Assembly (NCBI GenBank): GCA_947500445.1
Contig: CANMSB010000011.1
Span: 1-64,000, forward strand
Direction: 5' to 3'
Length of the DNA: 64,000 nt
Origin: an uncultured Flavobacteriaceae bacterium
GTDB lineage: Bacteria; Bacteroidota; Bacteroidia; Flavobacteriales; Flavobacteriaceae
Part shown: one piece after another, positions 1-64,000 of the stretch
Layout: each line of letters starts with the position of its first letter
Numbering within the stretch: position 1 is the first letter of the stretch
The notes under the pieces: model-generated
The model's input: only the letters and a program-made list of their open reading frames with translations
Databases searched by the model: none
What the model was told of the DNA's origin: nothing
Position numbers and translations under genes: made by a program

Positions 1-44
1 AAATGAGAGCTGATCGTTTCAAATTGGGTATCCGTCAATTCCAT
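1..44 (-). CDS. Partial CDS start, probable IS5-family transposase N-terminus
   Basis: Only 14 codons are in the window (MELTDTQFETISSH). They start at an ATG placed six bases after a good Bacteroidetes -7 box. The MELT-x-x-QFE opening resembles, from memory, the N-terminus of IS5/IS1182-type DDE transposases (MELTxxQFxxIxPxLP). The rest is outside the window, so the identification rests on a dozen residues and on the terminal-repeat-like sequence behind it. It could be another small protein. Confidence 0.35.
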   Translation of the reverse strand, partial: MELTDTQFETISSH

Positions 45-49
45 TTAAC

Positions 50-57
50 AAAGATAC
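50..57 (-). promoter_or_regulatory. -7 promoter box (TATCTTTG) for the gene leaving the left edge
   Basis: Read on the minus strand this is TATCTTTG, a perfect match to the Bacteroidetes -7 consensus TAnnTTTG. It lies six bases before the ATG at 44, so the transcript would be nearly leaderless. No clear -33 TTG is visible at the expected distance. Confidence 0.5.
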
Positions 58-130
58 CTATTTTGTGTTAACACGCCCTAGTTTAGTATTATCGTTGACG
101 GCAGAAATTTTCCTTAGAAGCAGCAGCGGT

Positions 131-946
131 TTACCTAAAAAAGATGACCAGGGCCCCTACCGCCGTCAGGATCAAGATCATTTTCCGATAAAAATCGTCC
201 TTGATCCTGGTCACCAGTTTTACGCCCAAAAATATTCCCAATACAATACCGGGAATCAGTTTTAGATCGAACAAAAAGGTTTCCAACGTAATGGTTTTCC
301 ACACATAAATGTGTAAGGGCAATTTGAGTACGTTTACGATCAAAAACAACCAGGCGGCCGTTCCTATAAACTCGTTTTTTGGAACCCTCATCGCCAAAAA
401 GTAGAGGTTGCTAAAGGCCCCACCCAAATTACCGATCATTGTGGTCACTCCCGTCATGGTACCCACTACTCCCGCAAAAAGCCAGTGGGTCGGTACTTTT
501 TTCGATTTTCTACGGTCCCACCAATACATCATGATCACACTGATCAAAATAATCGCGGCCATCCCTATTTTAAATGTCGACTCCTCCAAATCGTTGCCCA
601 CGAGTACTCCCACGAGCATGCCTACCAAGATCCAGGGTAAAAAACGGGCGATGTATTTCCAGTTGGCATGACGGTTGTAATAGATTACGGCAAAAATATC
701 CCCAAAAATAAGCAAGGGCACCACGATACCGGTCGATTCCTTTGCCTCAAAAGCGACCGCCATCAAGGTTACGTTTACGATGGCGATACCTTTAATTCCC
801 GCTTTGGAAAGACCGATGACCACGGCCGCCGTAAGGGCCAATACCCAAGAAAAAGTCAATATGTCGGTCGCTAAAAAAGAGAACACTTGTGAAGTTTTTG
901 GGTTGTTCGGCAAATGTATCCTAAAATATTTATCTTTAGCTAACAA
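131..946 (-). CDS. TSUP (TauE/SafE) family membrane permease
   Basis: This is a polytopic membrane protein of the TSUP family, whose members move sulfite, sulfonates or other small anions. Several hydrophobic segments spread over about 240 residues, and the early VIGLSKAGIKG stretch and the mid-protein GxxGAFSNLYFLAMRVPKNEF stretch are typical of the family. The substrate cannot be read from the sequence. The long start at 946 leaves only 14 bases to the divergent symporter gene and puts that gene's promoter inside this coding region. A later start near the first membrane segment (TTG, before TFSWVLAL) is therefore plausible and would shorten the product by about 29 residues. Confidence 0.85.
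   Translation of the reverse strand: MLAKDKYFRIHLPNNPKTSQVFSFLATDILTFSWVLALTAAVVIGLSKAGIKGIAIVNVTLMAVAFEAKESTGIVVPLLIFGDIFAVIYYNRHANWKYIARFLPWILVGMLVGVLVGNDLEESTFKIGMAAIILISVIMMYWWDRRKSKKVPTHWLFAGVVGTMTGVTTMIGNLGGAFSNLYFLAMRVPKNEFIGTAAWLFLIVNVLKLPLHIYVWKTITLETFLFDLKLIPGIVLGIFLGVKLVTRIKDDFYRKMILILTAVGALVIFFR
931..938 (+). promoter_or_regulatory. -7 promoter box (TATCTTTA) upstream of the sodium:solute symporter
   Basis: TATCTTTA fits TAnnTTTG at seven of eight bases and lies 22 bases before the ATG at 961. A TTG at 903-905 is about five bases further upstream than the ideal -33 spacing. It overlaps the annotated 5' end of the divergent TSUP gene, which argues for a later TSUP start. Confidence 0.45.
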
Positions 947-960
947 CCAACGGCCAAAAC

Positions 961-2766
961 ATGAATCTTACGACCTTAGATTATTCCATTATTATCGGGT
1001 TTTTTACAGTTGTTCTGGTCATCGGTATTCTGGTGTCCAAATCGGCGGGGAAAAATACCTCGGAGTACTTTTTATCCGGAAGGACTATGCCCTGGTGGCT
1101 GCTCGGTTTTTCCATGGTGGCGACGACCTTTTCGACTGATACCCCGAACCTGGTAACCGATTTTGTACGAACGGATGGGGTTTCGGGCAATTGGGGCTGG
1201 TGGGCCTTTTTACTTACCGGATTGCTTACCGTTTTCGTGTATGCCAAATTATGGCGCAGGTCCAATGTGGCTACCGATATGGAATTCTACGACTTGCGCT
1301 ATGGCGGAAAGCCCGCACATTTTTTACGCGCCTTCCGATCTTTATACCTCGGTATTGTATTCAATGTACTGGCCATGTCGGCCGTAACCTTGGCCGCCAT
1401 AAAAATTGGACAGGTAATGTTGGGGCTGACCCCCTTGGAAACGGTACTTATCGGTGGTAGCGTTACCGTGGTCTTTAGTGCGATCGGTGGGTTCAAGGGT
1501 GTAGTGTATACGGATTTTCTATTGTTTTTTCTGGCTATCGTAGGGGCCGTAGGGGCCGCCATATATTTGGTAAACCTACCCGAGGTAGGCGGACTCTCCA
1601 AACTCGTCGCCAACGAGACCGTGCAGGAAAAAATGAACATTTTACCGGATTTTAGCAATACGGAGGCACTAATGGGCATTTTGATCATCCCTTTGGCCGT
1701 ACAGTGGTGGAGCGCTTGGTATCCGGGCGGGGAGCCCGGCGGTGGCGGGTATATTGCCCAACGCATGTTGGCCGCCAAAAACGAAAACCACGCCATAGGG
1801 GCCACTTTTTTCTTTAACATCATGCATTACGCATTGCGCCCATGGCCCTGGATTTTGGTCGCGCTGGCCTCGCTCATCGTATACCCCGATATTGCCAGTA
1901 TTCAAGAGGCTTTCCCGAATATCGAAGAAAGCAAACTAGGGAACGATCTGGCCTATTCCGCCATGCTTACCCGTTTGCCCAGCGGGCTTTTGGGCATTGT
2001 TATGGCCTCGTTGGGCGCCGCGTACATGTCCACCATTTCTACCCATTTGAATTGGGGCTCTTCCTATGTGGTCAACGATTTTTACAAACAACAGATAAAG
2101 CCGAACGCCTCGGAAAAAGAACTGGTGGGCGTAGGGCGCATCACTACAGTGGTACTTATGGTCCTTAGCGCGCTGTTCGCCCTAAAATTGACGAACGCCA
2201 CACAATTGTTCGATATCATTATTATGTTCGGGGCTGGAACAGGGCTCATTTTTATTCTACGATGGTTCTGGTGGCGCATCAATGCCTGGAGCGAAATTGT
2301 TGCCATGCTGTCGTCAGGTATCATTTCACTGCTGTTCTGGAATTTTGAAAAGGTTCTTTTTTTGGAAGATGGAGCACCTTTTCCCGAGTGGAGCAAATTT
2401 CCTCTGGTCGTTTTGCTTACGACCATTATCTGGTTGGCGACCACCTATTTGACCAAACCGGAGTCGGACGAAACCTTGGAACATTTTTATCAAAAAATAC
2501 AACCTGGCGGTCCGGGATGGAAAAAGACCGTTGAAAAAGCCGAGAAAAACGGTCGGTCCATCGTTGAGGGACGGGAAAAATGGTCGGTTCCCTCGGGCAT
2601 CCTGGCCATGCTGTTGGGGTGTGTACTGGTGTATTGCTGTATGTTCGCTACCGGCAACTGGATTTATGGCAATTACCCCTTGGCCATAGGGCTTTCGATA
2701 ACAGTGGTCGTTTCCGGACTATTATTGGCAAAGGTGTGGAACGGCATGAAGGAAACCCTTCTTTAG
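961..2766 (+). CDS. Sodium:solute symporter family transporter (SSS)
   Basis: This 601-residue polytopic inner-membrane protein of the SSS family would couple solute uptake to sodium. It has the expected N-terminus (LDYSIIIGFF ... SKSAGKNTSEYFLSGRTMPWW) and the GFSMVATTFSTDTPNLV helix that holds part of the sodium site in this family. It also has a glycine-rich WYPGGEPGGGGYIAQRM segment seen in sugar-type members of Bacteroidetes. About 13 to 15 membrane spans are likely, with a long C-terminal extension before the last helices. The next gene resembles HGSNAT/NagX, which in this phylum often lies beside amino-sugar transport. An amino-sugar or sugar substrate is therefore a reasonable guess, but it is not shown. 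Confidence 0.9.
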   Translation: MNLTTLDYSIIIGFFTVVLVIGILVSKSAGKNTSEYFLSGRTMPWWLLGFSMVATTFSTDTPNLVTDFVRTDGVSGNWGWWAFLLTGLLTVFVYAKLWRRSNVATDMEFYDLRYGGKPAHFLRAFRSLYLGIVFNVLAMSAVTLAAIKIGQVMLGLTPLETVLIGGSVTVVFSAIGGFKGVVYTDFLLFFLAIVGAVGAAIYLVNLPEVGGLSKLVANETVQEKMNILPDFSNTEALMGILIIPLAVQWWSAWYPGGEPGGGGYIAQRMLAAKNENHAIGATFFFNIMHYALRPWPWILVALASLIVYPDIASIQEAFPNIEESKLGNDLAYSAMLTRLPSGLLGIVMASLGAAYMSTISTHLNWGSSYVVNDFYKQQIKPNASEKELVGVGRITTVVLMVLSALFALKLTNATQLFDIIIMFGAGTGLIFILRWFWWRINAWSEIVAMLSSGIISLLFWNFEKVLFLEDGAPFPEWSKFPLVVLLTTIIWLATTYLTKPESDETLEHFYQKIQPGGPGWKKTVEKAEKNGRSIVEGREKWSVPSGILAMLLGCVLVYCCMFATGNWIYGNYPLAIGLSITVVVSGLLLAKVWNGMKETLL

Positions 2767-2860
2767 AGCAAGGGTTTTGAGCCCCTTATTAGTCACATGG
2801 GCAGGGCGTAAGTAGCATGTTGTTCCCTTGGCCCCATAGCAGGATATAAACCGATTTCAC

Positions 2861-3946
2861 ATGAAAAATAGAATCGTTTCCATAGATATTTTTAGGGGCA
2901 TGACCGTCGTACTCATGATTTTGGTCAACACCCCGGGCACTTGGTCGAACGTATATGCGCCCTTGCTGCACGCCAAGTGGCACGGGTACACCCCCACGGA
3001 CCTGGTATTTCCGTTTTTTCTGTTCATTGTAGGCAATTCCATTGTGTTCTCCTATCAAAACAGGTCGGTAAATGGGACAACCTACCGAAAAATAACGGTG
3101 CGGGCCGCTAAACTACTATTCTTGGGTATTTTTCTGGGGGCCTTCACCCTAAGTTTTCCTTTTGTAAAGGATTTTGCCGACATCCGTTTTCCCGGCGTGC
3201 TGCAACGCATCGGCATCGTTTTCTTTTTTACCGCCATACTGTTTATCAATCTTCCATGGAAAACCCTGCTAGGCGTGTCCGTGGTATTGTTGGTCGGGTA
3301 TTGGGGGCTTATGGAACTGGTTCCCGTAAACGGCGCGCCCTCTACATTGGAACGGGCGCCCAACAATTTGGCGAACTATTTGGATGTCACCCTTTTTGGC
3401 ACACACAATTACAAGCCCGACTACGACCCCGAAGGCTTTTTGAGCACCATACCGGCTATTGTGAGCGCGCTGTTGGGCACATTTACCGGGCGCATTATTA
3501 CCTCGGAACAACCAAAAAAGGCCAACATTTTAATGGGCTTGGGCGGGGCGTTACTGCTTATCGGCCATCTTTGGGATATCGTTTTTCCGATAAACAAGGC
3601 CTTATGGACTAGCAGTTTTGTTCTGGTTACCGCTGGCTGGGCCAACTTGGTACTGGCCCTAATCTATTACCTGACCGACGTAAAAGGGATATCCTTTGGA
3701 AGTATTTTTAAGTACGCAGGGGCAAACGCCATACTGCTCTACTTTTTATCCAGCTTTATCAGCAAACTTATGGGCATGATCCCGGTTGGCGATCGTTCGT
3801 TACATGCCTGGCTTTTTGAAATGGTTTATGCGCATAACGGCATATCGCTACAACTATCCTCCTTGCTCTATGGCCTTTCGGTAGTTGCGTTTTACGCCCT
3901 ATTGGCCTATGTATTGTACCGACGTGCTATTTTTATAAAAGTTTAG
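2861..3946 (+). CDS. HGSNAT/NagX-like membrane acyltransferase (DUF5009)
   Basis: A 361-residue multi-pass membrane protein. The opening RIVSIDIFRGMTVVLMILVN, followed by WHGYTPTDLVFPFFLFIVG, is the hallmark of the bacterial heparan-alpha-glucosaminide N-acetyltransferase relatives (NagX, DUF5009, COG4299). The WHG histidine lies where the acetyl-carrying histidine of the human enzyme is expected. About ten membrane segments follow. The gene starts 94 bases after the symporter, in the same direction. Together they may handle amino sugars: uptake plus acetylation across the membrane. That coupling is inferred from context; family membership is clear. Confidence 0.85.
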   Translation: MKNRIVSIDIFRGMTVVLMILVNTPGTWSNVYAPLLHAKWHGYTPTDLVFPFFLFIVGNSIVFSYQNRSVNGTTYRKITVRAAKLLFLGIFLGAFTLSFPFVKDFADIRFPGVLQRIGIVFFFTAILFINLPWKTLLGVSVVLLVGYWGLMELVPVNGAPSTLERAPNNLANYLDVTLFGTHNYKPDYDPEGFLSTIPAIVSALLGTFTGRIITSEQPKKANILMGLGGALLLIGHLWDIVFPINKALWTSSFVLVTAGWANLVLALIYYLTDVKGISFGSIFKYAGANAILLYFLSSFISKLMGMIPVGDRSLHAWLFEMVYAHNGISLQLSSLLYGLSVVAFYALLAYVLYRRAIFIKV

Positions 3947-3956
3947 ACCAAAACAG

Positions 3957-4745
3957 TTGAAACAGACGCCTTTCACTACTGTAACCCTTTATTTGAGCGT
4001 ACTAGCGCTATGGTCGCTGTTTCCCGGCCAGTCCGTGGCGCAAGAATCGGACGGGCAAGGTTGGGTGGTAACCAATGCCAAGGACACCCTTTTTGGAACG
4101 ATCAAAAATCGAAAGTCCCCTCCTTTTGGGAAGGTCTATACCAAAATTAGGTTTAAAGGGAAAAGGGGCAAAAAACGCTTTGGCCCAAAAGATATTATTG
4201 CATACCAGATGGGAAACCGTGTTTATGAGCGTATTTGGCTGTCCAAGGAAAGTACCTTCCTAACGGAGCACTTAAGGAGTGTTGAAGGGGAGGGACAAAA
4301 GCAATTTATAAGGGTCGCGGCAAAGGGAAACCTTATTCATTACATTGACGAAATTGAGGTTCAGGGAGAAGAAGAACCGATGGAAATCGATTACTTTAGA
4401 AAAAAGGGAAGCCCACGGTTGGTAAGGGCGACCCAAGGAATTTTAGGCTTAAAGCGAAAACGCTTGATACCATTTCCGGTGTTAAATTACTCAAATAAAA
4501 ACCAAGGATTTTTTGGGTAGGCGAAAAAGAAAATCCAAGCATAGCAGTAGCTATGGTTCGATTTTATTTTGAAGCATACACGGAAAAGAACAATTTTTAA
4601 TGGGTAATTTAACACCGGAAATGGTATGTTACCCTTCTTTGCGGACTGCGCCCCGTTGATTGCCAAAATAGAGGACAAAACGTTTCGTTATGCCTTTGAG
4701 GTCGTCGATTTTTACAATACCCACTGCGGTATGGATGCACCTTGA
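3957..4745 (+). pseudogene. Exported protein of unknown function, split by a palindromic element
   Basis: The frame opens at a TTG (3957), ten bases after the previous stop, and encodes a signal peptide (LSVLALWSLFPGQSVAQ) and a basic, beta-rich body. It reaches RATQGILGLKRKRL at 4466, then runs into a 161-bp palindromic element, where it ends after 17 foreign codons (stop at 4518). Past the element the same frame resumes at 4629 with LPFFADCAPLIAKI and runs to a stop at 4745 through FEVVDFYNTHCG. From memory, related flavobacterial proteins carry exactly such a tail (ADCPxLxxKI ... EVVEFYNxHC) directly after the KKK/RKR stretch. Removing 4467-4628 (162 bases) joins the two halves in frame. 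The function of the family is unknown to me. Confidence 0.75.
4467..4627 (+). repeat. Palindromic MITE-like element, type I, 161 bp, inside a gene
   Basis: The outer arms begin ATACCATTTCCGGTG and end CACCGGAAATGGTAT, and they match over about 27 bases with one mismatch. The centre is CATAGC-AGTA-GCTATG, a perfect small hairpin. The whole unit can fold into one long stem. It carries no gene. It shares its centre with the elements at 11387, 15903, 17309, 19453, 28118 and 34293. A target duplication is not obvious beyond a single G. Confidence 0.8.
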
Positions 4746-4787
4746 TACCAACTTTGTTCACTACCGACCAATAGCAACATAAAACGA

Positions 4788-4813
4788 ATACCATTTTAAG
4801 TTTGAAATGGCAT
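4788..4813. repeat. Solo short palindrome of the ATACCATTT type
   Basis: ATACCATTTTAAG is followed by TTTGAAATGGCAT, a 26-bp near-palindrome made of the outer arm of the type I elements without their interior. It lies 37 bases before the DUF2237 start codon. It may be a deletion remnant or a founder sequence of the larger elements. Confidence 0.5.
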
Positions 4814-4849
4814 AAGGGCGTAAAAACGTCCGCACGAGAAAAAAAGAGT

Positions 4850-5221
4850 ATGGAAACAGTTATTAAAAATGTATTGGGTACTTCCCTGGAGGCCTGTTGC
4901 TACCGACCGTTGACCGGGTTTTATCGCGATGGGTTCTGTAAAACGGGCATCGAAGACCAAGGCACACACGTGGTGTGCGCGATCATGACGGATGCTTTTT
5001 TGGAATTTTCGAAAAGCAGGGGCAACGACCTGATTACACCCAAACCCTATTGGCAATTTCCGGGGTTAAAGGCCGGCGACCAATGGTGCCTTTGCATACG
5101 GCGATGGCTGGAGGCCGAAAAAGCGGGGAAAGCACCCAACCTCATCCTCGAGGCCACACACGAAAAGGCATTGGAACACGCATCGCTGGCGTTGCTACAA
5201 CGGTATGTTTATGAAAAATAA
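4850..5221 (+). CDS. DUF2237 family protein
   Basis: A 123-residue cytosolic protein matching the DUF2237 / COG3651 family: NVLGTSLEACCYRPLTGFYRDGFC, then GTHVVCAIMTDAFLEFSKSRGNDL, PxPxWxFPGLKxGDxWCLC and a C-terminal ATHExALEHxSL. The conserved cysteines are all present. The biochemical role is unknown. The ATG at 4850 is chosen because the family begins at METVIKNVLG; the longer TTG frame from 4802 only adds codons from the palindromic repeat upstream. Confidence 0.85.
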   Translation: METVIKNVLGTSLEACCYRPLTGFYRDGFCKTGIEDQGTHVVCAIMTDAFLEFSKSRGNDLITPKPYWQFPGLKAGDQWCLCIRRWLEAEKAGKAPNLILEATHEKALEHASLALLQRYVYEK

Positions 5222-5236
5222 GCACTGGCGCCGAGC

Positions 5237-5824
5237 TTATCTTAATTGTAGCAATTTGGCAACATACTTACCGATAACATCGAACTCCAAGTTGACCACC
5301 GTACCTACTTTATAGGTATTGAAGCGGGTATTCTCATAGGTATACGGGATGATCGCGACACTGAAGGTGTTGCTTCCGGAACCGACTACGGTAAGGCTCG
5401 TACCATCAATGGTGATCGATCCTTTTTCTATGGTAGGGTTGCCCAATTTGTCATCATAAACAAAGGAAAAGATCCAGCTGCCATCCTTCATGTCGATCGC
5501 CGTGCAGGTTCCGGTCTGATCTACGTGGCCCTGAACGATATGCCCGTCCAATCGGGAACCGAGAATCATGGCACGTTCCAAATTTACCGTATCGCCCTTC
5601 CTCAGTTCGGAAAGGTTGGTCTTGTTCAAGGTTTCCTCAATGGCCGTTACGGTGTAGGCACCTTCCTGTAAGGAGACCACTGTTAAGCAGACCCCATTGT
5701 GCGAAACGCTCTGATCGATCTGCAATTCACCGGCAAGCGCGGAAGCTACGGTAATATGCAAATTTCCCCCGTCCTTTTTCAAATCGGCGACCGTACCCAA
5801 AGTTTCGATTATACCTGTAAACAT
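5237..5824 (-). CDS. ribE: Riboflavin synthase, alpha subunit
   Basis: The enzyme turns two molecules of 6,7-dimethyl-8-ribityllumazine into riboflavin and a pyrimidine, the last step of vitamin B2 synthesis. The 195 residues form the usual two lumazine-binding repeats (about 1-96 and 97-195). The first opens with the signature MFTGIIETLG and carries SVSHNGVCLTV; the second has GHIVQGHVDQTGT and SITIDGTSLTV. Length is normal. It is divergent from pdxA, with only 72 bases between the two starts, so no room exists for an FMN riboswitch. Sometimes called ribC. Confidence 0.96.
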   Translation of the reverse strand: MFTGIIETLGTVADLKKDGGNLHITVASALAGELQIDQSVSHNGVCLTVVSLQEGAYTVTAIEETLNKTNLSELRKGDTVNLERAMILGSRLDGHIVQGHVDQTGTCTAIDMKDGSWIFSFVYDDKLGNPTIEKGSITIDGTSLTVVGSGSNTFSVAIIPYTYENTRFNTYKVGTVVNLEFDVIGKYVAKLLQLR

Positions 5825-5841
5825 CTTCTGAAGAATTTAAG

Positions 5842-5849
5842 TAATTTTG
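5842..5849 (+). promoter_or_regulatory. -7 box (TAATTTTG) for pdxA
   Basis: TAATTTTG matches TAnnTTTG exactly and is followed 47 bases later by the pdxA ATG. The -33 side falls inside the start of ribE and shows no good TTG. It overlaps the divergent ribE leader. Confidence 0.4.
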
Positions 5850-5879
5850 CGGGCTAAGGCCGCCGTTATAGCAATGGGG

Positions 5880-5887
5880 CAAAGGTA
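5880..5887 (-). promoter_or_regulatory. -7 box (TACCTTTG) for ribE
   Basis: On the minus strand this reads TACCTTTG, a perfect TAnnTTTG, 55 bases before the ribE ATG. The pdxA and ribE boxes lie on opposite strands within about 45 bases, so the two promoters are interlocked and could compete. Confidence 0.45.
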
Positions 5888-5896
5888 CAGATAATC

Positions 5897-6943
5897 ATGG
5901 ATGAAAACGGGAAAATAAAGCTAGGCATATCGATCGGCGACTTAAACGGTATCGGTTGTGAGGTAATTTTAAAAACCTTTGAAGATGCCCGGATGATGGA
6001 CTTTTGTACCCCGATCATCTTTGCCTCCAACAAAACCGTTTCCTTTCATAAGAATGCCCTAAAGCTCGACATTAATTACCATGGCATTGCCGACGCGGCA
6101 AAGGCATTGGACGGAAAATTGAACGTGGTAAACGTTTGGAAAGAGGTGCCGAAAATACAGTTCGGGGAAGCAACGGAGGAAGCGGGCGCTTTTGCCCTAC
6201 AATCCCTTGAAGCGGCGGTCGCTGCTTTAAAGACCGACGCAATTGACGGGTTGGTGACTGCACCGATCAACAAAAACAACATACAGTCCGAAACGTTTAC
6301 ATTTCCCGGACATACCGATTATTTGGCACAGGAGCTTGAAGGGGAAAGCCTTATGTTCATGATAACCGAGGCCCTTAAAGTAGGGTTGTTGACCGACCAT
6401 GTGGCCATTAAGGATGCCCCTGCCGCAATCAATCCTATCCTGATACGCACGAAGGTAAGGACCATTGAAAAATCCCTGACCATGGATTTTGGAATACGCC
6501 GCCCCAAAATTGCTTTATTGGGCATTAACCCGCACAGTGGCGATAACGGCGTGATCGGAAAAGAGGACGACACGGTCTTAAAACCGGTCATCCGAGAAAT
6601 GTCGGATGCCGGCCACCTGGTTTTTGGCCCCTATTCGGCGGACAGCTTTTTTGGTTCGGACATGTACCGGAAATTTGATGCGATACTCGCGGCCTACCAC
6701 GATCAGGGGCTCATTCCATTTAAGACCCTGTCCTTCGGCAAAGGGGTCAACTATACCGCCGGACTCTCCAAAGTACGTACTTCGCCCGACCATGGCACCG
6801 CCTACGAAATTGCCGGAAAAGGTACGGCCGATCACAGTTCGTTCAAAGAGGCGGTTTTTGCAGCCGTTCAAATCGTTAAAAACAGACAGGAATATGCCGT
6901 ACTCACCGAAAATCCGCTACAAAAACAAAAGGTAAGACGATAA
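5897..6943 (+). CDS. pdxA: 4-hydroxythreonine-4-phosphate dehydrogenase
   Basis: An NAD-dependent oxidation and decarboxylation of 4-phosphohydroxy-L-threonine in pyridoxal phosphate synthesis. The 348 residues show the family signature throughout: SIGDLNGIGCEV near the N-terminus, TAPINKNNI, FPGHTDYLA (metal-binding histidine), GINPHSGDNG, YHDQGLIPFK (second histidine) and SPDHGTAYEIAGKGTAD (third). Length is usual. The gene is first in a run with yceD and rpmF, an order common in Flavobacteriaceae, but a separate promoter follows it. Confidence 0.96.
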   Translation: MDENGKIKLGISIGDLNGIGCEVILKTFEDARMMDFCTPIIFASNKTVSFHKNALKLDINYHGIADAAKALDGKLNVVNVWKEVPKIQFGEATEEAGAFALQSLEAAVAALKTDAIDGLVTAPINKNNIQSETFTFPGHTDYLAQELEGESLMFMITEALKVGLLTDHVAIKDAPAAINPILIRTKVRTIEKSLTMDFGIRRPKIALLGINPHSGDNGVIGKEDDTVLKPVIREMSDAGHLVFGPYSADSFFGSDMYRKFDAILAAYHDQGLIPFKTLSFGKGVNYTAGLSKVRTSPDHGTAYEIAGKGTADHSSFKEAVFAAVQIVKNRQEYAVLTENPLQKQKVRR

Positions 6944-7044
6944 GCGTACGCCGGCGGACGACCAAAATACCGAAGTTGCTATTTAAAAACCGTTGACCAT
7001 TCCCTTTGTGCGCTTATGTTATGGGGCTATTTTCCCCAAACAGT

Positions 7045-7075
7045 GTTGGCAATTACCAAAATAATAGTATCTTTG
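7045..7075 (+). promoter_or_regulatory. Bacteroidetes promoter (TTGG-N19-TATCTTTG) for yceD-rpmF
   Basis: TTGG at 7045-7048 and TATCTTTG at 7068-7075 are separated by 19 bases, the classical -33/-7 layout of this phylum. Transcription would begin near 7083, about 40 bases before the yceD start chosen here. This supports starting yceD at 7124 rather than at the upstream ATG at 7016. Confidence 0.65.
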
Positions 7076-7123
7076 CACCCCCATCAGAGGATGGGAGCGA
7101 GTTCAACCAGTGTATATTTAAGG

Positions 7124-7654
7124 ATGGAACATAAGGAATACCGTATTCCTTTTTCAGGATTGAAGCAAGGAAAACACACGTTTGAATTTCAGATAGACAA
7201 TACGTTCTTTGAGTCTTTTGAATATAAAGAGTTTAATGCGGCCGACGTTAAGGTAAACGTTACGATGAACAAGTCGAGCACTATGCTCGAATTGACCTTC
7301 GATGCCGGTGGCACGGTAAATGTCAATTGCGACCTTACCAGCGAGCCCTTCGATCTTCCCATTTCCGCGACCATGGATCTGGTAGTAAAGTTCGGGGAGG
7401 AGTTTAATGATGACAATGAAGAAATACTCATCATTCCGCATGGAGAACATCAGGTAAACTTAGCGCAATACATTTACGAAATGCTCGTATTGGCGGTACC
7501 GTTGAAAAGGGTACATCCCGGAGTAGCCGATGGCACCCTTAAATCGGAGGCCTTGGATACGCTCAATGCATTACGGCCGGCAGCATCAAAAGACGACACA
7601 GTAGAAAACGATCCCAGATGGGACGCATTAAAAAAGTTAATAACGGATAAATAA
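7124..7654 (+). CDS. yceD: DUF177 / YceD family protein
   Basis: A 176-residue acidic protein of the YceD family, which in other bacteria is linked to 23S rRNA accumulation and always lies beside rpmF. Key matches are the N-terminal IPFSGLKQGKHTFEFQIDNTFFE and the central VNCDLTSEPFDLPI with the FGEEF strand. The C-terminus is acidic with DPRWDALKKL, which is typical. The longer frame from 7016 includes the promoter and is rejected. rpmF follows after only seven bases, so the two are co-transcribed. Confidence 0.88.
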   Translation: MEHKEYRIPFSGLKQGKHTFEFQIDNTFFESFEYKEFNAADVKVNVTMNKSSTMLELTFDAGGTVNVNCDLTSEPFDLPISATMDLVVKFGEEFNDDNEEILIIPHGEHQVNLAQYIYEMLVLAVPLKRVHPGVADGTLKSEALDTLNALRPAASKDDTVENDPRWDALKKLITDK

Positions 7655-7661
7655 GTGATCA

Positions 7662-7859
7662 ATGGCACATCCTAAGAGAAAAATATCGAAAACTAGAAGG
7701 GATAAAAGAAGAACCCATTACAAGGCCGTAGCCCCTACTTTGGCTACCGACCCTACCACAGGTGAAATGCATTTGTTCCACCGTGCCCACTGGCATGAAG
7801 GCAAATTGTACTACAAAGGCCAAATATTGATCGACAAAACTGAGGAAGTAGAGGCATAA
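7662..7859 (+). CDS. rpmF: Large ribosomal subunit protein bL32
   Basis: A 65-residue basic ribosomal protein with the standard bL32 opening [20 protein letters not shown]. The zinc-binding cysteines found in some bL32 proteins are absent (CxxC- form), which is usual in this phylum. It is co-transcribed with yceD and followed by a terminator. Confidence 0.97.
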
Positions 7860-7880
7860 ACGTTTGCTATATTACCAAAG

Positions 7881-7917
7881 AACTCCTTTCCTTTTTAAAA
7901 GGGCAGGAGTTTTTTTA
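7881..7917 (+). terminator. Rho-independent terminator after rpmF
   Basis: AACTCCT pairs with AGGAGTT, with a further CTTTCC/GGGC-like internal stem, and is followed by a run of T. It lies 22 bases after the rpmF stop. Confidence 0.75.
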
Positions 7918-7922
7918 TGGCA

Positions 7923-7948
7923 ATACCATTTTAACGATAAAATGGTAT
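7923..7948. repeat. Solo 26-bp palindrome ATACCATTTT...AAAATGGTAT
   Basis: Ten-base arms are perfectly complementary around a six-base loop. The arms equal the outer ends of the type I elements elsewhere in the window. It follows the rpmF terminator directly. Confidence 0.6.
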
Positions 7949-8152
7949 ACTATCCCGTTACTAAAAACGACCCGCGTCCCATCCAACAAAACCGCCAGCA
8001 CCCTATTGGGAGTATCCGAACATAATTTTCAGGGGAACCTTGCAAAATGCGGTGACGCACAATCTTTTCAAAAAACCCATTTTTAAACAAAAAGTGCTGA
8101 AAAATCACTAATTTTCCCGAGTTTTGTGCCAAATTTGAGTCGAACCGCGCTT

Positions 8153-8281
8153 GTGTTTCCATTTGAAATAAAAGCGTTGCCTTTTACGCTATTGGTCTTT
8201 TTAACGATACAGCCGTTATTTGGTTGTCATCAAAGCAAGATCGAAAAGCAAAAACAGGAAGGTAACGATGCAAAAGGATAA
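8153..8281 (+). CDS. Possible tiny lipoprotein (42 residues), doubtful
   Basis: A GTG-started frame (or TTG at 8177) encodes a hydrophobic stretch LPFTLLVFLTIQPLFGC followed by a charged tail HQSKIEKQKQEGNDAKG. This resembles a lipoprotein signal with a lipobox ending in cysteine. It ends 33 bases before fabH. It is too short for statistics and has no family match that I know. The hydrophobic run plus FGC is the only support. Confidence 0.25.
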   Translation: MFPFEIKALPFTLLVFLTIQPLFGCHQSKIEKQKQEGNDAKG

Positions 8282-8314
8282 CGCAGAACAAGTTCGTTAA
8301 ACCAATTCCTAAGT

Positions 8315-9319
8315 ATGGGTAAAATAACAGCAGCCATAACCGCTGTGGGGGGCTATGTACCGAAATACGTGTTGACCAACAAAATGTTGGAAGAAATGGT
8401 GGAAACCAACGATGAATGGATCACCACCCGAACGGGAATTCGCGAAAGAAGGATCTTAAAGCCCGAAGAAGGGGAAGGCAGCTCCTACCTTGCCATTAAA
8501 GCAGTGGAAAACCTGCTCGAAAAAAAACAGCTGGACCCTTCGGAAATCGATATGGTAATCGTGGCAACGGCAACACCGGACACCCTAGTGGCTTCTACCG
8601 CAGCCTTTGTTGCCTCAAAAATAGGGGCCACCAATGCGTTTGCCTACGACCTATTGGCCGCCTGTTCCAGTTTTCTTTATGGGATGTCTACCGCGGCCGC
8701 ACACATTGCATCGGGGCATTATAAAAAAGTATTGCTCATCGGGGCCGACAAAATGTCGTCCATTATCGATTATACCGATCGCACCACCTGTATCATTTTT
8801 GGCGATGGCGCCGGGGCCGCCCTTTTCGAACCCAACGATGAAGGGCTCGGACTTCAGGACCAATACTTAAGATCTGATGGTGTCGGAAGAACCTTCCTGA
8901 GTATGGATGCCGGGGGATCGCTTATGCCCGCTTCCGAGGAAACCGTAAAAAACGGAAAACACTATATTTATCAAGATGGTAGAACGGTATTCAAATTTGC
9001 CGTAAGCAATATGGCCGACGCCGCCGAACGTATTATGGAACGGAACGATCTTACCCATGATGACGTAAACTGGTTGGTACCCCACCAAGCGAACAAACGC
9101 ATTATCGATGCTACTGCGAAAAGGGTAAATCTGGACCATTCCAAGGTGATGATGAATATTCAGCACTATGGGAATACAACCTCGGCAACACTGCCCTTGT
9201 TGTTGGCAGATTATGAGAAAAAATTAAAAAAAGGCGACAATTTGGTATTCGCCGCTTTTGGCGGAGGCTTTACCTGGGGCGCCATTTATTTAAGGTGGGC
9301 CTACAACCAACAGGCGTAA
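8315..9319 (+). CDS. fabH: 3-oxoacyl-[acyl-carrier-protein] synthase III
   Basis: Condenses an acyl-CoA starter with malonyl-ACP to begin fatty acid synthesis. The 334-residue protein has the complete FabH triad: Cys117 in AACSSFLYG, His257 in VPHQANKRI and Asn287 in HYGNTTSAT. The N-terminal TNDEWITTRTGIRERR is also typical. Bacteroidetes make branched chains, so the starter may be branched, but the sequence alone does not decide that. It lies upstream of accB and accC in the same direction. Confidence 0.96.
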   Translation: MGKITAAITAVGGYVPKYVLTNKMLEEMVETNDEWITTRTGIRERRILKPEEGEGSSYLAIKAVENLLEKKQLDPSEIDMVIVATATPDTLVASTAAFVASKIGATNAFAYDLLAACSSFLYGMSTAAAHIASGHYKKVLLIGADKMSSIIDYTDRTTCIIFGDGAGAALFEPNDEGLGLQDQYLRSDGVGRTFLSMDAGGSLMPASEETVKNGKHYIYQDGRTVFKFAVSNMADAAERIMERNDLTHDDVNWLVPHQANKRIIDATAKRVNLDHSKVMMNIQHYGNTTSATLPLLLADYEKKLKKGDNLVFAAFGGGFTWGAIYLRWAYNQQA

Positions 9320-9460
9320 AATAAAGGAACAAAAAAAGAGGGTCATCTTGTTTTTGACATGGTATCCCCTTTAAAAAGGGTCATAGCCGAAAATAAAACA
9401 AGGCTCATCTAATAGAAGCAAACAAAACGCGCAATTACAGATCATTAAAAATCAAATTCC

Positions 9461-9946
9461 ATGGATCTAAAAGAAATTCAAAACCTTATTAAGTTCGTAG
9501 CGAAGTCCGGGGCTTCAGAGGTAAAACTTGAAACGGACAACGTAAAAATTACCATTAGGACCGGTCCAATCGGCGGCGGATCCGAAACCACCTACGTACA
9601 ACAGATCCCCGTTGCCGCTGCACAGGCCGTAGCTCCTGCACCGGCAGAACAAGAAGCCGCTCCTGCCAAAACACCGGCCGCACCGGAAGCGGACGACGAT
9701 TCAAAATACATTACCATCAAATCCCCTATCATCGGTACGTTCTACCGAAAGCCTTCTCCCGACAAACCCGTTTTTGTGGAAGTTGGTAAACAAATCGAGA
9801 AAGGCGATGTACTCTGCGTGATCGAAGCGATGAAACTCTTTAACGATATCGAATCGGAAGTATCCGGTAAAATCGTGAAAATATTGGTAGATGATTCGTC
9901 TCCGGTAGAATTTGACCAACCGTTGTTCTTGGTAGACCCTTCTTAA
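9461..9946 (+). CDS. accB: Biotin carboxyl carrier protein of acetyl-CoA carboxylase
   Basis: Carries biotin between the carboxylase and carboxyltransferase parts of acetyl-CoA carboxylase. The 161 residues consist of an N-terminal segment (MDLKEIQNLIKFVAKSGASEVKLE), an alanine/proline-rich linker at about 50-80, and a biotinyl domain with the EAMKLFN motif; the biotinylated lysine is residue 125. The FYRKPSPDKPVFVEVGK 'thumb' of AccB is present. It is followed by accC after 90 bases. Confidence 0.96.
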   Translation: MDLKEIQNLIKFVAKSGASEVKLETDNVKITIRTGPIGGGSETTYVQQIPVAAAQAVAPAPAEQEAAPAKTPAAPEADDDSKYITIKSPIIGTFYRKPSPDKPVFVEVGKQIEKGDVLCVIEAMKLFNDIESEVSGKIVKILVDDSSPVEFDQPLFLVDPS

Positions 9947-10036
9947 CTAAAATATACCGTAACGTTTGGCGCGCATGACCGATACAACATCGTTTTGCAA
10001 TGCTCCCGAACACATGGAATTTGATACGATACGCTT

Positions 10037-11386
10037 ATGTTCAAAAAAATATTGATAGCAAATAGAGGTGAGATCGCGCTGCGCGTCATCAGAACCTGTA
10101 AGGAAATGGGAATCAAGACCGTAGCGGTATACTCCAAGGCCGATGAAGAAAGTCTTCATGTACGCTTTGCCGACGAAGCGGTCTGTATCGGGCCTGCCCC
10201 CAGTACCGAATCGTATTTGAAGATACCGAATATTATCGCAGCGGCGGAAATTACCAACGCCGATGCCATACACCCTGGGTATGGCTTCCTTTCCGAAAAT
10301 TCAAAGTTCTCCAAGATCTGTGCCGAGCACGACATTAAGTTTATCGGTGCTTCGGGCGACCAAATCGATAAAATGGGGGACAAAGCAACGGCAAAAGCGA
10401 CCATGAAAGCAGCAGGCGTACCTTGTGTACCTGGTTCCGAAGGGTTGCTAAAAGACCTTGCACATGCCAAAAAAGAAGCAAAAAAAATGGGGTATCCCGT
10501 GATGATCAAAGCGACCGCCGGTGGCGGTGGTAAAGGGATGCGTGCCGTTTGGGGCGAAGAAGAAATGGAAGGCCATTTCGAGAGCGCCGTACAAGAGGCC
10601 ACCGCATCGTTCGGAAATGGGGGCATGTACATGGAAAAGCTGATCGAAGAACCGCGACATATCGAAATTCAGGTCGTCGGTGACCAATATGGAAAAGCAT
10701 GCCACTTGTCGGAACGTGATTGCTCGGTACAACGGCGCCACCAAAAGCTGACGGAAGAGACCCCTTCCCCGTTCATGACCGACAAGCTGCGGGAAGATAT
10801 GGGAAAAGCAGCGGTCAAAGCTGCAGAATATATCAAATATGAAGGTGCCGGTACGGTAGAATTTTTAGTGGACAAACACCGCAACTTCTACTTTATGGAA
10901 ATGAATACCCGTATTCAAGTAGAGCATCCCATTACGGAACAAGTTATCGATTACGATCTGATCAGGGAACAGATATTAGTGGCTGGAGGTGTCCCCATTT
11001 CCGGAAAAAACTACATTCCCAAACTGCATTCCATCGAGTGCCGGATCAATGCGGAAGACCCCTATAACAATTTCAGGCCTTCCCCGGGAAGGATCACTAC
11101 ACTCCATATTCCAGGCGGACATGGAATACGAATGGATACACATGTATACAGCGGCTACATTATACCGCCCAATTACGATTCTATGATTGCAAAATTGATC
11201 ACCACCGCACAAACACGCGAGGAAGCCATCAATAAAATGAAGCGCGCCTTGGACGAGTTCGTTATCGAAGGCGTAAAGACCACAATACCGTTTCACCGAC
11301 AGTTAATGGACCACCCCGATTATTTGGCCGGTAACTATACCACCAAATTTATGGAGGATTTTGAGATGGAAACGGAAAGCGAATAA
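10037..11386 (+). CDS. accC: Biotin carboxylase subunit of acetyl-CoA carboxylase
   Basis: ATP-dependent carboxylation of the biotin on AccB. The 449-residue ATP-grasp protein starts with [19 protein letters not shown]. It has the glycine-rich ATP loop [45 protein letters not shown] and the C-terminal [10 protein letters not shown]-like segment ([11 protein letters not shown]). Length is standard. The stop codon is followed at once by a palindromic element and then the operon terminator. Confidence 0.97.
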
Positions 11387-11548
11387 TGAAGTGGTTTAAA
11401 CTTTTCCCATTCGTTAAAAAATTGCCCTTTTTTACCCAATTTTCGCCTTTTTTTCCTTCCGTAGCCCTGCTATGCAACTCAAAAAAACCTTCAAATGGGC
11501 AAAAAATTGCTAATTTTCACTTAAATGCGAAAAGTTTAAACCACTTCA
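11387..11548. repeat. Palindromic MITE-like element, type II, 162 bp
   Basis: It begins on the first base after the accC stop. The outer arms TGAAGTGGTTTAAACTTTT and their exact complement form a perfect 19-bp terminal pair. The centre is CCGTAGC-CCT-GCTATGC. The interior matches, in reverse orientation, the element at 17309-17470, but the outermost bases differ (GAAGTGG here, GAACTCG there) while staying self-complementary in each copy. Confidence 0.85.
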
Positions 11549-11553
11549 ATACT

Positions 11554-11583
11554 AAAAAGCCCTGACTGTTCAGGGCTTTTTTT
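11554..11583 (+). terminator. Terminator of the fabH-accB-accC run
   Basis: AAAAAGCCCTGA, loop CTGT, TCAGGGCTTTTT, followed by more T. It is symmetrical, so it could act on both strands. The 162-bp palindrome sits between accC and this terminator. Confidence 0.85.
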
Positions 11584-11743
11584 ATGCACGCCCCCAATAA
11601 ACAGGGAAACCGTTTCACGGTTTTCCAGCGTACCGCTCACCCCATTATCCACTACTTTTACCAAGGAATTGTAATCGAATCGTTTTTTGGTACAATTTTA
11701 GTTCCCAAAAAGAGTTAAAGAATAATACCTCCAATACAAGAAT

Positions 11744-12430
11744 ATGCTTAAAAAAACCTTGCTTTACAGCTTGCTCGCCATTTGTTCGCTCTGCTGCACC
11801 AGTTGCTTTGATATCCTTGAAGAGATCAATATCAAAAATGACGGTACGGGTAGCATGTTGGTGACCTTCAATATGAGTAAAAGCAAAACAAAACTGGCAT
11901 CGATCATGATGCTGGACAGCATAAACGGTCACAAAGTGCCTTCCGAAGACGAAATCAACTTGTTTCTGAAGGATGTTACCGATTATCTTGAAAAAACCGA
12001 GGGTATCGGCAACATCAAAAAAACGAAAGATTTTGACAATTACATTTTTACCGTTTCTTGCGATTTTAAGGATGTGGAACAGATAAACGGTATTTTTAAG
12101 GACATAATCATCGAACAGAACAAAAAGGGAGGCACCCATTTTTCCACAAAAAACTTCGCCTTCAACAGTTCCGAAAAAACGTTTCATCGTTACTTTACCT
12201 ATGATGATAGCATCAAGAAATCGTTCAACCATTTAAAAAGCGAAGATCAGAAAGTATTCCAAGATGCCAGCTTAACGGCAATATACCGGTTTGAAAACCC
12301 GGTAACAAGCATTTCGAATACCAAGGCCAGAGTATCCCCCAACAAAAAGGCCGTGATGCTCAAAGTGGGTGCCATGGACTTCATTATGGGAAAACAAAGC
12401 TTGGCTAATAAAATTCAACTATCAAAATAA
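11744..12430 (+). CDS. Lipoprotein of unknown function, first gene of an exported trio
   Basis: The N-terminus LLYSLLAICSLCCTSCFD has a hydrophobic stretch and a lipobox ending at Cys21, so a lipid-anchored protein is likely. The body of about 205 residues has no motif known to me; it is rich in lysine, aspartate and phenylalanine and contains the strand pattern NIKNDGTGSMLVTFNMS, which recurs in Bacteroidetes lipoproteins of unknown role. A weak promoter (TTG at 11669, 19 bases, TACAATTTTAG) precedes it. The next gene starts 23 bases later, and the three genes to 15859 form one transcription unit. Confidence 0.7.
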   Translation: MLKKTLLYSLLAICSLCCTSCFDILEEINIKNDGTGSMLVTFNMSKSKTKLASIMMLDSINGHKVPSEDEINLFLKDVTDYLEKTEGIGNIKKTKDFDNYIFTVSCDFKDVEQINGIFKDIIIEQNKKGGTHFSTKNFAFNSSEKTFHRYFTYDDSIKKSFNHLKSEDQKVFQDASLTAIYRFENPVTSISNTKARVSPNKKAVMLKVGAMDFIMGKQSLANKIQLSK

Positions 12431-12453
12431 CACCAGTACCCTAAACCATTCAA

Positions 12454-14439
12454 ATGAGAAGACTCGTAGTTGCACTATCGACCCTATGTATTGCCTACTT
12501 GGGACAATCGCAGGATTTAGTTTCCAAAATTCCTTCCAACGCTACCGCGGTGGTGACCATAAAAGGAAAACGCATGCTGGATTTAGTATCCGTATCCGAA
12601 TTTTCCAATTCACGATTAGGCCAAATGTTTGGCAAGGAGTTGGGCAGGGAAACCGACGGCCAAGTGAACAACCTGGAACAACTGGGATTGGACCTGAATA
12701 ATAACTTCTATTACTTTTTGGAAGCAAAAGAAGGCGTTTTCCACAATTGCTTTTTAATACCCCTGAAAAACGCCAAGGGAGTGCTAAGCCTTTTGAGCGA
12801 ACGCCAAAAGGAAGGCATGGTAACAGAGGGCGGTATTTCGTATATCCAAGATGATTATGACGGCTCCGTTACCCTTTGGAACGAAAATGCCATGTTGCTA
12901 CTCTTTTCGGAAAGCACCAAAAACGACTACAGTTACTATGATGACTACGGATACAATGAACCATTGGAGTCGGCAGAAATAGCGATAGCCGTAGAAGAGG
13001 GTGTCAACGAAGGCGCCGAAGAAGCAGAGATAGCAGCGGAAGCAGTGGAAGATGCCACAGAGTCGGTCGAATCGGCAGCAGAAGCGGTAATCGAAGAAAC
13101 CATCATCGACATCGAGGAAACGGTTATCGAATCCGTTGAACCCGAAACTCCCTATTATGACGATTATTACAATAGCGAGGCCTACAAAAAGGAGCAAGAG
13201 GAACGCGAGAAAAAACGTTTGGCGCGCGAAGCCAAACGTAAAAAAGAACGGGAGGCACAGGCAAACAGTACCTTGGATAAAGCAAAGGCGATAATGGCAG
13301 GGAACCATACCAACGGCAACATTCTAAAAAATACCGCTTATGTACAAAGCATCGGTAACGGGCAGGACGAAGCCGTAGCATGGGTAAACGATTTTGGACG
13401 GATCTACCAAGATATGGTTATGGGCGCGTATTATGGCGGAATGGTCAACCCTTACGACTTTATGGGTATCGACAAGCTGTACAACGGTTTTTCCATCACT
13501 GCCCGACTCAACTTTGAAAAAGACCATGCGTCGCTAAAGACCAAGTATCAAATGAACAGGGAACTGGCCGATATCTATAAGCCAATGTATTCCGGCAAAT
13601 TCAATCCGAACTTTACCAAATACATTAACGAAGACCGCCTGTTGGGATATTGGTCGTTAAACATGAGTACGGAAGGGCTCCTGACCGCATATCCCCAGCT
13701 TATGGATATGGTGTTCAATAACAGTAAGGGCGAAAACTATGCGGATGCCGTCAGTTTGGGTACGGACCTGTTCAGCACCTTAATCGATGAAGAAGCGGCG
13801 GGCGAAATCATTCGTGGCGACATGCTGTTGGTATTGAACGACCTGTCGGAAAGGGAGGTCACCTATACCGACTATGAGTACGATGAAGAGTACAACTATA
13901 AAGAAGTCGAAAAAACCAAAACGGAAACCGTTCCCGATTTTATGTTCATGTTCTCTTCTGAGAAAAAGGGAATTTTTAATCGATTGGTACGTATCGGTAT
14001 TCGTGAAAACGAGTTAAAGGCCATTGGCGGCATTTACCAAATTACAGACATGCCGAACGCATCCCCCTTTGACCTTTACGTAATGTTCAAGGACAATACG
14101 GTGTTTATGGGGAGTTCCAAAAAAGATATGCTGGCCATTGGAAACGGCACCTTTGTGTCAAAGCTTTCCGGCACCCATAAAAAGAATATGAAAAAGAATG
14201 TTACCAGCATGTTCGTCAATGGAAAGAAAATAATTTCGGAGATTCCAGCGGAATCGTTTCCAAGGGAATTGCGGGACAAGGTTGCTTTCCTGACCGCCAA
14301 TACGGAAGACGTGTATTTCAATTTTGAAAAAATAAAGGGAACCAGCATGGAGGGCGAAATGATATGGAATACGCCGGAAGAAGGGCACAACAACAGTTTT
14401 GCCTACTTCATCAACATGATCGATTCCCTTATGGACTAA
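12454..14439 (+). CDS. Large exported protein with acidic coiled-coil middle (DUF4836-like)
   Basis: This 661-residue protein has a signal peptide (MRRLVVALSTLCIAYLGQSQ). The next part, KIPSNATAVVTIKGKRMLDLVSVSEF, resembles the start of DUF4836-type Bacteroidetes proteins. Residues about 155-275 are extremely acidic and alanine-rich, then switch to a highly charged helix (YKKEQEEREKKRLAREAKRK), probably a coiled coil. The C-terminal half contains GYWSLNMSTEGLLTAYP and a repeated 'VMFKDNTVFMGSS' style found in paralogues. The function is unknown. It is 17 bases from the next gene, which shares the same general fold pattern. Confidence 0.65.
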   Translation: MRRLVVALSTLCIAYLGQSQDLVSKIPSNATAVVTIKGKRMLDLVSVSEFSNSRLGQMFGKELGRETDGQVNNLEQLGLDLNNNFYYFLEAKEGVFHNCFLIPLKNAKGVLSLLSERQKEGMVTEGGISYIQDDYDGSVTLWNENAMLLLFSESTKNDYSYYDDYGYNEPLESAEIAIAVEEGVNEGAEEAEIAAEAVEDATESVESAAEAVIEETIIDIEETVIESVEPETPYYDDYYNSEAYKKEQEEREKKRLAREAKRKKEREAQANSTLDKAKAIMAGNHTNGNILKNTAYVQSIGNGQDEAVAWVNDFGRIYQDMVMGAYYGGMVNPYDFMGIDKLYNGFSITARLNFEKDHASLKTKYQMNRELADIYKPMYSGKFNPNFTKYINEDRLLGYWSLNMSTEGLLTAYPQLMDMVFNNSKGENYADAVSLGTDLFSTLIDEEAAGEIIRGDMLLVLNDLSEREVTYTDYEYDEEYNYKEVEKTKTETVPDFMFMFSSEKKGIFNRLVRIGIRENELKAIGGIYQITDMPNASPFDLYVMFKDNTVFMGSSKKDMLAIGNGTFVSKLSGTHKKNMKKNVTSMFVNGKKIISEIPAESFPRELRDKVAFLTANTEDVYFNFEKIKGTSMEGEMIWNTPEEGHNNSFAYFINMIDSLMD

Positions 14440-14455
14440 CCCTACCGGAATTGGT

Positions 14456-15859
14456 ATGAAAAAAAGGGGACACCTTATTTTGGTTTGTGTTTTGGCCCTG
14501 TGCATCGGCTATTGGGGATACAAACAGTTTAAAAATACTTCTTCCCTTTTGGGAAAAGTACATGTGAACGCCAACGCCGTTATCAAAATCGGCATTCATG
14601 ACATAAAGGAGACTTTGGTTTTGGATGCCCTTAGCGCACCAAAATACTATTATGACCAAATTCAGTTTTCCCATTCGGATGAGGAAAAGGATAGTATCGG
14701 TGGTAAGGGCATAGACCTACAGCCTTATAATTTGCTGTTGTATACCCTTCCTTCCGTTGAGAATACCGTTTTTGGTACCCTCGACATCGACGATTCCCAG
14801 GAATTTGAGCAGTACCTCGCAAAGGAACTTCAAACAGCGGAAAAAGTGCTTGAAAAAAAGGACGGCTACCAGTATGCGCTGTTGCCCAAAAGAAAAATGG
14901 CCTTGGCATGGAGCACAGATCAAGTGGTATTTGCGTTTTCCACCGCAATTTCCGCTAGCGACCTATTCCCAATTTTTTCGGATGTTCTGGAGCAAGAATC
15001 GACCATTTCCGACAGCGATCATCCGCTGCTCGCTGCGGTAGACGACGGCGACGGCCATATAGTTTTTGCCACTGAAAATGGCGCCGTAGACCTCTTTTTC
15101 GAAGATGGTAACGCCACTATTGAAGGACAGGTTTTTACCGAAAAACCGCAACAGTATCAAAAAGAGATAAGCGTTGAACTCGAGCCGGAAGCTGCCCTAC
15201 AACTATATTATGACGGTAATTTTGAGCAACAGGACAACAAAAATACCCTGATCACCGCGCTCGGATCATTTTCGTTTTTCGAGAAAAACAACCTCCAAAT
15301 ATCGGAACTGATGGACCGTACCAATGGTTTTTTCAGCATATCCGTAAACGGCAACACCACCCAAACGGATACCATCATATCTTATACCTATGATGATAAT
15401 TTTGAAAAAGTCGCCCAAAAGACCTTGCAGACCAAAACCGTTCCCAGAATTCATATGAACTTGGGAGCGGCGAACGAAAGTTTATTGGAGTACCTGGAAG
15501 CGCAGGAGAGCTTAGGCCCAAAGCAGATTTTTGAGCCATTTCCCCTTTACCAACTGTATGCAAAGGAGGATGCCATGAATACCAGTTTTGATACTTTTGA
15601 AGGTATTGCAAAAACCCAGGAGCAAATTCGGACTACCTTTTTTGACTGTAACATCGATTTTAAAAAACTTCAGGAAATTGTTGCCGTACCGCAGTGGAAA
15701 GCGTTCCTAAATCCCTTAAAACAACTTCGCTTATCGGCCACCCAGGGGAACGATAACGAAATCATCATCAACGGCCATGTTACCGGGAACGAACCCGGAA
15801 TCAACATTATTTCGCAGTTGGCCTTTACCAAAAAGACGGATAGCCTCCCCGAAAAGTAG
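14456..15859 (+). CDS. Membrane-anchored protein of unknown function, last of the trio
   Basis: 467 residues with one N-terminal membrane segment (HLILVCVLALCIGYWGYKQF) and a large extracytoplasmic part. Patterns such as VHVNANAVIKIGIHDIKETLVLDAL, LYTLPSVENTVFGTLDIDD and KMALAWSTDQVVFAFS echo the neighbouring 661-residue protein. The two are likely distant paralogues that sense or buffer something in the periplasm. This is inference from pattern only. No catalytic motif was recognised. Downstream the operon ends without a clear terminator, 44 bases before a palindromic element. Confidence 0.65.
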   Translation: MKKRGHLILVCVLALCIGYWGYKQFKNTSSLLGKVHVNANAVIKIGIHDIKETLVLDALSAPKYYYDQIQFSHSDEEKDSIGGKGIDLQPYNLLLYTLPSVENTVFGTLDIDDSQEFEQYLAKELQTAEKVLEKKDGYQYALLPKRKMALAWSTDQVVFAFSTAISASDLFPIFSDVLEQESTISDSDHPLLAAVDDGDGHIVFATENGAVDLFFEDGNATIEGQVFTEKPQQYQKEISVELEPEAALQLYYDGNFEQQDNKNTLITALGSFSFFEKNNLQISELMDRTNGFFSISVNGNTTQTDTIISYTYDDNFEKVAQKTLQTKTVPRIHMNLGAANESLLEYLEAQESLGPKQIFEPFPLYQLYAKEDAMNTSFDTFEGIAKTQEQIRTTFFDCNIDFKKLQEIVAVPQWKAFLNPLKQLRLSATQGNDNEIIINGHVTGNEPGINIISQLAFTKKTDSLPEK

Positions 15860-15902
15860 TCGCTATTCCCAAGACCCGAATTTTGGAACTTACGATGATA
15901 TT

Positions 15903-16117
15903 ATACCATTTTAACCCGCTTTATGCATTAGAAAATCTATTACAGCTTCCAGCTACTTCAAAATATGGTGCTGCGCTACATTTTTAAATGTAACCGTAGC
16001 CCCGAAGTTTCGGGGCTATACTTAGATCCCCGGTCAAGCCGGGGACAGGCTTTTTGCCTCGAACAACTAAAAAATAATTCAATTTCTATACGCCCGATTT
16101 CAAAGTTAAAATGGTAT
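15903..16117. repeat. Palindromic MITE-like element, mosaic type I/III, 215 bp
   Basis: The outer ends are ATACCATTTTAAC and GTTAAAATGGTAT. The left half follows type III (CCCGCTTTATGCATTAG ... ACATTTTTAAATGTAACCGTAG). The tip is not the usual three-base loop but a series of GC-rich hairpins (15997-16060). The right half is degenerate. It ends 18 bases before the start of the FAD oxidoreductase, so an open frame runs from inside the element into that gene. Confidence 0.75.
15997..16060. repeat. Three GC-rich hairpins placed at the tip of the palindrome
   Basis: TAGCCCCGAA-GT-TTCGGGGCTA (15997-16018), TCCCCGG-TCAAG-CCGGGGA (16027-16045) and AGGC-TTTTT-GCCT (about 16046-16059) follow each other. 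The first extends exactly the CCGTAG/CTAT stem of the host element. The units look like REP-type hairpins. The first has a relative (CCCCGA-CGC-TTCGGGG) in the tRNA remnant at 41605-41620. Confidence 0.7.
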
Positions 16118-16135
16118 TCTTTGTACTTTGGTGAC

Positions 16136-17248
16136 ATGAACCTCAGCTACTGGGAATACAACACCTGGCTTGCCAACATTGATTTCACCATTGTCGGAAG
16201 TGGTATCGTAGGGCTCAGCTGTGCCCTTCAACTTCGGCTCCGTTATCCCAAAGCCAAAATAATCGTACTCGAAAAAGGGATTTTACCACAGGGCGCGAGT
16301 ACCAAAAATGCTGGTTTTGCGTGTTTTGGCAGCATCTCCGAAATATTGTCGGACCTAGAACACCATAGCGAGGAAGAAGTACAGCGCTTAATACGGCAAC
16401 GGTATAACGGTATTGCCCTACTGCGCAATACCTTGGGCGACACCCAAATCGATTATCAAAATTATGGCGGTCACGAACTTTTCATTTCCGAAAACCCAGG
16501 CTTGTACCAAAAATGCTCGGAACAGCTTCCGTTCATCAATGCGCTAACGGAACCCATTTTTGGAAAAGCGGGATTTAGGGAACATTCCAATAGTTTTGGG
16601 TTTAAAAATATACTGCCGACATACATTACCAATTCACACGAATCCCAAATCGATACCGGTAAAATGATGCGGGCATTGGTACAAAAAGTCTTGAAAAGCG
16701 ACATTACCATCCTCAACGGCGTAAGTGTTACGCATTTTTCGGAAAAAAAGGCCGCTGTAGCGGTCCAGACCGACCAGTTCGAGTTCGATACCCGTAAACT
16801 GTTTATTGCCACCAACGGATTTGCCACTCATTTGATAGAAGAACCCGTACGACCCGCACGTGCCCAAGTGCTGATCACCAAACCTATTGCACGACTTCAC
16901 ATTAAGGGAACATTTCATTTAGATCAAGGGTATTACTACTTCCGCAACGTCGGCAATAGCATACTTTTGGGCGGTGGAAGAAATTTGAATTTTAAGGGCG
17001 AGACCACCTTTGCCCTTGGCGAAACCTATCAAATACAACAACGCTTGGAACAGCTTTTAAAAACGGCCATACTGCCGAGAACGCCATTTGAAATCGAGCA
17101 CCGCTGGAGCGGTATTATGGGTGTCGGTCCGCAAAAAAAGCCTATCGTAAAGGTCATCTCGGACAACATTTTCTGTGGCGTACGCTTGGGAGGAATGGGT
17201 ATTGCCATAGGAAGTTCCATCGGCAAGGAGTTAAGCGATCTGCTATAG
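16136..17248 (+). CDS. FAD-dependent oxidoreductase (DAO / GlpO-like fold)
   Basis: This is a flavoprotein of the D-amino-acid oxidase-like superfamily. The dinucleotide-binding motif is FTIVGSGIVGLSCALQL near residue 18, followed by an acidic strand end (KIIVLEKG) and the substrate-lobe motif GASTKNAGFACFGS. The C-terminal second FAD contact is VRLGGMGIAIGSSIGKELS. The product is 370 residues long. The substrate (an amine, amino acid or sugar acid) cannot be told. The ATG at 16136 is chosen because the longer frame from 15965 is encoded by the palindromic element. Confidence 0.85.
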   Translation: MNLSYWEYNTWLANIDFTIVGSGIVGLSCALQLRLRYPKAKIIVLEKGILPQGASTKNAGFACFGSISEILSDLEHHSEEEVQRLIRQRYNGIALLRNTLGDTQIDYQNYGGHELFISENPGLYQKCSEQLPFINALTEPIFGKAGFREHSNSFGFKNILPTYITNSHESQIDTGKMMRALVQKVLKSDITILNGVSVTHFSEKKAAVAVQTDQFEFDTRKLFIATNGFATHLIEEPVRPARAQVLITKPIARLHIKGTFHLDQGYYYFRNVGNSILLGGGRNLNFKGETTFALGETYQIQQRLEQLLKTAILPRTPFEIEHRWSGIMGVGPQKKPIVKVISDNIFCGVRLGGMGIAIGSSIGKELSDLL

Positions 17249-17308
17249 CCACATTTGTAAGTATCGTATAATACCAGTTGCATACCCTATTTTTGAACCG
17301 TTATATGC

Positions 17309-17470
17309 TGAACTCGTTTAAACTTTTTGCGTTTAAGCGAAAATTAGTCATTTTTTGGCCATTGGAAGGCTTTTTTAAGTTGCATAGCAGGGCTACGGAA
17401 GGAAAAAAAGGCAAAGAACGGACGAAAAAGGGCAATTTTTTAGCAAATGGAAAAAGTTTAAACGAGTTCG
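17309..17470. repeat. Palindromic MITE-like element, type II, 162 bp
   Basis: The arms TGAACTCGTTTAAACTTTT and AAAAGTTTAAACGAGTTCg pair at 18 of 19 bases. The centre is GCATAGC-AGG-GCTACGG. Its reverse complement matches the element at 11387-11548 through most of its length, and it has the same 162-bp size. It ends 19 bases before the start codon of the Gre-like gene, so that gene's mRNA leader would contain or directly abut it. Confidence 0.85.
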
Positions 17471-17489
17471 TTGAAAACAAAACATCGCT

Positions 17490-17939
17490 ATGGACCCCAA
17501 ACAACACTTATACAATTTTTGCAATGCCTTTATAACGGAGCGCATCAACAGAATTGAAAAAGGTATTACCGCCCTGCAGGAATCGTTGCGATCGGAAACC
17601 AAGAGCAGTGCCGGTGACAAACATGAGACCGGCCGCGCCATGGTGCAACTGGAGAGGGAAAAATTGGGAACCCAATTGGCCGAAGCGGAAAAACAAAAAC
17701 AACTTTTGCTTAAAGTTCCCTTGCATAAAAACACGAATAGCATTGGTCTAGGAAGTTGGGTGCACACTTCAAAAGGGAACTACTTTTTGGCCATTTCCGC
17801 GGGAGAAACCCATATTTCGGGCACCAGTACCTATTGCATATCGTTGGCCACACCAATAGGTAAAATGTTGCTCGGCAGTACCAAAGGCGACACCGTAGTC
17901 ATAAATGGGCGGAACATTCAGGTATTGGAGGTTTTTTAA
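17490..17939 (+). CDS. Small protein with GreA/GreB-like C-terminal domain
   Basis: 149 residues. The first 85 residues form a charged helical stretch (ERINRIEKGITALQESLRS ... LEREKLGTQLAEAEKQKQ), compatible with a coiled-coil hairpin. The C-terminal part (YFLAISAGETHISGTSTYCISLATPIGKMLLGSTKGDTVVINGRNIQVLEV) resembles the FKBP-like domain of Gre transcript cleavage factors (SPLGxALLGxKxGDxV ... YxIxxI). It could therefore bind RNA polymerase. Database entries sometimes call such proteins '3-oxoacyl-ACP synthase', which the sequence does not support. Its last four bases overlap the convergent arfB gene. Confidence 0.65.
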   Translation: MDPKQHLYNFCNAFITERINRIEKGITALQESLRSETKSSAGDKHETGRAMVQLEREKLGTQLAEAEKQKQLLLKVPLHKNTNSIGLGSWVHTSKGNYFLAISAGETHISGTSTYCISLATPIGKMLLGSTKGDTVVINGRNIQVLEVF

Positions 17940-18346
17940 CCGCGATCAAGATCGATCTTGCCCCGTGAAGCCTTTTTTTGGCTCTTTTTCTTTTTTGCTT
18001 CCAAACGTTTACGGTCCGCAGCTTTGGAAGGCCTGGTTTTCTTTCGTTTCTTCACCGGCCGCAAGGACGTATCCACCAACGCTAGAAAACGCGCTATGGC
18101 CAATGCCTTGTTGCGGAATTGGCTTCGGGTCTCGTCACATTGCAATATAAGATTGCCCTCCTTATTGACGCGCTGCGAAAGCTTTTCCAAAAGCATGGCT
18201 TTTTCGGATTCCGATAGCGCCAAGGAGTTCGCAACAGAAAAAAGCAACAGTATTTTGGTGGCCACCTTGTTTACATGTTGGCCTCCGGCACCACTGCTGC
18301 GGGCCGCCTTAAATTCTAGTTCGCTTAGGAGTTGTTCCCGGTTCAC
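17936..18346 (-). CDS. arfB: Alternative ribosome-rescue factor ArfB (peptidyl-tRNA hydrolase)
   Basis: It releases peptides from ribosomes stalled without a stop codon. The N-terminal catalytic domain carries the GGQ motif in ARSSGAGGQHVNKV, and the C-terminal tail (from about residue 100) is very basic (KKRKKTRPSKAADRKRLEAKKKKSQKK), as needed to enter the empty mRNA channel. The length of 136 residues is normal for ArfB/YaeJ and far too short for RF1/RF2. Confidence 0.93.
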   Translation of the reverse strand: MNREQLLSELEFKAARSSGAGGQHVNKVATKILLLFSVANSLALSESEKAMLLEKLSQRVNKEGNLILQCDETRSQFRNKALAIARFLALVDTSLRPVKKRKKTRPSKAADRKRLEAKKKKSQKKASRGKIDLDRG

Positions 18347-18378
18347 ATTGATGGCTTTGTACTAGGGTTCGCTTACGC

Positions 18379-19356
18379 TCAAGGGTCTACCATGCGTTGG
18401 TTAATGGTTTCCAAGGCAATGTTCAGGAAAACTTCCTCCCCTTTGTCTATAGGCTTATGATGGTTAAAGTACACATTATGGCCTTCATACAGTCCTACGA
18501 TCATATAGTGGCTTCCCATATAATATGAGCCTTTTACGATAACTTCCAGACCAGATTTTTGGGAGACCTTAAACTCATGCGCATATACGATAATACGTCT
18601 TTTGGTATCGGCATAGGTTTTTACGATATTGATGGGGATTTTGTTCGCTTCCCCGAAAAGCGAGGCCACATAAAGGTCCTTGGGGCGTTCGTATAAGTTT
18701 TTTGGAGTATCCTTTGCGATGATTTTTTGATCTTTCAGCACCACTACCCGATCAGCGAAGGGGAGCATGTCCTGATGATCGTGCGTGGCCGTCAATACCG
18801 TAATTTCCTTTTCCCTTAGATATCCGAACAGATTGCGCCTAAGGCTGTTTCGCTGAAAATTATCGATATGGCCAAAGGGTTCGTCCAATAAAAGCACTTC
18901 CGGTTCCTGGGCCAATACGCGCGCCAAGGCCACCCGTTGCTGCTGGCCCCCGCTCAAGTTTCTTACCTTGGTCTGGGCGTAGTCGGTCATTTCGATCATT
19001 TCCAAAAGCGTTTGGGTACGCCGTTGCATTTCGGGGATGTCGAAGACCGATAAATATTGGCTTACGTTTTCTTCTACCGTGGTATAGGGCATTAGATCGA
19101 AGTCTTGCGATAGGTACTTCATATACGACTCTCCTGGAACCAAATTGTATAAGGGGCCCAATACTTGATTTTCATCCCAGTACACCTCGCCAATCTTTAC
19201 GTGCAACAATCCGTAAATAATTTTTAAAAGGGTGCTTTTACCGCAACCGCTCTCCCCGATTATTGCGATATGTTCTCCTTTGGCAACTTTAAGGTTAATG
19301 TTCTCCAAAATGGGAACATCGTCATAAGCGAACGAAACGTGGTCAATGTGCAGCAT
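18379..19356 (-). CDS. ABC transporter ATP-binding protein, PotA/UgpC-like
   Basis: A 325-residue ABC ATPase with Walker A GESGCGKST, Q-loop LSQDFDLMPYTTVEEN, signature LSGGQQQRVALARVLA, Walker B VLLLDEPFGHID and switch histidine THDHQD. About 100 residues follow the ATPase, with a TOBE-like segment (VIVKGSYYMGSHYMIVGLYEG), as in importers of polyamine, sulfate or iron type. No permease or binding protein is encoded next to it, so its partners must lie elsewhere. The substrate is unknown. Confidence 0.85.
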   Translation of the reverse strand: MLHIDHVSFAYDDVPILENINLKVAKGEHIAIIGESGCGKSTLLKIIYGLLHVKIGEVYWDENQVLGPLYNLVPGESYMKYLSQDFDLMPYTTVEENVSQYLSVFDIPEMQRRTQTLLEMIEMTDYAQTKVRNLSGGQQQRVALARVLAQEPEVLLLDEPFGHIDNFQRNSLRRNLFGYLREKEITVLTATHDHQDMLPFADRVVVLKDQKIIAKDTPKNLYERPKDLYVASLFGEANKIPINIVKTYADTKRRIIVYAHEFKVSQKSGLEVIVKGSYYMGSHYMIVGLYEGHNVYFNHHKPIDKGEEVFLNIALETINQRMVDP

Positions 19357-19452
19357 ATAGGAACTCGTTGTTCAATAATACTATTTCTGATGTTGGATTA
19401 CCCTTTAGATAAAACGGATTTTCCGGTACAATATTGATTGCTTACGGTAAGT

Positions 19453-19612
19453 ATACCATTTCTACCTCAAAGTTACCCATTAAAAATTGCCCTTTTCCGC
19501 TTATACTTCAAAATAAAAAACAACCGTAGCTACTGCTATGCTTGATTTTTCTTTTTCGTCCAAGCAAAAAATGACGGCTTTTATTTGGGTAATTTTAATA
19601 CAAAAATGGTAT
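19453..19612. repeat. Palindromic MITE-like element, type I, 160 bp
   Basis: It begins ATACCATTTCTACC and ends CAAAAATGGTAT. Inner arm TTACCCATTAAAA pairs with TTTATTTGGGTAA. The centre is CCGTAGC-TACT-GCTATGC. It lies three bases beyond the stop codon of the prolyl oligopeptidase gene, so it is the 3' end of that transcript. Confidence 0.8.
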
Positions 19613-19615
19613 TAT

Positions 19616-21772
19616 TTAGTCTTTGATTTTTTCTGTTAAAAGGGTGTTCGGGAGTTCCTTGAATCCCATATTGAATAGGGTAAAGCCAAAAATATCCGCG
19701 TATTGCTCGATCGTTTTGCTCACAGGGGTGCCCGCCCCATGTCCGGCATTGGTTTCGATCCGGATCAGGGTTGGGTTCGCACCCGTCTGTTTTTCCTGTA
19801 ATTCGGCCGCGAACTTAAAACTATGGGCGGGCACTACCCGATCATCGTGATCGCCAGTGGTAATCAACGTGGCGGGATAAGACACGCCTTCCTTTACGTT
19901 ATGTACGGGCGAATACCCTTTAAGGTATTCGAACATTTCCTTATTGTCCTCCGCGGTACCATAATCATAGGCCCATCCGGCGCCGGCGGTAAAGGTATGA
20001 TAGCGAAGCATGTCCAACACACCCACCGCGGGCAATGCCACTTTCATCAGGTCGGGACGTTGGGTCATGGTAGCGCCTACCAACAATCCGCCATTGGAAC
20101 CGCCACGTACGGCCAAATAGTCCGAAGCGGTGTAGCCTTCCGCAATCAAGTATTCGGCAGCCGCTATAAAATCGTCAAACACATTCTGTTTTTTCATTTT
20201 AATGCCGGCTTCGTGCCATTTTTTACCATATTCACCGCCCCCCCTAATGTTGGGAACCGCATAAACGCCCCCTTGTTCCATCCAAACGGCGTTTACAATA
20301 CTGAACGATGGGGTAAGGCTAATGTTGAATCCCCCATAACCGTAGAGTATGGTAGGATTAGTACCGTCACGTTTCAATCCCTTTTTATGGGTGATGATCA
20401 TCGGTACTTTTGTACCGTCCTTTGTGGTGTAAAAAACTTGGTTCGATTCGTAATCGGCAGGGTCAAAATCAATTTCCGGTTTCCAATAGCGCTCATACGT
20501 TCCAGTTTCCACATTGTATTTGAACGATGATCCCGGGGTAACATAGTTGGTAAACGAGAAATAAAACTCCTTATCCTCCTTTTTACCTCCAAAACCGCTT
20601 GCGGTACCTACCCCGGGCAAGGCTACCTCACGTATGCGTTTTCCGTCATAATCGTATTGAAATACTTTGGATACGGCATCGACCATATATTCTGCAAAAA
20701 AATAACCGCCGCCGGTACTCGGGCTCAGTACGTTTTCGGTTTCCGGTATAAAATCCACCCAATTTTCAGGTTCGGGTGCGCTGGCATCCACGGTAACTAC
20801 TTTTTTGTTCGGTGCGTTCCTGTTGGTAACGATATAAAGCTTGGAACCAACGTTCTCAATAATGTAACTATCGGAATCGGTATCGGTCAAGATCGGTACT
20901 AAAGGGGCGTCCGAACGACTTAAATCCTTAATGAACAGCTTGTTCCCGGAGGTAGAGACCGAAGCCGAAACGACCAAGTATTGCTCGTCTTCCGTTAAGT
21001 ACGCTTGGCTATACCGATGCTTCTCTTCGTCAGTACCACCAAATATGACCTTATCCTCCTTTTGGGAGGTGCCCAGCTTGTGATAGTAGACCTTGTGTTG
21101 ATCGGTTTTTGCGGACAATTCACTTCCCTCGGGTTTATCGTAGCTGGAGTAGTAGAACCCTTCGTTTCCCTTCCAAGCGATACCGCTGAATTTGATATCG
21201 ACCAAGGTATCCTCAACAATTTCCATGGTTTTGGTGTCCACTACGATTCCCTTACGCCAGTCACTACCGCCCTCGGAGATCAGGTAGGTCGCCAGCGAAC
21301 CATCCTTGGTAAAACGGAGGCCCGCCAACGAGGTAGTGCCATCTTCGGAGAAGGTATTGGGGTCCAAAAATATCTCCGCTTTACCGCCATCCTTCTTGCG
21401 GTACACTACATATTGGTTCTGAAGGCCATCGTTCTTGTAAAAATAGGTATACGGGCCTTCTTTAAAAGGGGCCCCTATTTTTTCATAATTCCATAAAGCT
21501 TCCAAGCGGTTTTTGAGTTGACTCCTGAAAGGAATACCATCCAAATATTGAAAGGTGGTATTGTTCTGTCTGCGGACCCACTTTTCGGTATCCTCGCTGC
21601 GGTCGTCCTCCAACCAACGGTAGGGATCTTCCACCTGCGTTCCAAAGTAAGTTTCGACCATCCCGATCTTTGCGGTAGTTGGGTATTTCACTGATAGTTG
21701 TTGTTTTTCGGATTGTGCGGTACCTATGAACATTGTAGTACCGGTAATCATGATGGCGACTAATTTTTTCAT
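19616..21772 (-). CDS. Exported prolyl oligopeptidase, family S9A
   Basis: A serine peptidase that cleaves short peptides after proline. The 718-residue protein has a signal peptide ([18 protein letters not shown]), an N-terminal seven-bladed propeller opening with the typical [22 protein letters not shown], and an alpha/beta hydrolase domain. The nucleophile is the serine of [14 protein letters not shown], the aspartate lies in [15 protein letters not shown] and the histidine in NAGHGAGTP. Location is likely the periplasm. The 3' end abuts a 160-bp palindrome. Confidence 0.94.
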
Positions 21773-21931
21773 GCTGCAAGTTAATAATCATCTTTCTTAA
21801 AATAAGCACAAAAAACAGCACCCTGAACACCGTTCTAGGTTCTCCTTTTCCGCTGGAATTCCCTTGGAAAATGCATGGTGCCCTTTCGCATGAATCGTTC
21901 GCCTTGGTACAAGGCCCGATCATCGCCCGAC

Positions 21932-22924
21932 CTAACCTACCAAATTATTGCTTACGAGGTACTCGGCTATTTGTACGGCATTGGTGGCCGCGCCCTTTCG
22001 AAGGTTATCCGATACGATCCACATATTCAAGGTATTCCTTCTTGTTTCGTCCCGGCGGATACGGCCTACGAACACCTCATCCTTATCATGTGCGTAAATG
22101 GGCATGGGATACGTATTGGTATCGGGATTGTCCTGTACGGTAACTCCCGGGGTATCGTTTAGAAGACGGCGGACATCGTTCAGTTCAAAATCGTTTTCAA
22201 ATTCCACGTTCACCGATTCGGAATGTCCTCCCGCAGTGGGTATGCGCACCGCAGTGGCGGATACGGAGAAGGTGCGGTCGTTCAAAATTTTCTGAGGTTC
22301 ACGGGCCAGTTTCATTTCTTCTTTGGTATAACCATTTTCAAGAAATACATCACAATGGGGAAGTGCATTTCTACTAATAGGGTACGGATAGGCCATTTCT
22401 CCCTCAACACCCGCTATTTCGTTCTCCAGTTGCCGTACGGCCTTGACCCCCGTTCCTGACACCGATTGGTATGTTGAAACAATCACCCTGTTCATCGTAT
22501 ACTTGTTATGGAGCGGTGCCAAGGCCATTACCAATTGAATGGTAGAGCAATTGGGATTGGCAATGATCTTATCGTCCTTGGTCAGCTCTTGAGCGTTGAT
22601 TTCGGGCACAATCAATTTTTTGGTGGGGTCCATGCGCCATGCGGAAGAATTATCCACTACGGTAGTGCCGACCGCCGCAAATTTTGGGGCCCATTCCAAG
22701 GAGGTATCCCCGCCGGCGGAAAAAATGGCGATATGTGGTTTTGCATCCACGGCATCCGAAAGCCCGATTATGGTATGGTCTTTTCCTTGGAACGCCAAGG
22801 TTTTCCCCACGCTGCGTTCGGAAGCTACCAACAGCAGCTCGGTAATCGGAAAATTACGTTCCGCCAAAACTTTCAACATCACTTCGCCGACCATACCGGT
22901 GGCCCCTACTACTGCTACTTTCAT
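21932..22924 (-). CDS. asd: Aspartate-semialdehyde dehydrogenase
   Basis: NADPH-dependent reduction of aspartyl phosphate, the branch step to lysine, methionine, threonine and diaminopimelate. The 330 residues begin MKVAVVGATGMVG (nucleotide fold). The active cysteine is Cys126 in IANPNCSTIQ, and the substrate-binding ESVNVEF and HxxxGH-type stretches (RIPTAGGHSESVNV) are present. Length is normal. A good promoter lies directly upstream. Confidence 0.96.
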   Translation of the reverse strand: MKVAVVGATGMVGEVMLKVLAERNFPITELLLVASERSVGKTLAFQGKDHTIIGLSDAVDAKPHIAIFSAGGDTSLEWAPKFAAVGTTVVDNSSAWRMDPTKKLIVPEINAQELTKDDKIIANPNCSTIQLVMALAPLHNKYTMNRVIVSTYQSVSGTGVKAVRQLENEIAGVEGEMAYPYPISRNALPHCDVFLENGYTKEEMKLAREPQKILNDRTFSVSATAVRIPTAGGHSESVNVEFENDFELNDVRRLLNDTPGVTVQDNPDTNTYPMPIYAHDKDEVFVGRIRRDETRRNTLNMWIVSDNLRKGAATNAVQIAEYLVSNNLVG

Positions 22925-22942
22925 TATTCTAATTTTAGAGCG

Positions 22943-22973
22943 TAAATGTACTTCAATGTTGCATAGGGAACAA
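22943..22973 (-). promoter_or_regulatory. Promoter of asd (TTG-N20-TACATTTA)
   Basis: On the minus strand TTG (22971-22973) is followed after 20 bases by TACATTTA (22943-22950), seven of eight matches to TAnnTTTG. The start codon of asd is 19 bases further on. Confidence 0.5.
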
Positions 22974-23035
22974 GAGCTCCGTTTACATTTTTTAAAAATA
23001 AAACAATTTGTTTTAAATATAACGAATTAGGTTTG

Positions 23036-23072
23036 GCCAAAAAAGAACCCCCACCGTTCGGCAGGGGTTTTC
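23036..23072 (-). terminator. Terminator of mscL
   Basis: On the minus strand AACCCC(TGCC)...GGGGGTT is followed by CTTTTTT, a GC-rich stem with a T run, 45 bases after the mscL stop. Confidence 0.65.
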
Positions 23073-23116
23073 AAAATTCGTAGTGTAGCGGCATCCGTGG
23101 CACTGCCAACGGAAAA

Positions 23117-23518
23117 TTACTTTTTAAGGGCGTCCCTTATTTCTGCCAACAGTTCTTCCTGTGTAGGTCCTGCCGGTGCTTCTGGTTCTGGAGCTGGTTT
23201 TGATTTATTGTAGGCCTTCACGATTAGGAACATCACAAAACCGACAATCAATAAGTTTACTATAGTGTTGATCCAAGCACCCCAACGAATAGCATTTTCC
23301 GCGACGTATCCTTCAGCACCTTCGACACCTACCCCTTCGGTAAGGATTACTTTTAGGTTCGCAAAATCCACACCGCCCGCAAAATGACCTACGACCGGCA
23401 TTACGATGTCATTTACGAATCCGTTAACGACAAGGCCTACCGCTCCTGCCATAATTACGGCCACTGCGAAGTCGATGACGTTTCCAGTGAGGATAAAATT
23501 CTTAAATTCTTTAAGCAT
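23117..23518 (-). CDS. mscL: Large-conductance mechanosensitive channel
   Basis: A pentameric channel that opens under membrane tension during sudden loss of external salt. The 133-residue protein has the amphipathic N-terminus (MLKEFKNFILTGNVIDFAVAVIMAGA) leading into TM1 with the glycine/alanine-rich pore face, a periplasmic loop of about 35 residues, TM2 (WINTIVNLLIVGFVMFLIVKAYN) and a C-terminal helix bundle. All expected parts and length are present. Confidence 0.96.
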   Translation of the reverse strand: MLKEFKNFILTGNVIDFAVAVIMAGAVGLVVNGFVNDIVMPVVGHFAGGVDFANLKVILTEGVGVEGAEGYVAENAIRWGAWINTIVNLLIVGFVMFLIVKAYNKSKPAPEPEAPAGPTQEELLAEIRDALKK

Positions 23519-23595
23519 AATTAGTGTTTTTTAGTGGTTAATAGTATCGCAATGTACTGAAAAAAAAGTGTCACAACAAAATGTTAATACACATT

Positions 23596-24705
23596 TTAAT
23601 CTCCTATAAATCGGCGGGTTACTCTTTGTGATATCCCGGTAAGCAATTCATAGGAAATAGTATGTGCCGTTTCGGCAAATGTCGTGGCCGTAATGCCATT
23701 GCCAAAAACCGTTACCTCGTCCCCTTCTGAACAATCGATTTCGGTAACATCTATCATAATCATGTCCATACAAACGTTTCCCACAATGTATACAGCCGTG
23801 TCGTGCAACAGTACCTGAGTGGTACCACCACCATAAATGCGTCCTATTCCATCGGCATGCCCTAAGGGCAGCGTTGCAATTTTACAATTCTCCCCTGCTA
23901 TGAATGCCCTATTGTAGCCTACACTCTCTCCGGCCTTTAGCGTATGTATTTGGGAAATTATCGTCTTTAGGCTTGCTATGGGGCGTAGTTGAGCATCTAC
24001 TTTGGCATCGTTCCCAAAACCATAAAGCCCTATACCGCTGCGTACCATATGGAACTGGGCCTGGGGATAGTTCAATATTCCCGAGGTGTTCAATACGTGA
24101 CGAAAGGGCCGATATCCGATTTCCAAATCGATCTTGGCAGCGATCCCCTCAAAACGGTTTAGTTGCTGTTGTGTAAACGATCGTTCCCCGTCGTCTTCCG
24201 AAGCGGCCAAATGGGAAAAAACGGCAATGGCCTTGACCGCCCTATTGTTCTTCATCTCCTTTGCGATCAATGGGATTTCGGCTTCCGAAAAACCCAGGCG
24301 ATTTAATCCGGTGTTGAACTTTAGGTGTATCGGATACTGTTTTTGACCGTGTTTTTCAGCGGTCGCCAAAAAGGCTTTCAACACCCTTTCGGAATACAGG
24401 CTGGGTTCCAAACATTTTTCGATGATCTTATCAAAATTGGCTATCTGTGGGTGCAGTACCAAAATAGGTGTCCGAATTCCAGCGTCGCGCAAAACCGTTC
24501 CTTCGGATACATAGGCAACGGCCAGATAATCCACGCCCAAGGCCTCCAGTTTTTGCGCTACTTTTACGGCATCACTGCCGTAAGCGAATGCTTTTACCAC
24601 CGCCAACAATTTGGTCTTTTCCCGAATACGCCCCCTTAATAACCGATAGTTGTGCGCCAAGGCGCTCAAATCGATTTCTAAAACCGTTTCCTGCACCTTA
24701 CCCAT
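23596..24705 (-). CDS. alr: Alanine racemase
   Basis: A PLP enzyme making D-alanine for peptidoglycan. The PLP lysine is Lys38 in LLAVVKAFAYGSD (most family members read VKANAYGHG, so this is a variant). The catalytic tyrosine side has VGYNRAF, and GIGLYG and MVRSGIGLYGFG are typical. The start at 24705 (MGKVQETVLEIDLSALAHNYR) fits the family. An ATG at 24738 would add 11 residues and deepen the overlap with tdk. With 24705 the overlap with the tdk end is eight bases, so the genes are translationally linked. Confidence 0.93.
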   Translation of the reverse strand: MGKVQETVLEIDLSALAHNYRLLRGRIREKTKLLAVVKAFAYGSDAVKVAQKLEALGVDYLAVAYVSEGTVLRDAGIRTPILVLHPQIANFDKIIEKCLEPSLYSERVLKAFLATAEKHGQKQYPIHLKFNTGLNRLGFSEAEIPLIAKEMKNNRAVKAIAVFSHLAASEDDGERSFTQQQLNRFEGIAAKIDLEIGYRPFRHVLNTSGILNYPQAQFHMVRSGIGLYGFGNDAKVDAQLRPIASLKTIISQIHTLKAGESVGYNRAFIAGENCKIATLPLGHADGIGRIYGGGTTQVLLHDTAVYIVGNVCMDMIMIDVTEIDCSEGDEVTVFGNGITATTFAETAHTISYELLTGISQRVTRRFIGD

Positions 24706-25339
24706 TTGGGTCCTGTTTTTTGCTGACTTCTTCGGCATTTACATCCATCTGGCTTACTTTTTCCTTGAGCATGGCCTTGTAGTATGCCGCACGGCTCAAG
24801 GGTTCGTAAGCATCGGTTTCACCCAGCATCACCAACTTATCGTTATTTGCTTTTCGAAAACTGTAGTTGGCCAAATTCCCTGTACGGGTACAAATGGCAT
24901 GCACCTTGGTCACATATTCTGCGGTCGCCATCAATGCGGGCATCGGTCCAAAAGGGTTGCCCTTGAAATCCATATCCAATCCGGCCACGACCACACGTAC
25001 CCCCTTGTTCGCCAAATCGTTGCAAACGGTTATGATCTCGTTATCAAAAAATTGTGCCTCGTCAATGCCCACCACGTGGCAACCATCTGCCAAAAGCCGT
25101 ATGTTGGCGGCCGCGGGTACAGGAGTAGACCGTATTTCGTTGGCATCGTGGGAGACCACCATATCATCATGATATCGCGTATCTACCATAGGCTTAAAAA
25201 TCTCCACCTTTTGTTTGGCGAACTGTGCCCGTTTCAACCGACGGATCAATTCTTCGGTCTTCCCAGAGAACATGGACCCGGAGATCACTTCGATCCACCC
25301 GAATTGTTCCTTATGGTTCACCGTATTTTCAAGAAACAT
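24698..25339 (-). CDS. tdk: Thymidine kinase, type II
   Basis: Phosphorylates thymidine for salvage. The 213 residues carry the P-loop GSMFSGKTEELIRRL, the DTRYHDDMVVSHD and VVGIDEAQFF (Walker B with catalytic Glu) motifs, and VVAGLDMDFKGNPFGPM, all standard for type II kinases. The zinc-site region VTKVHAICTRTGNLANYSFR has only one of the usual paired cysteines visible. It is upstream of alr in the same transcript. Confidence 0.95.
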   Translation of the reverse strand: MFLENTVNHKEQFGWIEVISGSMFSGKTEELIRRLKRAQFAKQKVEIFKPMVDTRYHDDMVVSHDANEIRSTPVPAAANIRLLADGCHVVGIDEAQFFDNEIITVCNDLANKGVRVVVAGLDMDFKGNPFGPMPALMATAEYVTKVHAICTRTGNLANYSFRKANNDKLVMLGETDAYEPLSRAAYYKAMLKEKVSQMDVNAEEVSKKQDPNG

Positions 25340-25443
25340 TTTGTAATTTTAGACGAAAATAGAACGTTTTTCCGTTCTACTGTTAGGGAGGATAAAATTA
25401 ACCAAAAAGGTACACCTTTTGGTCAGAAATTAAAGAAAGCGGG

Positions 25444-26142
25444 ATGAAACGTAAATTAAAGGAAGAACTTCGAAAATTAGCTACGGATATTATTACCGCC
25501 AGAGACCTCAATGAAATTTCGGACCTGTACGAATCGACGAGGGCGCTGTACGAAAAATTGGCGGTGTTGAAATTCATCGAGGAGAAGTTACAGGATATTG
25601 AGATCGACGTGTCCAAAAACATCATTGCCGAAAAGTTCGAGAAAATGGCGAATGCCGTTCTCAATGCCAATACCTCCGTACCCGAAAGCAACCCACATCA
25701 GGAAGACATTATGACTCCAGGCATGGACACCATTAAGGATATGGTTTCGGAAATGCCCAATGAGGCGGCAGTGGACGAAGTATTGTCAGAGTTTTTGAAC
25801 AAACCCGATTACCTCAAGAACGATAAAGAACTGTTTGTACCGCAGCAAGAAACACAAACGGATAGTTCCCCACAGCAGGCCACACCAAAATCCTTGAACG
25901 ATAAACTGAACACCAAAGAGTTAAAAATCGACCTCAACAATCGTTTGGCCTTTGTAAAACATTTGTTCGACGGAAGTACGGAAGATTACAACAGGGTACT
26001 TTCACAGCTAAAGACCATTGATTCCCACGAACGCTCGGTTTCCTTTATCAAGAACATGGTAAAACCGGACCATAAGAACTGGGTCGGAAAAGAGGAATAC
26101 GAGGAGCGCTTTATGCAGCTCATCGAACGTAAATTTTCATAA
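25444..26142 (+). CDS. Conserved helical protein of unknown function
   Basis: 232 residues, mostly alpha-helical and acidic. The N-terminus MKRKLKEELRKLATDIITARDLNEISDLYESTRALYEKLAVLKFIEEKL is a probable coiled coil. A proline/glutamine-rich linker at about 135-150 is followed by a conserved-looking C-terminal block KIDLNNRLAFVKHLFDGSTEDYNRVLSQL ... WVGKEEYEERFMQLIERKF. From memory, such proteins accompany tdk/alr in other flavobacteria. No function is assigned and there is no signal peptide. Confidence 0.8.
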   Translation: MKRKLKEELRKLATDIITARDLNEISDLYESTRALYEKLAVLKFIEEKLQDIEIDVSKNIIAEKFEKMANAVLNANTSVPESNPHQEDIMTPGMDTIKDMVSEMPNEAAVDEVLSEFLNKPDYLKNDKELFVPQQETQTDSSPQQATPKSLNDKLNTKELKIDLNNRLAFVKHLFDGSTEDYNRVLSQLKTIDSHERSVSFIKNMVKPDHKNWVGKEEYEERFMQLIERKFS

Positions 26143-26186
26143 AGTCCAGACCATACAACCGTAATGTACTTCAATCACTTCGAATT

Positions 26187-26223
26187 AAAAAAGCCCGATA
26201 AAGTCTATGTTTCCGCGCTTTTT
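26187..26223 (+). terminator. Possible terminator after the helical protein
   Basis: AAAAAAGC and GCTTTTT frame a 22-base interval with a weak internal CCG/CGC pairing. Weaker than the other terminators in the window. Confidence 0.3.
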
Positions 26224-26233
26224 GGTTTAAGCT

Positions 26234-26259
26234 AACTATTTTAATGCCAGAAATGGTAT
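26234..26259. repeat. Solo arm of a type I palindromic element
   Basis: Reading in reverse gives ATACCATTTCTGGCATTAAAA, which equals the outer arm of the element at 4467 apart from a few bases. The second arm and the centre are missing. It lies 17 bases before the DoxX-like gene. Confidence 0.5.
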
Positions 26260-26275
26260 AACTACAGCACCGACT

Positions 26276-26653
26276 ATGAACGGCAACAAAATCGTTTTTT
26301 ACATCGCCACGGGCGTACTTACGGCCATTATGTTTTTTTCCGTGTTCAATTACTTTACCAAATACGATATGATCGTTGGTTTTTTTGAACATTTCAACTA
26401 CCCGACTTATTTGGTATACCCACTGGCCACAGCCAAAATTTTGGGCTTGATCGCCGTATGGGGGAGTTTTTCCAGCTGGTTGAAGGAATGGGCCTATGCC
26501 GGTTTCTTTTTTGATACCATTTTGGCTTTTTTCGCCCATTACCTTACCGACGGCACGGGTTATACGTTCGCTTTGCTAGCGCTGACCGCCACTTTGGTCT
26601 CTTACTTCTTTGAAAAAAAAGTACGCCCTCGGAAAGGAATATCAGCCGATTGA
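26276..26653 (+). CDS. DoxX-like small membrane protein
   Basis: A 125-residue protein with four membrane segments; the pattern NYPTYLVYPLATAKILGLIAVWG followed by WLKEWAYAGFFFDTILAFFAH is that of the DoxX-like family in Bacteroidetes. Family members are linked to redox or small-molecule membrane chemistry, but no reaction can be stated here. It is a single gene between two unrelated neighbours. Confidence 0.75.
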   Translation: MNGNKIVFYIATGVLTAIMFFSVFNYFTKYDMIVGFFEHFNYPTYLVYPLATAKILGLIAVWGSFSSWLKEWAYAGFFFDTILAFFAHYLTDGTGYTFALLALTATLVSYFFEKKVRPRKGISAD

Positions 26654-26723
26654 GGGTATCGTAGGTCCGTATTAACTCGGGACCATACGGGCGAAAAGGC
26701 TATTTTTGACGAAATTTGAAATT

Positions 26724-27395
26724 ATGGGCAAACTTTATTTGGTACCCACGCCGATCGGCAATTTGGAGGACATGACCTTTAGGGCGGTACGCGTGCTCAA
26801 AGAAGTGGATGTTATCCTTGCCGAGGATACCCGTACCAGTGGAAAACTATTACAACATTTCGATATTGGCACGCCCATGCAGTCCCACCACATGCATAAC
26901 GAGCACAAAACCGTTGACACTTTGGTGGAACGCCTAAAGGCTGGGCAAACGATGGCGTTGATTTCCGATGCGGGTACTCCGGCCATATCCGATCCAGGGT
27001 TTTTATTGACCCGTGCCTGCGTTGCACAGGACGTTCCCGTAGCATGTTTGCCCGGTGCAACCGCCTTTGTGCCCGCCTTGGTAAACAGTGGCCTGCCGAA
27101 CGACAGGTTTGTATTCGAAGGGTTCCTTCCCATAAAAAAAGGACGTCAAACACGCTTGCAGTTGTTGGCGGAAGAACCCCGCACCATCATTTTATATGAA
27201 TCGCCCCATAAACTGCTGAAGACCCTCTCCCAATTGGTATCCTTTTTCGGGGAAGACCGGCCGGTATCGGTATCAAGGGAACTGACCAAATTGTACGAGG
27301 AAACGGTTCGCGGAACGGCGGCATCGGTATTGGAACACTATACCGCTAAACCTCCCAAGGGCGAAATTGTGCTGGTCATCGGCGGAAAAAAATAG
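26724..27395 (+). CDS. rsmI: 16S rRNA (cytidine-1402-2'-O)-methyltransferase
   Basis: Uses SAM to methylate the 2'-O of C1402 in the ribosomal P site. The tetrapyrrole-methylase fold is clear: GKLYLVPTPIGNLEDMTFRA at the N-terminus, LAEDTRTSGKLLQHF, SDAGTPAISDPG and the cofactor loop CLPGATAFVPALVNSGLP. The product is 223 residues. The start at 26724 fits the family better than the TTG at 26706. Confidence 0.95.
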   Translation: MGKLYLVPTPIGNLEDMTFRAVRVLKEVDVILAEDTRTSGKLLQHFDIGTPMQSHHMHNEHKTVDTLVERLKAGQTMALISDAGTPAISDPGFLLTRACVAQDVPVACLPGATAFVPALVNSGLPNDRFVFEGFLPIKKGRQTRLQLLAEEPRTIILYESPHKLLKTLSQLVSFFGEDRPVSVSRELTKLYEETVRGTAASVLEHYTAKPPKGEIVLVIGGKK

Positions 27396-27452
27396 CGTTT
27401 TCCCATATTGTTCATGGGTAGGGAAACATGGAACCCGGCTTGAGTTCATTTT

Positions 27453-28052
27453 TTAACGCACGGAAGACCGCAGCCTACTAAAGGTTTCGGGTTTCATGTT
27501 CAGGTAAGAGGCCAAGTATTTTTGCGGAATTACTTTTAACTCGGCAGGGCAACGTTTCAAAAAAGTAGTGTAGCGTGCTTCGGCAGAAAGTGTTAGCAAT
27601 TCTACTTCACGGAACAACCTTCCAAAAAGCATATCCCTAAAAAAATGATGCCCCCAACGGTCAAAGCCCGGAAATAATTGAAATAACGATTGATAGTCCC
27701 TCAAGGAAATCGCCAGTAGTTTGGAAGGTTTTAAGGCCTCCAAAAAAGTATTGGAGGGCGTCTGCGCAATAAAGGAGTCAAAAACTCCCGATGGGCTTCC
27801 GGAATACGAAAAGCCCAGCACCACTTTTTCCCCTCGGTCGTTCAGTACGTAAATGGCCTGGACCCCCTGTAACACAAAATAAAAATACCGTTCGGTCTGT
27901 CCTGCTTCGGTAATAAACTCCGAACGTGCGTAAGTGCGAACGGTCCAAAGCGTTCGAAATGTAGCACGTTGTTCTTCGGTCAGCTGTACATGAGGAAAAA
28001 AACCGAGCAACCTTTTAAAATCACTGTCTTCCATTTCAAGGGCTTTTACCAT
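27453..28052 (-). CDS. Crp/Fnr-type transcription regulator
   Basis: 199 residues: a cyclic-nucleotide-binding-like beta barrel (about 25-115, with YFYFVLQGVQAIYVLNDRGEKVVLGF) and a short C-terminal helix-turn-helix ending in QKYLASYLNMKPETFSRLRSS, the recognition-helix pattern of this family in Bacteroidetes. The phosphate-binding arginine of true cAMP receptors is not evident, so the ligand may differ or be absent. The first ATG lies beside a palindromic element; the Met at codon 7 is an alternative start. Regulated genes are unknown. Confidence 0.85.
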   Translation of the reverse strand: MVKALEMEDSDFKRLLGFFPHVQLTEEQRATFRTLWTVRTYARSEFITEAGQTERYFYFVLQGVQAIYVLNDRGEKVVLGFSYSGSPSGVFDSFIAQTPSNTFLEALKPSKLLAISLRDYQSLFQLFPGFDRWGHHFFRDMLFGRLFREVELLTLSAEARYTTFLKRCPAELKVIPQKYLASYLNMKPETFSRLRSSVR

Positions 28053-28388
28053 ATTGTACCATTTCTACCTTGAAATTACCCATTAAAAATGATATTATCC
28101 GTTTCAACTTTTAGATGTTTAACCCGCTTTATGCATTAGAAAATCTATTACAGCTTCCAGCTACTTCAAAATATAATGCTGCGCTACATTTTTAAATGTA
28201 ACCGTAGCGGTGCTATGCTTACATTCATAAAATGTCATATTTTATCGCAGCTAAAAGCTTCATTACGAAGTTCTAATGCATAATCCGGGTTTAAGCGAAA
28301 ATTAAGAGTTTTTATGGCCAATTGAAATCCTTTTCACGCTCAGCGCCCTTTTTTTAAAAACACTGCAATAGGTTTATCACTGGAACGC
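28053..28388. other. Gene-free spacer between the Crp-like and DinB-like genes
   Basis: Filled almost wholly by the composite palindromic element. No coding frame is supported. Confidence 0.7.
28057..28334. repeat. Composite palindromic element: type III core between type I and type II arms
   Basis: The left part (28057-28090) is a type I arm (TACCATTTCTACCTTG ... TTACCCATTAAAAA). Then comes a complete type III element (28118-28294) with arms TTTAACCCGCTTTATGCATTAG and CTAATGCATAATCCGGGTT and centre CCGTAGC-GGT-GCTATGC. The right part (28287-28334) follows a type II interior (TTTAAGCGAAAATTA ... TTTTTATGGCCAATTG). It looks like elements nested or recombined within one another, 5' of the Crp-type gene. 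Confidence 0.75.
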
Positions 28389-28985
28389 TTAGGTTTGTGC
28401 GGTGGTTTTGGGGAACAAGGCAAGTATTTCGGATATTTGTACCCAATGCCGCTCGGTATGACAAATTAAAAACTCAAAGCATTCCTGCAGATAAAAATTG
28501 ACGATGGGTCCTATCGCGGAAGCGATCTTCACTTTGGAGAGGTCCAGATTTCTACTGTTTGAAATGGTGTTTTTCAAATGGTGATAGTCCGTTTCCCAAG
28601 TATTAAAAATGGTATCCATGTCCGTCTTGGTCAACTTTTGTACGTCCAACAACGGCTCAAACCGCTTTAAGGTCTTCATTTTCCATTTGCGTATATTTCC
28701 TTTGGGCCGTTGTCCGTTGATAACAAAACGCTGCCAGGCGCGGGCCTTAAACCGTTCGTTTTCCGTATCCTTTGCCGGACACTGTGTTACCGCTTGGTCC
28801 AATCTATGCTTATACAGGCTATAGGAGCTATTGAGGTGCGCTACAATTTCTATAATACTCCAGGCCTTTGGACTGCTCGGCACAACCAGTTGCCGTATCG
28901 GTAATGATGGCAACTGCATCAACCGATTATGAAGTGTGTTCAGCCGTTGTATCTGATCTTCCGCACTGATGAATAACGCCGCCAT
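28389..28985 (-). CDS. DinB/YfiT-like four-helix protein
   Basis: 198 residues with the helical pattern of the DinB superfamily: an N-terminal QIQRLNTLHNRL, the first metal-ligand helix AWSIIEIVAHLNSSYSLYKHRL and a C-terminal ICHTERHWVQISEI with HxxxH spacing, which would complete a three-histidine metal site. Members include thiol transferases (bacillithiol, mycothiol), but the substrate is not known here. The gene is divergent from the UDG-like gene. Confidence 0.8.
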   Translation of the reverse strand: MAALFISAEDQIQRLNTLHNRLMQLPSLPIRQLVVPSSPKAWSIIEIVAHLNSSYSLYKHRLDQAVTQCPAKDTENERFKARAWQRFVINGQRPKGNIRKWKMKTLKRFEPLLDVQKLTKTDMDTIFNTWETDYHHLKNTISNSRNLDLSKVKIASAIGPIVNFYLQECFEFLICHTERHWVQISEILALFPKTTAQT

Positions 28986-29106
28986 AAGAATGTTTTAAAA
29001 GGTTATGATACAAAATTCGTAGCTTTCGTTGTCCTAACTATTGATGTGTATCAATAAATGGGCGGTGTTCCTATGTAACCGTAATCGCTAAACCAACGGA
29101 GTTATC

Positions 29107-29694
29107 ATGAAAACCCTCCTTGCAAATATCCGGGACTGTACCGTGTGTTCCGCACACCTTCCATTGGGCCCAAGGCCCATCGTTGCGGCACACCCCGATG
29201 CCAAGATCATTATCATCGGTCAGGCTCCGGGTACCAAAGTCCATGAAACGGGAATTCCCTGGGACGACCCCAGTGGACGGCAACTTCGAAAATGGCTCGG
29301 GGTTTCCGATGAAACGTTTTATGATGAACGTAAAATCGCGCTCGTCCCTATGGGATTTTGTTATCCGGGAAAAGGCAAGGGTGGCGATCTTCCGCCAAGA
29401 ACGGAATGCGCCCCGCTGTGGCATGATGCCCTATGGGAAAAGATGCCAAACATCGAATTTATAGTGCTTATCGGCACCTATGCCCAAAACTATTACCTGG
29501 GAAAACAAAAGGAAAAAAACCTGACCGAAACCGTCAGGGCCTATCAAAACTATCTGCCGCGATACTTTCCGCTTCCGCATCCATCACCACGCAATCGGTT
29601 TTGGTTGCGAAAAAACCCTTGGTTTGAACAGCAGGTGATACCGGAATTGCAGGAAAAGGTATCCGGAATTTTCACTTTACCTAGTACGAAGTGA
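29107..29694 (+). CDS. Uracil-DNA glycosylase superfamily protein
   Basis: 195 residues of the UDG fold (COG1573-like). Near the N-terminus CTVCSAHLPLGPRPIV is followed by the glycosylase motif A IIIIGQAPGTKVHETGIPWDDPSG. Then come the conserved Asp-Arg region and the motif B side PLPHPSPRNRFWLRKNPWF. Cysteines at CTVCSAH recall one half of the Fe-S set of family 4 enzymes; the other pair is not evident, so this is closer to the cluster-less branch. Role: probable removal of deaminated bases. The gene end runs into a low-complexity repeat field. Confidence 0.8.
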   Translation: MKTLLANIRDCTVCSAHLPLGPRPIVAAHPDAKIIIIGQAPGTKVHETGIPWDDPSGRQLRKWLGVSDETFYDERKIALVPMGFCYPGKGKGGDLPPRTECAPLWHDALWEKMPNIEFIVLIGTYAQNYYLGKQKEKNLTETVRAYQNYLPRYFPLPHPSPRNRFWLRKNPWFEQQVIPELQEKVSGIFTLPSTK

Positions 29695-30401
29695 TCAGTA
29701 TTAAGTAGTTAGTAATGAGGGGGGCGAATTTACATTTGAACTTGACTTTTTGTCCTTGTTCTTTTTTCTTTCAGCGAAGCGGTCTTTTTTTCAATGAACA
29801 ATTAGCAATTAGCAATTAGCAATTAGCAATTAGCAATTAGCAATGAAAAAATAATTGGTGACGCGTAAAAGTAATTGGCCTGAAATTGAGCTTGTGTTTG
29901 AATTTGACATTTGTGTTTGAACTGGAACATGACATTTGCACTTGTCTTTTGTCCTTATTCTTTTTTCCTAGTGAAAAGTAGATAGTATCTAGTATTAAGT
30001 AGTTAGTAATGAAGGGTGTGGATTTAAGTTTGGGCATGAACATGTGTCTCGACAAGCTCGACATGACATCCGTCTTTTCGATTGGCCTAAGGGTCCCTTC
30101 GTCCTTGTTCTTTCAGCGAAGCGGTCCTTTTTTTCTAGTGAAAAGTAAATAGTATCTAGTATTAAGTAATTAGTAATGAGGGGTGCGCATTTGCATTTGA
30201 ACTTAACGTTTGCACTTGTCTTTTATCCTTATTCTTTTTTCTTTCATCTATGAGCCTTAGCGGTCCATTGTACTTTTTAACTAGGTCTCGACTCCGCTCG
30301 ACCGGACAGCACGTATTTATAAGCAAACGGCTCGTTGACCAGCAATCCTTGTATTTGATTTTTGAATTTGAGTTTGAATTTGACCCGCGGTCTATTGTCC
30401 T
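29695..30401. repeat. Repeat-filled, decayed spacer
   Basis: About 700 bases without a supported gene. Imperfect units recur: CTAGTATTAAGTAGTTAGTAATGA-like blocks at about 29695, 29985 and 30152; AGTGAAAAGTA at 29970 and 30137 (167 bases apart); TTTGAACTTGAC or similar at 29734 and 30197; CTTTCAGCGAAGCGGTC at 29769 and 30111; and TTGTCTTTTGTCCTTATTC at 29942 and 30217. Short inverted segments like CTCGACTCCGCTCGAC (30285) are REP-like. The same vocabulary appears at 33723-34290. Confidence 0.7.
29800..29841 (+). repeat. Tandem heptamer (AATTAGC) x 6
   Basis: Six perfect copies of AATTAGC in a row, inside the repeat-filled spacer after the UDG-like gene. The copy number is likely unstable. 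It is not in a coding region. Confidence 0.95.
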
Positions 30402-31004
30402 TTAATACCTGCTTCCATCGTGTTTTCCCTTTTCCCATCCGTGTTTTCCCAGGTATTGGTCGGCGCTTTCCACGGCTCCGTCCTCTATGGAGGTGCCCAT
30501 AGAATCGTTCCATCGGTTGAGGTAGCCGAAGAGGGAAATGACCCCCAACATTTCAACGACCTCGCCCTCGTTCCAATGTTCATAGAGTCGTGTTTTGATT
30601 TCGGCATCTACGGCATTGGGTACTTGGGATGCCTGTAACGAAAAATCCAGTGCGGCCCGCTCGGCTTCGGAAAATGCGGCATGGGTGCGGTACTCCCAAA
30701 TATTGTCCAGTTGCTCTTGCTCGGCCCCATACCGTTCCGCCGCGCGTATGGCGTGTGCTTGGCAATACCGACATCCCGTTGCATTGCTGCTCACCCAGGC
30801 GATCATTCGCTTTAAGGCCGATGTCACCCGACCTTCGTTCGCCATTACCGCTTTGTTCAGGTTGATGAAAGCTTTGGAAATTGCCGGTCGATGCTGCATG
30901 GTCAATATTGAATTCGGACAAAAACCAAGGGTCTCATTAAAGAATTTTGCGAGTTCCGCGGTTTCGGGACTATGGCTTGGGTCAAGCGGCTGTACTAAAG
31001 GCAT
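30402..31004 (-). CDS. Carboxymuconolactone decarboxylase / AhpD-like protein
   Basis: 200 residues, all-helical, with the AhpD-type active site CRYCQAHAIRAA (CxxC, then His) after the ALKRMIAWVSSNATG helix. It is likely a peroxidase-related or disulfide-reducing enzyme; many such proteins are called 'peroxidase-related'. A Bacteroidetes-type C-terminal extension NRWNDSMGTSIED is present. The gene is divergent from an OsmC-family gene, also a thiol-peroxide family, so both may serve oxidative defence. Confidence 0.85.
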   Translation of the reverse strand: MPLVQPLDPSHSPETAELAKFFNETLGFCPNSILTMQHRPAISKAFINLNKAVMANEGRVTSALKRMIAWVSSNATGCRYCQAHAIRAAERYGAEQEQLDNIWEYRTHAAFSEAERAALDFSLQASQVPNAVDAEIKTRLYEHWNEGEVVEMLGVISLFGYLNRWNDSMGTSIEDGAVESADQYLGKHGWEKGKHDGSRY

Positions 31005-31109
31005 ACTTTACAATTTAACGTTAATACTAAGAGATATAAAATCGAAATAGAACCATTTTACAAGGGTCTAAATTATCGTACTTTTATTCCTCACAAGAAA
31101 CAAAAATTT

Positions 31110-31535
31110 ATGGGTACTACAAATCATATCAGCACCAAATGGAAAGGAAAAATGGCCTTTGAGAGCACCAACCCCTCCGGACATGTTTTACGCATGGATG
31201 CCGGCCCGGAAAACGATGGGGAAGGTTCCGGTTTTCGGCCCAAGGCCCTAATGCTTTCCTCGCTCGCCGGTTGTTCCGGTCTGGACGTGGCCTCCTTGAT
31301 CAAGAAAATGAAATTAGAGGTGACCGACTTCCATATCGAAACCATTGCCAACCTTACGGACGAACATCCCAAGTTTTACGATCAAGTGACCATTGAATAC
31401 CATTTTTATGGCGACAATTTAAACGAATCCAAACTGCAAAAGGCTGTTGACCTGTCGGTAGAAAAATATTGCGGGGTCATGGAAATGTTCCGCCAATTTG
31501 CAACGATCGAGGTGAAGTTGGTGCTCCATTCTTAA
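31110..31535 (+). CDS. OsmC-family protein
   Basis: 141 residues, with a Cys in SSLAGCSGLDVASLIKKMKLEV and a second Cys in VEKYCGVMEMFRQFA, the two thiols that reduce organic hydroperoxides in OsmC/Ohr proteins. The central PKALMLSSLAGC is typical. A possible promoter (TACTTTTA, about 31080) precedes it. Family membership is clear; the substrate is not. Confidence 0.88.
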   Translation: MGTTNHISTKWKGKMAFESTNPSGHVLRMDAGPENDGEGSGFRPKALMLSSLAGCSGLDVASLIKKMKLEVTDFHIETIANLTDEHPKFYDQVTIEYHFYGDNLNESKLQKAVDLSVEKYCGVMEMFRQFATIEVKLVLHS

Positions 31536-31574
31536 GTTCAAGTGCAAGAATCAAGTTCAATTTTAATATAGACA

Positions 31575-31924
31575 ATGGTCGGTAAAAAGTTTGATCTGGA
31601 AGATCGCCTAGTAGCGTTCGCAAGTAGTGTTGTTCTGTTCTGTAAAGATTTACCAAGGGATATTACCGGAGAATACTAGGCAGCCAACTTTTAAGGTCTG
31701 GTGGAAGTGCCGCGCTTAATTTTGGCGAAGCACAAGGGACCAATAGTAAAAGAGATTAGATCAGCAAAGCCGGAATCTGTTTGAAAGAATTGAAGGAGTC
31801 ACGCGTAAATCTGAAAATATTAATGAAAGTAGCATATGGAGACGCTAAAAAAATACTTCATCTATTAGATGAAGTAGAACAACTGATAAAAATAATCGCC
31901 ACTATTATAAAAAACAAAAAGTAG
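31575..31924 (+). pseudogene. Remnant of a four-helix-bundle (S23 / IVP) protein gene
   Basis: ATG at 31575 opens VGKKFDLEDRLVAFASSVVLFCKDLPRDITGEY, then meets a stop. In a shifted frame the family continues: QLLRSGGSAALNFGEAQGTNSKRD, an in-frame TAG, then ISKAGICLKELKESRVNLKIL and DEVEQLIKIIATIIKNKK before the true stop. This is the whole length of the S23-type proteins, which lie in 23S rRNA intervening sequences or stand free in flavobacterial spacers. One small deletion and two stops disable it. The family's function is unclear (possibly RNA binding). Confidence 0.85.
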
Positions 31925-31981
31925 GTTTGAACCGCTTCAGACGGCAAATGATATTTGTTGCGCTAACCAAAAGATTTACTT

Positions 31982-32024
31982 TTGAACTTGAACTTGAACT
32001 TGAACTTGCTTCTTGAACTTGAAC
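31982..32024 (+). repeat. Hexamer run TTGAAC (4 + 2 copies) before recJ
   Basis: Four perfect TTGAAC copies, a seven-base break (TTGCTTC), then two more copies, ending ten bases before the recJ ATG. It replaces the usual ribosome-binding region, and slippage would change the leader length. Confidence 0.9.
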
Positions 32025-32033
32025 TTCTATCCC

Positions 32034-33722
32034 ATGCGCTGGACCTTAAAACCAAAACCGGAACAACACGACATCGATCGGCTGACAGCGGCATTGGGGG
32101 TATCGCCTTTGGTCGCACAATTATTGTTGCAGCGGGGCATCGCTACTTTTGAGGCGGCCAAACGCTTTTTTCGTCCGCAACTGTCCGAACTGCACGATCC
32201 CTTTTTAATGCAGGACATGTCGCTGGCCGTAACCCGAATCAACACTGCCATTGCCAAAGGGGAAAACATTCTGGTATATGGGGACTATGATGTGGACGGC
32301 ACCACTTCCGTTGCCTTGGTCGCTTCGTATCTGCAATCGTATTATCCAAACGTAGCCACCTATATTCCCGATCGCTATGCGGAGGGGTATGGGGTATCGT
32401 TCAAGGGCATCGACTTTGCCGACGATAACGGATTTTCCCTGATCATTGCGTTGGATTGCGGCGTAAAAGCGATCGACAAGGTCGCCTATGCCAAAGAAAA
32501 AGATATCGATTTTATCATCTGCGACCACCACCGCCCGGGAGAAAAACTCCCCGACGCCATTGCCGTACTGGACCCCAAACGATCCGACTGCGACTACCCG
32601 TACGACGAGCTTTGCGGCTGTGGTGTGGGTTTTAAACTGATCCAGGCCCTTGGTTCAGAACGAAATCAGACCATTACCGATTTGATGCCTTACCTTGACC
32701 TGGTGGCTACTGCGATAGGTGCCGACATTGTTCCGATTACCGGGGAGAACCGCATTTTGGCCTATTATGGTTTGCAAGTGATCAATAACGCCCCAAGAAT
32801 AGGGTTCAAGGCGATTATCGACCAGGTAAATAAAGAAACGCTGACCATTACCGATGTTGTTTTCATCATCGCCCCACGTATCAATGCCGCGGGACGCATG
32901 GAGCATGGGCAACATGCCGTAAACCTGCTCACGGAAACGGATTATGACCAAGCGGCCGCTTTTGCCAAAAATATTGAGCAGTTTAACAACGACAGAAGAA
33001 ATCTTGACAAGGAAATTACCGAGGAGGCCTTATCCCAAATACTGGATGACAATGAGGAGGAACGTTTTACCTCGGTGGTATACAAACCCCATTGGCATAA
33101 AGGGGTTATCGGTATTGTAGCTTCACGACTGACGGAAACCTACTACCGGCCGACCCTGGTATTCACAAAAAGTGGGGAGAAACTGGCGGCTTCGGCCCGT
33201 TCGGTCTCCGGTTTTGATGTGTACAATGCCCTAATGGGCTGTTCGGAACATATTGAACAGTTCGGAGGCCACAAATATGCCGCAGGCCTTACCCTTTTGG
33301 AATCGCAATATGAGGGGTTCAAGGCCCGGTTTGAAAAAGTGGTTTCCGAAACCATCGATCCATCGCTGTTGACCCCGGAAATCCAGATCGATGCCCTGAT
33401 CGACCTAAAGGATATCTCACCAAAACTCATGCGTATCCTAAAACAGTTCGCACCCTTTGGCCCGGGCAACAAAACGCCCGTTTTTATGGCGGAAAACCTT
33501 GTGGACACCGGCTATGCAAAAGGGGTGGGCGAAGACCAAAAACATTTGAAAGTATCGGTAAAACAAGGCGCATCAAAGCCAATCGGGGGTATCGGTTTTT
33601 ACCTCGGTAACAAACTGGACACCGTTTCCAATAAAAAGCGTTTCGATGCCTGTTTCTCTCTGGACGAGAACGAATGGCAAGGAAAACTGAGCCTACAATT
33701 GAAGTTGAAGGACATCAAATGA
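32034..33722 (+). CDS. recJ: Single-stranded-DNA-specific exonuclease RecJ
   Basis: A 5'-3' exonuclease on single-stranded DNA used in recombination and mismatch repair. The 562-residue protein has the DHH-family metal motifs GDYDVDGTTSVAL and CDHHRPGEKLP with ALDCGVKA between them. PRINAAGRMEHGQ, FGGHKYAAGLTL and the OB-fold part are also typical. The ATG at 32034 is used; a TTG at 32013 would add codons from the hexamer repeat. Confidence 0.95.
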   Translation: MRWTLKPKPEQHDIDRLTAALGVSPLVAQLLLQRGIATFEAAKRFFRPQLSELHDPFLMQDMSLAVTRINTAIAKGENILVYGDYDVDGTTSVALVASYLQSYYPNVATYIPDRYAEGYGVSFKGIDFADDNGFSLIIALDCGVKAIDKVAYAKEKDIDFIICDHHRPGEKLPDAIAVLDPKRSDCDYPYDELCGCGVGFKLIQALGSERNQTITDLMPYLDLVATAIGADIVPITGENRILAYYGLQVINNAPRIGFKAIIDQVNKETLTITDVVFIIAPRINAAGRMEHGQHAVNLLTETDYDQAAAFAKNIEQFNNDRRNLDKEITEEALSQILDDNEEERFTSVVYKPHWHKGVIGIVASRLTETYYRPTLVFTKSGEKLAASARSVSGFDVYNALMGCSEHIEQFGGHKYAAGLTLLESQYEGFKARFEKVVSETIDPSLLTPEIQIDALIDLKDISPKLMRILKQFAPFGPGNKTPVFMAENLVDTGYAKGVGEDQKHLKVSVKQGASKPIGGIGFYLGNKLDTVSNKKRFDACFSLDENEWQGKLSLQLKLKDIK

Positions 33723-34292
33723 TGGAAAAACCATCACTCCCTGTTTATCCAAATAATACATACTCGCATGTATTTCAACCCTTCGTCCCCACACGGTACA
33801 AGCTCATCGTTTTATTTGACATTTTCAGTCCTTCAGCGCAGCGGTCCTTTCCCCTTCAGCGCAGCCCCGGCAAGCGGTCTTTCCTCCCAATGGCGAAACA
33901 ATAATCATATGGTTTTCACAAGCCTTTTTTAAATCGATAGCTCCAATCCGATTACAGGTTTCTCGTCCTTCCGCGAAGCGGTCCTTCCTCCTTCGGCGCA
34001 ACTCTCGGCAATCGGTCTTTCATCTTAAAAAACAAATGATTACCATCGTGTCCCTCCGTACACAAAAAGTATTTGTTCGTCAAGTTTTACCCCAAGTTTT
34101 CCGTCCTTCAGCGAAGCGGTCCTTCCTCCTTCAGCGCAGCCTTGGCAAGCGGTCCTTCCTCCCTTAGCGCAGCCCCAGGCAAGCGGTCTTTCCTCCCGAA
34201 GACATTCCTCTTATCGGCCGAAGTGTTCGAACCTGACCCGAAATTCCGGTATCACAATCCCATCTCTTTTTCCGTTCGCACCTTTAACCCGG
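33723..34292. other. Repeat-filled spacer after recJ
   Basis: No supported gene. The unit CCTTCAGCGAAGCGGTCCTT and its variants (TTCAGCGCAGC..., GGCAAGCGGTC) occurs at least five times between 33830 and 34200. It is followed directly by a palindromic element. The same words fill the spacer at 29.7-30.2 kb. Confidence 0.7.
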
Positions 34293-34468
34293 TTTAACCC
34301 GCTTTATGCATTAGAAAATCTATTACAGCTTCCAGCTACTTCAAAATATGGCGCTGCGCTACATTTTTAAATGTAACCGTAGCGGTGCTATGCTTACATT
34401 CAAAAATGTCATATTTTATCGCTGCTAAAAACTTCATTACGAAGTTCTAATGCATAATTCGGGTTTAA
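34293..34468. repeat. Palindromic MITE-like element, type III, 176 bp
   Basis: The arms TTTAACCCGCTTTATGCATTAG and CTAATGCATAATTCGGGTTTAA pair with few mismatches. Inner stem ACATTTTTAAATGTAACCGTAGC pairs with GCTATGCTTACATTCAAAAATGT around the loop GGT. This is the cleanest copy of type III. It ends six bases before the -7 box of the MFS gene. Confidence 0.85.
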
Positions 34469-34474
34469 GAGTAA

Positions 34475-34482
34475 TATCTTTG
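34475..34482 (+). promoter_or_regulatory. -7 box (TATCTTTG) of the MFS gene, abutting a palindromic element
   Basis: A perfect TAnnTTTG lies 28 bases before the ATG at 34510. The expected -33 position (about 34452) is inside the arm of the palindrome and has no TTG. The element has either replaced the native upstream half of the promoter or now supplies it. Confidence 0.5.
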
Positions 34483-34509
34483 TGCCGAATTACTCATACC
34501 GTACTTCAA

Positions 34510-35772
34510 ATGGATCCATACGCTGCCTTACGATACAAAGAGTTCCGGATTTTTTTGGGGGTTCGTTTCGCCATGGTCTTTGCATGGTCCATGCAGTTTA
34601 TTGTTATCGAGTGGCAGGTATATTCCATGACAAAAGACCCGCTTTCCTTGGGTATTATCGGTTTAATGGAAGTAATCCCCGCCGTGGCGACCGCCCTTTT
34701 TGCAGGGCATGTGGTCGATCAAAAAGAGAAGCGCGATCTACTGGTCAAGTGTATTTTTGGTTTTTCGATCATTAGTTTGGGGCTTTTTATATTGAGTATC
34801 CCCAGTATTGAAGCATCGTTTGCGTTAAACCACCTTCTTTTTGCCATTTATGCACTCGTATTTTTGGGAGGTATTGTACGGGCTTTCCTTGGACCTACAA
34901 TTTTTTCGTTGATCGCGTTGATCGTTCCCAAAAAAATATATCCCAATGCCGCTACCTGGAGCAGTACCACCTGGCAAATGGCCGCGGTTTTAGGTCCGGC
35001 ATTGGCAGGTTTCTCGATCGGTTATATTGGGGTGCATTGGTCCATGTGTCTTATTTTTGGCTGTTCCCTTATGGCTTTGCTCAATCTTTTTCGTATTTCC
35101 CGTAAACCGATACTCAACCCTAAAATTGGGGAACCGATACTACAAAGTTTAAGGGAAGGACTCCGTTTCGTATTCAATAGTAAGGCCATTTTTGGGGCGT
35201 TGACCTTGGATATGGTGGCCGTATTGTTCGGGGGTGCCGTGGCGTTGCTTCCTATTTTTGCACAAGATATCCTAAAAGTAGGCTCGGAAGGTTTTGGAAT
35301 ATTACGGGCCGCCCCCGCTGTCGGTGCGGCGCTCATGATGATCGCCTCCACCCGTTTTCCGATGCACAAGTATGCGGGGCGTAAACTGTTATGGGCAGTT
35401 TTCGGCTTTGGGATCAGTATTATTGTTTTTGGCCTTTCGACCTCGTTTTGGATTTCGGTAATCGCCCTGTTCGCCAGTGGCGCATTGGACGGTATTTCCA
35501 TGGTCGTCCGCCAAACGATCTTACAGTTAAAGACCCCCGACGATATGCGCGGGCGCGTGGCTTCGGTAAACACCATGTTCGTAGGTTCCTCTAACGAGTT
35601 GGGTGCCTTTGAAAGTGGATTGACCGCCAAATTGATGGGAACCGTTACCGCCGTGGTTTTCGGGGGTACCATGACCTTGCTTACCGTAGGATTTACCGCA
35701 TGGATTTCCCCAAGCTTTCGAAAATTAGATCTCCAAAAGGATGTAGCCGCCCATGAGGCGGAAAGCCCCTAA
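34510..35772 (+). CDS. MFS transporter, EntS-like
   Basis: 420 residues with about twelve membrane segments and the MFS loop motif after TM2 (AGHVVDQKEKRDLLV). WSSTTWQMAAVLGPALAGFSIG and the C-terminal MRGRVASVNTMFVGSSNELGAFESG (TM10-TM11 loop) are typical of the EntS / multidrug-type branch. The substrate is unknown; such proteins export siderophores or drugs. The longer frame from 34450 comes from the palindrome. Its last four bases overlap the convergent lpxH-like gene. Confidence 0.88.
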   Translation: MDPYAALRYKEFRIFLGVRFAMVFAWSMQFIVIEWQVYSMTKDPLSLGIIGLMEVIPAVATALFAGHVVDQKEKRDLLVKCIFGFSIISLGLFILSIPSIEASFALNHLLFAIYALVFLGGIVRAFLGPTIFSLIALIVPKKIYPNAATWSSTTWQMAAVLGPALAGFSIGYIGVHWSMCLIFGCSLMALLNLFRISRKPILNPKIGEPILQSLREGLRFVFNSKAIFGALTLDMVAVLFGGAVALLPIFAQDILKVGSEGFGILRAAPAVGAALMMIASTRFPMHKYAGRKLLWAVFGFGISIIVFGLSTSFWISVIALFASGALDGISMVVRQTILQLKTPDDMRGRVASVNTMFVGSSNELGAFESGLTAKLMGTVTAVVFGGTMTLLTVGFTAWISPSFRKLDLQKDVAAHEAESP

Positions 35773-36533
35773 ACGAATTTTTCAAGAGAAACCGTTTTTC
35801 CATCGAAAACGGCGTAGGTGTAGTGGTGGATCCAGTCCCCCAAGTTGGTATAGGTCGCGTTTTTTCCGAGGTCGATTTCCATGGGCAGGTGCCGATGGCC
35901 AAAAATAAAATGGTCGAAATGTCCGGTCTCCAGTTTTCGTTTGGCATATTGTACCAACCATTCGTTCGCTTCCCCTAAAAATTCGGCATCTTCATCCCCC
36001 GAAATCAATTTGTTCTTTACCGAAAAGTACTGGGCCAAACGCACGCCCCAATCCGGGTGCACCCACCGGTACAACCATTTGGCAAAAGGATTGGTAAACA
36101 CCTTTTTCATACGTTTGTACCCCTTGTCGTTCGGGCCGAGCCCATCGCCATGTCCTACAAAAAAGGTTACCCCATTGATGTTGTACTGTTGCGGTTTGTG
36201 AAACACCGGAATTTGAAGTTCTTCCTCAAAATAACCGTTCATCCAAAGGTCGTGGTTGCCGACAAAAAAATAAATGGGGATTCCGGAATCGGAAATCTCG
36301 GCCAACTTTCCCAGGGTCCGGGTAAAGCCTTTTGGAACCACCGTTTTGTATTCCATCCAAAAATCGAACAGGTCGCCTAGCAAAAATATGGCCCCGGCGT
36401 CTTTTTGAATACTGCTCAGCCAGGCAACAAATTTCTTTTCCCGAACACGGCTTTCTTCCATGGTAGGGGCACCCAAGTGATTGTCACTTGAAAAGTATAC
36501 CTTTTTTCCTGCTGGGAGTTCAATGGTCGTCAT
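35769..36533 (-). CDS. lpxH: UDP-2,3-diacylglucosamine diphosphatase, LpxH-like
   Basis: A calcineurin-type metallophosphatase expected to split UDP-2,3-diacylglucosamine in lipid A synthesis. The 254 residues show the five phosphoesterase motifs: SSDNHLG (usually SDxHLG), GDLFDFW, VGNHDLW, VGHGDGLGPNDKGY and FGHRHLP. The length and the F-D-FW lid match Bacteroidetes LpxH. Alone in its transcription unit. Confidence 0.9.
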   Translation of the reverse strand: MTTIELPAGKKVYFSSDNHLGAPTMEESRVREKKFVAWLSSIQKDAGAIFLLGDLFDFWMEYKTVVPKGFTRTLGKLAEISDSGIPIYFFVGNHDLWMNGYFEEELQIPVFHKPQQYNINGVTFFVGHGDGLGPNDKGYKRMKKVFTNPFAKWLYRWVHPDWGVRLAQYFSVKNKLISGDEDAEFLGEANEWLVQYAKRKLETGHFDHFIFGHRHLPMEIDLGKNATYTNLGDWIHHYTYAVFDGKTVSLEKFV

Positions 36534-36571
36534 GGTATGGTAAAGATAGGAAAACAGAAAAAGCCGTCACG

Positions 36572-37024
36572 CTAATTGTCACTGGCGAACCATTCGGCAA
36601 AAGAGGTTTCGGTCTCTTGAAGCTTTAGCGAATGTAGTCGGATGTTTTTAGGTAGGCGTGCGGTAATTTTGGCGGCAAAATCGATGACCATATTCTCGCT
36701 TGTAGGCTGGTAATCGGCCAGTATTACATTGTGGCCCCTATCGGCCAGTTCTTTGGCCAGCTCCACATGGGGCGTATTTTTATTAAAGACGGTGGCATGG
36801 TCAAATTCGTCCACGATCTCCTCTTTTACGATTTTTTTCAGATCCCCAAAATCGATGACCATTCCCTGTTTTACATGGGTCGTATCGGTAATGGGCGTTC
36901 CGATAACGGTTACCGACAGCTTATAGCTATGCCCGTGCACGTTACGGCACTTGCCATCGTATCCATAAAGGGCATGGCCGGTCTCAAAACTGAATTGCTT
37001 GGTAATTCTTATCTTGCCCATCAA
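36572..37024 (-). CDS. queD: 6-carboxy-5,6,7,8-tetrahydropterin synthase
   Basis: Makes the carboxytetrahydropterin of queuosine (preQ0) synthesis. Zinc histidines are in the first helix (FETGHAL) and in CRNVHGHSYKL (HxH), with the active cysteine in GKCRNVHGH. The later QGMVIDFGDLK, EFDHATVF and PTSENMVIDFA segments are typical. The product is 150 residues; a Met two codons in is an equally possible start. Confidence 0.92.
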   Translation of the reverse strand: MMGKIRITKQFSFETGHALYGYDGKCRNVHGHSYKLSVTVIGTPITDTTHVKQGMVIDFGDLKKIVKEEIVDEFDHATVFNKNTPHVELAKELADRGHNVILADYQPTSENMVIDFAAKITARLPKNIRLHSLKLQETETSFAEWFASDN

Positions 37025-37084
37025 CTTATTTTAGGAAGGTAAAGGTATGGAATATCGGCAAATCGGGATACCCTTCGGGAATCG

Positions 37085-37528
37085 TTATTTCGAAACCACA
37101 AGCTCCAACCTACCGTTTGTTATGGAGGAACTACAACAATCACTGAACACATCATACTGTGCCGTAATTACCGCTTGCTGCCCAATAAAACCGCTAAAAA
37201 CCAGGGTGCGGCGTTCCACGGGACCGGAAGGACCGCTCAAATCGTCGTACAACGGATAGGTACCCGTGTTTTGGGCGATACGGTATGAGGCACTGTCCAA
37301 CTTTTTGGTGAGTTCTTCTTTGGTGTCTCCATCCGTAACACTAAAGCTGTCTAGAGATACGGCGGCTCCCGAGGTGTCCTTTAGGGTAACGTTATGGGCG
37401 GTAACGGCCGCGGGACAGCTTACCGCACTACAATCCAATTCCGTTGGCCCGTTATCATCCGAACATGAAAAGACCAATAGCGCTACCGCAAGCCCAAAAC
37501 CAATATGTAACCGTTTCCTTGACGACAT
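37085..37528 (-). CDS. Lipoprotein of unknown function, cysteine-rich
   Basis: 147 residues. The lipobox LVFSCSDD follows a hydrophobic stretch (GFGLAVALLVFSC), so lipid anchoring is likely. The mature part has two cysteine pairs (DCSAVSCP and SDCCSSS) and a single small beta-rich domain. No family is known to me. A single gene with no obvious partner. Confidence 0.7.
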   Translation of the reverse strand: MSSRKRLHIGFGLAVALLVFSCSDDNGPTELDCSAVSCPAAVTAHNVTLKDTSGAAVSLDSFSVTDGDTKEELTKKLDSASYRIAQNTGTYPLYDDLSGPSGPVERRTLVFSGFIGQQAVITAQYDVFSDCCSSSITNGRLELVVSK

Positions 37529-37582
37529 CCTTGCATTTCTTTTAGTGGAACAGTACTGTGCCGATAGGGCATTCCAAAGATA

Positions 37583-37696
37583 CTATCTTTTATACCTCAT
37601 TCGTGATCGTATTCTGTTTACGATATATAGGATCACTACGAAAAGGGCCACTATGGGGAAAATCAGGTCCCCGTTCAAAAAGTTTAAAATTTCCAT
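37583..37696 (-). CDS. Small single-pass membrane protein (37 residues)
   Basis: A 114-base frame encodes MEILNFLNGDLIFPIVALFV and continues VILYIVNRIRSRMRYKR. It has one membrane helix, a short acidic outer end and a basic tail inside. The composition and positive-inside layout look real. It is too short for usual gene calls. It lies alone between the lipoprotein and the enoyl-CoA hydratase gene. Function unknown. Confidence 0.6.
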   Translation of the reverse strand: MEILNFLNGDLIFPIVALFVVILYIVNRIRSRMRYKR

Positions 37697-37736
37697 GTGC
37701 TTGACTTTGTTCTAAAACGGCGGTATTCCGGTAATA

Positions 37737-38501
37737 TTATTTTCGGAATTTGGAAAGAGCGGTTTTGGTAAACTCCGACAGTACAAGGGTTCCGGTAATC
37801 CCTGCCCTTTCGGTCAACAGCTCGCCCCAGTGTTCGGTCCCTTCCCACAACACTTTTTTCCACTCCTCCAATGCCTGCGGATTGTAGGCCGACAGTTTTT
37901 GGGAAAAGAAATCGATTTCTTTGTCCACCTCCTCTATTTTCTCAAAAACCTTTGAAAAAAGGCCTTTTTCCTGTGCCCAATAGGCATTTTTCCACTCGGT
38001 CGGTGCCAGGGACATTTCGGACAAAGCCGCCGTGCCTATCTTACGCCGAACGGCCGGTGCGATGACCAAGGGTGCGATACCAATGGTCAATTCCGATAGG
38101 CGGACCGAAGCCGCAACGGAAGCAAAGGTATAATCGCAGGCTGCCGCCAAACCGACGCCACCACCCACCGTTTTCCCTTGAATACGGCCAATAATTACCT
38201 TTTTACAGCTGCGCATTGCATTGATCACATTTGCAAAACCGCTAAAGAATACCTTTCCCTCCGATAGATTTTCAATAGCGATCAGTTCCTTAAAAGAGGC
38301 CCCACCGCAAAAGGCCCTATCTCCTTCGGACTTTAATACAATGACGGTAACCTCAGGGTTTTCGGATAGTTTTTCTAATTCGAGCACCAAGCGGTCCAAC
38401 AGCTCGGCCACAAAGGAATTTCCCGCAGGATGCCCAAATTCTACTGTTGCCACCTTGTCCTTAATACTTGTATACAAACTACCGTTCTCTCTTGTGGTCA
38501 T
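37737..38501 (-). CDS. Enoyl-CoA hydratase/isomerase family protein
   Basis: A 254-residue crotonase-fold protein: VIVLKSEGDRAFCGGASFKEL (oxyanion hole) and GKTVGGGVGLAAACDYTFAS (second half of the site). The family glutamates at the usual ECH positions are not both evident; the segment after GGGVG reads SVRLSELTIGIAPLV, with a Glu at SEL. It may act as a hydratase or isomerase on an unknown acyl-CoA. It stands alone. Confidence 0.85.
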   Translation of the reverse strand: MTTRENGSLYTSIKDKVATVEFGHPAGNSFVAELLDRLVLELEKLSENPEVTVIVLKSEGDRAFCGGASFKELIAIENLSEGKVFFSGFANVINAMRSCKKVIIGRIQGKTVGGGVGLAAACDYTFASVAASVRLSELTIGIAPLVIAPAVRRKIGTAALSEMSLAPTEWKNAYWAQEKGLFSKVFEKIEEVDKEIDFFSQKLSAYNPQALEEWKKVLWEGTEHWGELLTERAGITGTLVLSEFTKTALSKFRK

Positions 38502-38518
38502 TATCGTGTGATTTTAGG

Positions 38519-38580
38519 TTAAACCCTTTGTGTATTAGAAAATCTACTACGGTCCGAAACTGCTTCAAAACCGGGTTAAA
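38519..38580. repeat. Degenerate half of a type III palindromic element
   Basis: TTAAACCCTTTGTGTATTAGAAAATCTACTAC... CTGCTTCAAAACCGGGTT follows the left arm of the 28118 and 34293 elements with many changes, and the centre and right arm are gone. It lies 18 bases upstream of the start of the enoyl-CoA hydratase gene. Confidence 0.55.
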
Positions 38581-38637
38581 ATTAAAATATTATAACCAGA
38601 ACGGTATGGTTATCGGGAAGCTTTTACGCTGTACCCA

Positions 38638-39978
38638 TTAGGTATCCGTTGCAGAGAGCAGTGGCCGAAACTTGTGGCGGAATTTCAATACCAATGCGCC
38701 GCCACGGACCAGCATCCAAACCGCAAAGGCGATCCAAATGCCCGTTAGGCCCCATTGCTGGTATTTCCCTAAAAATAGCATCGGTACAAATCCCAGGAAT
38801 GTCGCCACCAATAAAGTATTGCGTAGGTATTTCATTTCTCCCAGGCCCTTGAAAACCCCGTCGAACACAAAGGCTACGGCATTCATGGGCAGGCCGATGA
38901 TCAAGAGGTAAAAAATACCATAAAAGGCCTCCAAAACAATGGTCTCGTTTGAAAATAGACTTCCGATAGGGCGGTAAAAAACAAACCCGAGTACCATAAG
39001 TATGGTGCTTACCCACAGCCCGTAAGCGATGATTTTTTTTGCCAATTTCCACAGCCCGTCATAATCCTTAGCCCCTAAAAGACGACCGCCCATAATATTC
39101 CCCGCTGCGCCATAACCATCGATAAAAAATGCCGAAAACAACCATAAATTAATGGCAATGGTATGTGCCCCGATATAACGATCACCAAGATCGGTCGCCT
39201 CGCGTACCGCTAAGATCAAGGCGGTGTTCAGGGCCAATGCCCTTACGAACAGGTTAAGGCTCATTCCTATCAAACGGGAAAGTTCCGGATGCCATGGGGT
39301 TTGGATACGTAGTCCAATATCGGTTTTGGTGACCAGCAATACGAACGCCATTAATGCCATAACCGCTTGAGCAATCAAACTTGCCCAGGCGGCACCTTTT
39401 AAATATAATGGCGCGAACCACCCTTCAATACCATATACCAACAAAAAATCGAGCGCTACGTTCAGCACCGCGCCAACAATGGCAATGAGCATCGGCCAGT
39501 AGGTATTTTGAAGTCCTCTAAAAATTCCCATTACGGCAAAGGCGAACAGGGTAAGGGGAAAGCCCCAAACCCGAATGGAATAGTATTGCACACAATACTT
39601 CAAAATTTTTCCGGAGGCGTTCAATAGGATAAATATTTCCTCTACGATAAAAATGGTGGATGCCAGTACGAGTATGCTAAGGGCCACGTTCAGGGCAATC
39701 GCCTGCGCGGGCAGGGTTTTTACTTCCTCCAAACGCCCAGCACCCAAATATTGGGAAATGATCGCGGAAATCGCACTTCTGGTCTGTCCAAGAACCCAGA
39801 TCAGCATCGACAAAAAAGACCCCACAATACCTGCCGCCGCCAAGGATTCCAAGCCATCCACCGGAATGTTACCGACAATAGCGGTATCCGTAATGGATAA
39901 CAAGGGCTCGGCGATACCTGCAATAGTGGCCGGTATGGCAAGCTTGTTAATGCTTTTGAACGAAATGGTAGTTTTCAA
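38638..39978 (-). CDS. MATE-family efflux transporter
   Basis: 446 residues with twelve membrane segments. The N-terminus KLAIPATIAGIAEPLLSITDTAIVGN is the canonical MATE start, and LGQTRSAISAIISQYLGAGRLEEVKTL is the next conserved block. It expels organic cations, drugs or metabolites against a sodium or proton gradient. The closest named subgroup is DinF-like, judged by length and opening. Confidence 0.93.
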   Translation of the reverse strand: MKTTISFKSINKLAIPATIAGIAEPLLSITDTAIVGNIPVDGLESLAAAGIVGSFLSMLIWVLGQTRSAISAIISQYLGAGRLEEVKTLPAQAIALNVALSILVLASTIFIVEEIFILLNASGKILKYCVQYYSIRVWGFPLTLFAFAVMGIFRGLQNTYWPMLIAIVGAVLNVALDFLLVYGIEGWFAPLYLKGAAWASLIAQAVMALMAFVLLVTKTDIGLRIQTPWHPELSRLIGMSLNLFVRALALNTALILAVREATDLGDRYIGAHTIAINLWLFSAFFIDGYGAAGNIMGGRLLGAKDYDGLWKLAKKIIAYGLWVSTILMVLGFVFYRPIGSLFSNETIVLEAFYGIFYLLIIGLPMNAVAFVFDGVFKGLGEMKYLRNTLLVATFLGFVPMLFLGKYQQWGLTGIWIAFAVWMLVRGGALVLKFRHKFRPLLSATDT

Positions 39979-39989
39979 AATCTACTGGA

Positions 39990-40490
39990 TTACAACACTA
40001 ATTCGTAACAGTGAAAAGGATGTTCACTCTGTTTTGGAAAATAGATATCCCCCAGTCGACGGTAGCCCCGCTGTTCATAAAATCGTTGGTTTCGTTTGTT
40101 CTGGCTAAAGGTATCGAGCCGTACCGACGGGGCCTGCATTTCTTTTGCCTTGGCCTCGGCAAAATCCATCAACTGCCTTGCGTATCCCTTTCCTTGTAGA
40201 TGGGGGTGTACCGAAAGCCGGTGGATATAGCTATTTCCCTCATTAGGGGTCGTCCAAAGCACCGCCTGGTATTCCTTATCCATTTTGGTAGAGACCACCA
40301 CGGTACCCACAATGCTGTTTTCCTTTTCCAGAACGAACAGCTCTTCCCTGGAAAGGTCGGTTTCAAAGGCCGCTTTGGAAGGGTATGCTTCGTTCCATTG
40401 AAAGATTCCATTGGCGATCATATGGGCCGCGCAGGACTGGGTCAACCTTAAAATATCGGGTATTTCCGATATCTTTGCTTTCCGAATCAT
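39990..40490 (-). CDS. GNAT-family acetyltransferase
   Basis: 166 residues, with the GNAT core ending in YIHRLSVHPHLQGKGYARQLMDFAEAKA (acetyl-CoA loop QGKGYA) and VRLDTFSQNKRNQRFYEQRGYRRLG. The substrate (protein N-terminus, antibiotic or metabolite) is unknown. Eleven bases separate its end from the MATE gene's start, so the two may be transcribed together. Confidence 0.9.
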   Translation of the reverse strand: MIRKAKISEIPDILRLTQSCAAHMIANGIFQWNEAYPSKAAFETDLSREELFVLEKENSIVGTVVVSTKMDKEYQAVLWTTPNEGNSYIHRLSVHPHLQGKGYARQLMDFAEAKAKEMQAPSVRLDTFSQNKRNQRFYEQRGYRRLGDIYFPKQSEHPFHCYELVL

Positions 40491-40543
40491 AAACCAGTTT
40501 ATTTAAATCGTAAATTTAGCGTATAAATAATCAATCCCTGGCC

Positions 40544-41341
40544 ATGTTGAACATTCTTGTACCTATCGGTGTTAACTTAGATTCCAATGCCACCTTGCTT
40601 TACGCTGTGGACTTTGCCGCTGCCTTTTCCGCCAAAATTTTTGTGATGGAGGTTTTTAATGTGAGTTCCAAAACGGGCGGACTATCGAACATTACCGAAA
40701 AAGTGGCCAAAAACAGTAAGAAAAAGTTGCGGGAGGCCATAGACAAAATAGATGCCAAGGGCGTAGAGATCAAAATCGCCACTTTCAATGGTGAACTTGT
40801 TGACGGCATTAAGGATATTGACAAGGAACTGGGTATCGATCTGATCATTGTTGCGCCACGAAGCAATTCCATACAGGAAGAAATGTATTTGGGCCACACT
40901 TCGGGGAAAATTGTAAAACGAACGGATATTCCAACGCTTATCGTTCCCAAAGGAACCGCATTCCGACCGTTTACCACTATTTTGACCGCGTTTAAATCGG
41001 GCGCCTTAAAAAGAAAGCGCATTTTAGACCCTTTAATCACCATTCAAAAAAAGTTCGAGGCGCGTTTGAACCTTTTGCTGGTAAAAACGCCGGGATATAC
41101 CGATGACGATCTCAAAATCAATACCGCATTGATGGATCTAAGTTCCAACCTGACCATTACGGAGAACCCGACGACCTATCAAGGGGTTTTGGAGCACTTT
41201 CAGTCCCAAAAACCGGATCTGTTGTGTGTCTTTAGAAGAAAACGTGGGTTTTTTAAAAGTTTATGGGAAAAAAATACGGTCCCGAAATCGGAATTTTATG
41301 CGACTGTACCGGTTTTGGTGCTGAGTGTTAAGAAAGATTGA
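40544..41341 (+). CDS. Universal stress protein, UspA family
   Basis: 265 residues. The first 145 form a Usp domain (MLNILVPIGVNLDSNATLLYAVDFAAAF ... DLIIVAPRSNSIQEEMYLGHTSGKIVKRTDIPTLIVP). The ATP loop GxxGxxxxG(S/T) is altered to LGHTSGKIVK, so ATP binding is uncertain. The second half is a degenerate Usp-like repeat ending YATVPVLVLSV. It is the last gene before the tRNA. Confidence 0.88.
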   Translation: MLNILVPIGVNLDSNATLLYAVDFAAAFSAKIFVMEVFNVSSKTGGLSNITEKVAKNSKKKLREAIDKIDAKGVEIKIATFNGELVDGIKDIDKELGIDLIIVAPRSNSIQEEMYLGHTSGKIVKRTDIPTLIVPKGTAFRPFTTILTAFKSGALKRKRILDPLITIQKKFEARLNLLLVKTPGYTDDDLKINTALMDLSSNLTITENPTTYQGVLEHFQSQKPDLLCVFRRKRGFFKSLWEKNTVPKSEFYATVPVLVLSVKKD

Positions 41342-41391
41342 TTTGTACTTTGATACTTTCTGAAAAAGTAGTTCCTTTGGACTCTCAAAAA

Positions 41392-41470
<79 letters not shown>

Positions 41471-41480
41471 AGTAAACACA

Positions 41481-41509
41481 GGCCTTCACAGATGTGAAGG
41501 CTTTTTTTG
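41481..41509 (+). terminator. Terminator after tRNA-Ala
   Basis: GGCCTTCAC-AGAT-GTGAAGGC followed by seven T; eight-base perfect stem. Confidence 0.85.
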
Positions 41510-41595
41510 TTTGGTTACCTACCGTTCATTTCTTACGACTGTTCAAACACCTTTATGGTTCTTTAAAACTATATCGGTATGTCCATTTATTGGGG

Positions 41596-41634
41596 CACCG
41601 GTTCCCCCGACGCTTCGGGGCGGTATTCTCCACC
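41596..41634 (+). repeat. Duplicated tRNA-Ala 3' end with a hairpin in place of the T-loop
   Basis: CACCGGTTC and CGGTATTCTCCACCA repeat the tRNA's last third exactly, but the five bases GACTC between them are replaced by CCCCGACGCTTCGGGG. No acceptor 5' side, D arm or anticodon arm precedes it, so it is not a gene. The position and content suggest a recombination (att-type) site or a duplication edge. Confidence 0.8.
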
Positions 41635-41643
41635 AATAAACAC

Positions 41644-41673
41644 GGGCCTTCACAGATGTGAGGGCTTTTTTTG
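41644..41673 (+). terminator. Second copy of the tRNA terminator
   Basis: GGGCCTTCAC-AGAT-GTGAGGGC followed by seven T: the same terminator with two changes, at the same distance from the duplicated tRNA end. The duplicated block thus covers the tRNA 3' end plus terminator. Confidence 0.8.
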
Positions 41674-41685
41674 TTTGGGAATTTA

Positions 41686-41707
41686 CTCACTTTTTGCTCA
41701 CTTTTTC
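41686..41707 (+). repeat. Direct repeat CTCACTTTTTG / CTCACTTTTTC
   Basis: Two neighbouring 11-mers differing only in the last base, 13 bases after the second terminator. Arm-type integrase sites often take this form, but no integrase gene is in the window. Confidence 0.4.
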
Positions 41708-41979
41708 ATTTTTTATTCGAAACGTCGAATTCTCTATTAAAACAAACATTTAGCGCCATACCGAATTAATGGGATATGTTTTCCTAACTCATCGAAACCC
41801 TGTTTTCCCTAATCCCTTATTGTAATTTTCCTCATTTTGTTATAGCTTTTATAATTAACATTTTGTAAGGCATGATAATTGAGGTTTATCGTTAAACTCG
41901 TATTGTCGCAATCGAACGTTTTGCCCCCCAAAGTCTTCCATGTTTCTGACCTCTTTTCAACAACATAAAAGCGGTTTAT

Positions 41980-42810
41980 ATGGAATACTCATTACTTGTG
42001 GACCAATTGAAAAAAGAACTTATAGGCATCCAAAAAAGTACTACGGATATCGTCAAACAATGCAATTTTTCGATAGAACTCAGCCGGAATCTGCTCTCCG
42101 ACTTCAAGACCGCGGTAAAAAAACACGGCTTTTCGGATCTATCCCGGGAAATAGCCTTTTTTAAGCGCATCAAGCCGGTGCCCATGGAAAACCTTATCTA
42201 CCATTTCGAGCTCAAATCTTTCGAAGTGCGGCTTCCAAGGACCAGTATTTTAAGGCAGCGCAAGTATATCCGTAAGGAACAGAAAAAGCTAGAAACTTTC
42301 TTTCGTATCCACCTGGATTTTGCCCAGTACGTGGCCCATAACAAGACCTTCATGGACGACCGCTATTATACCCGCGCGTTTTTCGGAAAATTCAACATTA
42401 GCCATTCCAATGCCTACTATCGCGATCCGGAGTTCTCAACCTCCCATGATCTTCTGTTGGCAAAGCTCATCGCCAACAAGCGCTTAGCGTATTATTTTGG
42501 TCGGCGTTTGGACAACTTGAGGGAAAAGGAGGCTGGAATCGCCATGGATAATGGCTGCGCTTTGAAATGGACCGCATCCTCGATCGATCTTTCCGAGCTC
42601 AGCTACGGCCTCAAATATTCGGGTGCCGTCAACCATGGGAACGTAAACGTGAAGGACATTCAAACGGCATTGGAAATCGCTTTCGGTGCAAGACCGGGAA
42701 ACCCCTATAAGAACAAAACGGAAATGCGTATCCGTACCAAGAGCCGTACCAAGTTCATGGATTCCATGTCCCGTGCCCTACTGGACAAAATGGACCGGGA
42801 GGACGGTTGA
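41980..42810 (+). CDS. RteC-family protein
   Basis: 276 residues that match RteC, the regulator first described in Bacteroides tetracycline conjugative elements: an N-terminal coiled helix, the block FFKRIKPVPMENLIYHFELKSFEVRLP, a long helix with FFRIHLDFAQYVAHNKTFMDDRYYTR, and the C-terminal AVNHGNVNVKDIQTALEIAFG and YKNKTEMRIRTKSRTKFMDSM. RteC and the following HTH protein mark mobile islands in this phylum. The excision genes it would control are not in this window. Confidence 0.9.
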   Translation: MEYSLLVDQLKKELIGIQKSTTDIVKQCNFSIELSRNLLSDFKTAVKKHGFSDLSREIAFFKRIKPVPMENLIYHFELKSFEVRLPRTSILRQRKYIRKEQKKLETFFRIHLDFAQYVAHNKTFMDDRYYTRAFFGKFNISHSNAYYRDPEFSTSHDLLLAKLIANKRLAYYFGRRLDNLREKEAGIAMDNGCALKWTASSIDLSELSYGLKYSGAVNHGNVNVKDIQTALEIAFGARPGNPYKNKTEMRIRTKSRTKFMDSMSRALLDKMDREDG

Positions 42811-43049
42811 CGTCACCTCGATTGCCCTTTGATACTTTTCTTCTTCCTATTCATCGGCAACTCCAATCACCTCTATTGGCGATGTTCCCCATGCAAAAAA
42901 CCTGTTAAACTTTTCCGGAGGTTGCGGAAAGGTACCGGGTTTTCCGGGCCCGACTCCCGCATCTTTGATAACGTCAAGTGTAACCATATGGGGACAAACG
43001 GGCATAGGGTCCATCGGGCCGTTTCCGTTTCCCTTCTAAAGCAATACAT

Positions 43050-43352
43050 ATGTCGGTAAACATCGTAACAACGGAAGACCTGAAACAGTTCAGGGAAACC
43101 CTGCTCTCGGATATCAGGGAACTATTGGAGAAAAAGGGGAAACTGTTCCTTGATAAATGGATACGCTCCTCCGAGCTAATGGAAAAACTGGACATCAGTC
43201 CGGGGACCCTGCAGAACTTAAGGACCAACGGCACCATACCCTATTCGAAGTTGGAGGGCATCCTTTACTACGATCAAGAACAGATCGATGCCATTATCAA
43301 AGAGCGTTCGATCAACTTAAAGAACAATGACCATGAAGATAGCCACGTATAA
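43050..43352 (+). CDS. Excisionase-like helix-turn-helix protein
   Basis: 100 residues. The C-terminal two thirds (DKWIRSSELMEKLDISPGTLQNLRTNGTIPYSKLEGILYYDQEQIDAII) are a MerR/excisionase-type winged helix (HTH_17-like). The N-terminus is a charged helix. It follows RteC after 239 bases, which is typical for Bacteroidetes islands, and its end overlaps the start of the next gene by about 20 to 26 bases. Confidence 0.8.
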   Translation: MSVNIVTTEDLKQFRETLLSDIRELLEKKGKLFLDKWIRSSELMEKLDISPGTLQNLRTNGTIPYSKLEGILYYDQEQIDAIIKERSINLKNNDHEDSHV

Positions 43353-44394
43353 TATCGGGAACCTGTTTTTCAGGGACAAAGGATTGTCGGACCTCTCCGG
43401 AAGGGACCAGGAAAGCATGGCGAAGGAACTGGACGGGCTCATGTCCTTAACGGACAGATCCACCGTTCAGCTGGAGCGGATGCGCACTTTATGGAAATCG
43501 ATAGCGTGCGAAGACCAACAATGGGATCTCTCCGACGAATTTGGGGACTACGAATGGTACCGGTTCATTTCGGATATCAAAAAGAAACGGGGAACGTTCG
43601 AGACACAGCGACTTCCAAAGCCGCAGATAAGGCTATCCCTGGCCGAGACATGGGAGAAGGCCAATGCCATTTTGGCCGTGGATGCCGATATCCTTGTACT
43701 CCAGGAGGTAGAGAACCAAAAAAATCTTGAGCTTTTTAATCAATGGTTTCTTAAAAGGGCATATGATACCGTTCACACCGTTCCTACGACCGATTCCCGT
43801 TCAAGGCATATGGCGGTGCTTTTAAAGGATGGGCTTGTCTTAGAAGAAACAAAAACTTTTGGGGGTACTCCCCCGAGAACGGAAACGCATTTCTCCCATG
43901 CCGCCCAATTGTATCGAATCCTGGATACGAAAGGCGGAAAATATGATCTGGTGAACCTACATTTCTACGATGCAGGGAAATGGAAAGACGAGGATAACAC
44001 TAGCGTCACGTTTTTATCCAAGCTTTCCCAGCAGCTTAAAATGGAGCTATATGGTACCGCTCTGCGAATGGTGTTAGGGACCCTGAACATACCTACCTAC
44101 TATGGACTTTTACAAAGGATTACCAAGTCCTTGGGTTTGTTCAAGGTGAACGACCTGCCCGGTTTTGAGGTCAAGGGAAACGATACCGAAAACAACGGAT
44201 ACCATCGGCTTGGAGCCATCAAAAAGGGCAGTGACCTTGTCCAAAGAGATTATTTGTTGGTGCCGGAATACTCAAGGTACAGGGTAAATGCTACCGGGCT
44301 GGTCGCGCCGGGACAGTTGGGACGTGAACGAAATTTTTCCGTGGGCCTATCCGAGGTGCGACGGCAAAGGTCGATTTTGTGGGTCCGTATCTGA
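43327..44394 (+). CDS. Divergent endonuclease/exonuclease/phosphatase-fold protein
   Basis: 355 residues. The N-terminal MKIATYNIGNLFF and DADILVLQEVENQ match the first two EEP motifs (Asn and Glu metal site). The third motif, usually GDFN, is GTLN here, with the metal aspartate lost. The last, SDHxPV, reads SEVRRQ, losing the catalytic His. Hence probably not an active nuclease of the usual kind. The Met at 43333 is an alternative start. The overlap with the HTH gene suggests coupled translation. Role within the island unknown. Confidence 0.6.
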   Translation: MTMKIATYNIGNLFFRDKGLSDLSGRDQESMAKELDGLMSLTDRSTVQLERMRTLWKSIACEDQQWDLSDEFGDYEWYRFISDIKKKRGTFETQRLPKPQIRLSLAETWEKANAILAVDADILVLQEVENQKNLELFNQWFLKRAYDTVHTVPTTDSRSRHMAVLLKDGLVLEETKTFGGTPPRTETHFSHAAQLYRILDTKGGKYDLVNLHFYDAGKWKDEDNTSVTFLSKLSQQLKMELYGTALRMVLGTLNIPTYYGLLQRITKSLGLFKVNDLPGFEVKGNDTENNGYHRLGAIKKGSDLVQRDYLLVPEYSRYRVNATGLVAPGQLGRERNFSVGLSEVRRQRSILWVRI

Positions 44395-44741
44395 AACGGA
44401 CATTTCGCTCGGGGAGTGTATCTCCGCCCATCATCACGGGCAAATGGCCCCTGCTTCACTGGCACAGGTTTACGGCTTTTCGACAACATACCCGTTTCAT
44501 CGTTCAACTGCGCGTATACGCCAAAACGGCGTCATCCTGCAATGAAATATCTGAGGTATTTAAAGTAGGAAAAAGATGGCTCCCATATGGTCTTTTTACT
44601 AAATATAATAAAAGGTCGTATAGTGAAACGGTATTTCGCAGCGGATATATGGCTATGGCGCCTCGGTAGGCTCCCTTCCGATATTGGGCATCCTTTATAC
44701 CGTTGTAAGCCAATGAATATCAAGAATCAAAATTTAACAGT
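44395..44741. other. Gene-free stretch in the island
   Basis: 347 bases without a credible gene; a plus-strand open frame to 44669 has no family resemblance and odd composition. No repeat or terminator stands out. Confidence 0.5.
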
Positions 44742-45044
44742 ATGCAATCATCGCAACTGGACGAGAACAACGTAAGGCTTCGTAGGAACTTTACTTTTAA
44801 GGCAGGGCCGTACCAAGGGGAAATACGTTTTGTTCGCTCTGTATATAGGGACGACCGTTTCGAACTTATCTTTAACGGGGAACTCCTAAAATCGACCAAA
44901 ACCTTCTGGCCCGTGGAACGCAAAATGTTCCTGGTCATCGAGGAATACAGGACCTACTGTCCCAACGTACCGGACCTGGAAATCTCTCCGGAAAAACGCC
45001 ACCGGGAAATTTTACGGAAATTAGATAGGTTGGTAATGGTCTGA
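44742..45044 (+). CDS. Hypothetical island protein (100 residues)
   Basis: A plausible soluble protein: beta-strand-like VRLRRNFTFKAGPYQGEIRFVRSVYRDDRFELIFNGELL, then helix-like EISPEKRHREILRKLDRLVMV. No known family. It lies between the EEP-fold gene and the 203-residue membrane protein. Confidence 0.5.
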   Translation: MQSSQLDENNVRLRRNFTFKAGPYQGEIRFVRSVYRDDRFELIFNGELLKSTKTFWPVERKMFLVIEEYRTYCPNVPDLEISPEKRHREILRKLDRLVMV

Positions 45045-45131
45045 TGGCATAAGGCAACCATTAATGCTAAACCATTATGTCCAATAATGACGGATTTCTC
45101 ATTTGATAGCTTTTAAAAGAAATCTGTCAAT

Positions 45132-45317
45132 ATGGGACGTAGAACGAGTACGAGCTCAAACTGTAAGCTTCTCAAAAGGCCCTTATCCCTTTATTTGGCG
45201 AGCAACGACGAGGATACCTTTTTGAAGTACAGTTATCCAAATGGGGATTGTGTGATCATGAAGCTCGACGGTTTCGAACTACCGGAATGTTTTTGGGCGA
45301 GGATAAATTTGCAGTAG
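45132..45317 (+). CDS. Hypothetical small protein (61 residues)
   Basis: Starts with a basic, serine-rich stretch (GRRTSTSSNCKLLKRP), then LSLYLASNDEDTFLKYSYPNGDCVIMKLDGFEL. No family recognised. It could be real or chance. Confidence 0.35.
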   Translation: MGRRTSTSSNCKLLKRPLSLYLASNDEDTFLKYSYPNGDCVIMKLDGFELPECFWARINLQ

Positions 45318-45365
45318 CCCGGCCTACCGGTTGCGGCCTTGACCGGCAACTCAGGTTCCTCAGGG

Positions 45366-45977
45366 TCATTCGGTACCGAGATTTCCGTTGGTCAGCAAAC
45401 GGTGCTCGAGCTCTTCCATAATGACCCGGTACTCGCTCTCGTTGATGTATCCGTTATCGTAGCACCATAACAAACGGGACTCTTGGATATCGGGCGGTAT
45501 GATAGGGTCGATCTTGAAGTACTTGTCCTTAAAATAGCGTTGTTGCGCCTTTTTGATTTCCGCGATGAATGCGTCCACGGATTCCCCGTACTTTTTGGTA
45601 TAGATAAAAGTAAGTGCCTTGTCGGCATCCAGGCTTTTCAGCTCCACTTTTTGAAAATGTTCACGGTATACGGATACCAGTATTATAAGGGGCAAAAGTG
45701 ACGCAAAGAAAACATAGTGTCCATAATCGGCCAGCAGTGAGAAACTCTCGGTGAGCAATGCGGTCAAAAAGATTGCGTTCAAAAGGAAAGATGCACATAA
45801 CCATGAGAACAGGGAGTGTGCGGTCTTTCGGTATATGTATTCGTCCTTTCGAATCTCAACGTAGTTCACCTTGTACTTTTGGGTATTCTCCAGGTCGGTG
45901 CTATCCACGTACACTCCATCGGTCTCAATGGTAAAGCTGCGCCTGTCGTTTCCCATCTTTTGTTTTAGGGTCATCAT
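45366..45977 (-). CDS. Two-span membrane protein with SHOCT-like tail
   Basis: 203 residues: a cytosolic N-terminus with a PH-like strand set (FTIETDGVYVDSTDLENTQKYKVNYVEIRK), two adjacent membrane segments (WLCASFLLNAIFLTALLTESF and YVFFASLLPLIILVSVY), and a C-terminal LLWCYDNGYINESEYRVIMEELEHRLL resembling the SHOCT motif. It is the last gene of the minus-strand cluster with the Rhs protein, but 174 bases from the immunity gene. Function unknown. Confidence 0.55.
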   Translation of the reverse strand: MMTLKQKMGNDRRSFTIETDGVYVDSTDLENTQKYKVNYVEIRKDEYIYRKTAHSLFSWLCASFLLNAIFLTALLTESFSLLADYGHYVFFASLLPLIILVSVYREHFQKVELKSLDADKALTFIYTKKYGESVDAFIAEIKKAQQRYFKDKYFKIDPIIPPDIQESRLLWCYDNGYINESEYRVIMEELEHRLLTNGNLGTE

Positions 45978-46151
45978 TTGGGTACTATTTTAAATCCGTT
46001 AAGATAACTGTCGGCCATCTTGTAGAGGGGTCTGTATTGTTTTTATAAAATTCAATTCGCAAAGGAGATGGGGAAGGCTACAATCTCATGTTCCCATGGC
46101 CAGACTTCTTTTAGGTGATTATAGTTATGAGCATCATTAGGTGAGGTGGGG

Positions 46152-46844
46152 TTACGAAGGAAATATTTCATCAAAAGAAATCCTAAGTGGCAGATACTCT
46201 ATATCCTTTGACCCTCGGATAATAATAGCTTCGAAATCAATTTCAATCTTTTTATACATTTCAAGAAAAAACTCTACTCCCGGAAGCGTCCTGTCAATTG
46301 GTTTCTCAAATAACTTTTTTCCTTCGTTAGAAACCATAAATATCGATTTCATATAATACTCATCTATTTCAAAAAAAATCGAAGCCTCATATGTATTACC
46401 TTGATAAGAAAAGGGTGTCTTTAGATTTTCATAATTAGTATTTAAACCATCTTTAAGTCCTTCGGCATAAACCAGTTCCATAACGTCCAACAGATTATTA
46501 TTATTAACTTTTTCAGATGCTATTTCTATACTTTTGCACGCTTTGTCCCATAAAAAAATTTTTTTTTCCGTATTTTCAAACTTATCAAATTCTTCTTCAT
46601 TGAAGAGTCCGTTAAATGTGAGCACACCATTATAAAAATGCGCGGAGTCGACTTTAGCATTAGGAAAACGATCGTAAATCTGTTGTGTCCTATAGTTTAA
46701 GTTTATAAACTTTATTCTTTTCCCAGAATAATATTTATTAAGTAAAATGTTAAGCAAATTAGCTAGACCAAAGTACTTTTGCGTCATTGGTTGAAGGCTG
46801 TCCGATTCATTGAAGAACCAGAAAAGTGTTCTGTCTACAATCAT
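46152..46844 (-). CDS. Probable immunity protein for the Rhs toxin
   Basis: 230 residues, no signal peptide, acidic and rich in Phe, Tyr, Asn and Lys. No family recognised. Three points mark it as the immunity partner: it starts nine bases after the toxin stop, it is on the same strand, and its base composition is strongly AT-rich compared with all other genes nearby, as toxin-immunity cassettes often are. It should bind and block the C-terminal nuclease-like tip. The role is inferred from position only. Confidence 0.6.
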   Translation of the reverse strand: MIVDRTLFWFFNESDSLQPMTQKYFGLANLLNILLNKYYSGKRIKFINLNYRTQQIYDRFPNAKVDSAHFYNGVLTFNGLFNEEEFDKFENTEKKIFLWDKACKSIEIASEKVNNNNLLDVMELVYAEGLKDGLNTNYENLKTPFSYQGNTYEASIFFEIDEYYMKSIFMVSNEGKKLFEKPIDRTLPGVEFFLEMYKKIEIDFEAIIIRGSKDIEYLPLRISFDEIFPS

Positions 46845-46853
46845 GGTATAATT

Positions 46854-49800
46854 TTAATGTGGCTTTATCTTAATCCCCGTTGAAAAATCAACTGGATATG
46901 GTATTTTCATTGCGGGAAGTGACCATTGCCCAGTTGAATTATAATGAAGACTTCTTAAATACTTTTCCATCATATGAGCTTCAAATTTAGGCATTGGTGC
47001 GGAATATTTTCCCGTTGCGCCATTTCCAGCGGCTTTTAATGACTGATTAAATCTTTTAAGATTTTCTCCTGTGACTCCAAATTTTTGAAGTTTTCCGAAC
47101 TCGTCATAAATACTGTATACCCTTGAAGGAGCAGTCGAAGTGGAGGAGGTCGTCATAGTTATGGGCTTCACCCCATTTGTTATGGCACCTTGCACCTTCT
47201 GTACATCATGCAAATGTCGGGATGCCTTGATGTTCAATTCCACCACTCCCTTGCCATCGACCAGGCTTCCGGTAGAAGCGGTGGTGGTATTTCCCGTCGC
47301 GGAAACGGGTACCTTGGGCCTGGGCGTGGTAAGTACATCGGCATCGATGACCAGTTCATTATCGAGCCCGGTAACCGGTTTGGTCTCAGTGGGCACCTTG
47401 ATCTGGGGGGTTCTGGTGGCACCTTTGGAAAAGTACTTGAGCTTCGCGGAACGCCACGCTTGGGAAAGCCCTCCCATAACACCCCCTAGCACGGCACCGC
47501 TTATAAATCCACGCTTTGCGCCTTGCCAAAAATTACCGCTCCCGCCCGGCATCACCTCCATGGCCCCTCCGCTTATAAAACCGGCCGCGGCACCGGAGGC
47601 AGCCCCAACAATTACGCTCCCGGCAAAGGTTCCGGCAAGCCCTGTAGTCGCCAATAGGCCCGTGGCCGCGGAGGCTACCGCGGCACCTATCCCCGCACTT
47701 ACACCACCAACGATGGCCCCTCCTATTATCCCCGCCCAAGTTCTGGAACTTCCCCATTTCCATTTCAGCGGATTCCAATTCCCATTGGCCTGTGACCCGC
47801 CCAGATAGGCGCCTATGGCAACACCTGCCCAAATCACAAGTGGGATTATTTCACCACTTGGGTCGTTGTAGGTCAACGGATTGTTGAGCACATAGCCATA
47901 ACGATCGAAGTTTTGGGTGTTGTACGGGTCCTGTACATAGTTGTCCGGACTAAGGAACCTTCCCAAAGAAGCGTCGTACATGCGTCCGTTCATGTGTATA
48001 AGGCCCACTTCGAAAAAGTGTTCATGTCCCGTATACCCGCGGCCCAATAGGCTGTCGTGGCCGAACTCCGTGTCGATGCCGTCCCGTAGAAAACGGTCTA
48101 CCTTGCCCCAGGCCCCGAACTGGCTTTGTTCCCTTACGCTTCCCGAGCTGTCGGTTATGGCCAATATGCTTCCCAGATAGTCGCGGTGCAGGTAATGGAA
48201 CCCGGTAACATCGTTGTTCTTGGTCTTGATATGTGCCATGGGCGCCGTGTATCCGTCTCCCCCGATATATGTGATGATCTTTACGTTGTCCGAGGTGTTG
48301 TCCTCTTCGATCTCCACGGGCATGATAGCCGAGTAGTGCTTTCGGTAACGCCGCTCCTCCTTCTCTTCCATGTCGCCGCCGTACCACGCATGTGAACGGT
48401 TTCCTAGGATGCCGTACTCGAAATCTACCCTTCCGGCCCCTTCATTGTGTACCGAGACCGGTTTTTTAAAGGCATTGTATACAATTTCGCGAACCGCCCT
48501 TCCTTGATAATGGTCCTGCCCGGCCTCGTTAAGGTCGAGCCCCGCCAGTTGATACTTCCTGTCATTCCGGTACGAATATGCCCCAATCTGTGAATTGGAG
48601 GCAATGGTACCGTTGGGATTGTACCGCTGTTCCATCGCATTGGGCCCGGAGATATCGGTAAGCCGGTCCATGGCGTCGTGCACAAAGGCTTCGTTCCGGT
48701 CCAGGGCGTTGTTCGTACGTTCCTCCAAAATGCCGCGACGGGCGTTAAAGGAATATTCCATATCCATGGCACGTACCGTATCGGAGCCCAACTTTTGCAC
48801 TTTGGAACCCGTTAACGTTCCCAGGTCGCTATAGGTGTTGGTTTCCACATGGCCATTGCCCAGGGTTATCTTTGTGGGGTGCCCCCATTGGTCATGGGTA
48901 TCGATCCTCCAAAGGATATCGGAACTTGCCTCGTCCACTAATTGTTCCATAATACCCGAATCGATGTCATATAAGTTCCTTATAGTCACCGTGGCCTGGG
49001 TCCCGTCCGAACCGTTCGTGGTCAGATAGGTTTCCCGATAAGGTCTGCCGTACCCGTCATAGGTATATTGTTTTTCGAACCGAGCAAGGTCGTTGTTTTC
49101 TATGATTCCGATATTCCGTCGATAACTGTCGTACGTATAGTCATAGGTGTAGGACCTTCCGAACTTTTTGTCCTCGCCGGATATTCGGTACAATAGACGG
49201 TCGCTATTATAGCTGTAATTCAGCTCCAGATCCGTCTCGTCCCCACGTATTGTCGTTTTGAGGATTTTGCCCGATCCGTCGTACGCATACTCGGTCTCTC
49301 CTTTGGGAGTGGTCTCTTTTAAAAGTTCCCCAAAGATATTGTAGCTATAGGTGTTGGTTCCCGCCGAATGATCGACCAGCTTGGTCTTTCGGCCCCAGGC
49401 ATCGATATCCACTTGCATCTTTTGGCCGCCATAGTCCGCTTCCTTCAACATGCCGTTGCCGTGGTACCTGTAGGTGACCGTTCCCCCATCGTCCACCAGT
49501 TTTACGATATTGCCCGAGGCGTTCCTTGTAGTGGTCGCCGTGCGGGTACCGTCGTTTGCGGTAACGCTTAGCCCGTTATGGGAAAAAGTGGTCGCCTTTC
49601 CCGTAAAGGTACGCTGCTCTACCACCCTACCGTACTCATCGAAGGCCATGGTGTTCCATTGCTGCGCCGCACCATAACTGGGCTCGCTACTACTTACGAT
49701 CCTTCCGGCCGCGTCGTAACGTTTTTCTTCATATATATAGCGGCCGTTTAAACTGAGCGTCCTTGTTTGGGTTTCCCAGCCAAAGGCATTGAAGAACTTA

Positions 49801-52800
49801 ATGGAATCGGGTCCCTGATCGTAATCGACCTCGACCTTAAGCCCGCCATCCGAGGTGTTTTGATAGGTGTAGGAGGTTTTCTTGCCCAGGTAATCGGTCT
49901 CCATTACCAACCTGCCCCATCCATCGTATTCATATTTCGTTTTAAGCCCATAGGGGTCCGTGGCCTGCAGTATACCGCCATAGGTGGTCTCATTGCTGTA
50001 ATCGGTCACAAGGCCCTCGGGATCCTTTTGGGAAACTAGGAACCTGCCATCGTTGTCATAGGTGAAATACTCGTAACGGGAGGGCATGTCCTGGGCATTG
50101 AGCTCTTTGCGGATTACGTTCCCAAAGGAATCGTACCCGAAGGACTCGGTGAGCCAGGGCGTACCCGCTCCCCGGGTCTTGATATCGGTGACCAGATGCC
50201 CTTGATAGGTATACGCTTCCTCCGAGCTAAAGGAATTCCCGTCCAAAACCGATACAATTAGTTTTTCCTTGGGCCTGCCCACATAATAATCGCTTACCGA
50301 GGAAGGGTTCTGGATGTAGGAATAGGTCTCTGTTTTGGTACCGGCCCCCGAAATCGTATTTACTCTCGTAGGGTTGTTATGGGCATCATAGGTAAACGTC
50401 TTGTCATGGGAAATCCCTTTCAAAATGTCTCTGGATACGGCCCTGGTCATGGTATTTAGGTATACCTTGTTCGAAAAGGTTTGGTGCTCATGGGTATATT
50501 CTACCGTGGATATGGACTCGTCCCCTCGGGCCAGGTAATAGTTGGAGACCCATTCGCTTTTGACCGCTCCCCGTTTTTGATGGTCGTACTCCGTACCGAT
50601 CCATAACTTGGTTACCCCGTCGCCGTACCAATTGCTCCTCAATACGGTTGTGAACCCCATGAAACCTAGTCCTTGGGCGTGCCCCACCGCGCCGGAATAA
50701 TAATAATCCTGCTTTCTGGTAATCCCAGAGCCCGTTTGCTCTATTCCTTCGACCACCTTGAAATTAGGGGCCAGATTAATATTGGAGTAGGGAAACGTTT
50801 GGTCGTCCATGGGGCCATAAACGTCTCCGTTGGAACGATTGTCCGGAACCGTTACCAGATTGTCGTAGGCGATCTTGGTTACCACCCCTGAATTCGTCAC
50901 CTGGAGCAACGAAGTTTCCGCCCGGTTGTCCTTTTCGAATTCATATAACTGGATGTAGCGGCCCGAGAGGTAGAGATATTCACTTGTACCGTTATTGAAA
51001 CTGTTCTCGGTAAATATCGGGAAACCAAAAGGTCTTACGGTGGTATCGGTGTATGTCTTGAACGTGGACCTGGTAAATTTAGGCGATACGTTTTCGGTAG
51101 TACTATTGGCATACAGTTCCAAAAGTTGATACGCCTCGTTATCGCCCCCCCCTTTGATCCTGATATGGTGCTTTAGAATATCGGTCTTACCATCGCCGTT
51201 CAGGTCTTGCGGGTTGTACAGATATTCATAAGTGACCTGGCTTTCGGCCCTGAACTCGTCGAACTGCACCCCGATATTTTTGGAGACCGTACGGAAGTCG
51301 GTTCCCCCGGACATAAAAAATTTCCATTCACTACTTTTATCCTCCATGGCAACGGCGAAATCAAACTTCCCGTCCCCATTATAGTCCCCGGGCAATATCG
51401 GCAGATCGGTCTTGATGTCGTCATCGATGACCTTGGCGAGAAAACGCATGGAGTTGTTCTTGTCCAAGGTATAGACGTGGACCTGGCCCGTTTTTACGAT
51501 GATAAGATCGGATTTCCCGTCCCCGTCAAAATCGGCTGCAAAGGTCCGGTCCGCTGCCCTTATCTCGAGGCCGATTTCCCCGGAGTAGTTGGAAAACCCG
51601 GTCGTTTTTTGACTGTTCAGATCGATGAAATGGGATTGCGAGTTGCGTCTGGTGGTATTGCTGCAATCGCAACAATCGTCCGCGCTTGAAAACTCGATGG
51701 GCTGATCGTTGACTTGATATTCTGTTCCCGGTCCACCATCGCCACCACCTCCGCCGTCACCATCATCGCAATTGTTCCTTTCCACGCATACCCGTTGGTT
51801 ATAGATCAGCGATAGGGAAATCACGTCCATAAGACCGTCCCCGTTAAAGTCCCCGGAAACGTATTTCTTAGAGATCTTGTTGTAATACGGGTTCCCGCAT
51901 CCGTTCGGGTCCGACCTGTATGTTGGGGCTTTCCATGTCTTGCTATATTGAGGGTCTAGGGACGTCCCGTTCAGAACATGGGTCTTGAACACCACATCGG
52001 AATCGGCCCTGGAACTCGAGTAGCTTTCCGTTATTGTGGTCATCCCCTGTTTGTCGGAGAGACGATTGTTTATCAATATCGGACCGGTGACCAGTTCATC
52101 GAACTTGGATACCAAAAATTCCTGGCCCGTTAGGTCGTCGCCGTCATGAAAGTTGACAAAAGGAACAACGTAGGAACGGTTCTTACCGGAATCATAGCCA
52201 TAGGCCACGTAGTCCAACCTCCCGTCTCCGTTAAAGTCGCCAGAAGATTTTTTAAGGTCCGCGTAGGAACCGTATCTTGAGCCTTCACCGGTGTCCAAAA
52301 CCTTTGAAATACCGTCTGAGGAAGTGTTATAGGTAAAACGTATCGGTTCGAGCGCCTTGTTGTCCCCATTATGTTCCTGTATGAATTCAAGGGTCTCATA
52401 TCCAAGGGAGTTTTCTGCGTGGCCCAACTGATACTTTCGCAACAGTTTGCCATTGTGTTTTACCTCTATCCTGTCCAGTATCTTTTCGAGCGTGAATTCA
52501 AGCCCTCCTACAAAGGAGGTCTCCTGCCTTTTTCTGTTGCGATATTCAAAATCGATCCATAATGGTGCGGCCTGGTTCTTTCCCGCTCCGTACTCGATCT
52601 TTACCAGTTGAAGCAACCTGGAAGAGGTCTCATAGCTGTATTTGATATAATTGCCGTTGGGGTCCTCCCATTTCTGAAGGGCCCACTCCATTCTACTTTT
52701 ACTGAAGGCGGTATCCCCGTACCAGGCCTTGGAGCCATCGGGGTAAAGGACAAGGAAAGATTGTGGGCCATAGTTGGACCCGAAATCGGAAACGCCGTAG

Positions 52801-53231
52801 GAAATAATCTTAAGGTTCGAGTACTGTTCCTTCTGGTATACCGCCCCGTCCTTTCCATAAGTTCCCGATTTCAACATCAAGCGCTGTCCATCCAGTGCAA
52901 AGCGATCTTTGGAATCAAAATCTACTGGATCGATTTCCCCGTCGTGATAAAGCGTAGATGCCAATCTGGTAATGCTTGATACCCCGGTAAGGCCCCATCC
53001 CCATCCCGCAAGCCCATTACCACTCTGGCTGCTATACGCAATCGAGATATTGGGTGCTACATCGTTTACGCCCGGGGGCACGTCCACCGCTACGGAATAG
53101 ATGGCACCACCGGTCGGGGAGACCGATAGCGATCCAGGGGTTCGTCCGGAATCGTTCGCTGCCACCTGGGCGCTTATACGGAACATCAAAAAAAAGACAA
53201 ATATGGCCAAAAAAGGTCGGAACAGGTTCAT
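46854..53231 (-). CDS. SpvB/TcdB-like Rhs polymorphic toxin with GIY-YIG/URI-like tip
   Basis: 2125 residues. Order: signal peptide (FRPFLAIFVFFLMFRISAQ); SpvB-like domain (about 30-300, GAIYSVAVDVPPGVNDVAPNIS, GNGLAGWGWGLTGVSSI); FG-GAP-type repeats with metal loops (GDFNGDGRLDY, GDFNGDGLMDV, ADFDGDGKSDL, GDYNGDGKFDF, DLNGDGKTDI, about 330-690); YD repeats (about 950-1740); Rhs core end (GRMYDASLGRFLSPDNYVQDP ... NPLTYNDPSGE); a Gly/Ala-rich membrane-like hinge; then the toxin tip from about 2040. The tip VYSIYDEFGKLQKFGVTGENLKRF ... FEAHMMEKYL resembles GIY-YIG/URI nucleases: VYSI and KFGV as the two strands, then Arg and Glu. No T9SS tail is present. Confidence 0.88.
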   Translation of the reverse strand: MNLFRPFLAIFVFFLMFRISAQVAANDSGRTPGSLSVSPTGGAIYSVAVDVPPGVNDVAPNISIAYSSQSGNGLAGWGWGLTGVSSITRLASTLYHDGEIDPVDFDSKDRFALDGQRLMLKSGTYGKDGAVYQKEQYSNLKIISYGVSDFGSNYGPQSFLVLYPDGSKAWYGDTAFSKSRMEWALQKWEDPNGNYIKYSYETSSRLLQLVKIEYGAGKNQAAPLWIDFEYRNRKRQETSFVGGLEFTLEKILDRIEVKHNGKLLRKYQLGHAENSLGYETLEFIQEHNGDNKALEPIRFTYNTSSDGISKVLDTGEGSRYGSYADLKKSSGDFNGDGRLDYVAYGYDSGKNRSYVVPFVNFHDGDDLTGQEFLVSKFDELVTGPILINNRLSDKQGMTTITESYSSSRADSDVVFKTHVLNGTSLDPQYSKTWKAPTYRSDPNGCGNPYYNKISKKYVSGDFNGDGLMDVISLSLIYNQRVCVERNNCDDGDGGGGGDGGPGTEYQVNDQPIEFSSADDCCDCSNTTRRNSQSHFIDLNSQKTTGFSNYSGEIGLEIRAADRTFAADFDGDGKSDLIIVKTGQVHVYTLDKNNSMRFLAKVIDDDIKTDLPILPGDYNGDGKFDFAVAMEDKSSEWKFFMSGGTDFRTVSKNIGVQFDEFRAESQVTYEYLYNPQDLNGDGKTDILKHHIRIKGGGDNEAYQLLELYANSTTENVSPKFTRSTFKTYTDTTVRPFGFPIFTENSFNNGTSEYLYLSGRYIQLYEFEKDNRAETSLLQVTNSGVVTKIAYDNLVTVPDNRSNGDVYGPMDDQTFPYSNINLAPNFKVVEGIEQTGSGITRKQDYYYSGAVGHAQGLGFMGFTTVLRSNWYGDGVTKLWIGTEYDHQKRGAVKSEWVSNYYLARGDESISTVEYTHEHQTFSNKVYLNTMTRAVSRDILKGISHDKTFTYDAHNNPTRVNTISGAGTKTETYSYIQNPSSVSDYYVGRPKEKLIVSVLDGNSFSSEEAYTYQGHLVTDIKTRGAGTPWLTESFGYDSFGNVIRKELNAQDMPSRYEYFTYDNDGRFLVSQKDPEGLVTDYSNETTYGGILQATDPYGLKTKYEYDGWGRLVMETDYLGKKTSYTYQNTSDGGLKVEVDYDQGPDSIKFFNAFGWETQTRTLSLNGRYIYEEKRYDAAGRIVSSSEPSYGAAQQWNTMAFDEYGRVVEQRTFTGKATTFSHNGLSVTANDGTRTATTTRNASGNIVKLVDDGGTVTYRYHGNGMLKEADYGGQKMQVDIDAWGRKTKLVDHSAGTNTYSYNIFGELLKETTPKGETEYAYDGSGKILKTTIRGDETDLELNYSYNSDRLLYRISGEDKKFGRSYTYDYTYDSYRRNIGIIENNDLARFEKQYTYDGYGRPYRETYLTTNGSDGTQATVTIRNLYDIDSGIMEQLVDEASSDILWRIDTHDQWGHPTKITLGNGHVETNTYSDLGTLTGSKVQKLGSDTVRAMDMEYSFNARRGILEERTNNALDRNEAFVHDAMDRLTDISGPNAMEQRYNPNGTIASNSQIGAYSYRNDRKYQLAGLDLNEAGQDHYQGRAVREIVYNAFKKPVSVHNEGAGRVDFEYGILGNRSHAWYGGDMEEKEERRYRKHYSAIMPVEIEEDNTSDNVKIITYIGGDGYTAPMAHIKTKNNDVTGFHYLHRDYLGSILAITDSSGSVREQSQFGAWGKVDRFLRDGIDTEFGHDSLLGRGYTGHEHFFEVGLIHMNGRMYDASLGRFLSPDNYVQDPYNTQNFDRYGYVLNNPLTYNDPSGEIIPLVIWAGVAIGAYLGGSQANGNWNPLKWKWGSSRTWAGIIGGAIVGGVSAGIGAAVASAATGLLATTGLAGTFAGSVIVGAASGAAAGFISGGAMEVMPGGSGNFWQGAKRGFISGAVLGGVMGGLSQAWRSAKLKYFSKGATRTPQIKVPTETKPVTGLDNELVIDADVLTTPRPKVPVSATGNTTTASTGSLVDGKGVVELNIKASRHLHDVQKVQGAITNGVKPITMTTSSTSTAPSRVYSIYDEFGKLQKFGVTGENLKRFNQSLKAAGNGATGKYSAPMPKFEAHMMEKYLRSLHYNSTGQWSLPAMKIPYPVDFSTGIKIKPH

Positions 53232-53277
53232 CTGTATATCGTATTAAAAGGTTTTTAAAAAATTGTAGGGTTCGGTA

Positions 53278-54978
53278 TCAGTCCTTGATTATTTTTTTGC
53301 CCACGGTGCGTCCGCTCTTGAGCCTGAAGGTGATCAGGTACACCCCGGTGGGGCGGTCGCGCAGGTCCACACTGGCCCGGGAGCCGTCCGTTCCCTTTGC
53401 GATCGGGATCTGCTTTCCGGCAAGGTCGGTAACGGTAATGTCCTCGATCAGCCCATCATGTTCCGCGGCCCAGGTGACCGCCAGTTCGCCCTTGGTAGGG
53501 TTGGGCAGCAGTACGATGCCATCGTCGAAGGGGTCCGGTTCGTCCACCGTTTCCGGGCCTTCTTCCGTTGCCGCCACGGGGGGCAGCTTCGCTTTTAGGG
53601 CAGTGGCCGTTTCCGGTGGCCTGCGCACGATCTGGTTGCCCGCCGCATCGAAAAGGAACACCAGTTCGGTGACCTTTGCCGTCCCCGGCCCGGGGCCCTC
53701 CCCGTTATCGAAATCGATGATCTGCATCTCGGTAATACTGTTCCAGTCGTTGAGCGAATTGCCCCTGCCCACATAGCGCAGGTAACGGGCGGTCTGCCGG
53801 GAAAAGGGATAGGGTTCGAAACCCAAGGTGGTACCGCTACTGGCCATACCGGTGGCGAAGGTCGTCCATGTACTGCCATCGTCCGAACGTTGCAGGTCGA
53901 AATACGCCTGTCTTGTATCGCCCTTGTAATAGGCGATACGCAGTTCGTTAAAACTTTTGGGGCTCCCAAGATCGATGGTCGCCGTGGCCGGGTTCGCAAA
54001 GGCGCTCCATCGGGTACCTAGGTCGCCGTCGAACATATTGTCCCCTATATTGCCCCTGTCCTTTATCGGGGCATCCACGGACACGGGAACATGAATCGTC
54101 TCGTTCCCCGGTCCCGGGCCATAGATCTCCAGTTCCTGAAGGCTGTTCCATTCGTTCAGGGAATTGCCCCTGCCCATATAGCGCAGGTAGCGGGTCTCCC
54201 GTAGCGGGAGTACGAACTGCTCCAGTGCCAAAGAGGTACCGCTACTGGCCATTCCGGTGTCCCAATCGGTCCAGTCGGTTCCGTTGTCCGAGGCCTGTAT
54301 GTCAAAATAGGCGTTGCGCAGGTCGCCCTTGGAAAAGGCGATCTTGATCTTGTGAACGGGTTTTTTACTTCCAAGGTCCAACACCGCGTATTGGGGGTTC
54401 CCAAAGGCGGCCCAACGGGTATCGAGCCTACCGTCGTACAGGTTGGCGGGACCGTTGGTGCGGTCCTGATCGCTCGCGGTGGAGGCGATCGGAACATGGA
54501 GGACATCGCCCCTTGAAGTGGCGTCGCCGCCAAGTATTGTCATTTCTGTAAGGCTGCTCCAGTCGCTCGCCGAATTGCCCCGGCCCACATAGCGGAGGTA
54601 ACGGGCCTCCTGTGCCTCGAAGGGGAAGAGTTCCGGTTCCAGGGTGGTACCGCTGCTCTGGAAGCCCGTACGGATATCGGTCCAGTTGATCCCATCGTCG
54701 GAGCGTTGCAGATCGAAGTAGGCACGGCGCTGATCGCCCTTGTAGTAGGCGATGCGTACCTCGGCAAAACGTTTTACCTCCCCCAGGTCGATCGTCGCAT
54801 AGACCGGGTCCAGATTGGCGCTCCATCGGGTGTTAAGATCCCCGTCAAAAAGGTTGTCGACAATGTTGGTACGGTCCTCTTCCGTGGCGCTAACGGCCAC
54901 CGGGGTCAAGGGCTGCTGGGCGAACAGTGCCATCGTGATACTAAAAAAAGCGGAAAAAAGGAGCGATCGGTCTTTCAT
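53278..54978 (-). CDS. T9SS-exported protein with three discoidin (F5/8C) domains
   Basis: 566 residues. A signal peptide (LLFSAFFSITMALFAQQ) leads to three near-identical discoidin-type domains (about 25-155, 160-290 and 295-425), each with VSATEEDRTN-like start, NLFDGDLNTRWSA, ATIDLG, AYFDLQRSDDGxxW and YLRYVGRGNSxxxWxS blocks. A short linker (PGPGTAKVTELVFLFDAAGNQIVRR) precedes the C-terminal type IX sorting domain (LLPNPTKGELAVTW ... GVYLITFRLKSGRTVGKKIIKD). The product is expected on the cell surface, binding carbohydrate. It is upstream of the Rhs gene (46 bases), so it may be the surface carrier or receptor of the toxin. The ATG at 54978 is preferred over 55050. Confidence 0.88.
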   Translation of the reverse strand: MKDRSLLFSAFFSITMALFAQQPLTPVAVSATEEDRTNIVDNLFDGDLNTRWSANLDPVYATIDLGEVKRFAEVRIAYYKGDQRRAYFDLQRSDDGINWTDIRTGFQSSGTTLEPELFPFEAQEARYLRYVGRGNSASDWSSLTEMTILGGDATSRGDVLHVPIASTASDQDRTNGPANLYDGRLDTRWAAFGNPQYAVLDLGSKKPVHKIKIAFSKGDLRNAYFDIQASDNGTDWTDWDTGMASSGTSLALEQFVLPLRETRYLRYMGRGNSLNEWNSLQELEIYGPGPGNETIHVPVSVDAPIKDRGNIGDNMFDGDLGTRWSAFANPATATIDLGSPKSFNELRIAYYKGDTRQAYFDLQRSDDGSTWTTFATGMASSGTTLGFEPYPFSRQTARYLRYVGRGNSLNDWNSITEMQIIDFDNGEGPGPGTAKVTELVFLFDAAGNQIVRRPPETATALKAKLPPVAATEEGPETVDEPDPFDDGIVLLPNPTKGELAVTWAAEHDGLIEDITVTDLAGKQIPIAKGTDGSRASVDLRDRPTGVYLITFRLKSGRTVGKKIIKD

Positions 54979-55379
54979 GTTCTTCTGTGTTTGGCCATAT
55001 AAATGTGGTGGCGAACGCGGAAAATTCCCGACGTCCTTACACCGTTTCATAGTATGGTGTTATGTTTTGGATTGTAGATATTGTAGGTTTTTTACTTATG
55101 TCATTTTGTACGTACCGACATAGCGCTCTGGATTTTAAATCCGTTGTGTTGCCCGGAATATTCGTTGACATACCCTTTGGAGACCATCCCCGCACCGGCT
55201 TTTCATGGTTTGGGAATTTGAAGGAAACCTCCCATAGTCGTATTTTCTTGTTCGGATAGGAGTCCAAATACTTTTTCCCACATGATGCGGTCGTCTTCTA
55301 AAAAAAATGGAATAGGATGGGATAAGAAGACTAAATTATTGGACAAATGGTATTAAAAAGGCCTAGATAGGTTTACAAT

Positions 55380-55697
55380 TTGGCAAGCTCAAGATTTTCC
55401 CCCTTTCATAAATTGGTTCTTCGTGTGAATGTCCATTGCCCCGGAAATTTCAAGGCCACTATCGCTGCCGAGTATTATTACGATAGGATCAGGGCCCTGG
55501 GTATCCTTTTTGATGGTTTGGATAATCGCTTGGGGTCGCCTAGGTTTATCAATACCTTACAATCTAAAAAAGGCTATATCCACAAAATAGCTTTTGCCCT
55601 TGGATCTAGTTCTCCCTCCCATAGTATCGCATATGGTATGAAAAAACATTTTAAAAAGTACTGTAACAATTTGGGTTTTGAATCATCTATATCTTAA
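55380..55697 (+). CDS. Open frame of doubtful status (105 residues)
   Basis: A TTG-started frame with a basic composition (KATIAAEYYYDRIRALGILFDGLDNRL ... KKHFKKYCNNLGFES). No family recognised. It overlaps the 5' region of the hydrolase gene. It could be a remnant of an older gene or chance. Confidence 0.3.
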   Translation: MASSRFSPFHKLVLRVNVHCPGNFKATIAAEYYYDRIRALGILFDGLDNRLGSPRFINTLQSKKGYIHKIAFALGSSSPSHSIAYGMKKHFKKYCNNLGFESSIS

Positions 55698-55713
55698 ATC
55701 AATTCACCCATAC

Positions 55714-56751
55714 ATGAAAAATGGACCGCTAATTTTAATGCTGATCTCCCTACTTGTCTGTAATGCACAACAACAGAAAAATACCTTTAGGATAGGACAA
55801 AAATCGGTACTGTTCGAAGATGCATCAAGAAATCGACCGTTGGCCACCGAAATTTGGTACCCCACCCATGACGATGCTCTTGAAACAAGGCCAAAAGAGA
55901 ATAAAAAAGAACTGTTCAAAACCATAAAGACCATCCCTAATGCCAGCATTCCCAATCAAAAGTTTCCGCTCCTTATCGTCTCTCATGGGACAGGGGGAAA
56001 CCGGTTTTCGTTGACCTGGTTTATCCAGGCCATGGTAAAGGAGGGCTATATGGTGGTTTCTCTAGATCATTACGGAAATTCTACTTTCAATAAAATACCA
56101 AGGGAATTTGTAAAGTGGTGGGAAAGGGCGATCGATGTTCAATACGTGCTAACCCAAGTTCTTGAAGATAAGGATATTGGATTTGCAATCGACAGCTCAA
56201 AAATAGGCGGGGTCGGTTTTTCGTTGGGTGGCTATACCAACATTGCCCTCGCTGGCGGCCATGTAGATCGAACAGTACACGAAAATGAACATGGTACAGA
56301 ACGGGCAATGCCCGCCGAGTTTCCGGAAACGGACGAGGTTATCGATTTTGAGAAAGATAGTCTTATCGTTTCCTCTTACCGTAAATATAAAGACCTGGTA
56401 AAAGACGATAGAATTACCTCCTTTTTTGTAATGGCTCCCGCAATCGGTTTTGGATTCCATACCGTAGATCAGACCAAAGAGATTACCGCCCCTATTTTTA
56501 TCGTAGCCGGAAAAGGCGACCAGGTAGCTCCCGTTAACAAAAATGCGGAAAAATACCATTCCCTGATCAAATCCAGCAAAATCCATCTTTTTAATGAGAA
56601 CGTGCAACACTACATTTTTTTAAACGAAGCCACTCCGTTCGGAAAACAGGTAGCACCTGCGATCACGATTGACCACCCTAAAATCAATAGGGGCGAAATA
56701 CATCAAAAGACCCTGGTAATGGCCTTGGAGTTTTTTAAGGGTACGTTATAG
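55714..56751 (+). CDS. Exported alpha/beta hydrolase, PAF-acetylhydrolase-like
   Basis: 345 residues with a signal peptide (GPLILMLISLLVCNAQQQ). The fold is alpha/beta hydrolase: HGTGGNRFSLTWF is the oxyanion strand, GVGFSLGGYTNIALAGG holds the nucleophile Ser, APIFIVAGKGDQVAPV the Asp, and the His lies in ENVQHYIFL. Resemblance to dienelactone hydrolase / platelet-activating-factor acetylhydrolase-type enzymes (EIWYPTHDD in the N-terminus). The substrate is unknown. The ATG at 55714 is used since a signal peptide follows directly. Confidence 0.8.
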   Translation: MKNGPLILMLISLLVCNAQQQKNTFRIGQKSVLFEDASRNRPLATEIWYPTHDDALETRPKENKKELFKTIKTIPNASIPNQKFPLLIVSHGTGGNRFSLTWFIQAMVKEGYMVVSLDHYGNSTFNKIPREFVKWWERAIDVQYVLTQVLEDKDIGFAIDSSKIGGVGFSLGGYTNIALAGGHVDRTVHENEHGTERAMPAEFPETDEVIDFEKDSLIVSSYRKYKDLVKDDRITSFFVMAPAIGFGFHTVDQTKEITAPIFIVAGKGDQVAPVNKNAEKYHSLIKSSKIHLFNENVQHYIFLNEATPFGKQVAPAITIDHPKINRGEIHQKTLVMALEFFKGTL

Positions 56752-57171
56752 GTAGGTTTTTTGAGCAAATGTTCAAAACAGACCGATAACCATGTTTAAA
56801 TACAACTAGGATTGACCGTCCTTTAACCAGAACTGTTCAAGAAGCGAATAGTTTCATACGGATCGGTACTTATAACGATGAAATATACCCTTTCGATGGC
56901 GTAAATCCCAAACCCTACACCAACTGTTTTAACAGTATATGTCAAATAATCGGAACCCTTATTCAGCAAATGTACACAGGCGATAAGCATTATGTTTGGA
57001 CGGAGACCGACTCCGGTTAAAACAATATGATAGGGGTTTCATCCGTTTCCAAGGGATGCGTTTTCTATCAAACATCCATATCCGATCATTGCTATACCAC
57101 GGCGATACTTAAAACAAAAACGGGCCAAATGCTTATCGCACCGGCCCGTCATCAGATTAAAAAAATGGATA
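56752..57171. other. Spacer before the large glycosidase gene
   Basis: A plus-strand frame without stop from 56790 to 57020 has no start codon near its beginning; it reads RIGTYNDEIYPFDGVNPKP and NCFNSICQIIGTLIQQMYTGDKHYVW. It may be a gene remnant. No family known. A terminator-like GGGCCAAATG...CCGGCCCG pattern near 57120-57150 is weak. Confidence 0.3.
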
Positions 57172-60100
57172 CTACTGAATCTGTAACAGTTTTTCTTCCG
57201 TGCTACCATCCGCAAAAAGTACTTTGACCACGTATAGGCCTTGGTTGAGGTTCTGAACCGAAAGCTGTACTTCTTTCTCAGATGATATCGCATTCCCCGT
57301 AGCCTGGTCAAGTACAATACGACCGCCCATATCGTAAATTTGGATATGTCGGCCACTTTTTGCACTTTCCAAATCGCTAGTGTTCTTTGCAAAGGATACC
57401 ATCAATATATTGGCCGTAGGGTTCGGATAGATGGCAAAAAGACTTTCCGTCGACGTTTCTTCCAAAGGTACATCCGCTCTTAACGTGGCCGTGTTTTCGG
57501 GTAAAATTTCTTCCAACCGAATATCTTCCCACCAAACGGAACCTTGTCCGTTAAAAAGCTGTAGGTTAATTTCCATTGCAATGGCCTCTGCGGGCGGAAT
57601 TATACCGTTGAGCCCTATAAACTTATAGTCCAGATCAACGCCACCAAACCTACCGAACGGGGTCGCCTTGGTAATGTTCTTACCATCGGCACCGGTCACA
57701 TAACTACCGTCCGCCGCAACGTACTGTACAAAGAAACGGGCAAAACCCTCGGTCAATGAACGTTTTACCGATCCCGAAAGATTATACGTACTTCCCGGTG
57801 TCACTTTCACCTGTTGGCGCGCCCCTCCAAAGCCCTTATTGGCCAAGAACAAACGCAAAATGTTACTCTCGGTCCCATCTGGCTTGACCACATCCGTTTG
57901 AACGGTTCCGCCATTGGTCCACGGTGTTTTCTGCGCACTATCAAAACTACCGTTTCTAAGGATACTGGCCGGCTCGTTATTGGTATTGTCCGCCATTTCG
58001 ATATCATCGAACCAAATGTTTCCGGTAGCCGCCAAAATTTGTGGAATTACCTCCACCCGCGTACCGTTTTGTGGTACGGCAAAACTGGCCGTCATGAGTT
58101 TATAACGCTGTACGTCCCTAAAAAAGTTGGTACTCGTTTCTTGGATAACATTGTTCCCGGCATCATAGACCCTGACCAATATTCTTGCGGCCCCGGTCGG
58201 TGATGTCAGCACTCCCTTGTAATACCCCTGCACCGTATATTGGCCCAATGGTTGTACGGCAACACTTTGGACCGCTCCCAAAAAGCGGTTGCCCTCGGGT
58301 GCGTCATCCGGTATAAAGATCCTAAGGGCCTTGTTGCCCGATCTGGAGTTGGTGGCGTCATCCACAACAGTACCCGCATTGATCCAAGGTGCTCGGGAAG
58401 CGGCCTCAAAATCGCCATTGCCCAAAAGGTTGCCCGGACCTTGTCCGGTAAGCAACAACTCCGTAATAGGGGTATCGGCATCATTGCTTTCTATGATCAG
58501 TTCAGCGCTTCGCGAGCTTGACTGCGATGCGGTAAACGTAAGATCGAGCTGGGCTACTTGCCCCGGGCTCAAAGCACCGCTAAACGAACTGTCGAGCGTA
58601 AAAAGCGATGCGTCGGCGCCAGCGATACTTATGGCGTTTATTTGCAACGAACGGGTGCCAATATTGATAAGGCGCAATGGTCTGGTTTCAGAAGCATTCA
58701 ACTCGACCAACCCAAAATCGAACGAACTGTCGTTTATCAAGGTGTTCGTATCGGTGTCTATAAAGGCCAGATCTCCCTGTCTTTCGCTAGCTTCGGGAAC
58801 GATAACGGCCTCATCAAAAACAGCCGTGGCCAATTGGCCGTTTACCCCACTTGAACCGGCAAGACCTACGGAAACCTTGAAGGGCAGTACCACCACGGTA
58901 CGTTCCAAAACGGTAAAGTTTAATCCATCGGGCGCATAGGATGCGGTAAAAATGTTGCCCGAACGTTGTATCCTTAGCCATATGGGCGCAGCAGCGGAGA
59001 CCGAGGCCATTGCTTCGGTAGCCGCGTCCCTTTGAAACCTACGTTGCAATACCAATTCACTGGCTTCGGAAAGTCCCAAGAAAACATTTTCCCTGGTCGA
59101 TCCGTTATTTTTACGGACCATTATACCGAACATTCCGGTACCGGGAACAGTGGACAGTTTTGTAGTGAACTCAAAATCGCCTTCAATTCTTTCAAAAATA
59201 TATCGGAACTGATCCGAGGTCCCGGAAATACCGGAACCCGAAGCTTCCATGGTAAAAATACCGTTGGAAGAGCGCACCCGTCCTGAAGGTGAGGCCCCGC
59301 CCACATTACCGTTTTTGGCAACAAATACCGTTCTGCCATCGGCATACTGGTTATTGCTTGCCGATTTGGTCGTTAGGCCATTCCCGTCAAAAAATAATGT
59401 ATGGGTCGCGCTACCCGTTACATAGGGGCTCCTGATAAAGGCTTCCTTATTTTTTTTGATGGTAAACGGATATTCAAAGCTGCTGTCTACCGATCTTAAA
59501 ACCACCTCTTTGTTTTCTTCGGAAGCATTGCGTACCCTCCAAATGGTAAACCCATCGGAATTGTCGTCGTTATTTACCCTTCCCAAAGAAGTCAATCGCA
59601 ATCCGGTACCCTGTACGCCCGCATCTTCGTCGCGAAAACGAATGTCCTTAAAACCGTCCTGCACCACTACCACGTCCAATCGGTTAAAGGCGAACGCCCG
59701 GGAGGTTTTGCCCTTTACGGTAAACGTGAAAGGTGCTTCGTCGGGATCGTTGTTCGCAATGGTTATGGTAGCCGTACGGTCGCCATCTGCCAAAGGGGCG
59801 AACCTAATGGTCAATTGCCCGCGCTCACGGTTGACAAGGTTGGCATTTGGGGTTTGCGTTACTTCAAAATCCGCGGCCTGTGGCCCGCTGATCGAAACAT
59901 CGGAAAGGTTTAAGGTTCCTCCCCCCAAATTGGTAACCTCAAAATCGTTTTCGACCCCGTTATTGCCCAATCGCACGGTACCAAAATCAAAAAGTGCCCC
60001 ATTTTCCAACACTTCTCCCGCAGAAGTTGTGATCTGTATGTCCGGTAGGTCGGTAGTGAGCAAGGTAGTAATGGAATTTGGTGGTAGCACAATGGTTCCA

Positions 60101-61569
60101 TCGGGCAGGGTCACGGTTTCCGAGGGGTCGGCTTCGCTACCCAAAGTTCCCGCTGCTTGATGCATTACCTTTCCAGAGAAGCCAAGATCGGAAATGTCCA
60201 AGGTTTTGCTTTCCCCGCTGGCATTGGTGATCCAGAAGTTTTTGTTGTTTTGATCTGAAAAAGAAAACCCGAACAGTTCCGGCACATCGGTACCGGCCAA
60301 ATTAGACGTTTCCGAAAAAGAGAGCTGGCTTCTTTCCGTCATGCCCGAAACGGCCAAACTGGCCAACGATATTGCCCGACCAACGGCTTTTAAACCGCCA
60401 TCGGTGGTAATCATTCCATTGAATTCGTGCATTTCCAAAATCTCCGAAGAGGCAAGCTCCAAATAACTTGCAATATTATAATTGACTACTAGGGCGTTTT
60501 CCCATTTAAAACGCTCTTGGTTGACACCGGGCCCTATTTTGAAAAAGTTGGGCATGTATTCCGTCCACCAAACATCCCAGTTCTGTTGGGTCACCAAAGC
60601 ATCAAAATCGGTATTGACCTTTGCCTGGTCAAAAACGGTACGGAACGAATTGAGCATCGCGTTCAACTCCGGTTGTGTGGTTGCCGTCTGATTGGGGTCG
60701 GATTCGATATAGGCGTGCATGGTCAATGCATCTACCAAGTTTCGGTCCAATCGGGGAATTACGTACCCGTTCCAAAAGTTTTTTCGCCTTCCCGATGATC
60801 CGTCGGTATTAAAAAAGGCCACAGCGGAAAACTTGGCTTCCGGAAACTCTTTTTTGATCTCCGTAATAAAATAGTGGCAGGCCTCGGGATAACCAAAGCC
60901 GGCATTATCGGCCCGAAAGCCCTGAAAGTTTTTGAACTGATATTCCCCTGCACCGAAATAAAGTTCATTGGAAAGCTCCAAATAGCGTACGGGCATGCCA
61001 TTTGCCTCCGCACGCCGCAGCATTTCCAGGTTACGTGCCAAACGGTCTTCGAACGCGCGCCACCAATCGGGCTGCAACGGGTCAAACGTGGGGCTGTCTT
61101 CCGGCACCCCAAATTTCTCGGCATAATAATCCAGCCCTGGGGTGGTCATGTTCAACACATATACCGGAGCAAGCCCATTGGCCTCTTGTGCCTTGGCAAA
61201 GTTCTCTATGGAATTGACCTTACCGTTGCCGTTCTCAATGATCGACTTTACAAAACCGATCATTTTGGAAGGGTCTACCCAACCATCTTCACTCCCAGGG
61301 GTTCCCTTGGCAGGAAAGAACGTATCGTTCCGATAATCCCAATTTTCCGATACGGTACCTCCGGGATATCGGAGATTTCCGAGTCTCGATTTTTTTAAAG
61401 AGGCAACTCTATTGGGATTGTCCCACGGTTCCTCGATCAGTGTGGTGTTGTTGTTGCACCCCATCATATCGGGATTGTTGTTTACCGCAGTGCCCTCGGT
61501 CACCTGTACCTGGGCCTGAAGGAAAACGGTACAACAAAAAAGAAAGAGCAGCGTAATTTTTGTTTTCAT
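57172..61569 (-). CDS. Large T9SS-exported glycosidase-like protein, clan-A-type catalytic domain
   Basis: 1465 residues. A signal peptide (LLFLFCCTVFLQAQ) is followed by a (beta/alpha)8-type domain to about 430. SRLGNLRYPGGTVSENWDYR, acid/base candidate Glu202 in YLELSNELYFG and nucleophile candidate Glu337 in WWTEYMPNF are as in GH39/GH51/GH79-like enzymes. Beyond it lie a small beta domain, choice-of-anchor-D-type repeats (about 510-630 and 930-1040), a DUF1349-like concanavalin module (about 760-920), two CBM-like modules (GNGDFEAASRAPWINAG; NGSFDSAQKTPWTNGG), and a type IX sorting domain (YPNPTANILMVSFA to the end). The substrate is unknown; a plant or algal polysaccharide is likely from the context. 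Confidence 0.85.
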   Translation of the reverse strand: MKTKITLLFLFCCTVFLQAQVQVTEGTAVNNNPDMMGCNNNTTLIEEPWDNPNRVASLKKSRLGNLRYPGGTVSENWDYRNDTFFPAKGTPGSEDGWVDPSKMIGFVKSIIENGNGKVNSIENFAKAQEANGLAPVYVLNMTTPGLDYYAEKFGVPEDSPTFDPLQPDWWRAFEDRLARNLEMLRRAEANGMPVRYLELSNELYFGAGEYQFKNFQGFRADNAGFGYPEACHYFITEIKKEFPEAKFSAVAFFNTDGSSGRRKNFWNGYVIPRLDRNLVDALTMHAYIESDPNQTATTQPELNAMLNSFRTVFDQAKVNTDFDALVTQQNWDVWWTEYMPNFFKIGPGVNQERFKWENALVVNYNIASYLELASSEILEMHEFNGMITTDGGLKAVGRAISLASLAVSGMTERSQLSFSETSNLAGTDVPELFGFSFSDQNNKNFWITNASGESKTLDISDLGFSGKVMHQAAGTLGSEADPSETVTLPDGTIVLPPNSITTLLTTDLPDIQITTSAGEVLENGALFDFGTVRLGNNGVENDFEVTNLGGGTLNLSDVSISGPQAADFEVTQTPNANLVNRERGQLTIRFAPLADGDRTATITIANNDPDEAPFTFTVKGKTSRAFAFNRLDVVVVQDGFKDIRFRDEDAGVQGTGLRLTSLGRVNNDDNSDGFTIWRVRNASEENKEVVLRSVDSSFEYPFTIKKNKEAFIRSPYVTGSATHTLFFDGNGLTTKSASNNQYADGRTVFVAKNGNVGGASPSGRVRSSNGIFTMEASGSGISGTSDQFRYIFERIEGDFEFTTKLSTVPGTGMFGIMVRKNNGSTRENVFLGLSEASELVLQRRFQRDAATEAMASVSAAAPIWLRIQRSGNIFTASYAPDGLNFTVLERTVVVLPFKVSVGLAGSSGVNGQLATAVFDEAVIVPEASERQGDLAFIDTDTNTLINDSSFDFGLVELNASETRPLRLINIGTRSLQINAISIAGADASLFTLDSSFSGALSPGQVAQLDLTFTASQSSSRSAELIIESNDADTPITELLLTGQGPGNLLGNGDFEAASRAPWINAGTVVDDATNSRSGNKALRIFIPDDAPEGNRFLGAVQSVAVQPLGQYTVQGYYKGVLTSPTGAARILVRVYDAGNNVIQETSTNFFRDVQRYKLMTASFAVPQNGTRVEVIPQILAATGNIWFDDIEMADNTNNEPASILRNGSFDSAQKTPWTNGGTVQTDVVKPDGTESNILRLFLANKGFGGARQQVKVTPGSTYNLSGSVKRSLTEGFARFFVQYVAADGSYVTGADGKNITKATPFGRFGGVDLDYKFIGLNGIIPPAEAIAMEINLQLFNGQGSVWWEDIRLEEILPENTATLRADVPLEETSTESLFAIYPNPTANILMVSFAKNTSDLESAKSGRHIQIYDMGGRIVLDQATGNAISSEKEVQLSVQNLNQGLYVVKVLFADGSTEEKLLQIQ

Positions 61570-61642
61570 CGTTTTTGAGGATTTATTAGTTCTTAGCTAA
61601 AATGTTGGGTAATATCACAAAAAGCAGTAGTCAAAATCGATG

Positions 61643-61654
61643 GATTCGCGAATC
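61643..61654. promoter_or_regulatory. Perfect 12-bp palindrome between the divergent glycosidase genes
   Basis: GATTCGCGAATC lies in the 163-base divergent gap. Such a palindrome could be an operator for a sugar-responsive regulator that controls both genes. No matching regulator gene is in the window. Confidence 0.35.
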
Positions 61655-61732
61655 AAAAGGTAGAAAGTTGTTAAAACTGCTAAGTTGTATCATACAAAAA
61701 CCCAATTTTTAGAACCGCTTAAAGCATCCCTT

Positions 61733-62755
61733 ATGTCCCTCGTTAAAAAAGGCATTTGTACCTTGTTGTTGTGTGCTATTTCCAGTGTTGTTGCGCAAAC
61801 CAAAATCGTTACCGGTAATCCCATACTGACCGATTGGTATGCGGATCCCGAAATGGCCATTTTTGAAAATACCTATTGGCTCTTTCCCACCTTTTCCGGA
61901 GTTACGAAAAAACAGGACTTCATTGATATTTTTTCGTCCAACGACCTGAAGCAGTGGACAAAGTATGACAAGGTCGTCGACCCTAGCAATGTCAAATGGG
62001 CGAAAGATGCCGTTTGGGCCCCTTCGGCCATTCAAAAAGACAGTACCTATTACATTTTCTTTAGTGCCAACGATATACAGACCCCCGAAAGCCATTGGTG
62101 GGACCCCAAGGTACACGACAGTACCGAAGTCGGCGGTATCGGGGTCGTTCGGGCCAAGCATCCCGAAGGACCCTATGTCGACCATATCGGGAAACCGCTC
62201 ATAGGAACGGTCGTCAATGGGGCACAGCCCATAGACCAAAGTATTTTTCGCGACCATGATGGTACCCATTATATTATGTACGGTGGCTGGGGCCATTGTA
62301 ACATTGGTATGTTGAACGACGATTTCACCGCTTTAAAACCCTTTGCCGACGGCAGTCTATTAAAGGAGATTACGCCCGAAAACTATGTTGAAGGTCCGGT
62401 AATGTTTTATAAGGACGGCCATTATTATCTAATGTGGTCGGAAGGAAGTTGGGGCAGGGACAGCTATCGTGTGGCCTATGGAAGGGCCAAATCCCCATTG
62501 GGGCCATTTGACCGTATTGCTACGATTTTAGCATCGGATCCGGAAATCGCCACGGGAGCGGGCCACAATTCCGTGCTCAACGTTCCCGGCACCGACGATT
62601 GGTACATCCTCTATCATAGAAGACCTATTCCCAACGAACACCGGAACCACCGCGTGGTCTGTATCGACCGAATGTACTTTAACGAAGATGGCACAATACT
62701 TCCGATCATTATGACCCATACGGGCGTGCCCCCGATACCTTTAGAGCAAGAATAA
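61733..62755 (+). CDS. Exported glycoside hydrolase family 43 protein
   Basis: 340 residues with a signal peptide (GICTLLLCAISSVVAQ). A five-bladed propeller with all three GH43 acids visible: base Asp38 in WYADPEM, pKa-setting Asp168 in QPIDQSIF and acid Glu220 in NYVEGPVMF. ATGAGHNSVL is typical of the family. Members cut arabinan, xylan or galactan-type bonds; the exact substrate is not evident. It starts at 61733 because a signal peptide follows; the upstream ATG at 61685 would prefix it. Ends 56 bases before the next gene, probably the same operon. Confidence 0.9.
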   Translation: MSLVKKGICTLLLCAISSVVAQTKIVTGNPILTDWYADPEMAIFENTYWLFPTFSGVTKKQDFIDIFSSNDLKQWTKYDKVVDPSNVKWAKDAVWAPSAIQKDSTYYIFFSANDIQTPESHWWDPKVHDSTEVGGIGVVRAKHPEGPYVDHIGKPLIGTVVNGAQPIDQSIFRDHDGTHYIMYGGWGHCNIGMLNDDFTALKPFADGSLLKEITPENYVEGPVMFYKDGHYYLMWSEGSWGRDSYRVAYGRAKSPLGPFDRIATILASDPEIATGAGHNSVLNVPGTDDWYILYHRRPIPNEHRNHRVVCIDRMYFNEDGTILPIIMTHTGVPPIPLEQE

Positions 62756-62811
62756 TCCGATGTTTGCCGCTCCCGTAAACCGACGCTTTACATCAAACCA
62801 ATGTATTTAAA

Positions 62812-64000
62812 ATGCTTAACATCCAACAAATGAACCTTGCTCCCCTCGTCCATAGCTTTTTGTTAAGCTTTTTTGTTTGGATCAATGTTGCCGCCCAAAC
62901 CCATACCAAAGATTTTTTTACCCCCTTGGAAGCCAATAGCTGTCAACTATCCGGACATTTGGAGAACAACCTGAACAAAACCATTGCGCATTGGAGTATC
63001 GCAAAAGTTCCCTATCAAGAGTTTGCCAGTTTCTTCTCCAAGGGCAGACCAAAATTTGCTTCGGGAGAAATGTGGGGCAAAGCCGTTAGGGCGGCCTGTA
63101 TGTTCTATAGGTATCAAAACGACATCCGTTTGAAAACCTTATTGGACGAAACGGTTTCGGACCTATTGACCAAAGAGCGTGCGAACGGAACCATAAGCTG
63201 TACCCCCATTACCGACCAACCCGACGCCAAAGGGGGCGACCTTTGGGAGCGAAAATATGTGCTGTTGGGACTGGAACGCTACTATACCCTGGTCGACCAA
63301 AATCCGGAGGTATTGGCTTCCATGGTACGGCAGACCGATGCGTTGATCTCCCAGATCGGACCCGCCCCAAAAACTCCGGTTACGGCCACCGGTTGGAGCC
63401 ACAACAATATTGAATCGAGCACCATACTCGAACCGGTCATGCGCCTGTACAAGCTTACCGGAAAAAATCGTTTTTTGGACTTCGCCAAATACCTTGTGGC
63501 AAGTGGTGGTGCCCAGGGGTTCGATCTTGTCGCGGAAGCGCTATCGAACATGCCTCCACACAAAATGGCCGGGGGCACCTACCCCAAAGCCTATGAAATG
63601 CTCTCCTTTTTTGAAGGTCTGGCAGAATATTACAGGGTTACGGGTGATGAGCGTATCAAGCGGGCGATCATAAACATGTACCGAAAGGTGGCTTCAAAAG
63701 AAATTACCATTGTAGGCAACGGGGGCAATGATCTTTACCATAGCAATGGGGAGTGCTGGGGCGATACCGCATACGAGCAGACCAACCCTAAAATCGAGCG
63801 GATGATGGAAACCTGTGTTGGGGTCACCTGGTTAAAATTTTCTTCACAAGTATTGCGGCTTACCGGCGATCCGTCCATTGCGGACATGATGGAACGTTAT
63901 ATTTATAATGGCCTTATCGGCGCACAAAAGTCGAACGGAGATACCTTTAGTTATTCCAACCTCCTCAATGGCGTTAAGGACAATCCCTTGGGATGGGGGG
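62812..64000 (+). CDS. Glycoside hydrolase family 127 (DUF1680), cut by the window edge
   Basis: 396 codons are in the window. MLNIQQMNLAPLVHSFLLSFFVWINVAAQ is a signal peptide (the Met at 62830 is an alternative start). The body is an (alpha/alpha)6-type barrel: GGDLWERKYVLLGLERYYTLV, ATGWSHNNIESSTILEPVMRLYKLTG and, near the end, GECWGDTAYEQTNPKIERMMETCVGVTWLKF with the Glu and Cys of the GH127 zinc/nucleophile site. GH127 enzymes are beta-L-arabinofuranosidases; some marine members act on 3,6-anhydrogalactose from carrageenan. The C-terminal part lies outside the window. Confidence 0.88.
   Translation, partial: MLNIQQMNLAPLVHSFLLSFFVWINVAAQTHTKDFFTPLEANSCQLSGHLENNLNKTIAHWSIAKVPYQEFASFFSKGRPKFASGEMWGKAVRAACMFYRYQNDIRLKTLLDETVSDLLTKERANGTISCTPITDQPDAKGGDLWERKYVLLGLERYYTLVDQNPEVLASMVRQTDALISQIGPAPKTPVTATGWSHNNIESSTILEPVMRLYKLTGKNRFLDFAKYLVASGGAQGFDLVAEALSNMPPHKMAGGTYPKAYEMLSFFEGLAEYYRVTGDERIKRAIINMYRKVASKEITIVGNGGNDLYHSNGECWGDTAYEQTNPKIERMMETCVGVTWLKFSSQVLRLTGDPSIADMMERYIYNGLIGAQKSNGDTFSYSNLLNGVKDNPLGWG

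Follow-up and report, generated by a model that had tools for sequence, protein, structure and literature searches.

A common internal hairpin in MITEs with the ends of several insertion sequences suggests a structure kept on one strand in Bacteroidota

Results

Hairpin elements in the window

In the window, by which we mean the whole stretch of 64,000 nt that was analysed, six hairpin elements are intact and one further element is a chimera, and the features that a preliminary description had assigned to its named places were present at every one of them. The elements are as follows, the G-strand being the one that reads GCATAGC.

4467..4627, plus strand: TACCATTT-class MITE; G-strand core 4519-4576 on plus
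11388..11547, minus strand: IS5-type MITE (GAAG ends), 160 bp, with AAT on both sides; G-strand core 11439-11495 on minus
15903..16117, no strand assigned: chimera of two arm types, an ACCCG element plus the right half of a TACCATTT element
17310..17469, plus strand: IS5-type MITE (GAAC ends), 160 bp; G-strand core 17362-17418 on plus
19453..19612, minus strand: TACCATTT-class MITE; G-strand core 19504-19561 on minus
28057..28117, no strand assigned: region opening with a left-end fragment of a TACCATTT element (TACCATTTCTACC...), adjoining the 28123..28289 element
28123..28289, minus strand: IS1380-type MITE (CCCG ends); G-strand core 28182-28238 on minus
34298..34463, minus strand: IS1380-type MITE (CCCG ends); G-strand core 34357-34413 on minus

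The original list of six full copies and one composite holds as to the number of intact elements, six, but the copy at 15903-16117 is chimeric, with arms of two types, and 28057 marks a left-end fragment of a TACCATTT element lying beside an intact ACCCG element. The near-equal length reported for four copies was borne out at 160-161 bp (4467-4627, 11388-11547, 17310-17469 and 19453-19612). In the chimera, TTTAA close to the left end of a TACCATTT element is the insertion site of the ACCCG element, which meets the right half of that TACCATTT element at the common tip; a CCCGAAGTTTCGGG insert lies inside the tip loop. Both IS1380-type elements are flanked by TTTAA (28118-28122 and 28290-28294; 34293-34297 and 34464-34468). 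The target duplication of the 17310 element is no longer present; the flanks of this element align with those of relatives at 64-72% identity, and three genomes are ~220-240 bp shorter at this place, yet others are longer between the flanks.

Exact tips occur in the window at 4540 (minus), 11459, 17383 (minus), 19524, 28202 and 34377. With related copies as its training set, a covariance model of the core matched these six cores in the window at E<=2.2e-8, the next match having an E of 3.6; the 15903 copy was missed because the inserted CCCGAAGTTTCGGG opens its tip loop.

In the genome, 126 distinct tips read CCRTAGC-N3/4-GCTATG, 34 with a 3-nt loop and 92 with a 4-nt loop, as against 0 and 7 in a reversed-pattern control. 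The pattern first proposed, CCRTAGC-N3/4-GCTAYG, is therefore present, but every listed match reads GCTATG, though GCTACG was allowed. Two TACCATTT subtypes account for 46 and 37 tips, GAAC/GAAG elements for 19 and ACCCG elements for 11; one tip is mixed between the TACCATTT subtypes, four are unclassified on the left and eight on both sides. One of the 126 (L059) lies in coding sequence and seems to match by chance. Contig ends fall inside some ACCCG elements and have the appearance of assembly breaks.

Ends, target duplications and parents

The hairpin elements are MITEs. They are mostly 155-183 bp long (up to 222), have terminal inverted repeats and no transposase gene, and are bounded by target duplications, either of 3 bp or of TTNAA. 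A 3-bp duplication was found in 30 of 37 GAAC/GAAG elements, with the form ANT in 25 of the 30 (best of 2000 shuffles, 17); duplications were also present in 14/15 ACCCG elements (best of 2000 shuffles, 12) and in 39/67 TACC elements (best of 2000 shuffles, 33). For the TACCATTT class, reading the duplication as TA did no better than shuffles, whereas the reading TNA beats them. In a nested insertion, ATT is duplicated.

The GAAC/GAAG ends match complete IS5-family elements of relatives, a parent candidate being a 927-bp element (L306; 116.3 bits against a cut-off of 110), and the ACCCG..ATGCATTAG ends match an IS1380-family element (L322; 234.5 bits against a cut-off of 180), so that MITEs of the IS5 and IS1380 types share their ends with parents. 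The IS5- and IS1380-family elements with these ends carry no tip. Searches for autonomous elements with shared ends found no parent for the TACCATTT class. A transposase gene flanked by the same ends, which the preliminary description had proposed to look for in this genome, was not found: no pair of GAAC/GAAG or ACCCG ends lies 1-2 kb apart, and only one decayed IS5-family copy was detected.

From the parental ends and the target duplications we infer that such transposases probably mobilise the MITEs in trans, or did so in the past. The duplications point to movement by the ends and not by the tip, which is at odds with the suggestion that a transposase reads the hairpin tip as the means of moving; the ordinary terminal repeats, the 3-bp/TTNAA duplications, the ATT duplicated in the nested insertion and the tipless IS5 and IS1380 elements with the same ends all speak against it. 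The tip may merely aid transposition. The elements had also been thought unlike MITEs in that the tip is fixed and the ends vary. One tip is indeed common to the classes, but within each class the ends are constant, as is usual for MITEs, and the differences between classes reflect their different parents.

A covarying core favoured on one strand

MITEs belonging to two or more unrelated IS families have the same tip, with fixed A/T tracts on both flanks. The mismatch, folding and position-pairing tests left out 15 non-Bacteroidota loci, four Bacteroidota loci judged by eye to lack hairpin context (L078, L083, L086 and L123) and L059; these excluded loci served as the control for mismatches and folding, and no selection by hairpin score was applied. 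Such a score was used to pick a separate set of 59 representatives (155/245 tips passed), in which arm pairing is therefore partly due to the selection. Of the 78 representatives, 67 are in the alignment (A1) and 11 were dropped for inserted palindromes, truncation or odd flanks; the invariant tip columns of A1, like those of model R1, are so by construction, because representatives were found by the exact tip.

Covariation in the helices next to the tip keeps to a single fixed register, and the claim that the arms co-vary was upheld. Double-change cells numbered 249 against 112 in shuffles, which overstate independence because the sequences are related; the covariation score, likewise from related sequences, was 0.503 against 0.141 shuffled and 0.290 for the best slide. 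Pairs with a change on both sides numbered nine, no excess over shuffles. Counting outward, positions 1, 2, 6-9 and 11 were paired in 62-72 of 78 representatives as against 33-36. This covariation, in sequences that were not tree-corrected, is of the kind that supports a structure in a functional RNA. When each class in turn was left out (L219, L057 and L065 being further omitted here and from the per-class strand tests), the core was recognised outside the tip in 13/18 IS5, 8/10 TACCA and 37/44 other elements, and in only 2/9 of the IS1380 class. Homology outside the tip is clear for the IS5, TACCA and other classes, and is not demonstrated for the IS1380 class.

Mismatches were one-sided, with 367 A.C and 154 G.T on the CCRTAGC strand (51 and 65 in the control). 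The complementary strand, GCATAGC-N-GCTAYGG, was on average ~10 kcal/mol more stable as predicted RNA and was the better in 74/84 representatives, whereas chance tips had no such bias (10/19); all four classes agree. We had considered the CCRTAGC strand as the functional one, and both mismatch counts and folding pointed to its opposite. DNA folding parameters favoured the same strand (80/84), so RNA and single-stranded DNA are not separated by folding. What is conserved, we conclude from these patterns, is a structure of one strand whose tip is sequence-specific and whose internal loops are purine-rich. The register of covariation, the strand-specific folding and the compensated tip-stem changes in relatives (G202, L355 and L338) support the earlier proposal of an RNA or DNA structure under selection, and suggest that the hairpin is kept in single-stranded form, perhaps as RNA.

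Distribution

Among the contig stretches listed with a tip, 104/119 are Bacteroidota by title. The spread is patchy, four or more exact tips being found in 5/296 sampled genomes of the phylum. Per-genome scoring covered 19 candidates each, and the resulting counts are lower bounds. The core model gave no match at E<=1 in 15 non-Bacteroidota genomes with a chance tip; of the viral contigs, 33 have a tip and the core model placed two below E 0.001.

This patchiness, the high copy numbers within genomes and the joining of the 15903 chimera at the tip are what would be expected if these were plain MITEs with a functionless core, in which one ancestral hairpin served all classes, ends were swapped by recombination at the tip, and the tip persisted because the elements spread recently or because it is a hot spot of recombination. 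We consider this unlikely, as the helices have flipped from A/U to U/A (32 and 29 of 78, with 17 mixed) while tip and loops stayed constant, and the compensated tip changes and one-sided mismatches also count against it. Less likely again is that a conserved DNA-binding protein binds the tip in double-stranded form, as a palindromic site. IHF sites are carried by some other MITEs, CCRTAGC-N3/4-GCTATGC is near-palindromic and the surrounding A/T tracts are fixed, but such a site would leave the one-sided mismatches, the arm compensation and the paired tip changes unexplained.

Searches for a partner

ORFs within <=2 kb of the tips were clustered for 184 loci (L031-L035 left out); the largest clusters covered <=7 loci, and the clusters shown were not transposases. 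No protein partner of the hairpin was found. Orientation relative to genes was scored for 60 loci, a subset of the 126 tips, in which 55/58 elements had genes on both sides. Beside tandem genes there was no bias (17 same, 18 opposite), the other settings being divergent (15) and convergent (5); the absence of bias in these 55 elements speaks against a cis role in mRNA. No convincing promoter was seen. Rfam gave only one tRNA in the window at the gathering score and, when nine loci were scanned at E<=1, a tRNA plus weak matches to eukaryotic models that fell short of their gathering scores, so that no covariance-model match assigns the hairpin to an Rfam family.

The genome has five Y1 transposase places; none is enclosed by tips or end pairs, only scattered near matches being seen, and no Y1 gene flanked by repeats was found as in a REP/REPIN-RAYT system. 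It is therefore very improbable that the hairpin acts in mobility as single-stranded DNA recognised by an enzyme that reads hairpins, whether Y1/RAYT-like or of another kind, for although the one-strand structure with its conserved tip, the strand bias under DNA parameters and the presence of Y1 places would suit such a role, the target duplications, the IS5/IS1380 ends and the position of the Y1 genes do not.

Discussion

The elements are MITEs of several insertion sequences with one common internal hairpin module, which probably is kept as a one-strand structure, works as RNA and benefits the element. In these miniature non-autonomous derivatives the kept strand reads GCATAGC-N3/4-GCTAYGG, with a sequence-specific tip, purine-rich internal loops, and helices of 2 bp and 6-7 bp, mostly A/U, that swap sides by compensation. 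RNA would be the favoured form of this strand, single-stranded DNA being less likely, and a trans-acting factor may bind the tip and loops. The benefit to the element might be stability, host tolerance or help in spreading, and MITEs with new ends might for that reason keep or acquire the same core. It is also possible, though we put this forward tentatively, that Bacteroidota have in this core a structured-RNA module that can be transferred, carried as payload by MITEs that have changed transposase repeatedly; a conserved protein would read the GCAUAGC-loop-GCUAYGG tip and purine loops, and the module would be a parasite of RNA machinery hitch-hiking on many DNA transposases.

The usual view of MITEs is that they are inert remnants of insertion sequences, and it is the ends that define them; here the middle stays constant and one of its strands shows signs of structural selection, while the ends change between IS families. 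If this reading is correct, it offers an explanation, open to testing, for the success of some MITEs, and a bait with which to seek a hairpin-binding factor in Bacteroidota. The core covariance model also permits systematic annotation of these intergenic repeats.

Integron attC sites likewise act as a folded single strand whose extrahelical bases are read by an enzyme, with conserved end boxes and a variable interior; judged by eye, the present elements are the reverse, the tip being constant and the ends variable. BOX elements are structured, non-autonomous intergenic repeats with a suspected action as RNA, and are not known to have ends from more than one parent; by description they resemble the hairpin MITEs. 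PMC10969869 mentions the modular pneumococcal BOX elements. REP/REPIN sequences with RAYTs, as described in PMC3733652, are also intergenic palindromes, and G.T pairs are noted in their stems; the elements described here differ in having DDE-type terminal inverted repeats with target duplications, a length of 150-200 bp and no enclosed Y1 gene. Among IS-derived bacterial MITEs, a comparable case is MITECca01 of Cardinium, which, according to PMC9769881, derives from an IS982 element and is similarly short, non-coding and intergenic, with parental terminal repeats and a high copy number in a Bacteroidota host. In that case a single parent accounts for the entire MITE, whereas here one core, conserved as a one-strand structure, is combined with ends from two or more IS families.

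The hairpin elements are MITEs

All of the hairpin elements named in the preliminary description were present in the window. In the 5.18-Mb genome, 34 occurrences of their central tip (CCRTAGC-N3/4-GCTATG) had a 3-nt loop (reversed-pattern control, 0) and 92 had a 4-nt loop (control, 7). When the 126 distinct tips were read, a count that leaves out the copy at 15903, whose tip is opened, 46 and 37 belonged to the two subtypes with TACCATTT ends, 19 to the GAAC/GAAG (IS5-type) class and 11 to the ACCCG (IS1380-type) class; of the remainder, one was mixed between the TACCATTT subtypes, four were unclassified on the left and eight on both sides.

The ends were constant within each class and each class had a target duplication. 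For GAAC/GAAG ends, a 3-bp duplication was found in 30 of 37 elements, being AAT, ATT or ACT in 25 of the 30; for ACCCG ends, a TNA duplication (equivalent to TTNAA outside CCCG) was found in 14 of 15; and for TACC ends, a 3-bp duplication was found in 39 of 67, with the TNA form in 38. Shuffled pairings (2000 trials) gave means of 8.9, 6.3 and 22.6 for these classes, with maxima of 17, 12 and 33 respectively. At one locus (L030) a GAAC element was nested within a TACCATTT element with ATT flanking both sides, and a related copy at L042 lacked the insertion.

The preliminary description had proposed a search for a transposase gene with the same ends. This genome has a decayed IS5-family gene (83.6 bits, below the cut-off of 110) that terminates in the GAAC repeat, and 7 of 120 genomes sampled from the family contained a relative of this gene. 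Element L306, 927 bp long and flanked by AAT at each end, has an open frame for a 290-aa IS5-family transposase (116.3 bits; cut-off 110). L307 was likewise flanked at each end, by ATT, but its gene contained internal stops, and L310 and L312 retained both ends with internal stops and imperfect duplications. In genome G444, an IS1380-family gene (L322; 234.5 bits, cut-off 180) was enclosed by ACCCG-type ends, with no clear target duplication. For the TACCATTT ends a parent element was looked for and none was found. The tip was absent from the parental elements, even allowing one (IS5-type) or two (IS1380-type) substitutions. Because the ends are fixed by class, are associated with target duplications and match those of parental insertion sequences, the elements are MITEs and their mobility is accounted for by their ends; from this anatomy, the parental transposases would move them.

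Separately, L311 contains a shortened IS5-like element (1432-1886, 455 bp) with CTCA at one end and GTGA at the other, a combination that no listed MITE of this end type shows. Within the window, an inverted repeat containing GGCCTTCACAGATGTGA (41475-41672) comes after a tRNA gene (41394-41467) and is probably unrelated to the hairpin elements.

A chimeric element and small palindromes

The copy at 15903 proved to be composite:

15903-16117: chimera; ACCCG element close to the left end of a TACCATTT element, at TTTAA

The ACCCG element has lost its right half and the TACCATTT element its left half, and the junction lies at the common tip, an arrangement that a deletion between two tips would explain. 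Short palindromes (CCCGA..TCGGG or CCCCGGTCAAGCCGGGG) were also seen within the arms or tip loop of several elements (window 15994-16023; loci L002, L003, L010, L037, L047 and L077), as if inserted into the hairpins.

Distribution and homology of the core

At least 119 stretches in the genome_contigs collection carried the tip; among the matches listed, 104 were from Bacteroidota by title (Flavobacteriaceae, Saprospiraceae and Cyclobacteriaceae among them) and 15 were not, a raw count not scaled to the Bacteroidota share of the collection. The arms varied widely around an identical tip in the 80 of the 119 stretches examined. The places where the elements recur suggest that their host belongs to the Bacteroidota, near the Flavobacteriaceae. 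The exact tip was patchy, with hits in 28 of 296 sampled genomes of the phylum and four or more in five of them (118, 47, 16, 7 and 4 in G000, G162, G103, G226 and G198); the other positive genomes mostly had one hit, and single control-pattern hits were likewise common. A covariance model of the core, in which the tip columns are invariant by construction, matched at E ≤ 0.01 in 11 of the 296 genomes, a lower bound as 19 candidates were scored per genome, and these included G202, which has no exact tip. In 15 non-Bacteroidota genomes where the tip occurs by chance, it gave no match even at E ≤ 1.

Other arrangements were also seen. In the single-contig genome G103, one strand carries 13 of the 16 exact tips, and a Cyclobacteriaceae contig (L074) has tips at 1306, 1946 and 2586, a 640-base spacing that resembles a tandem array. 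Cyclobacteriaceae also have a second long hairpin repeat, with tip GGGATAGC-AGC-GCTATCCC, which has TAGC-N3-GCTA in common with the tip studied here:

L125, 6899-7057: second hairpin repeat
L146, 901-1059: second hairpin repeat
L146, 6542-6700: second hairpin repeat

Using profiles trained with one class left out (shuffle p ≤ 0.05), the core outside the tip was recognised in 13 of 18 IS5-class, 8 of 10 TACCA-class and 37 of 44 other elements. The IS1380 class was recognised in only 2 of 9, so a common origin of its core rests on the fixed central tip bases and the strand preference described below, which holds in 7 of the 9.

Pairing and strand preference

In 78 representatives (<72% identity; positions numbered outward from the tip), a single register gave standard pairs at positions 1, 2, 6-9 and 11 in 62-72 of the 78, against 33-36 when shuffled, with three or four Watson-Crick types at each; at positions 3-5 pairing barely exceeded the shuffle. 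Across 67 aligned rows, which are related while the shuffle statistics ignore kinship, 84.0% of cells were paired (shuffled, 61.5%), 249 showed double changes (112) and the covariation score was 0.503 (0.141; best slide, 0.290); nine pairs carried a double change, as many as in the shuffles. Non-exact tips also carried paired changes in the stem: C-G to A-U in four copies of one family in G202, G-C to A-U in L355 and U-A to G-C in L338 (26.9 bits, E 0.0023). The G202 loci (L349, L357, L363 and L369) carry yet another kind of end, GAGCCTGTTTAAATTT, around the same core with an altered tip; the two fully read copies were flanked by TAA/TAA and TTA/TTA.

Mismatches on the CCRTAGC strand were one-sided, with 367 A.C against 154 G.T (51 against 65 for chance tips). 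RNA folding favoured the complement, by a mean of 10.3 kcal/mol, and it was the more stable strand in 74 of the 84 representatives; for chance tips it was better in 10 of 19 and worse in 8. The preference held in each class (IS1380, 11/12; IS5, 26/30; TACCA, 13/14; other, 54/57), and G.A, A.A and G.G were abundant at positions 13 and 15-18 of the complement. DNA folding parameters preferred the same strand (80/84), and since they agree with the RNA parameters, folding does not distinguish RNA from single-stranded DNA.

The Bacteroidota -7 box motif was used to search upstream on the complement (G) strand, where near-matches were only mildly enriched (28 against 9 in one bin). Between tandem genes the elements showed no orientation bias (17 against 18). 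Nothing was recognised as this core in the literature searched, which did not include subscription papers or ISfinder. Conservation of a structure on one strand is strongly indicated, although the rows are related and the shuffles ignore kinship. The G.U and G.A pairs lead us to favour RNA as its form, although the mild -7 box enrichment and the even gene orientation speak against it; a trans-acting factor may bind the core.
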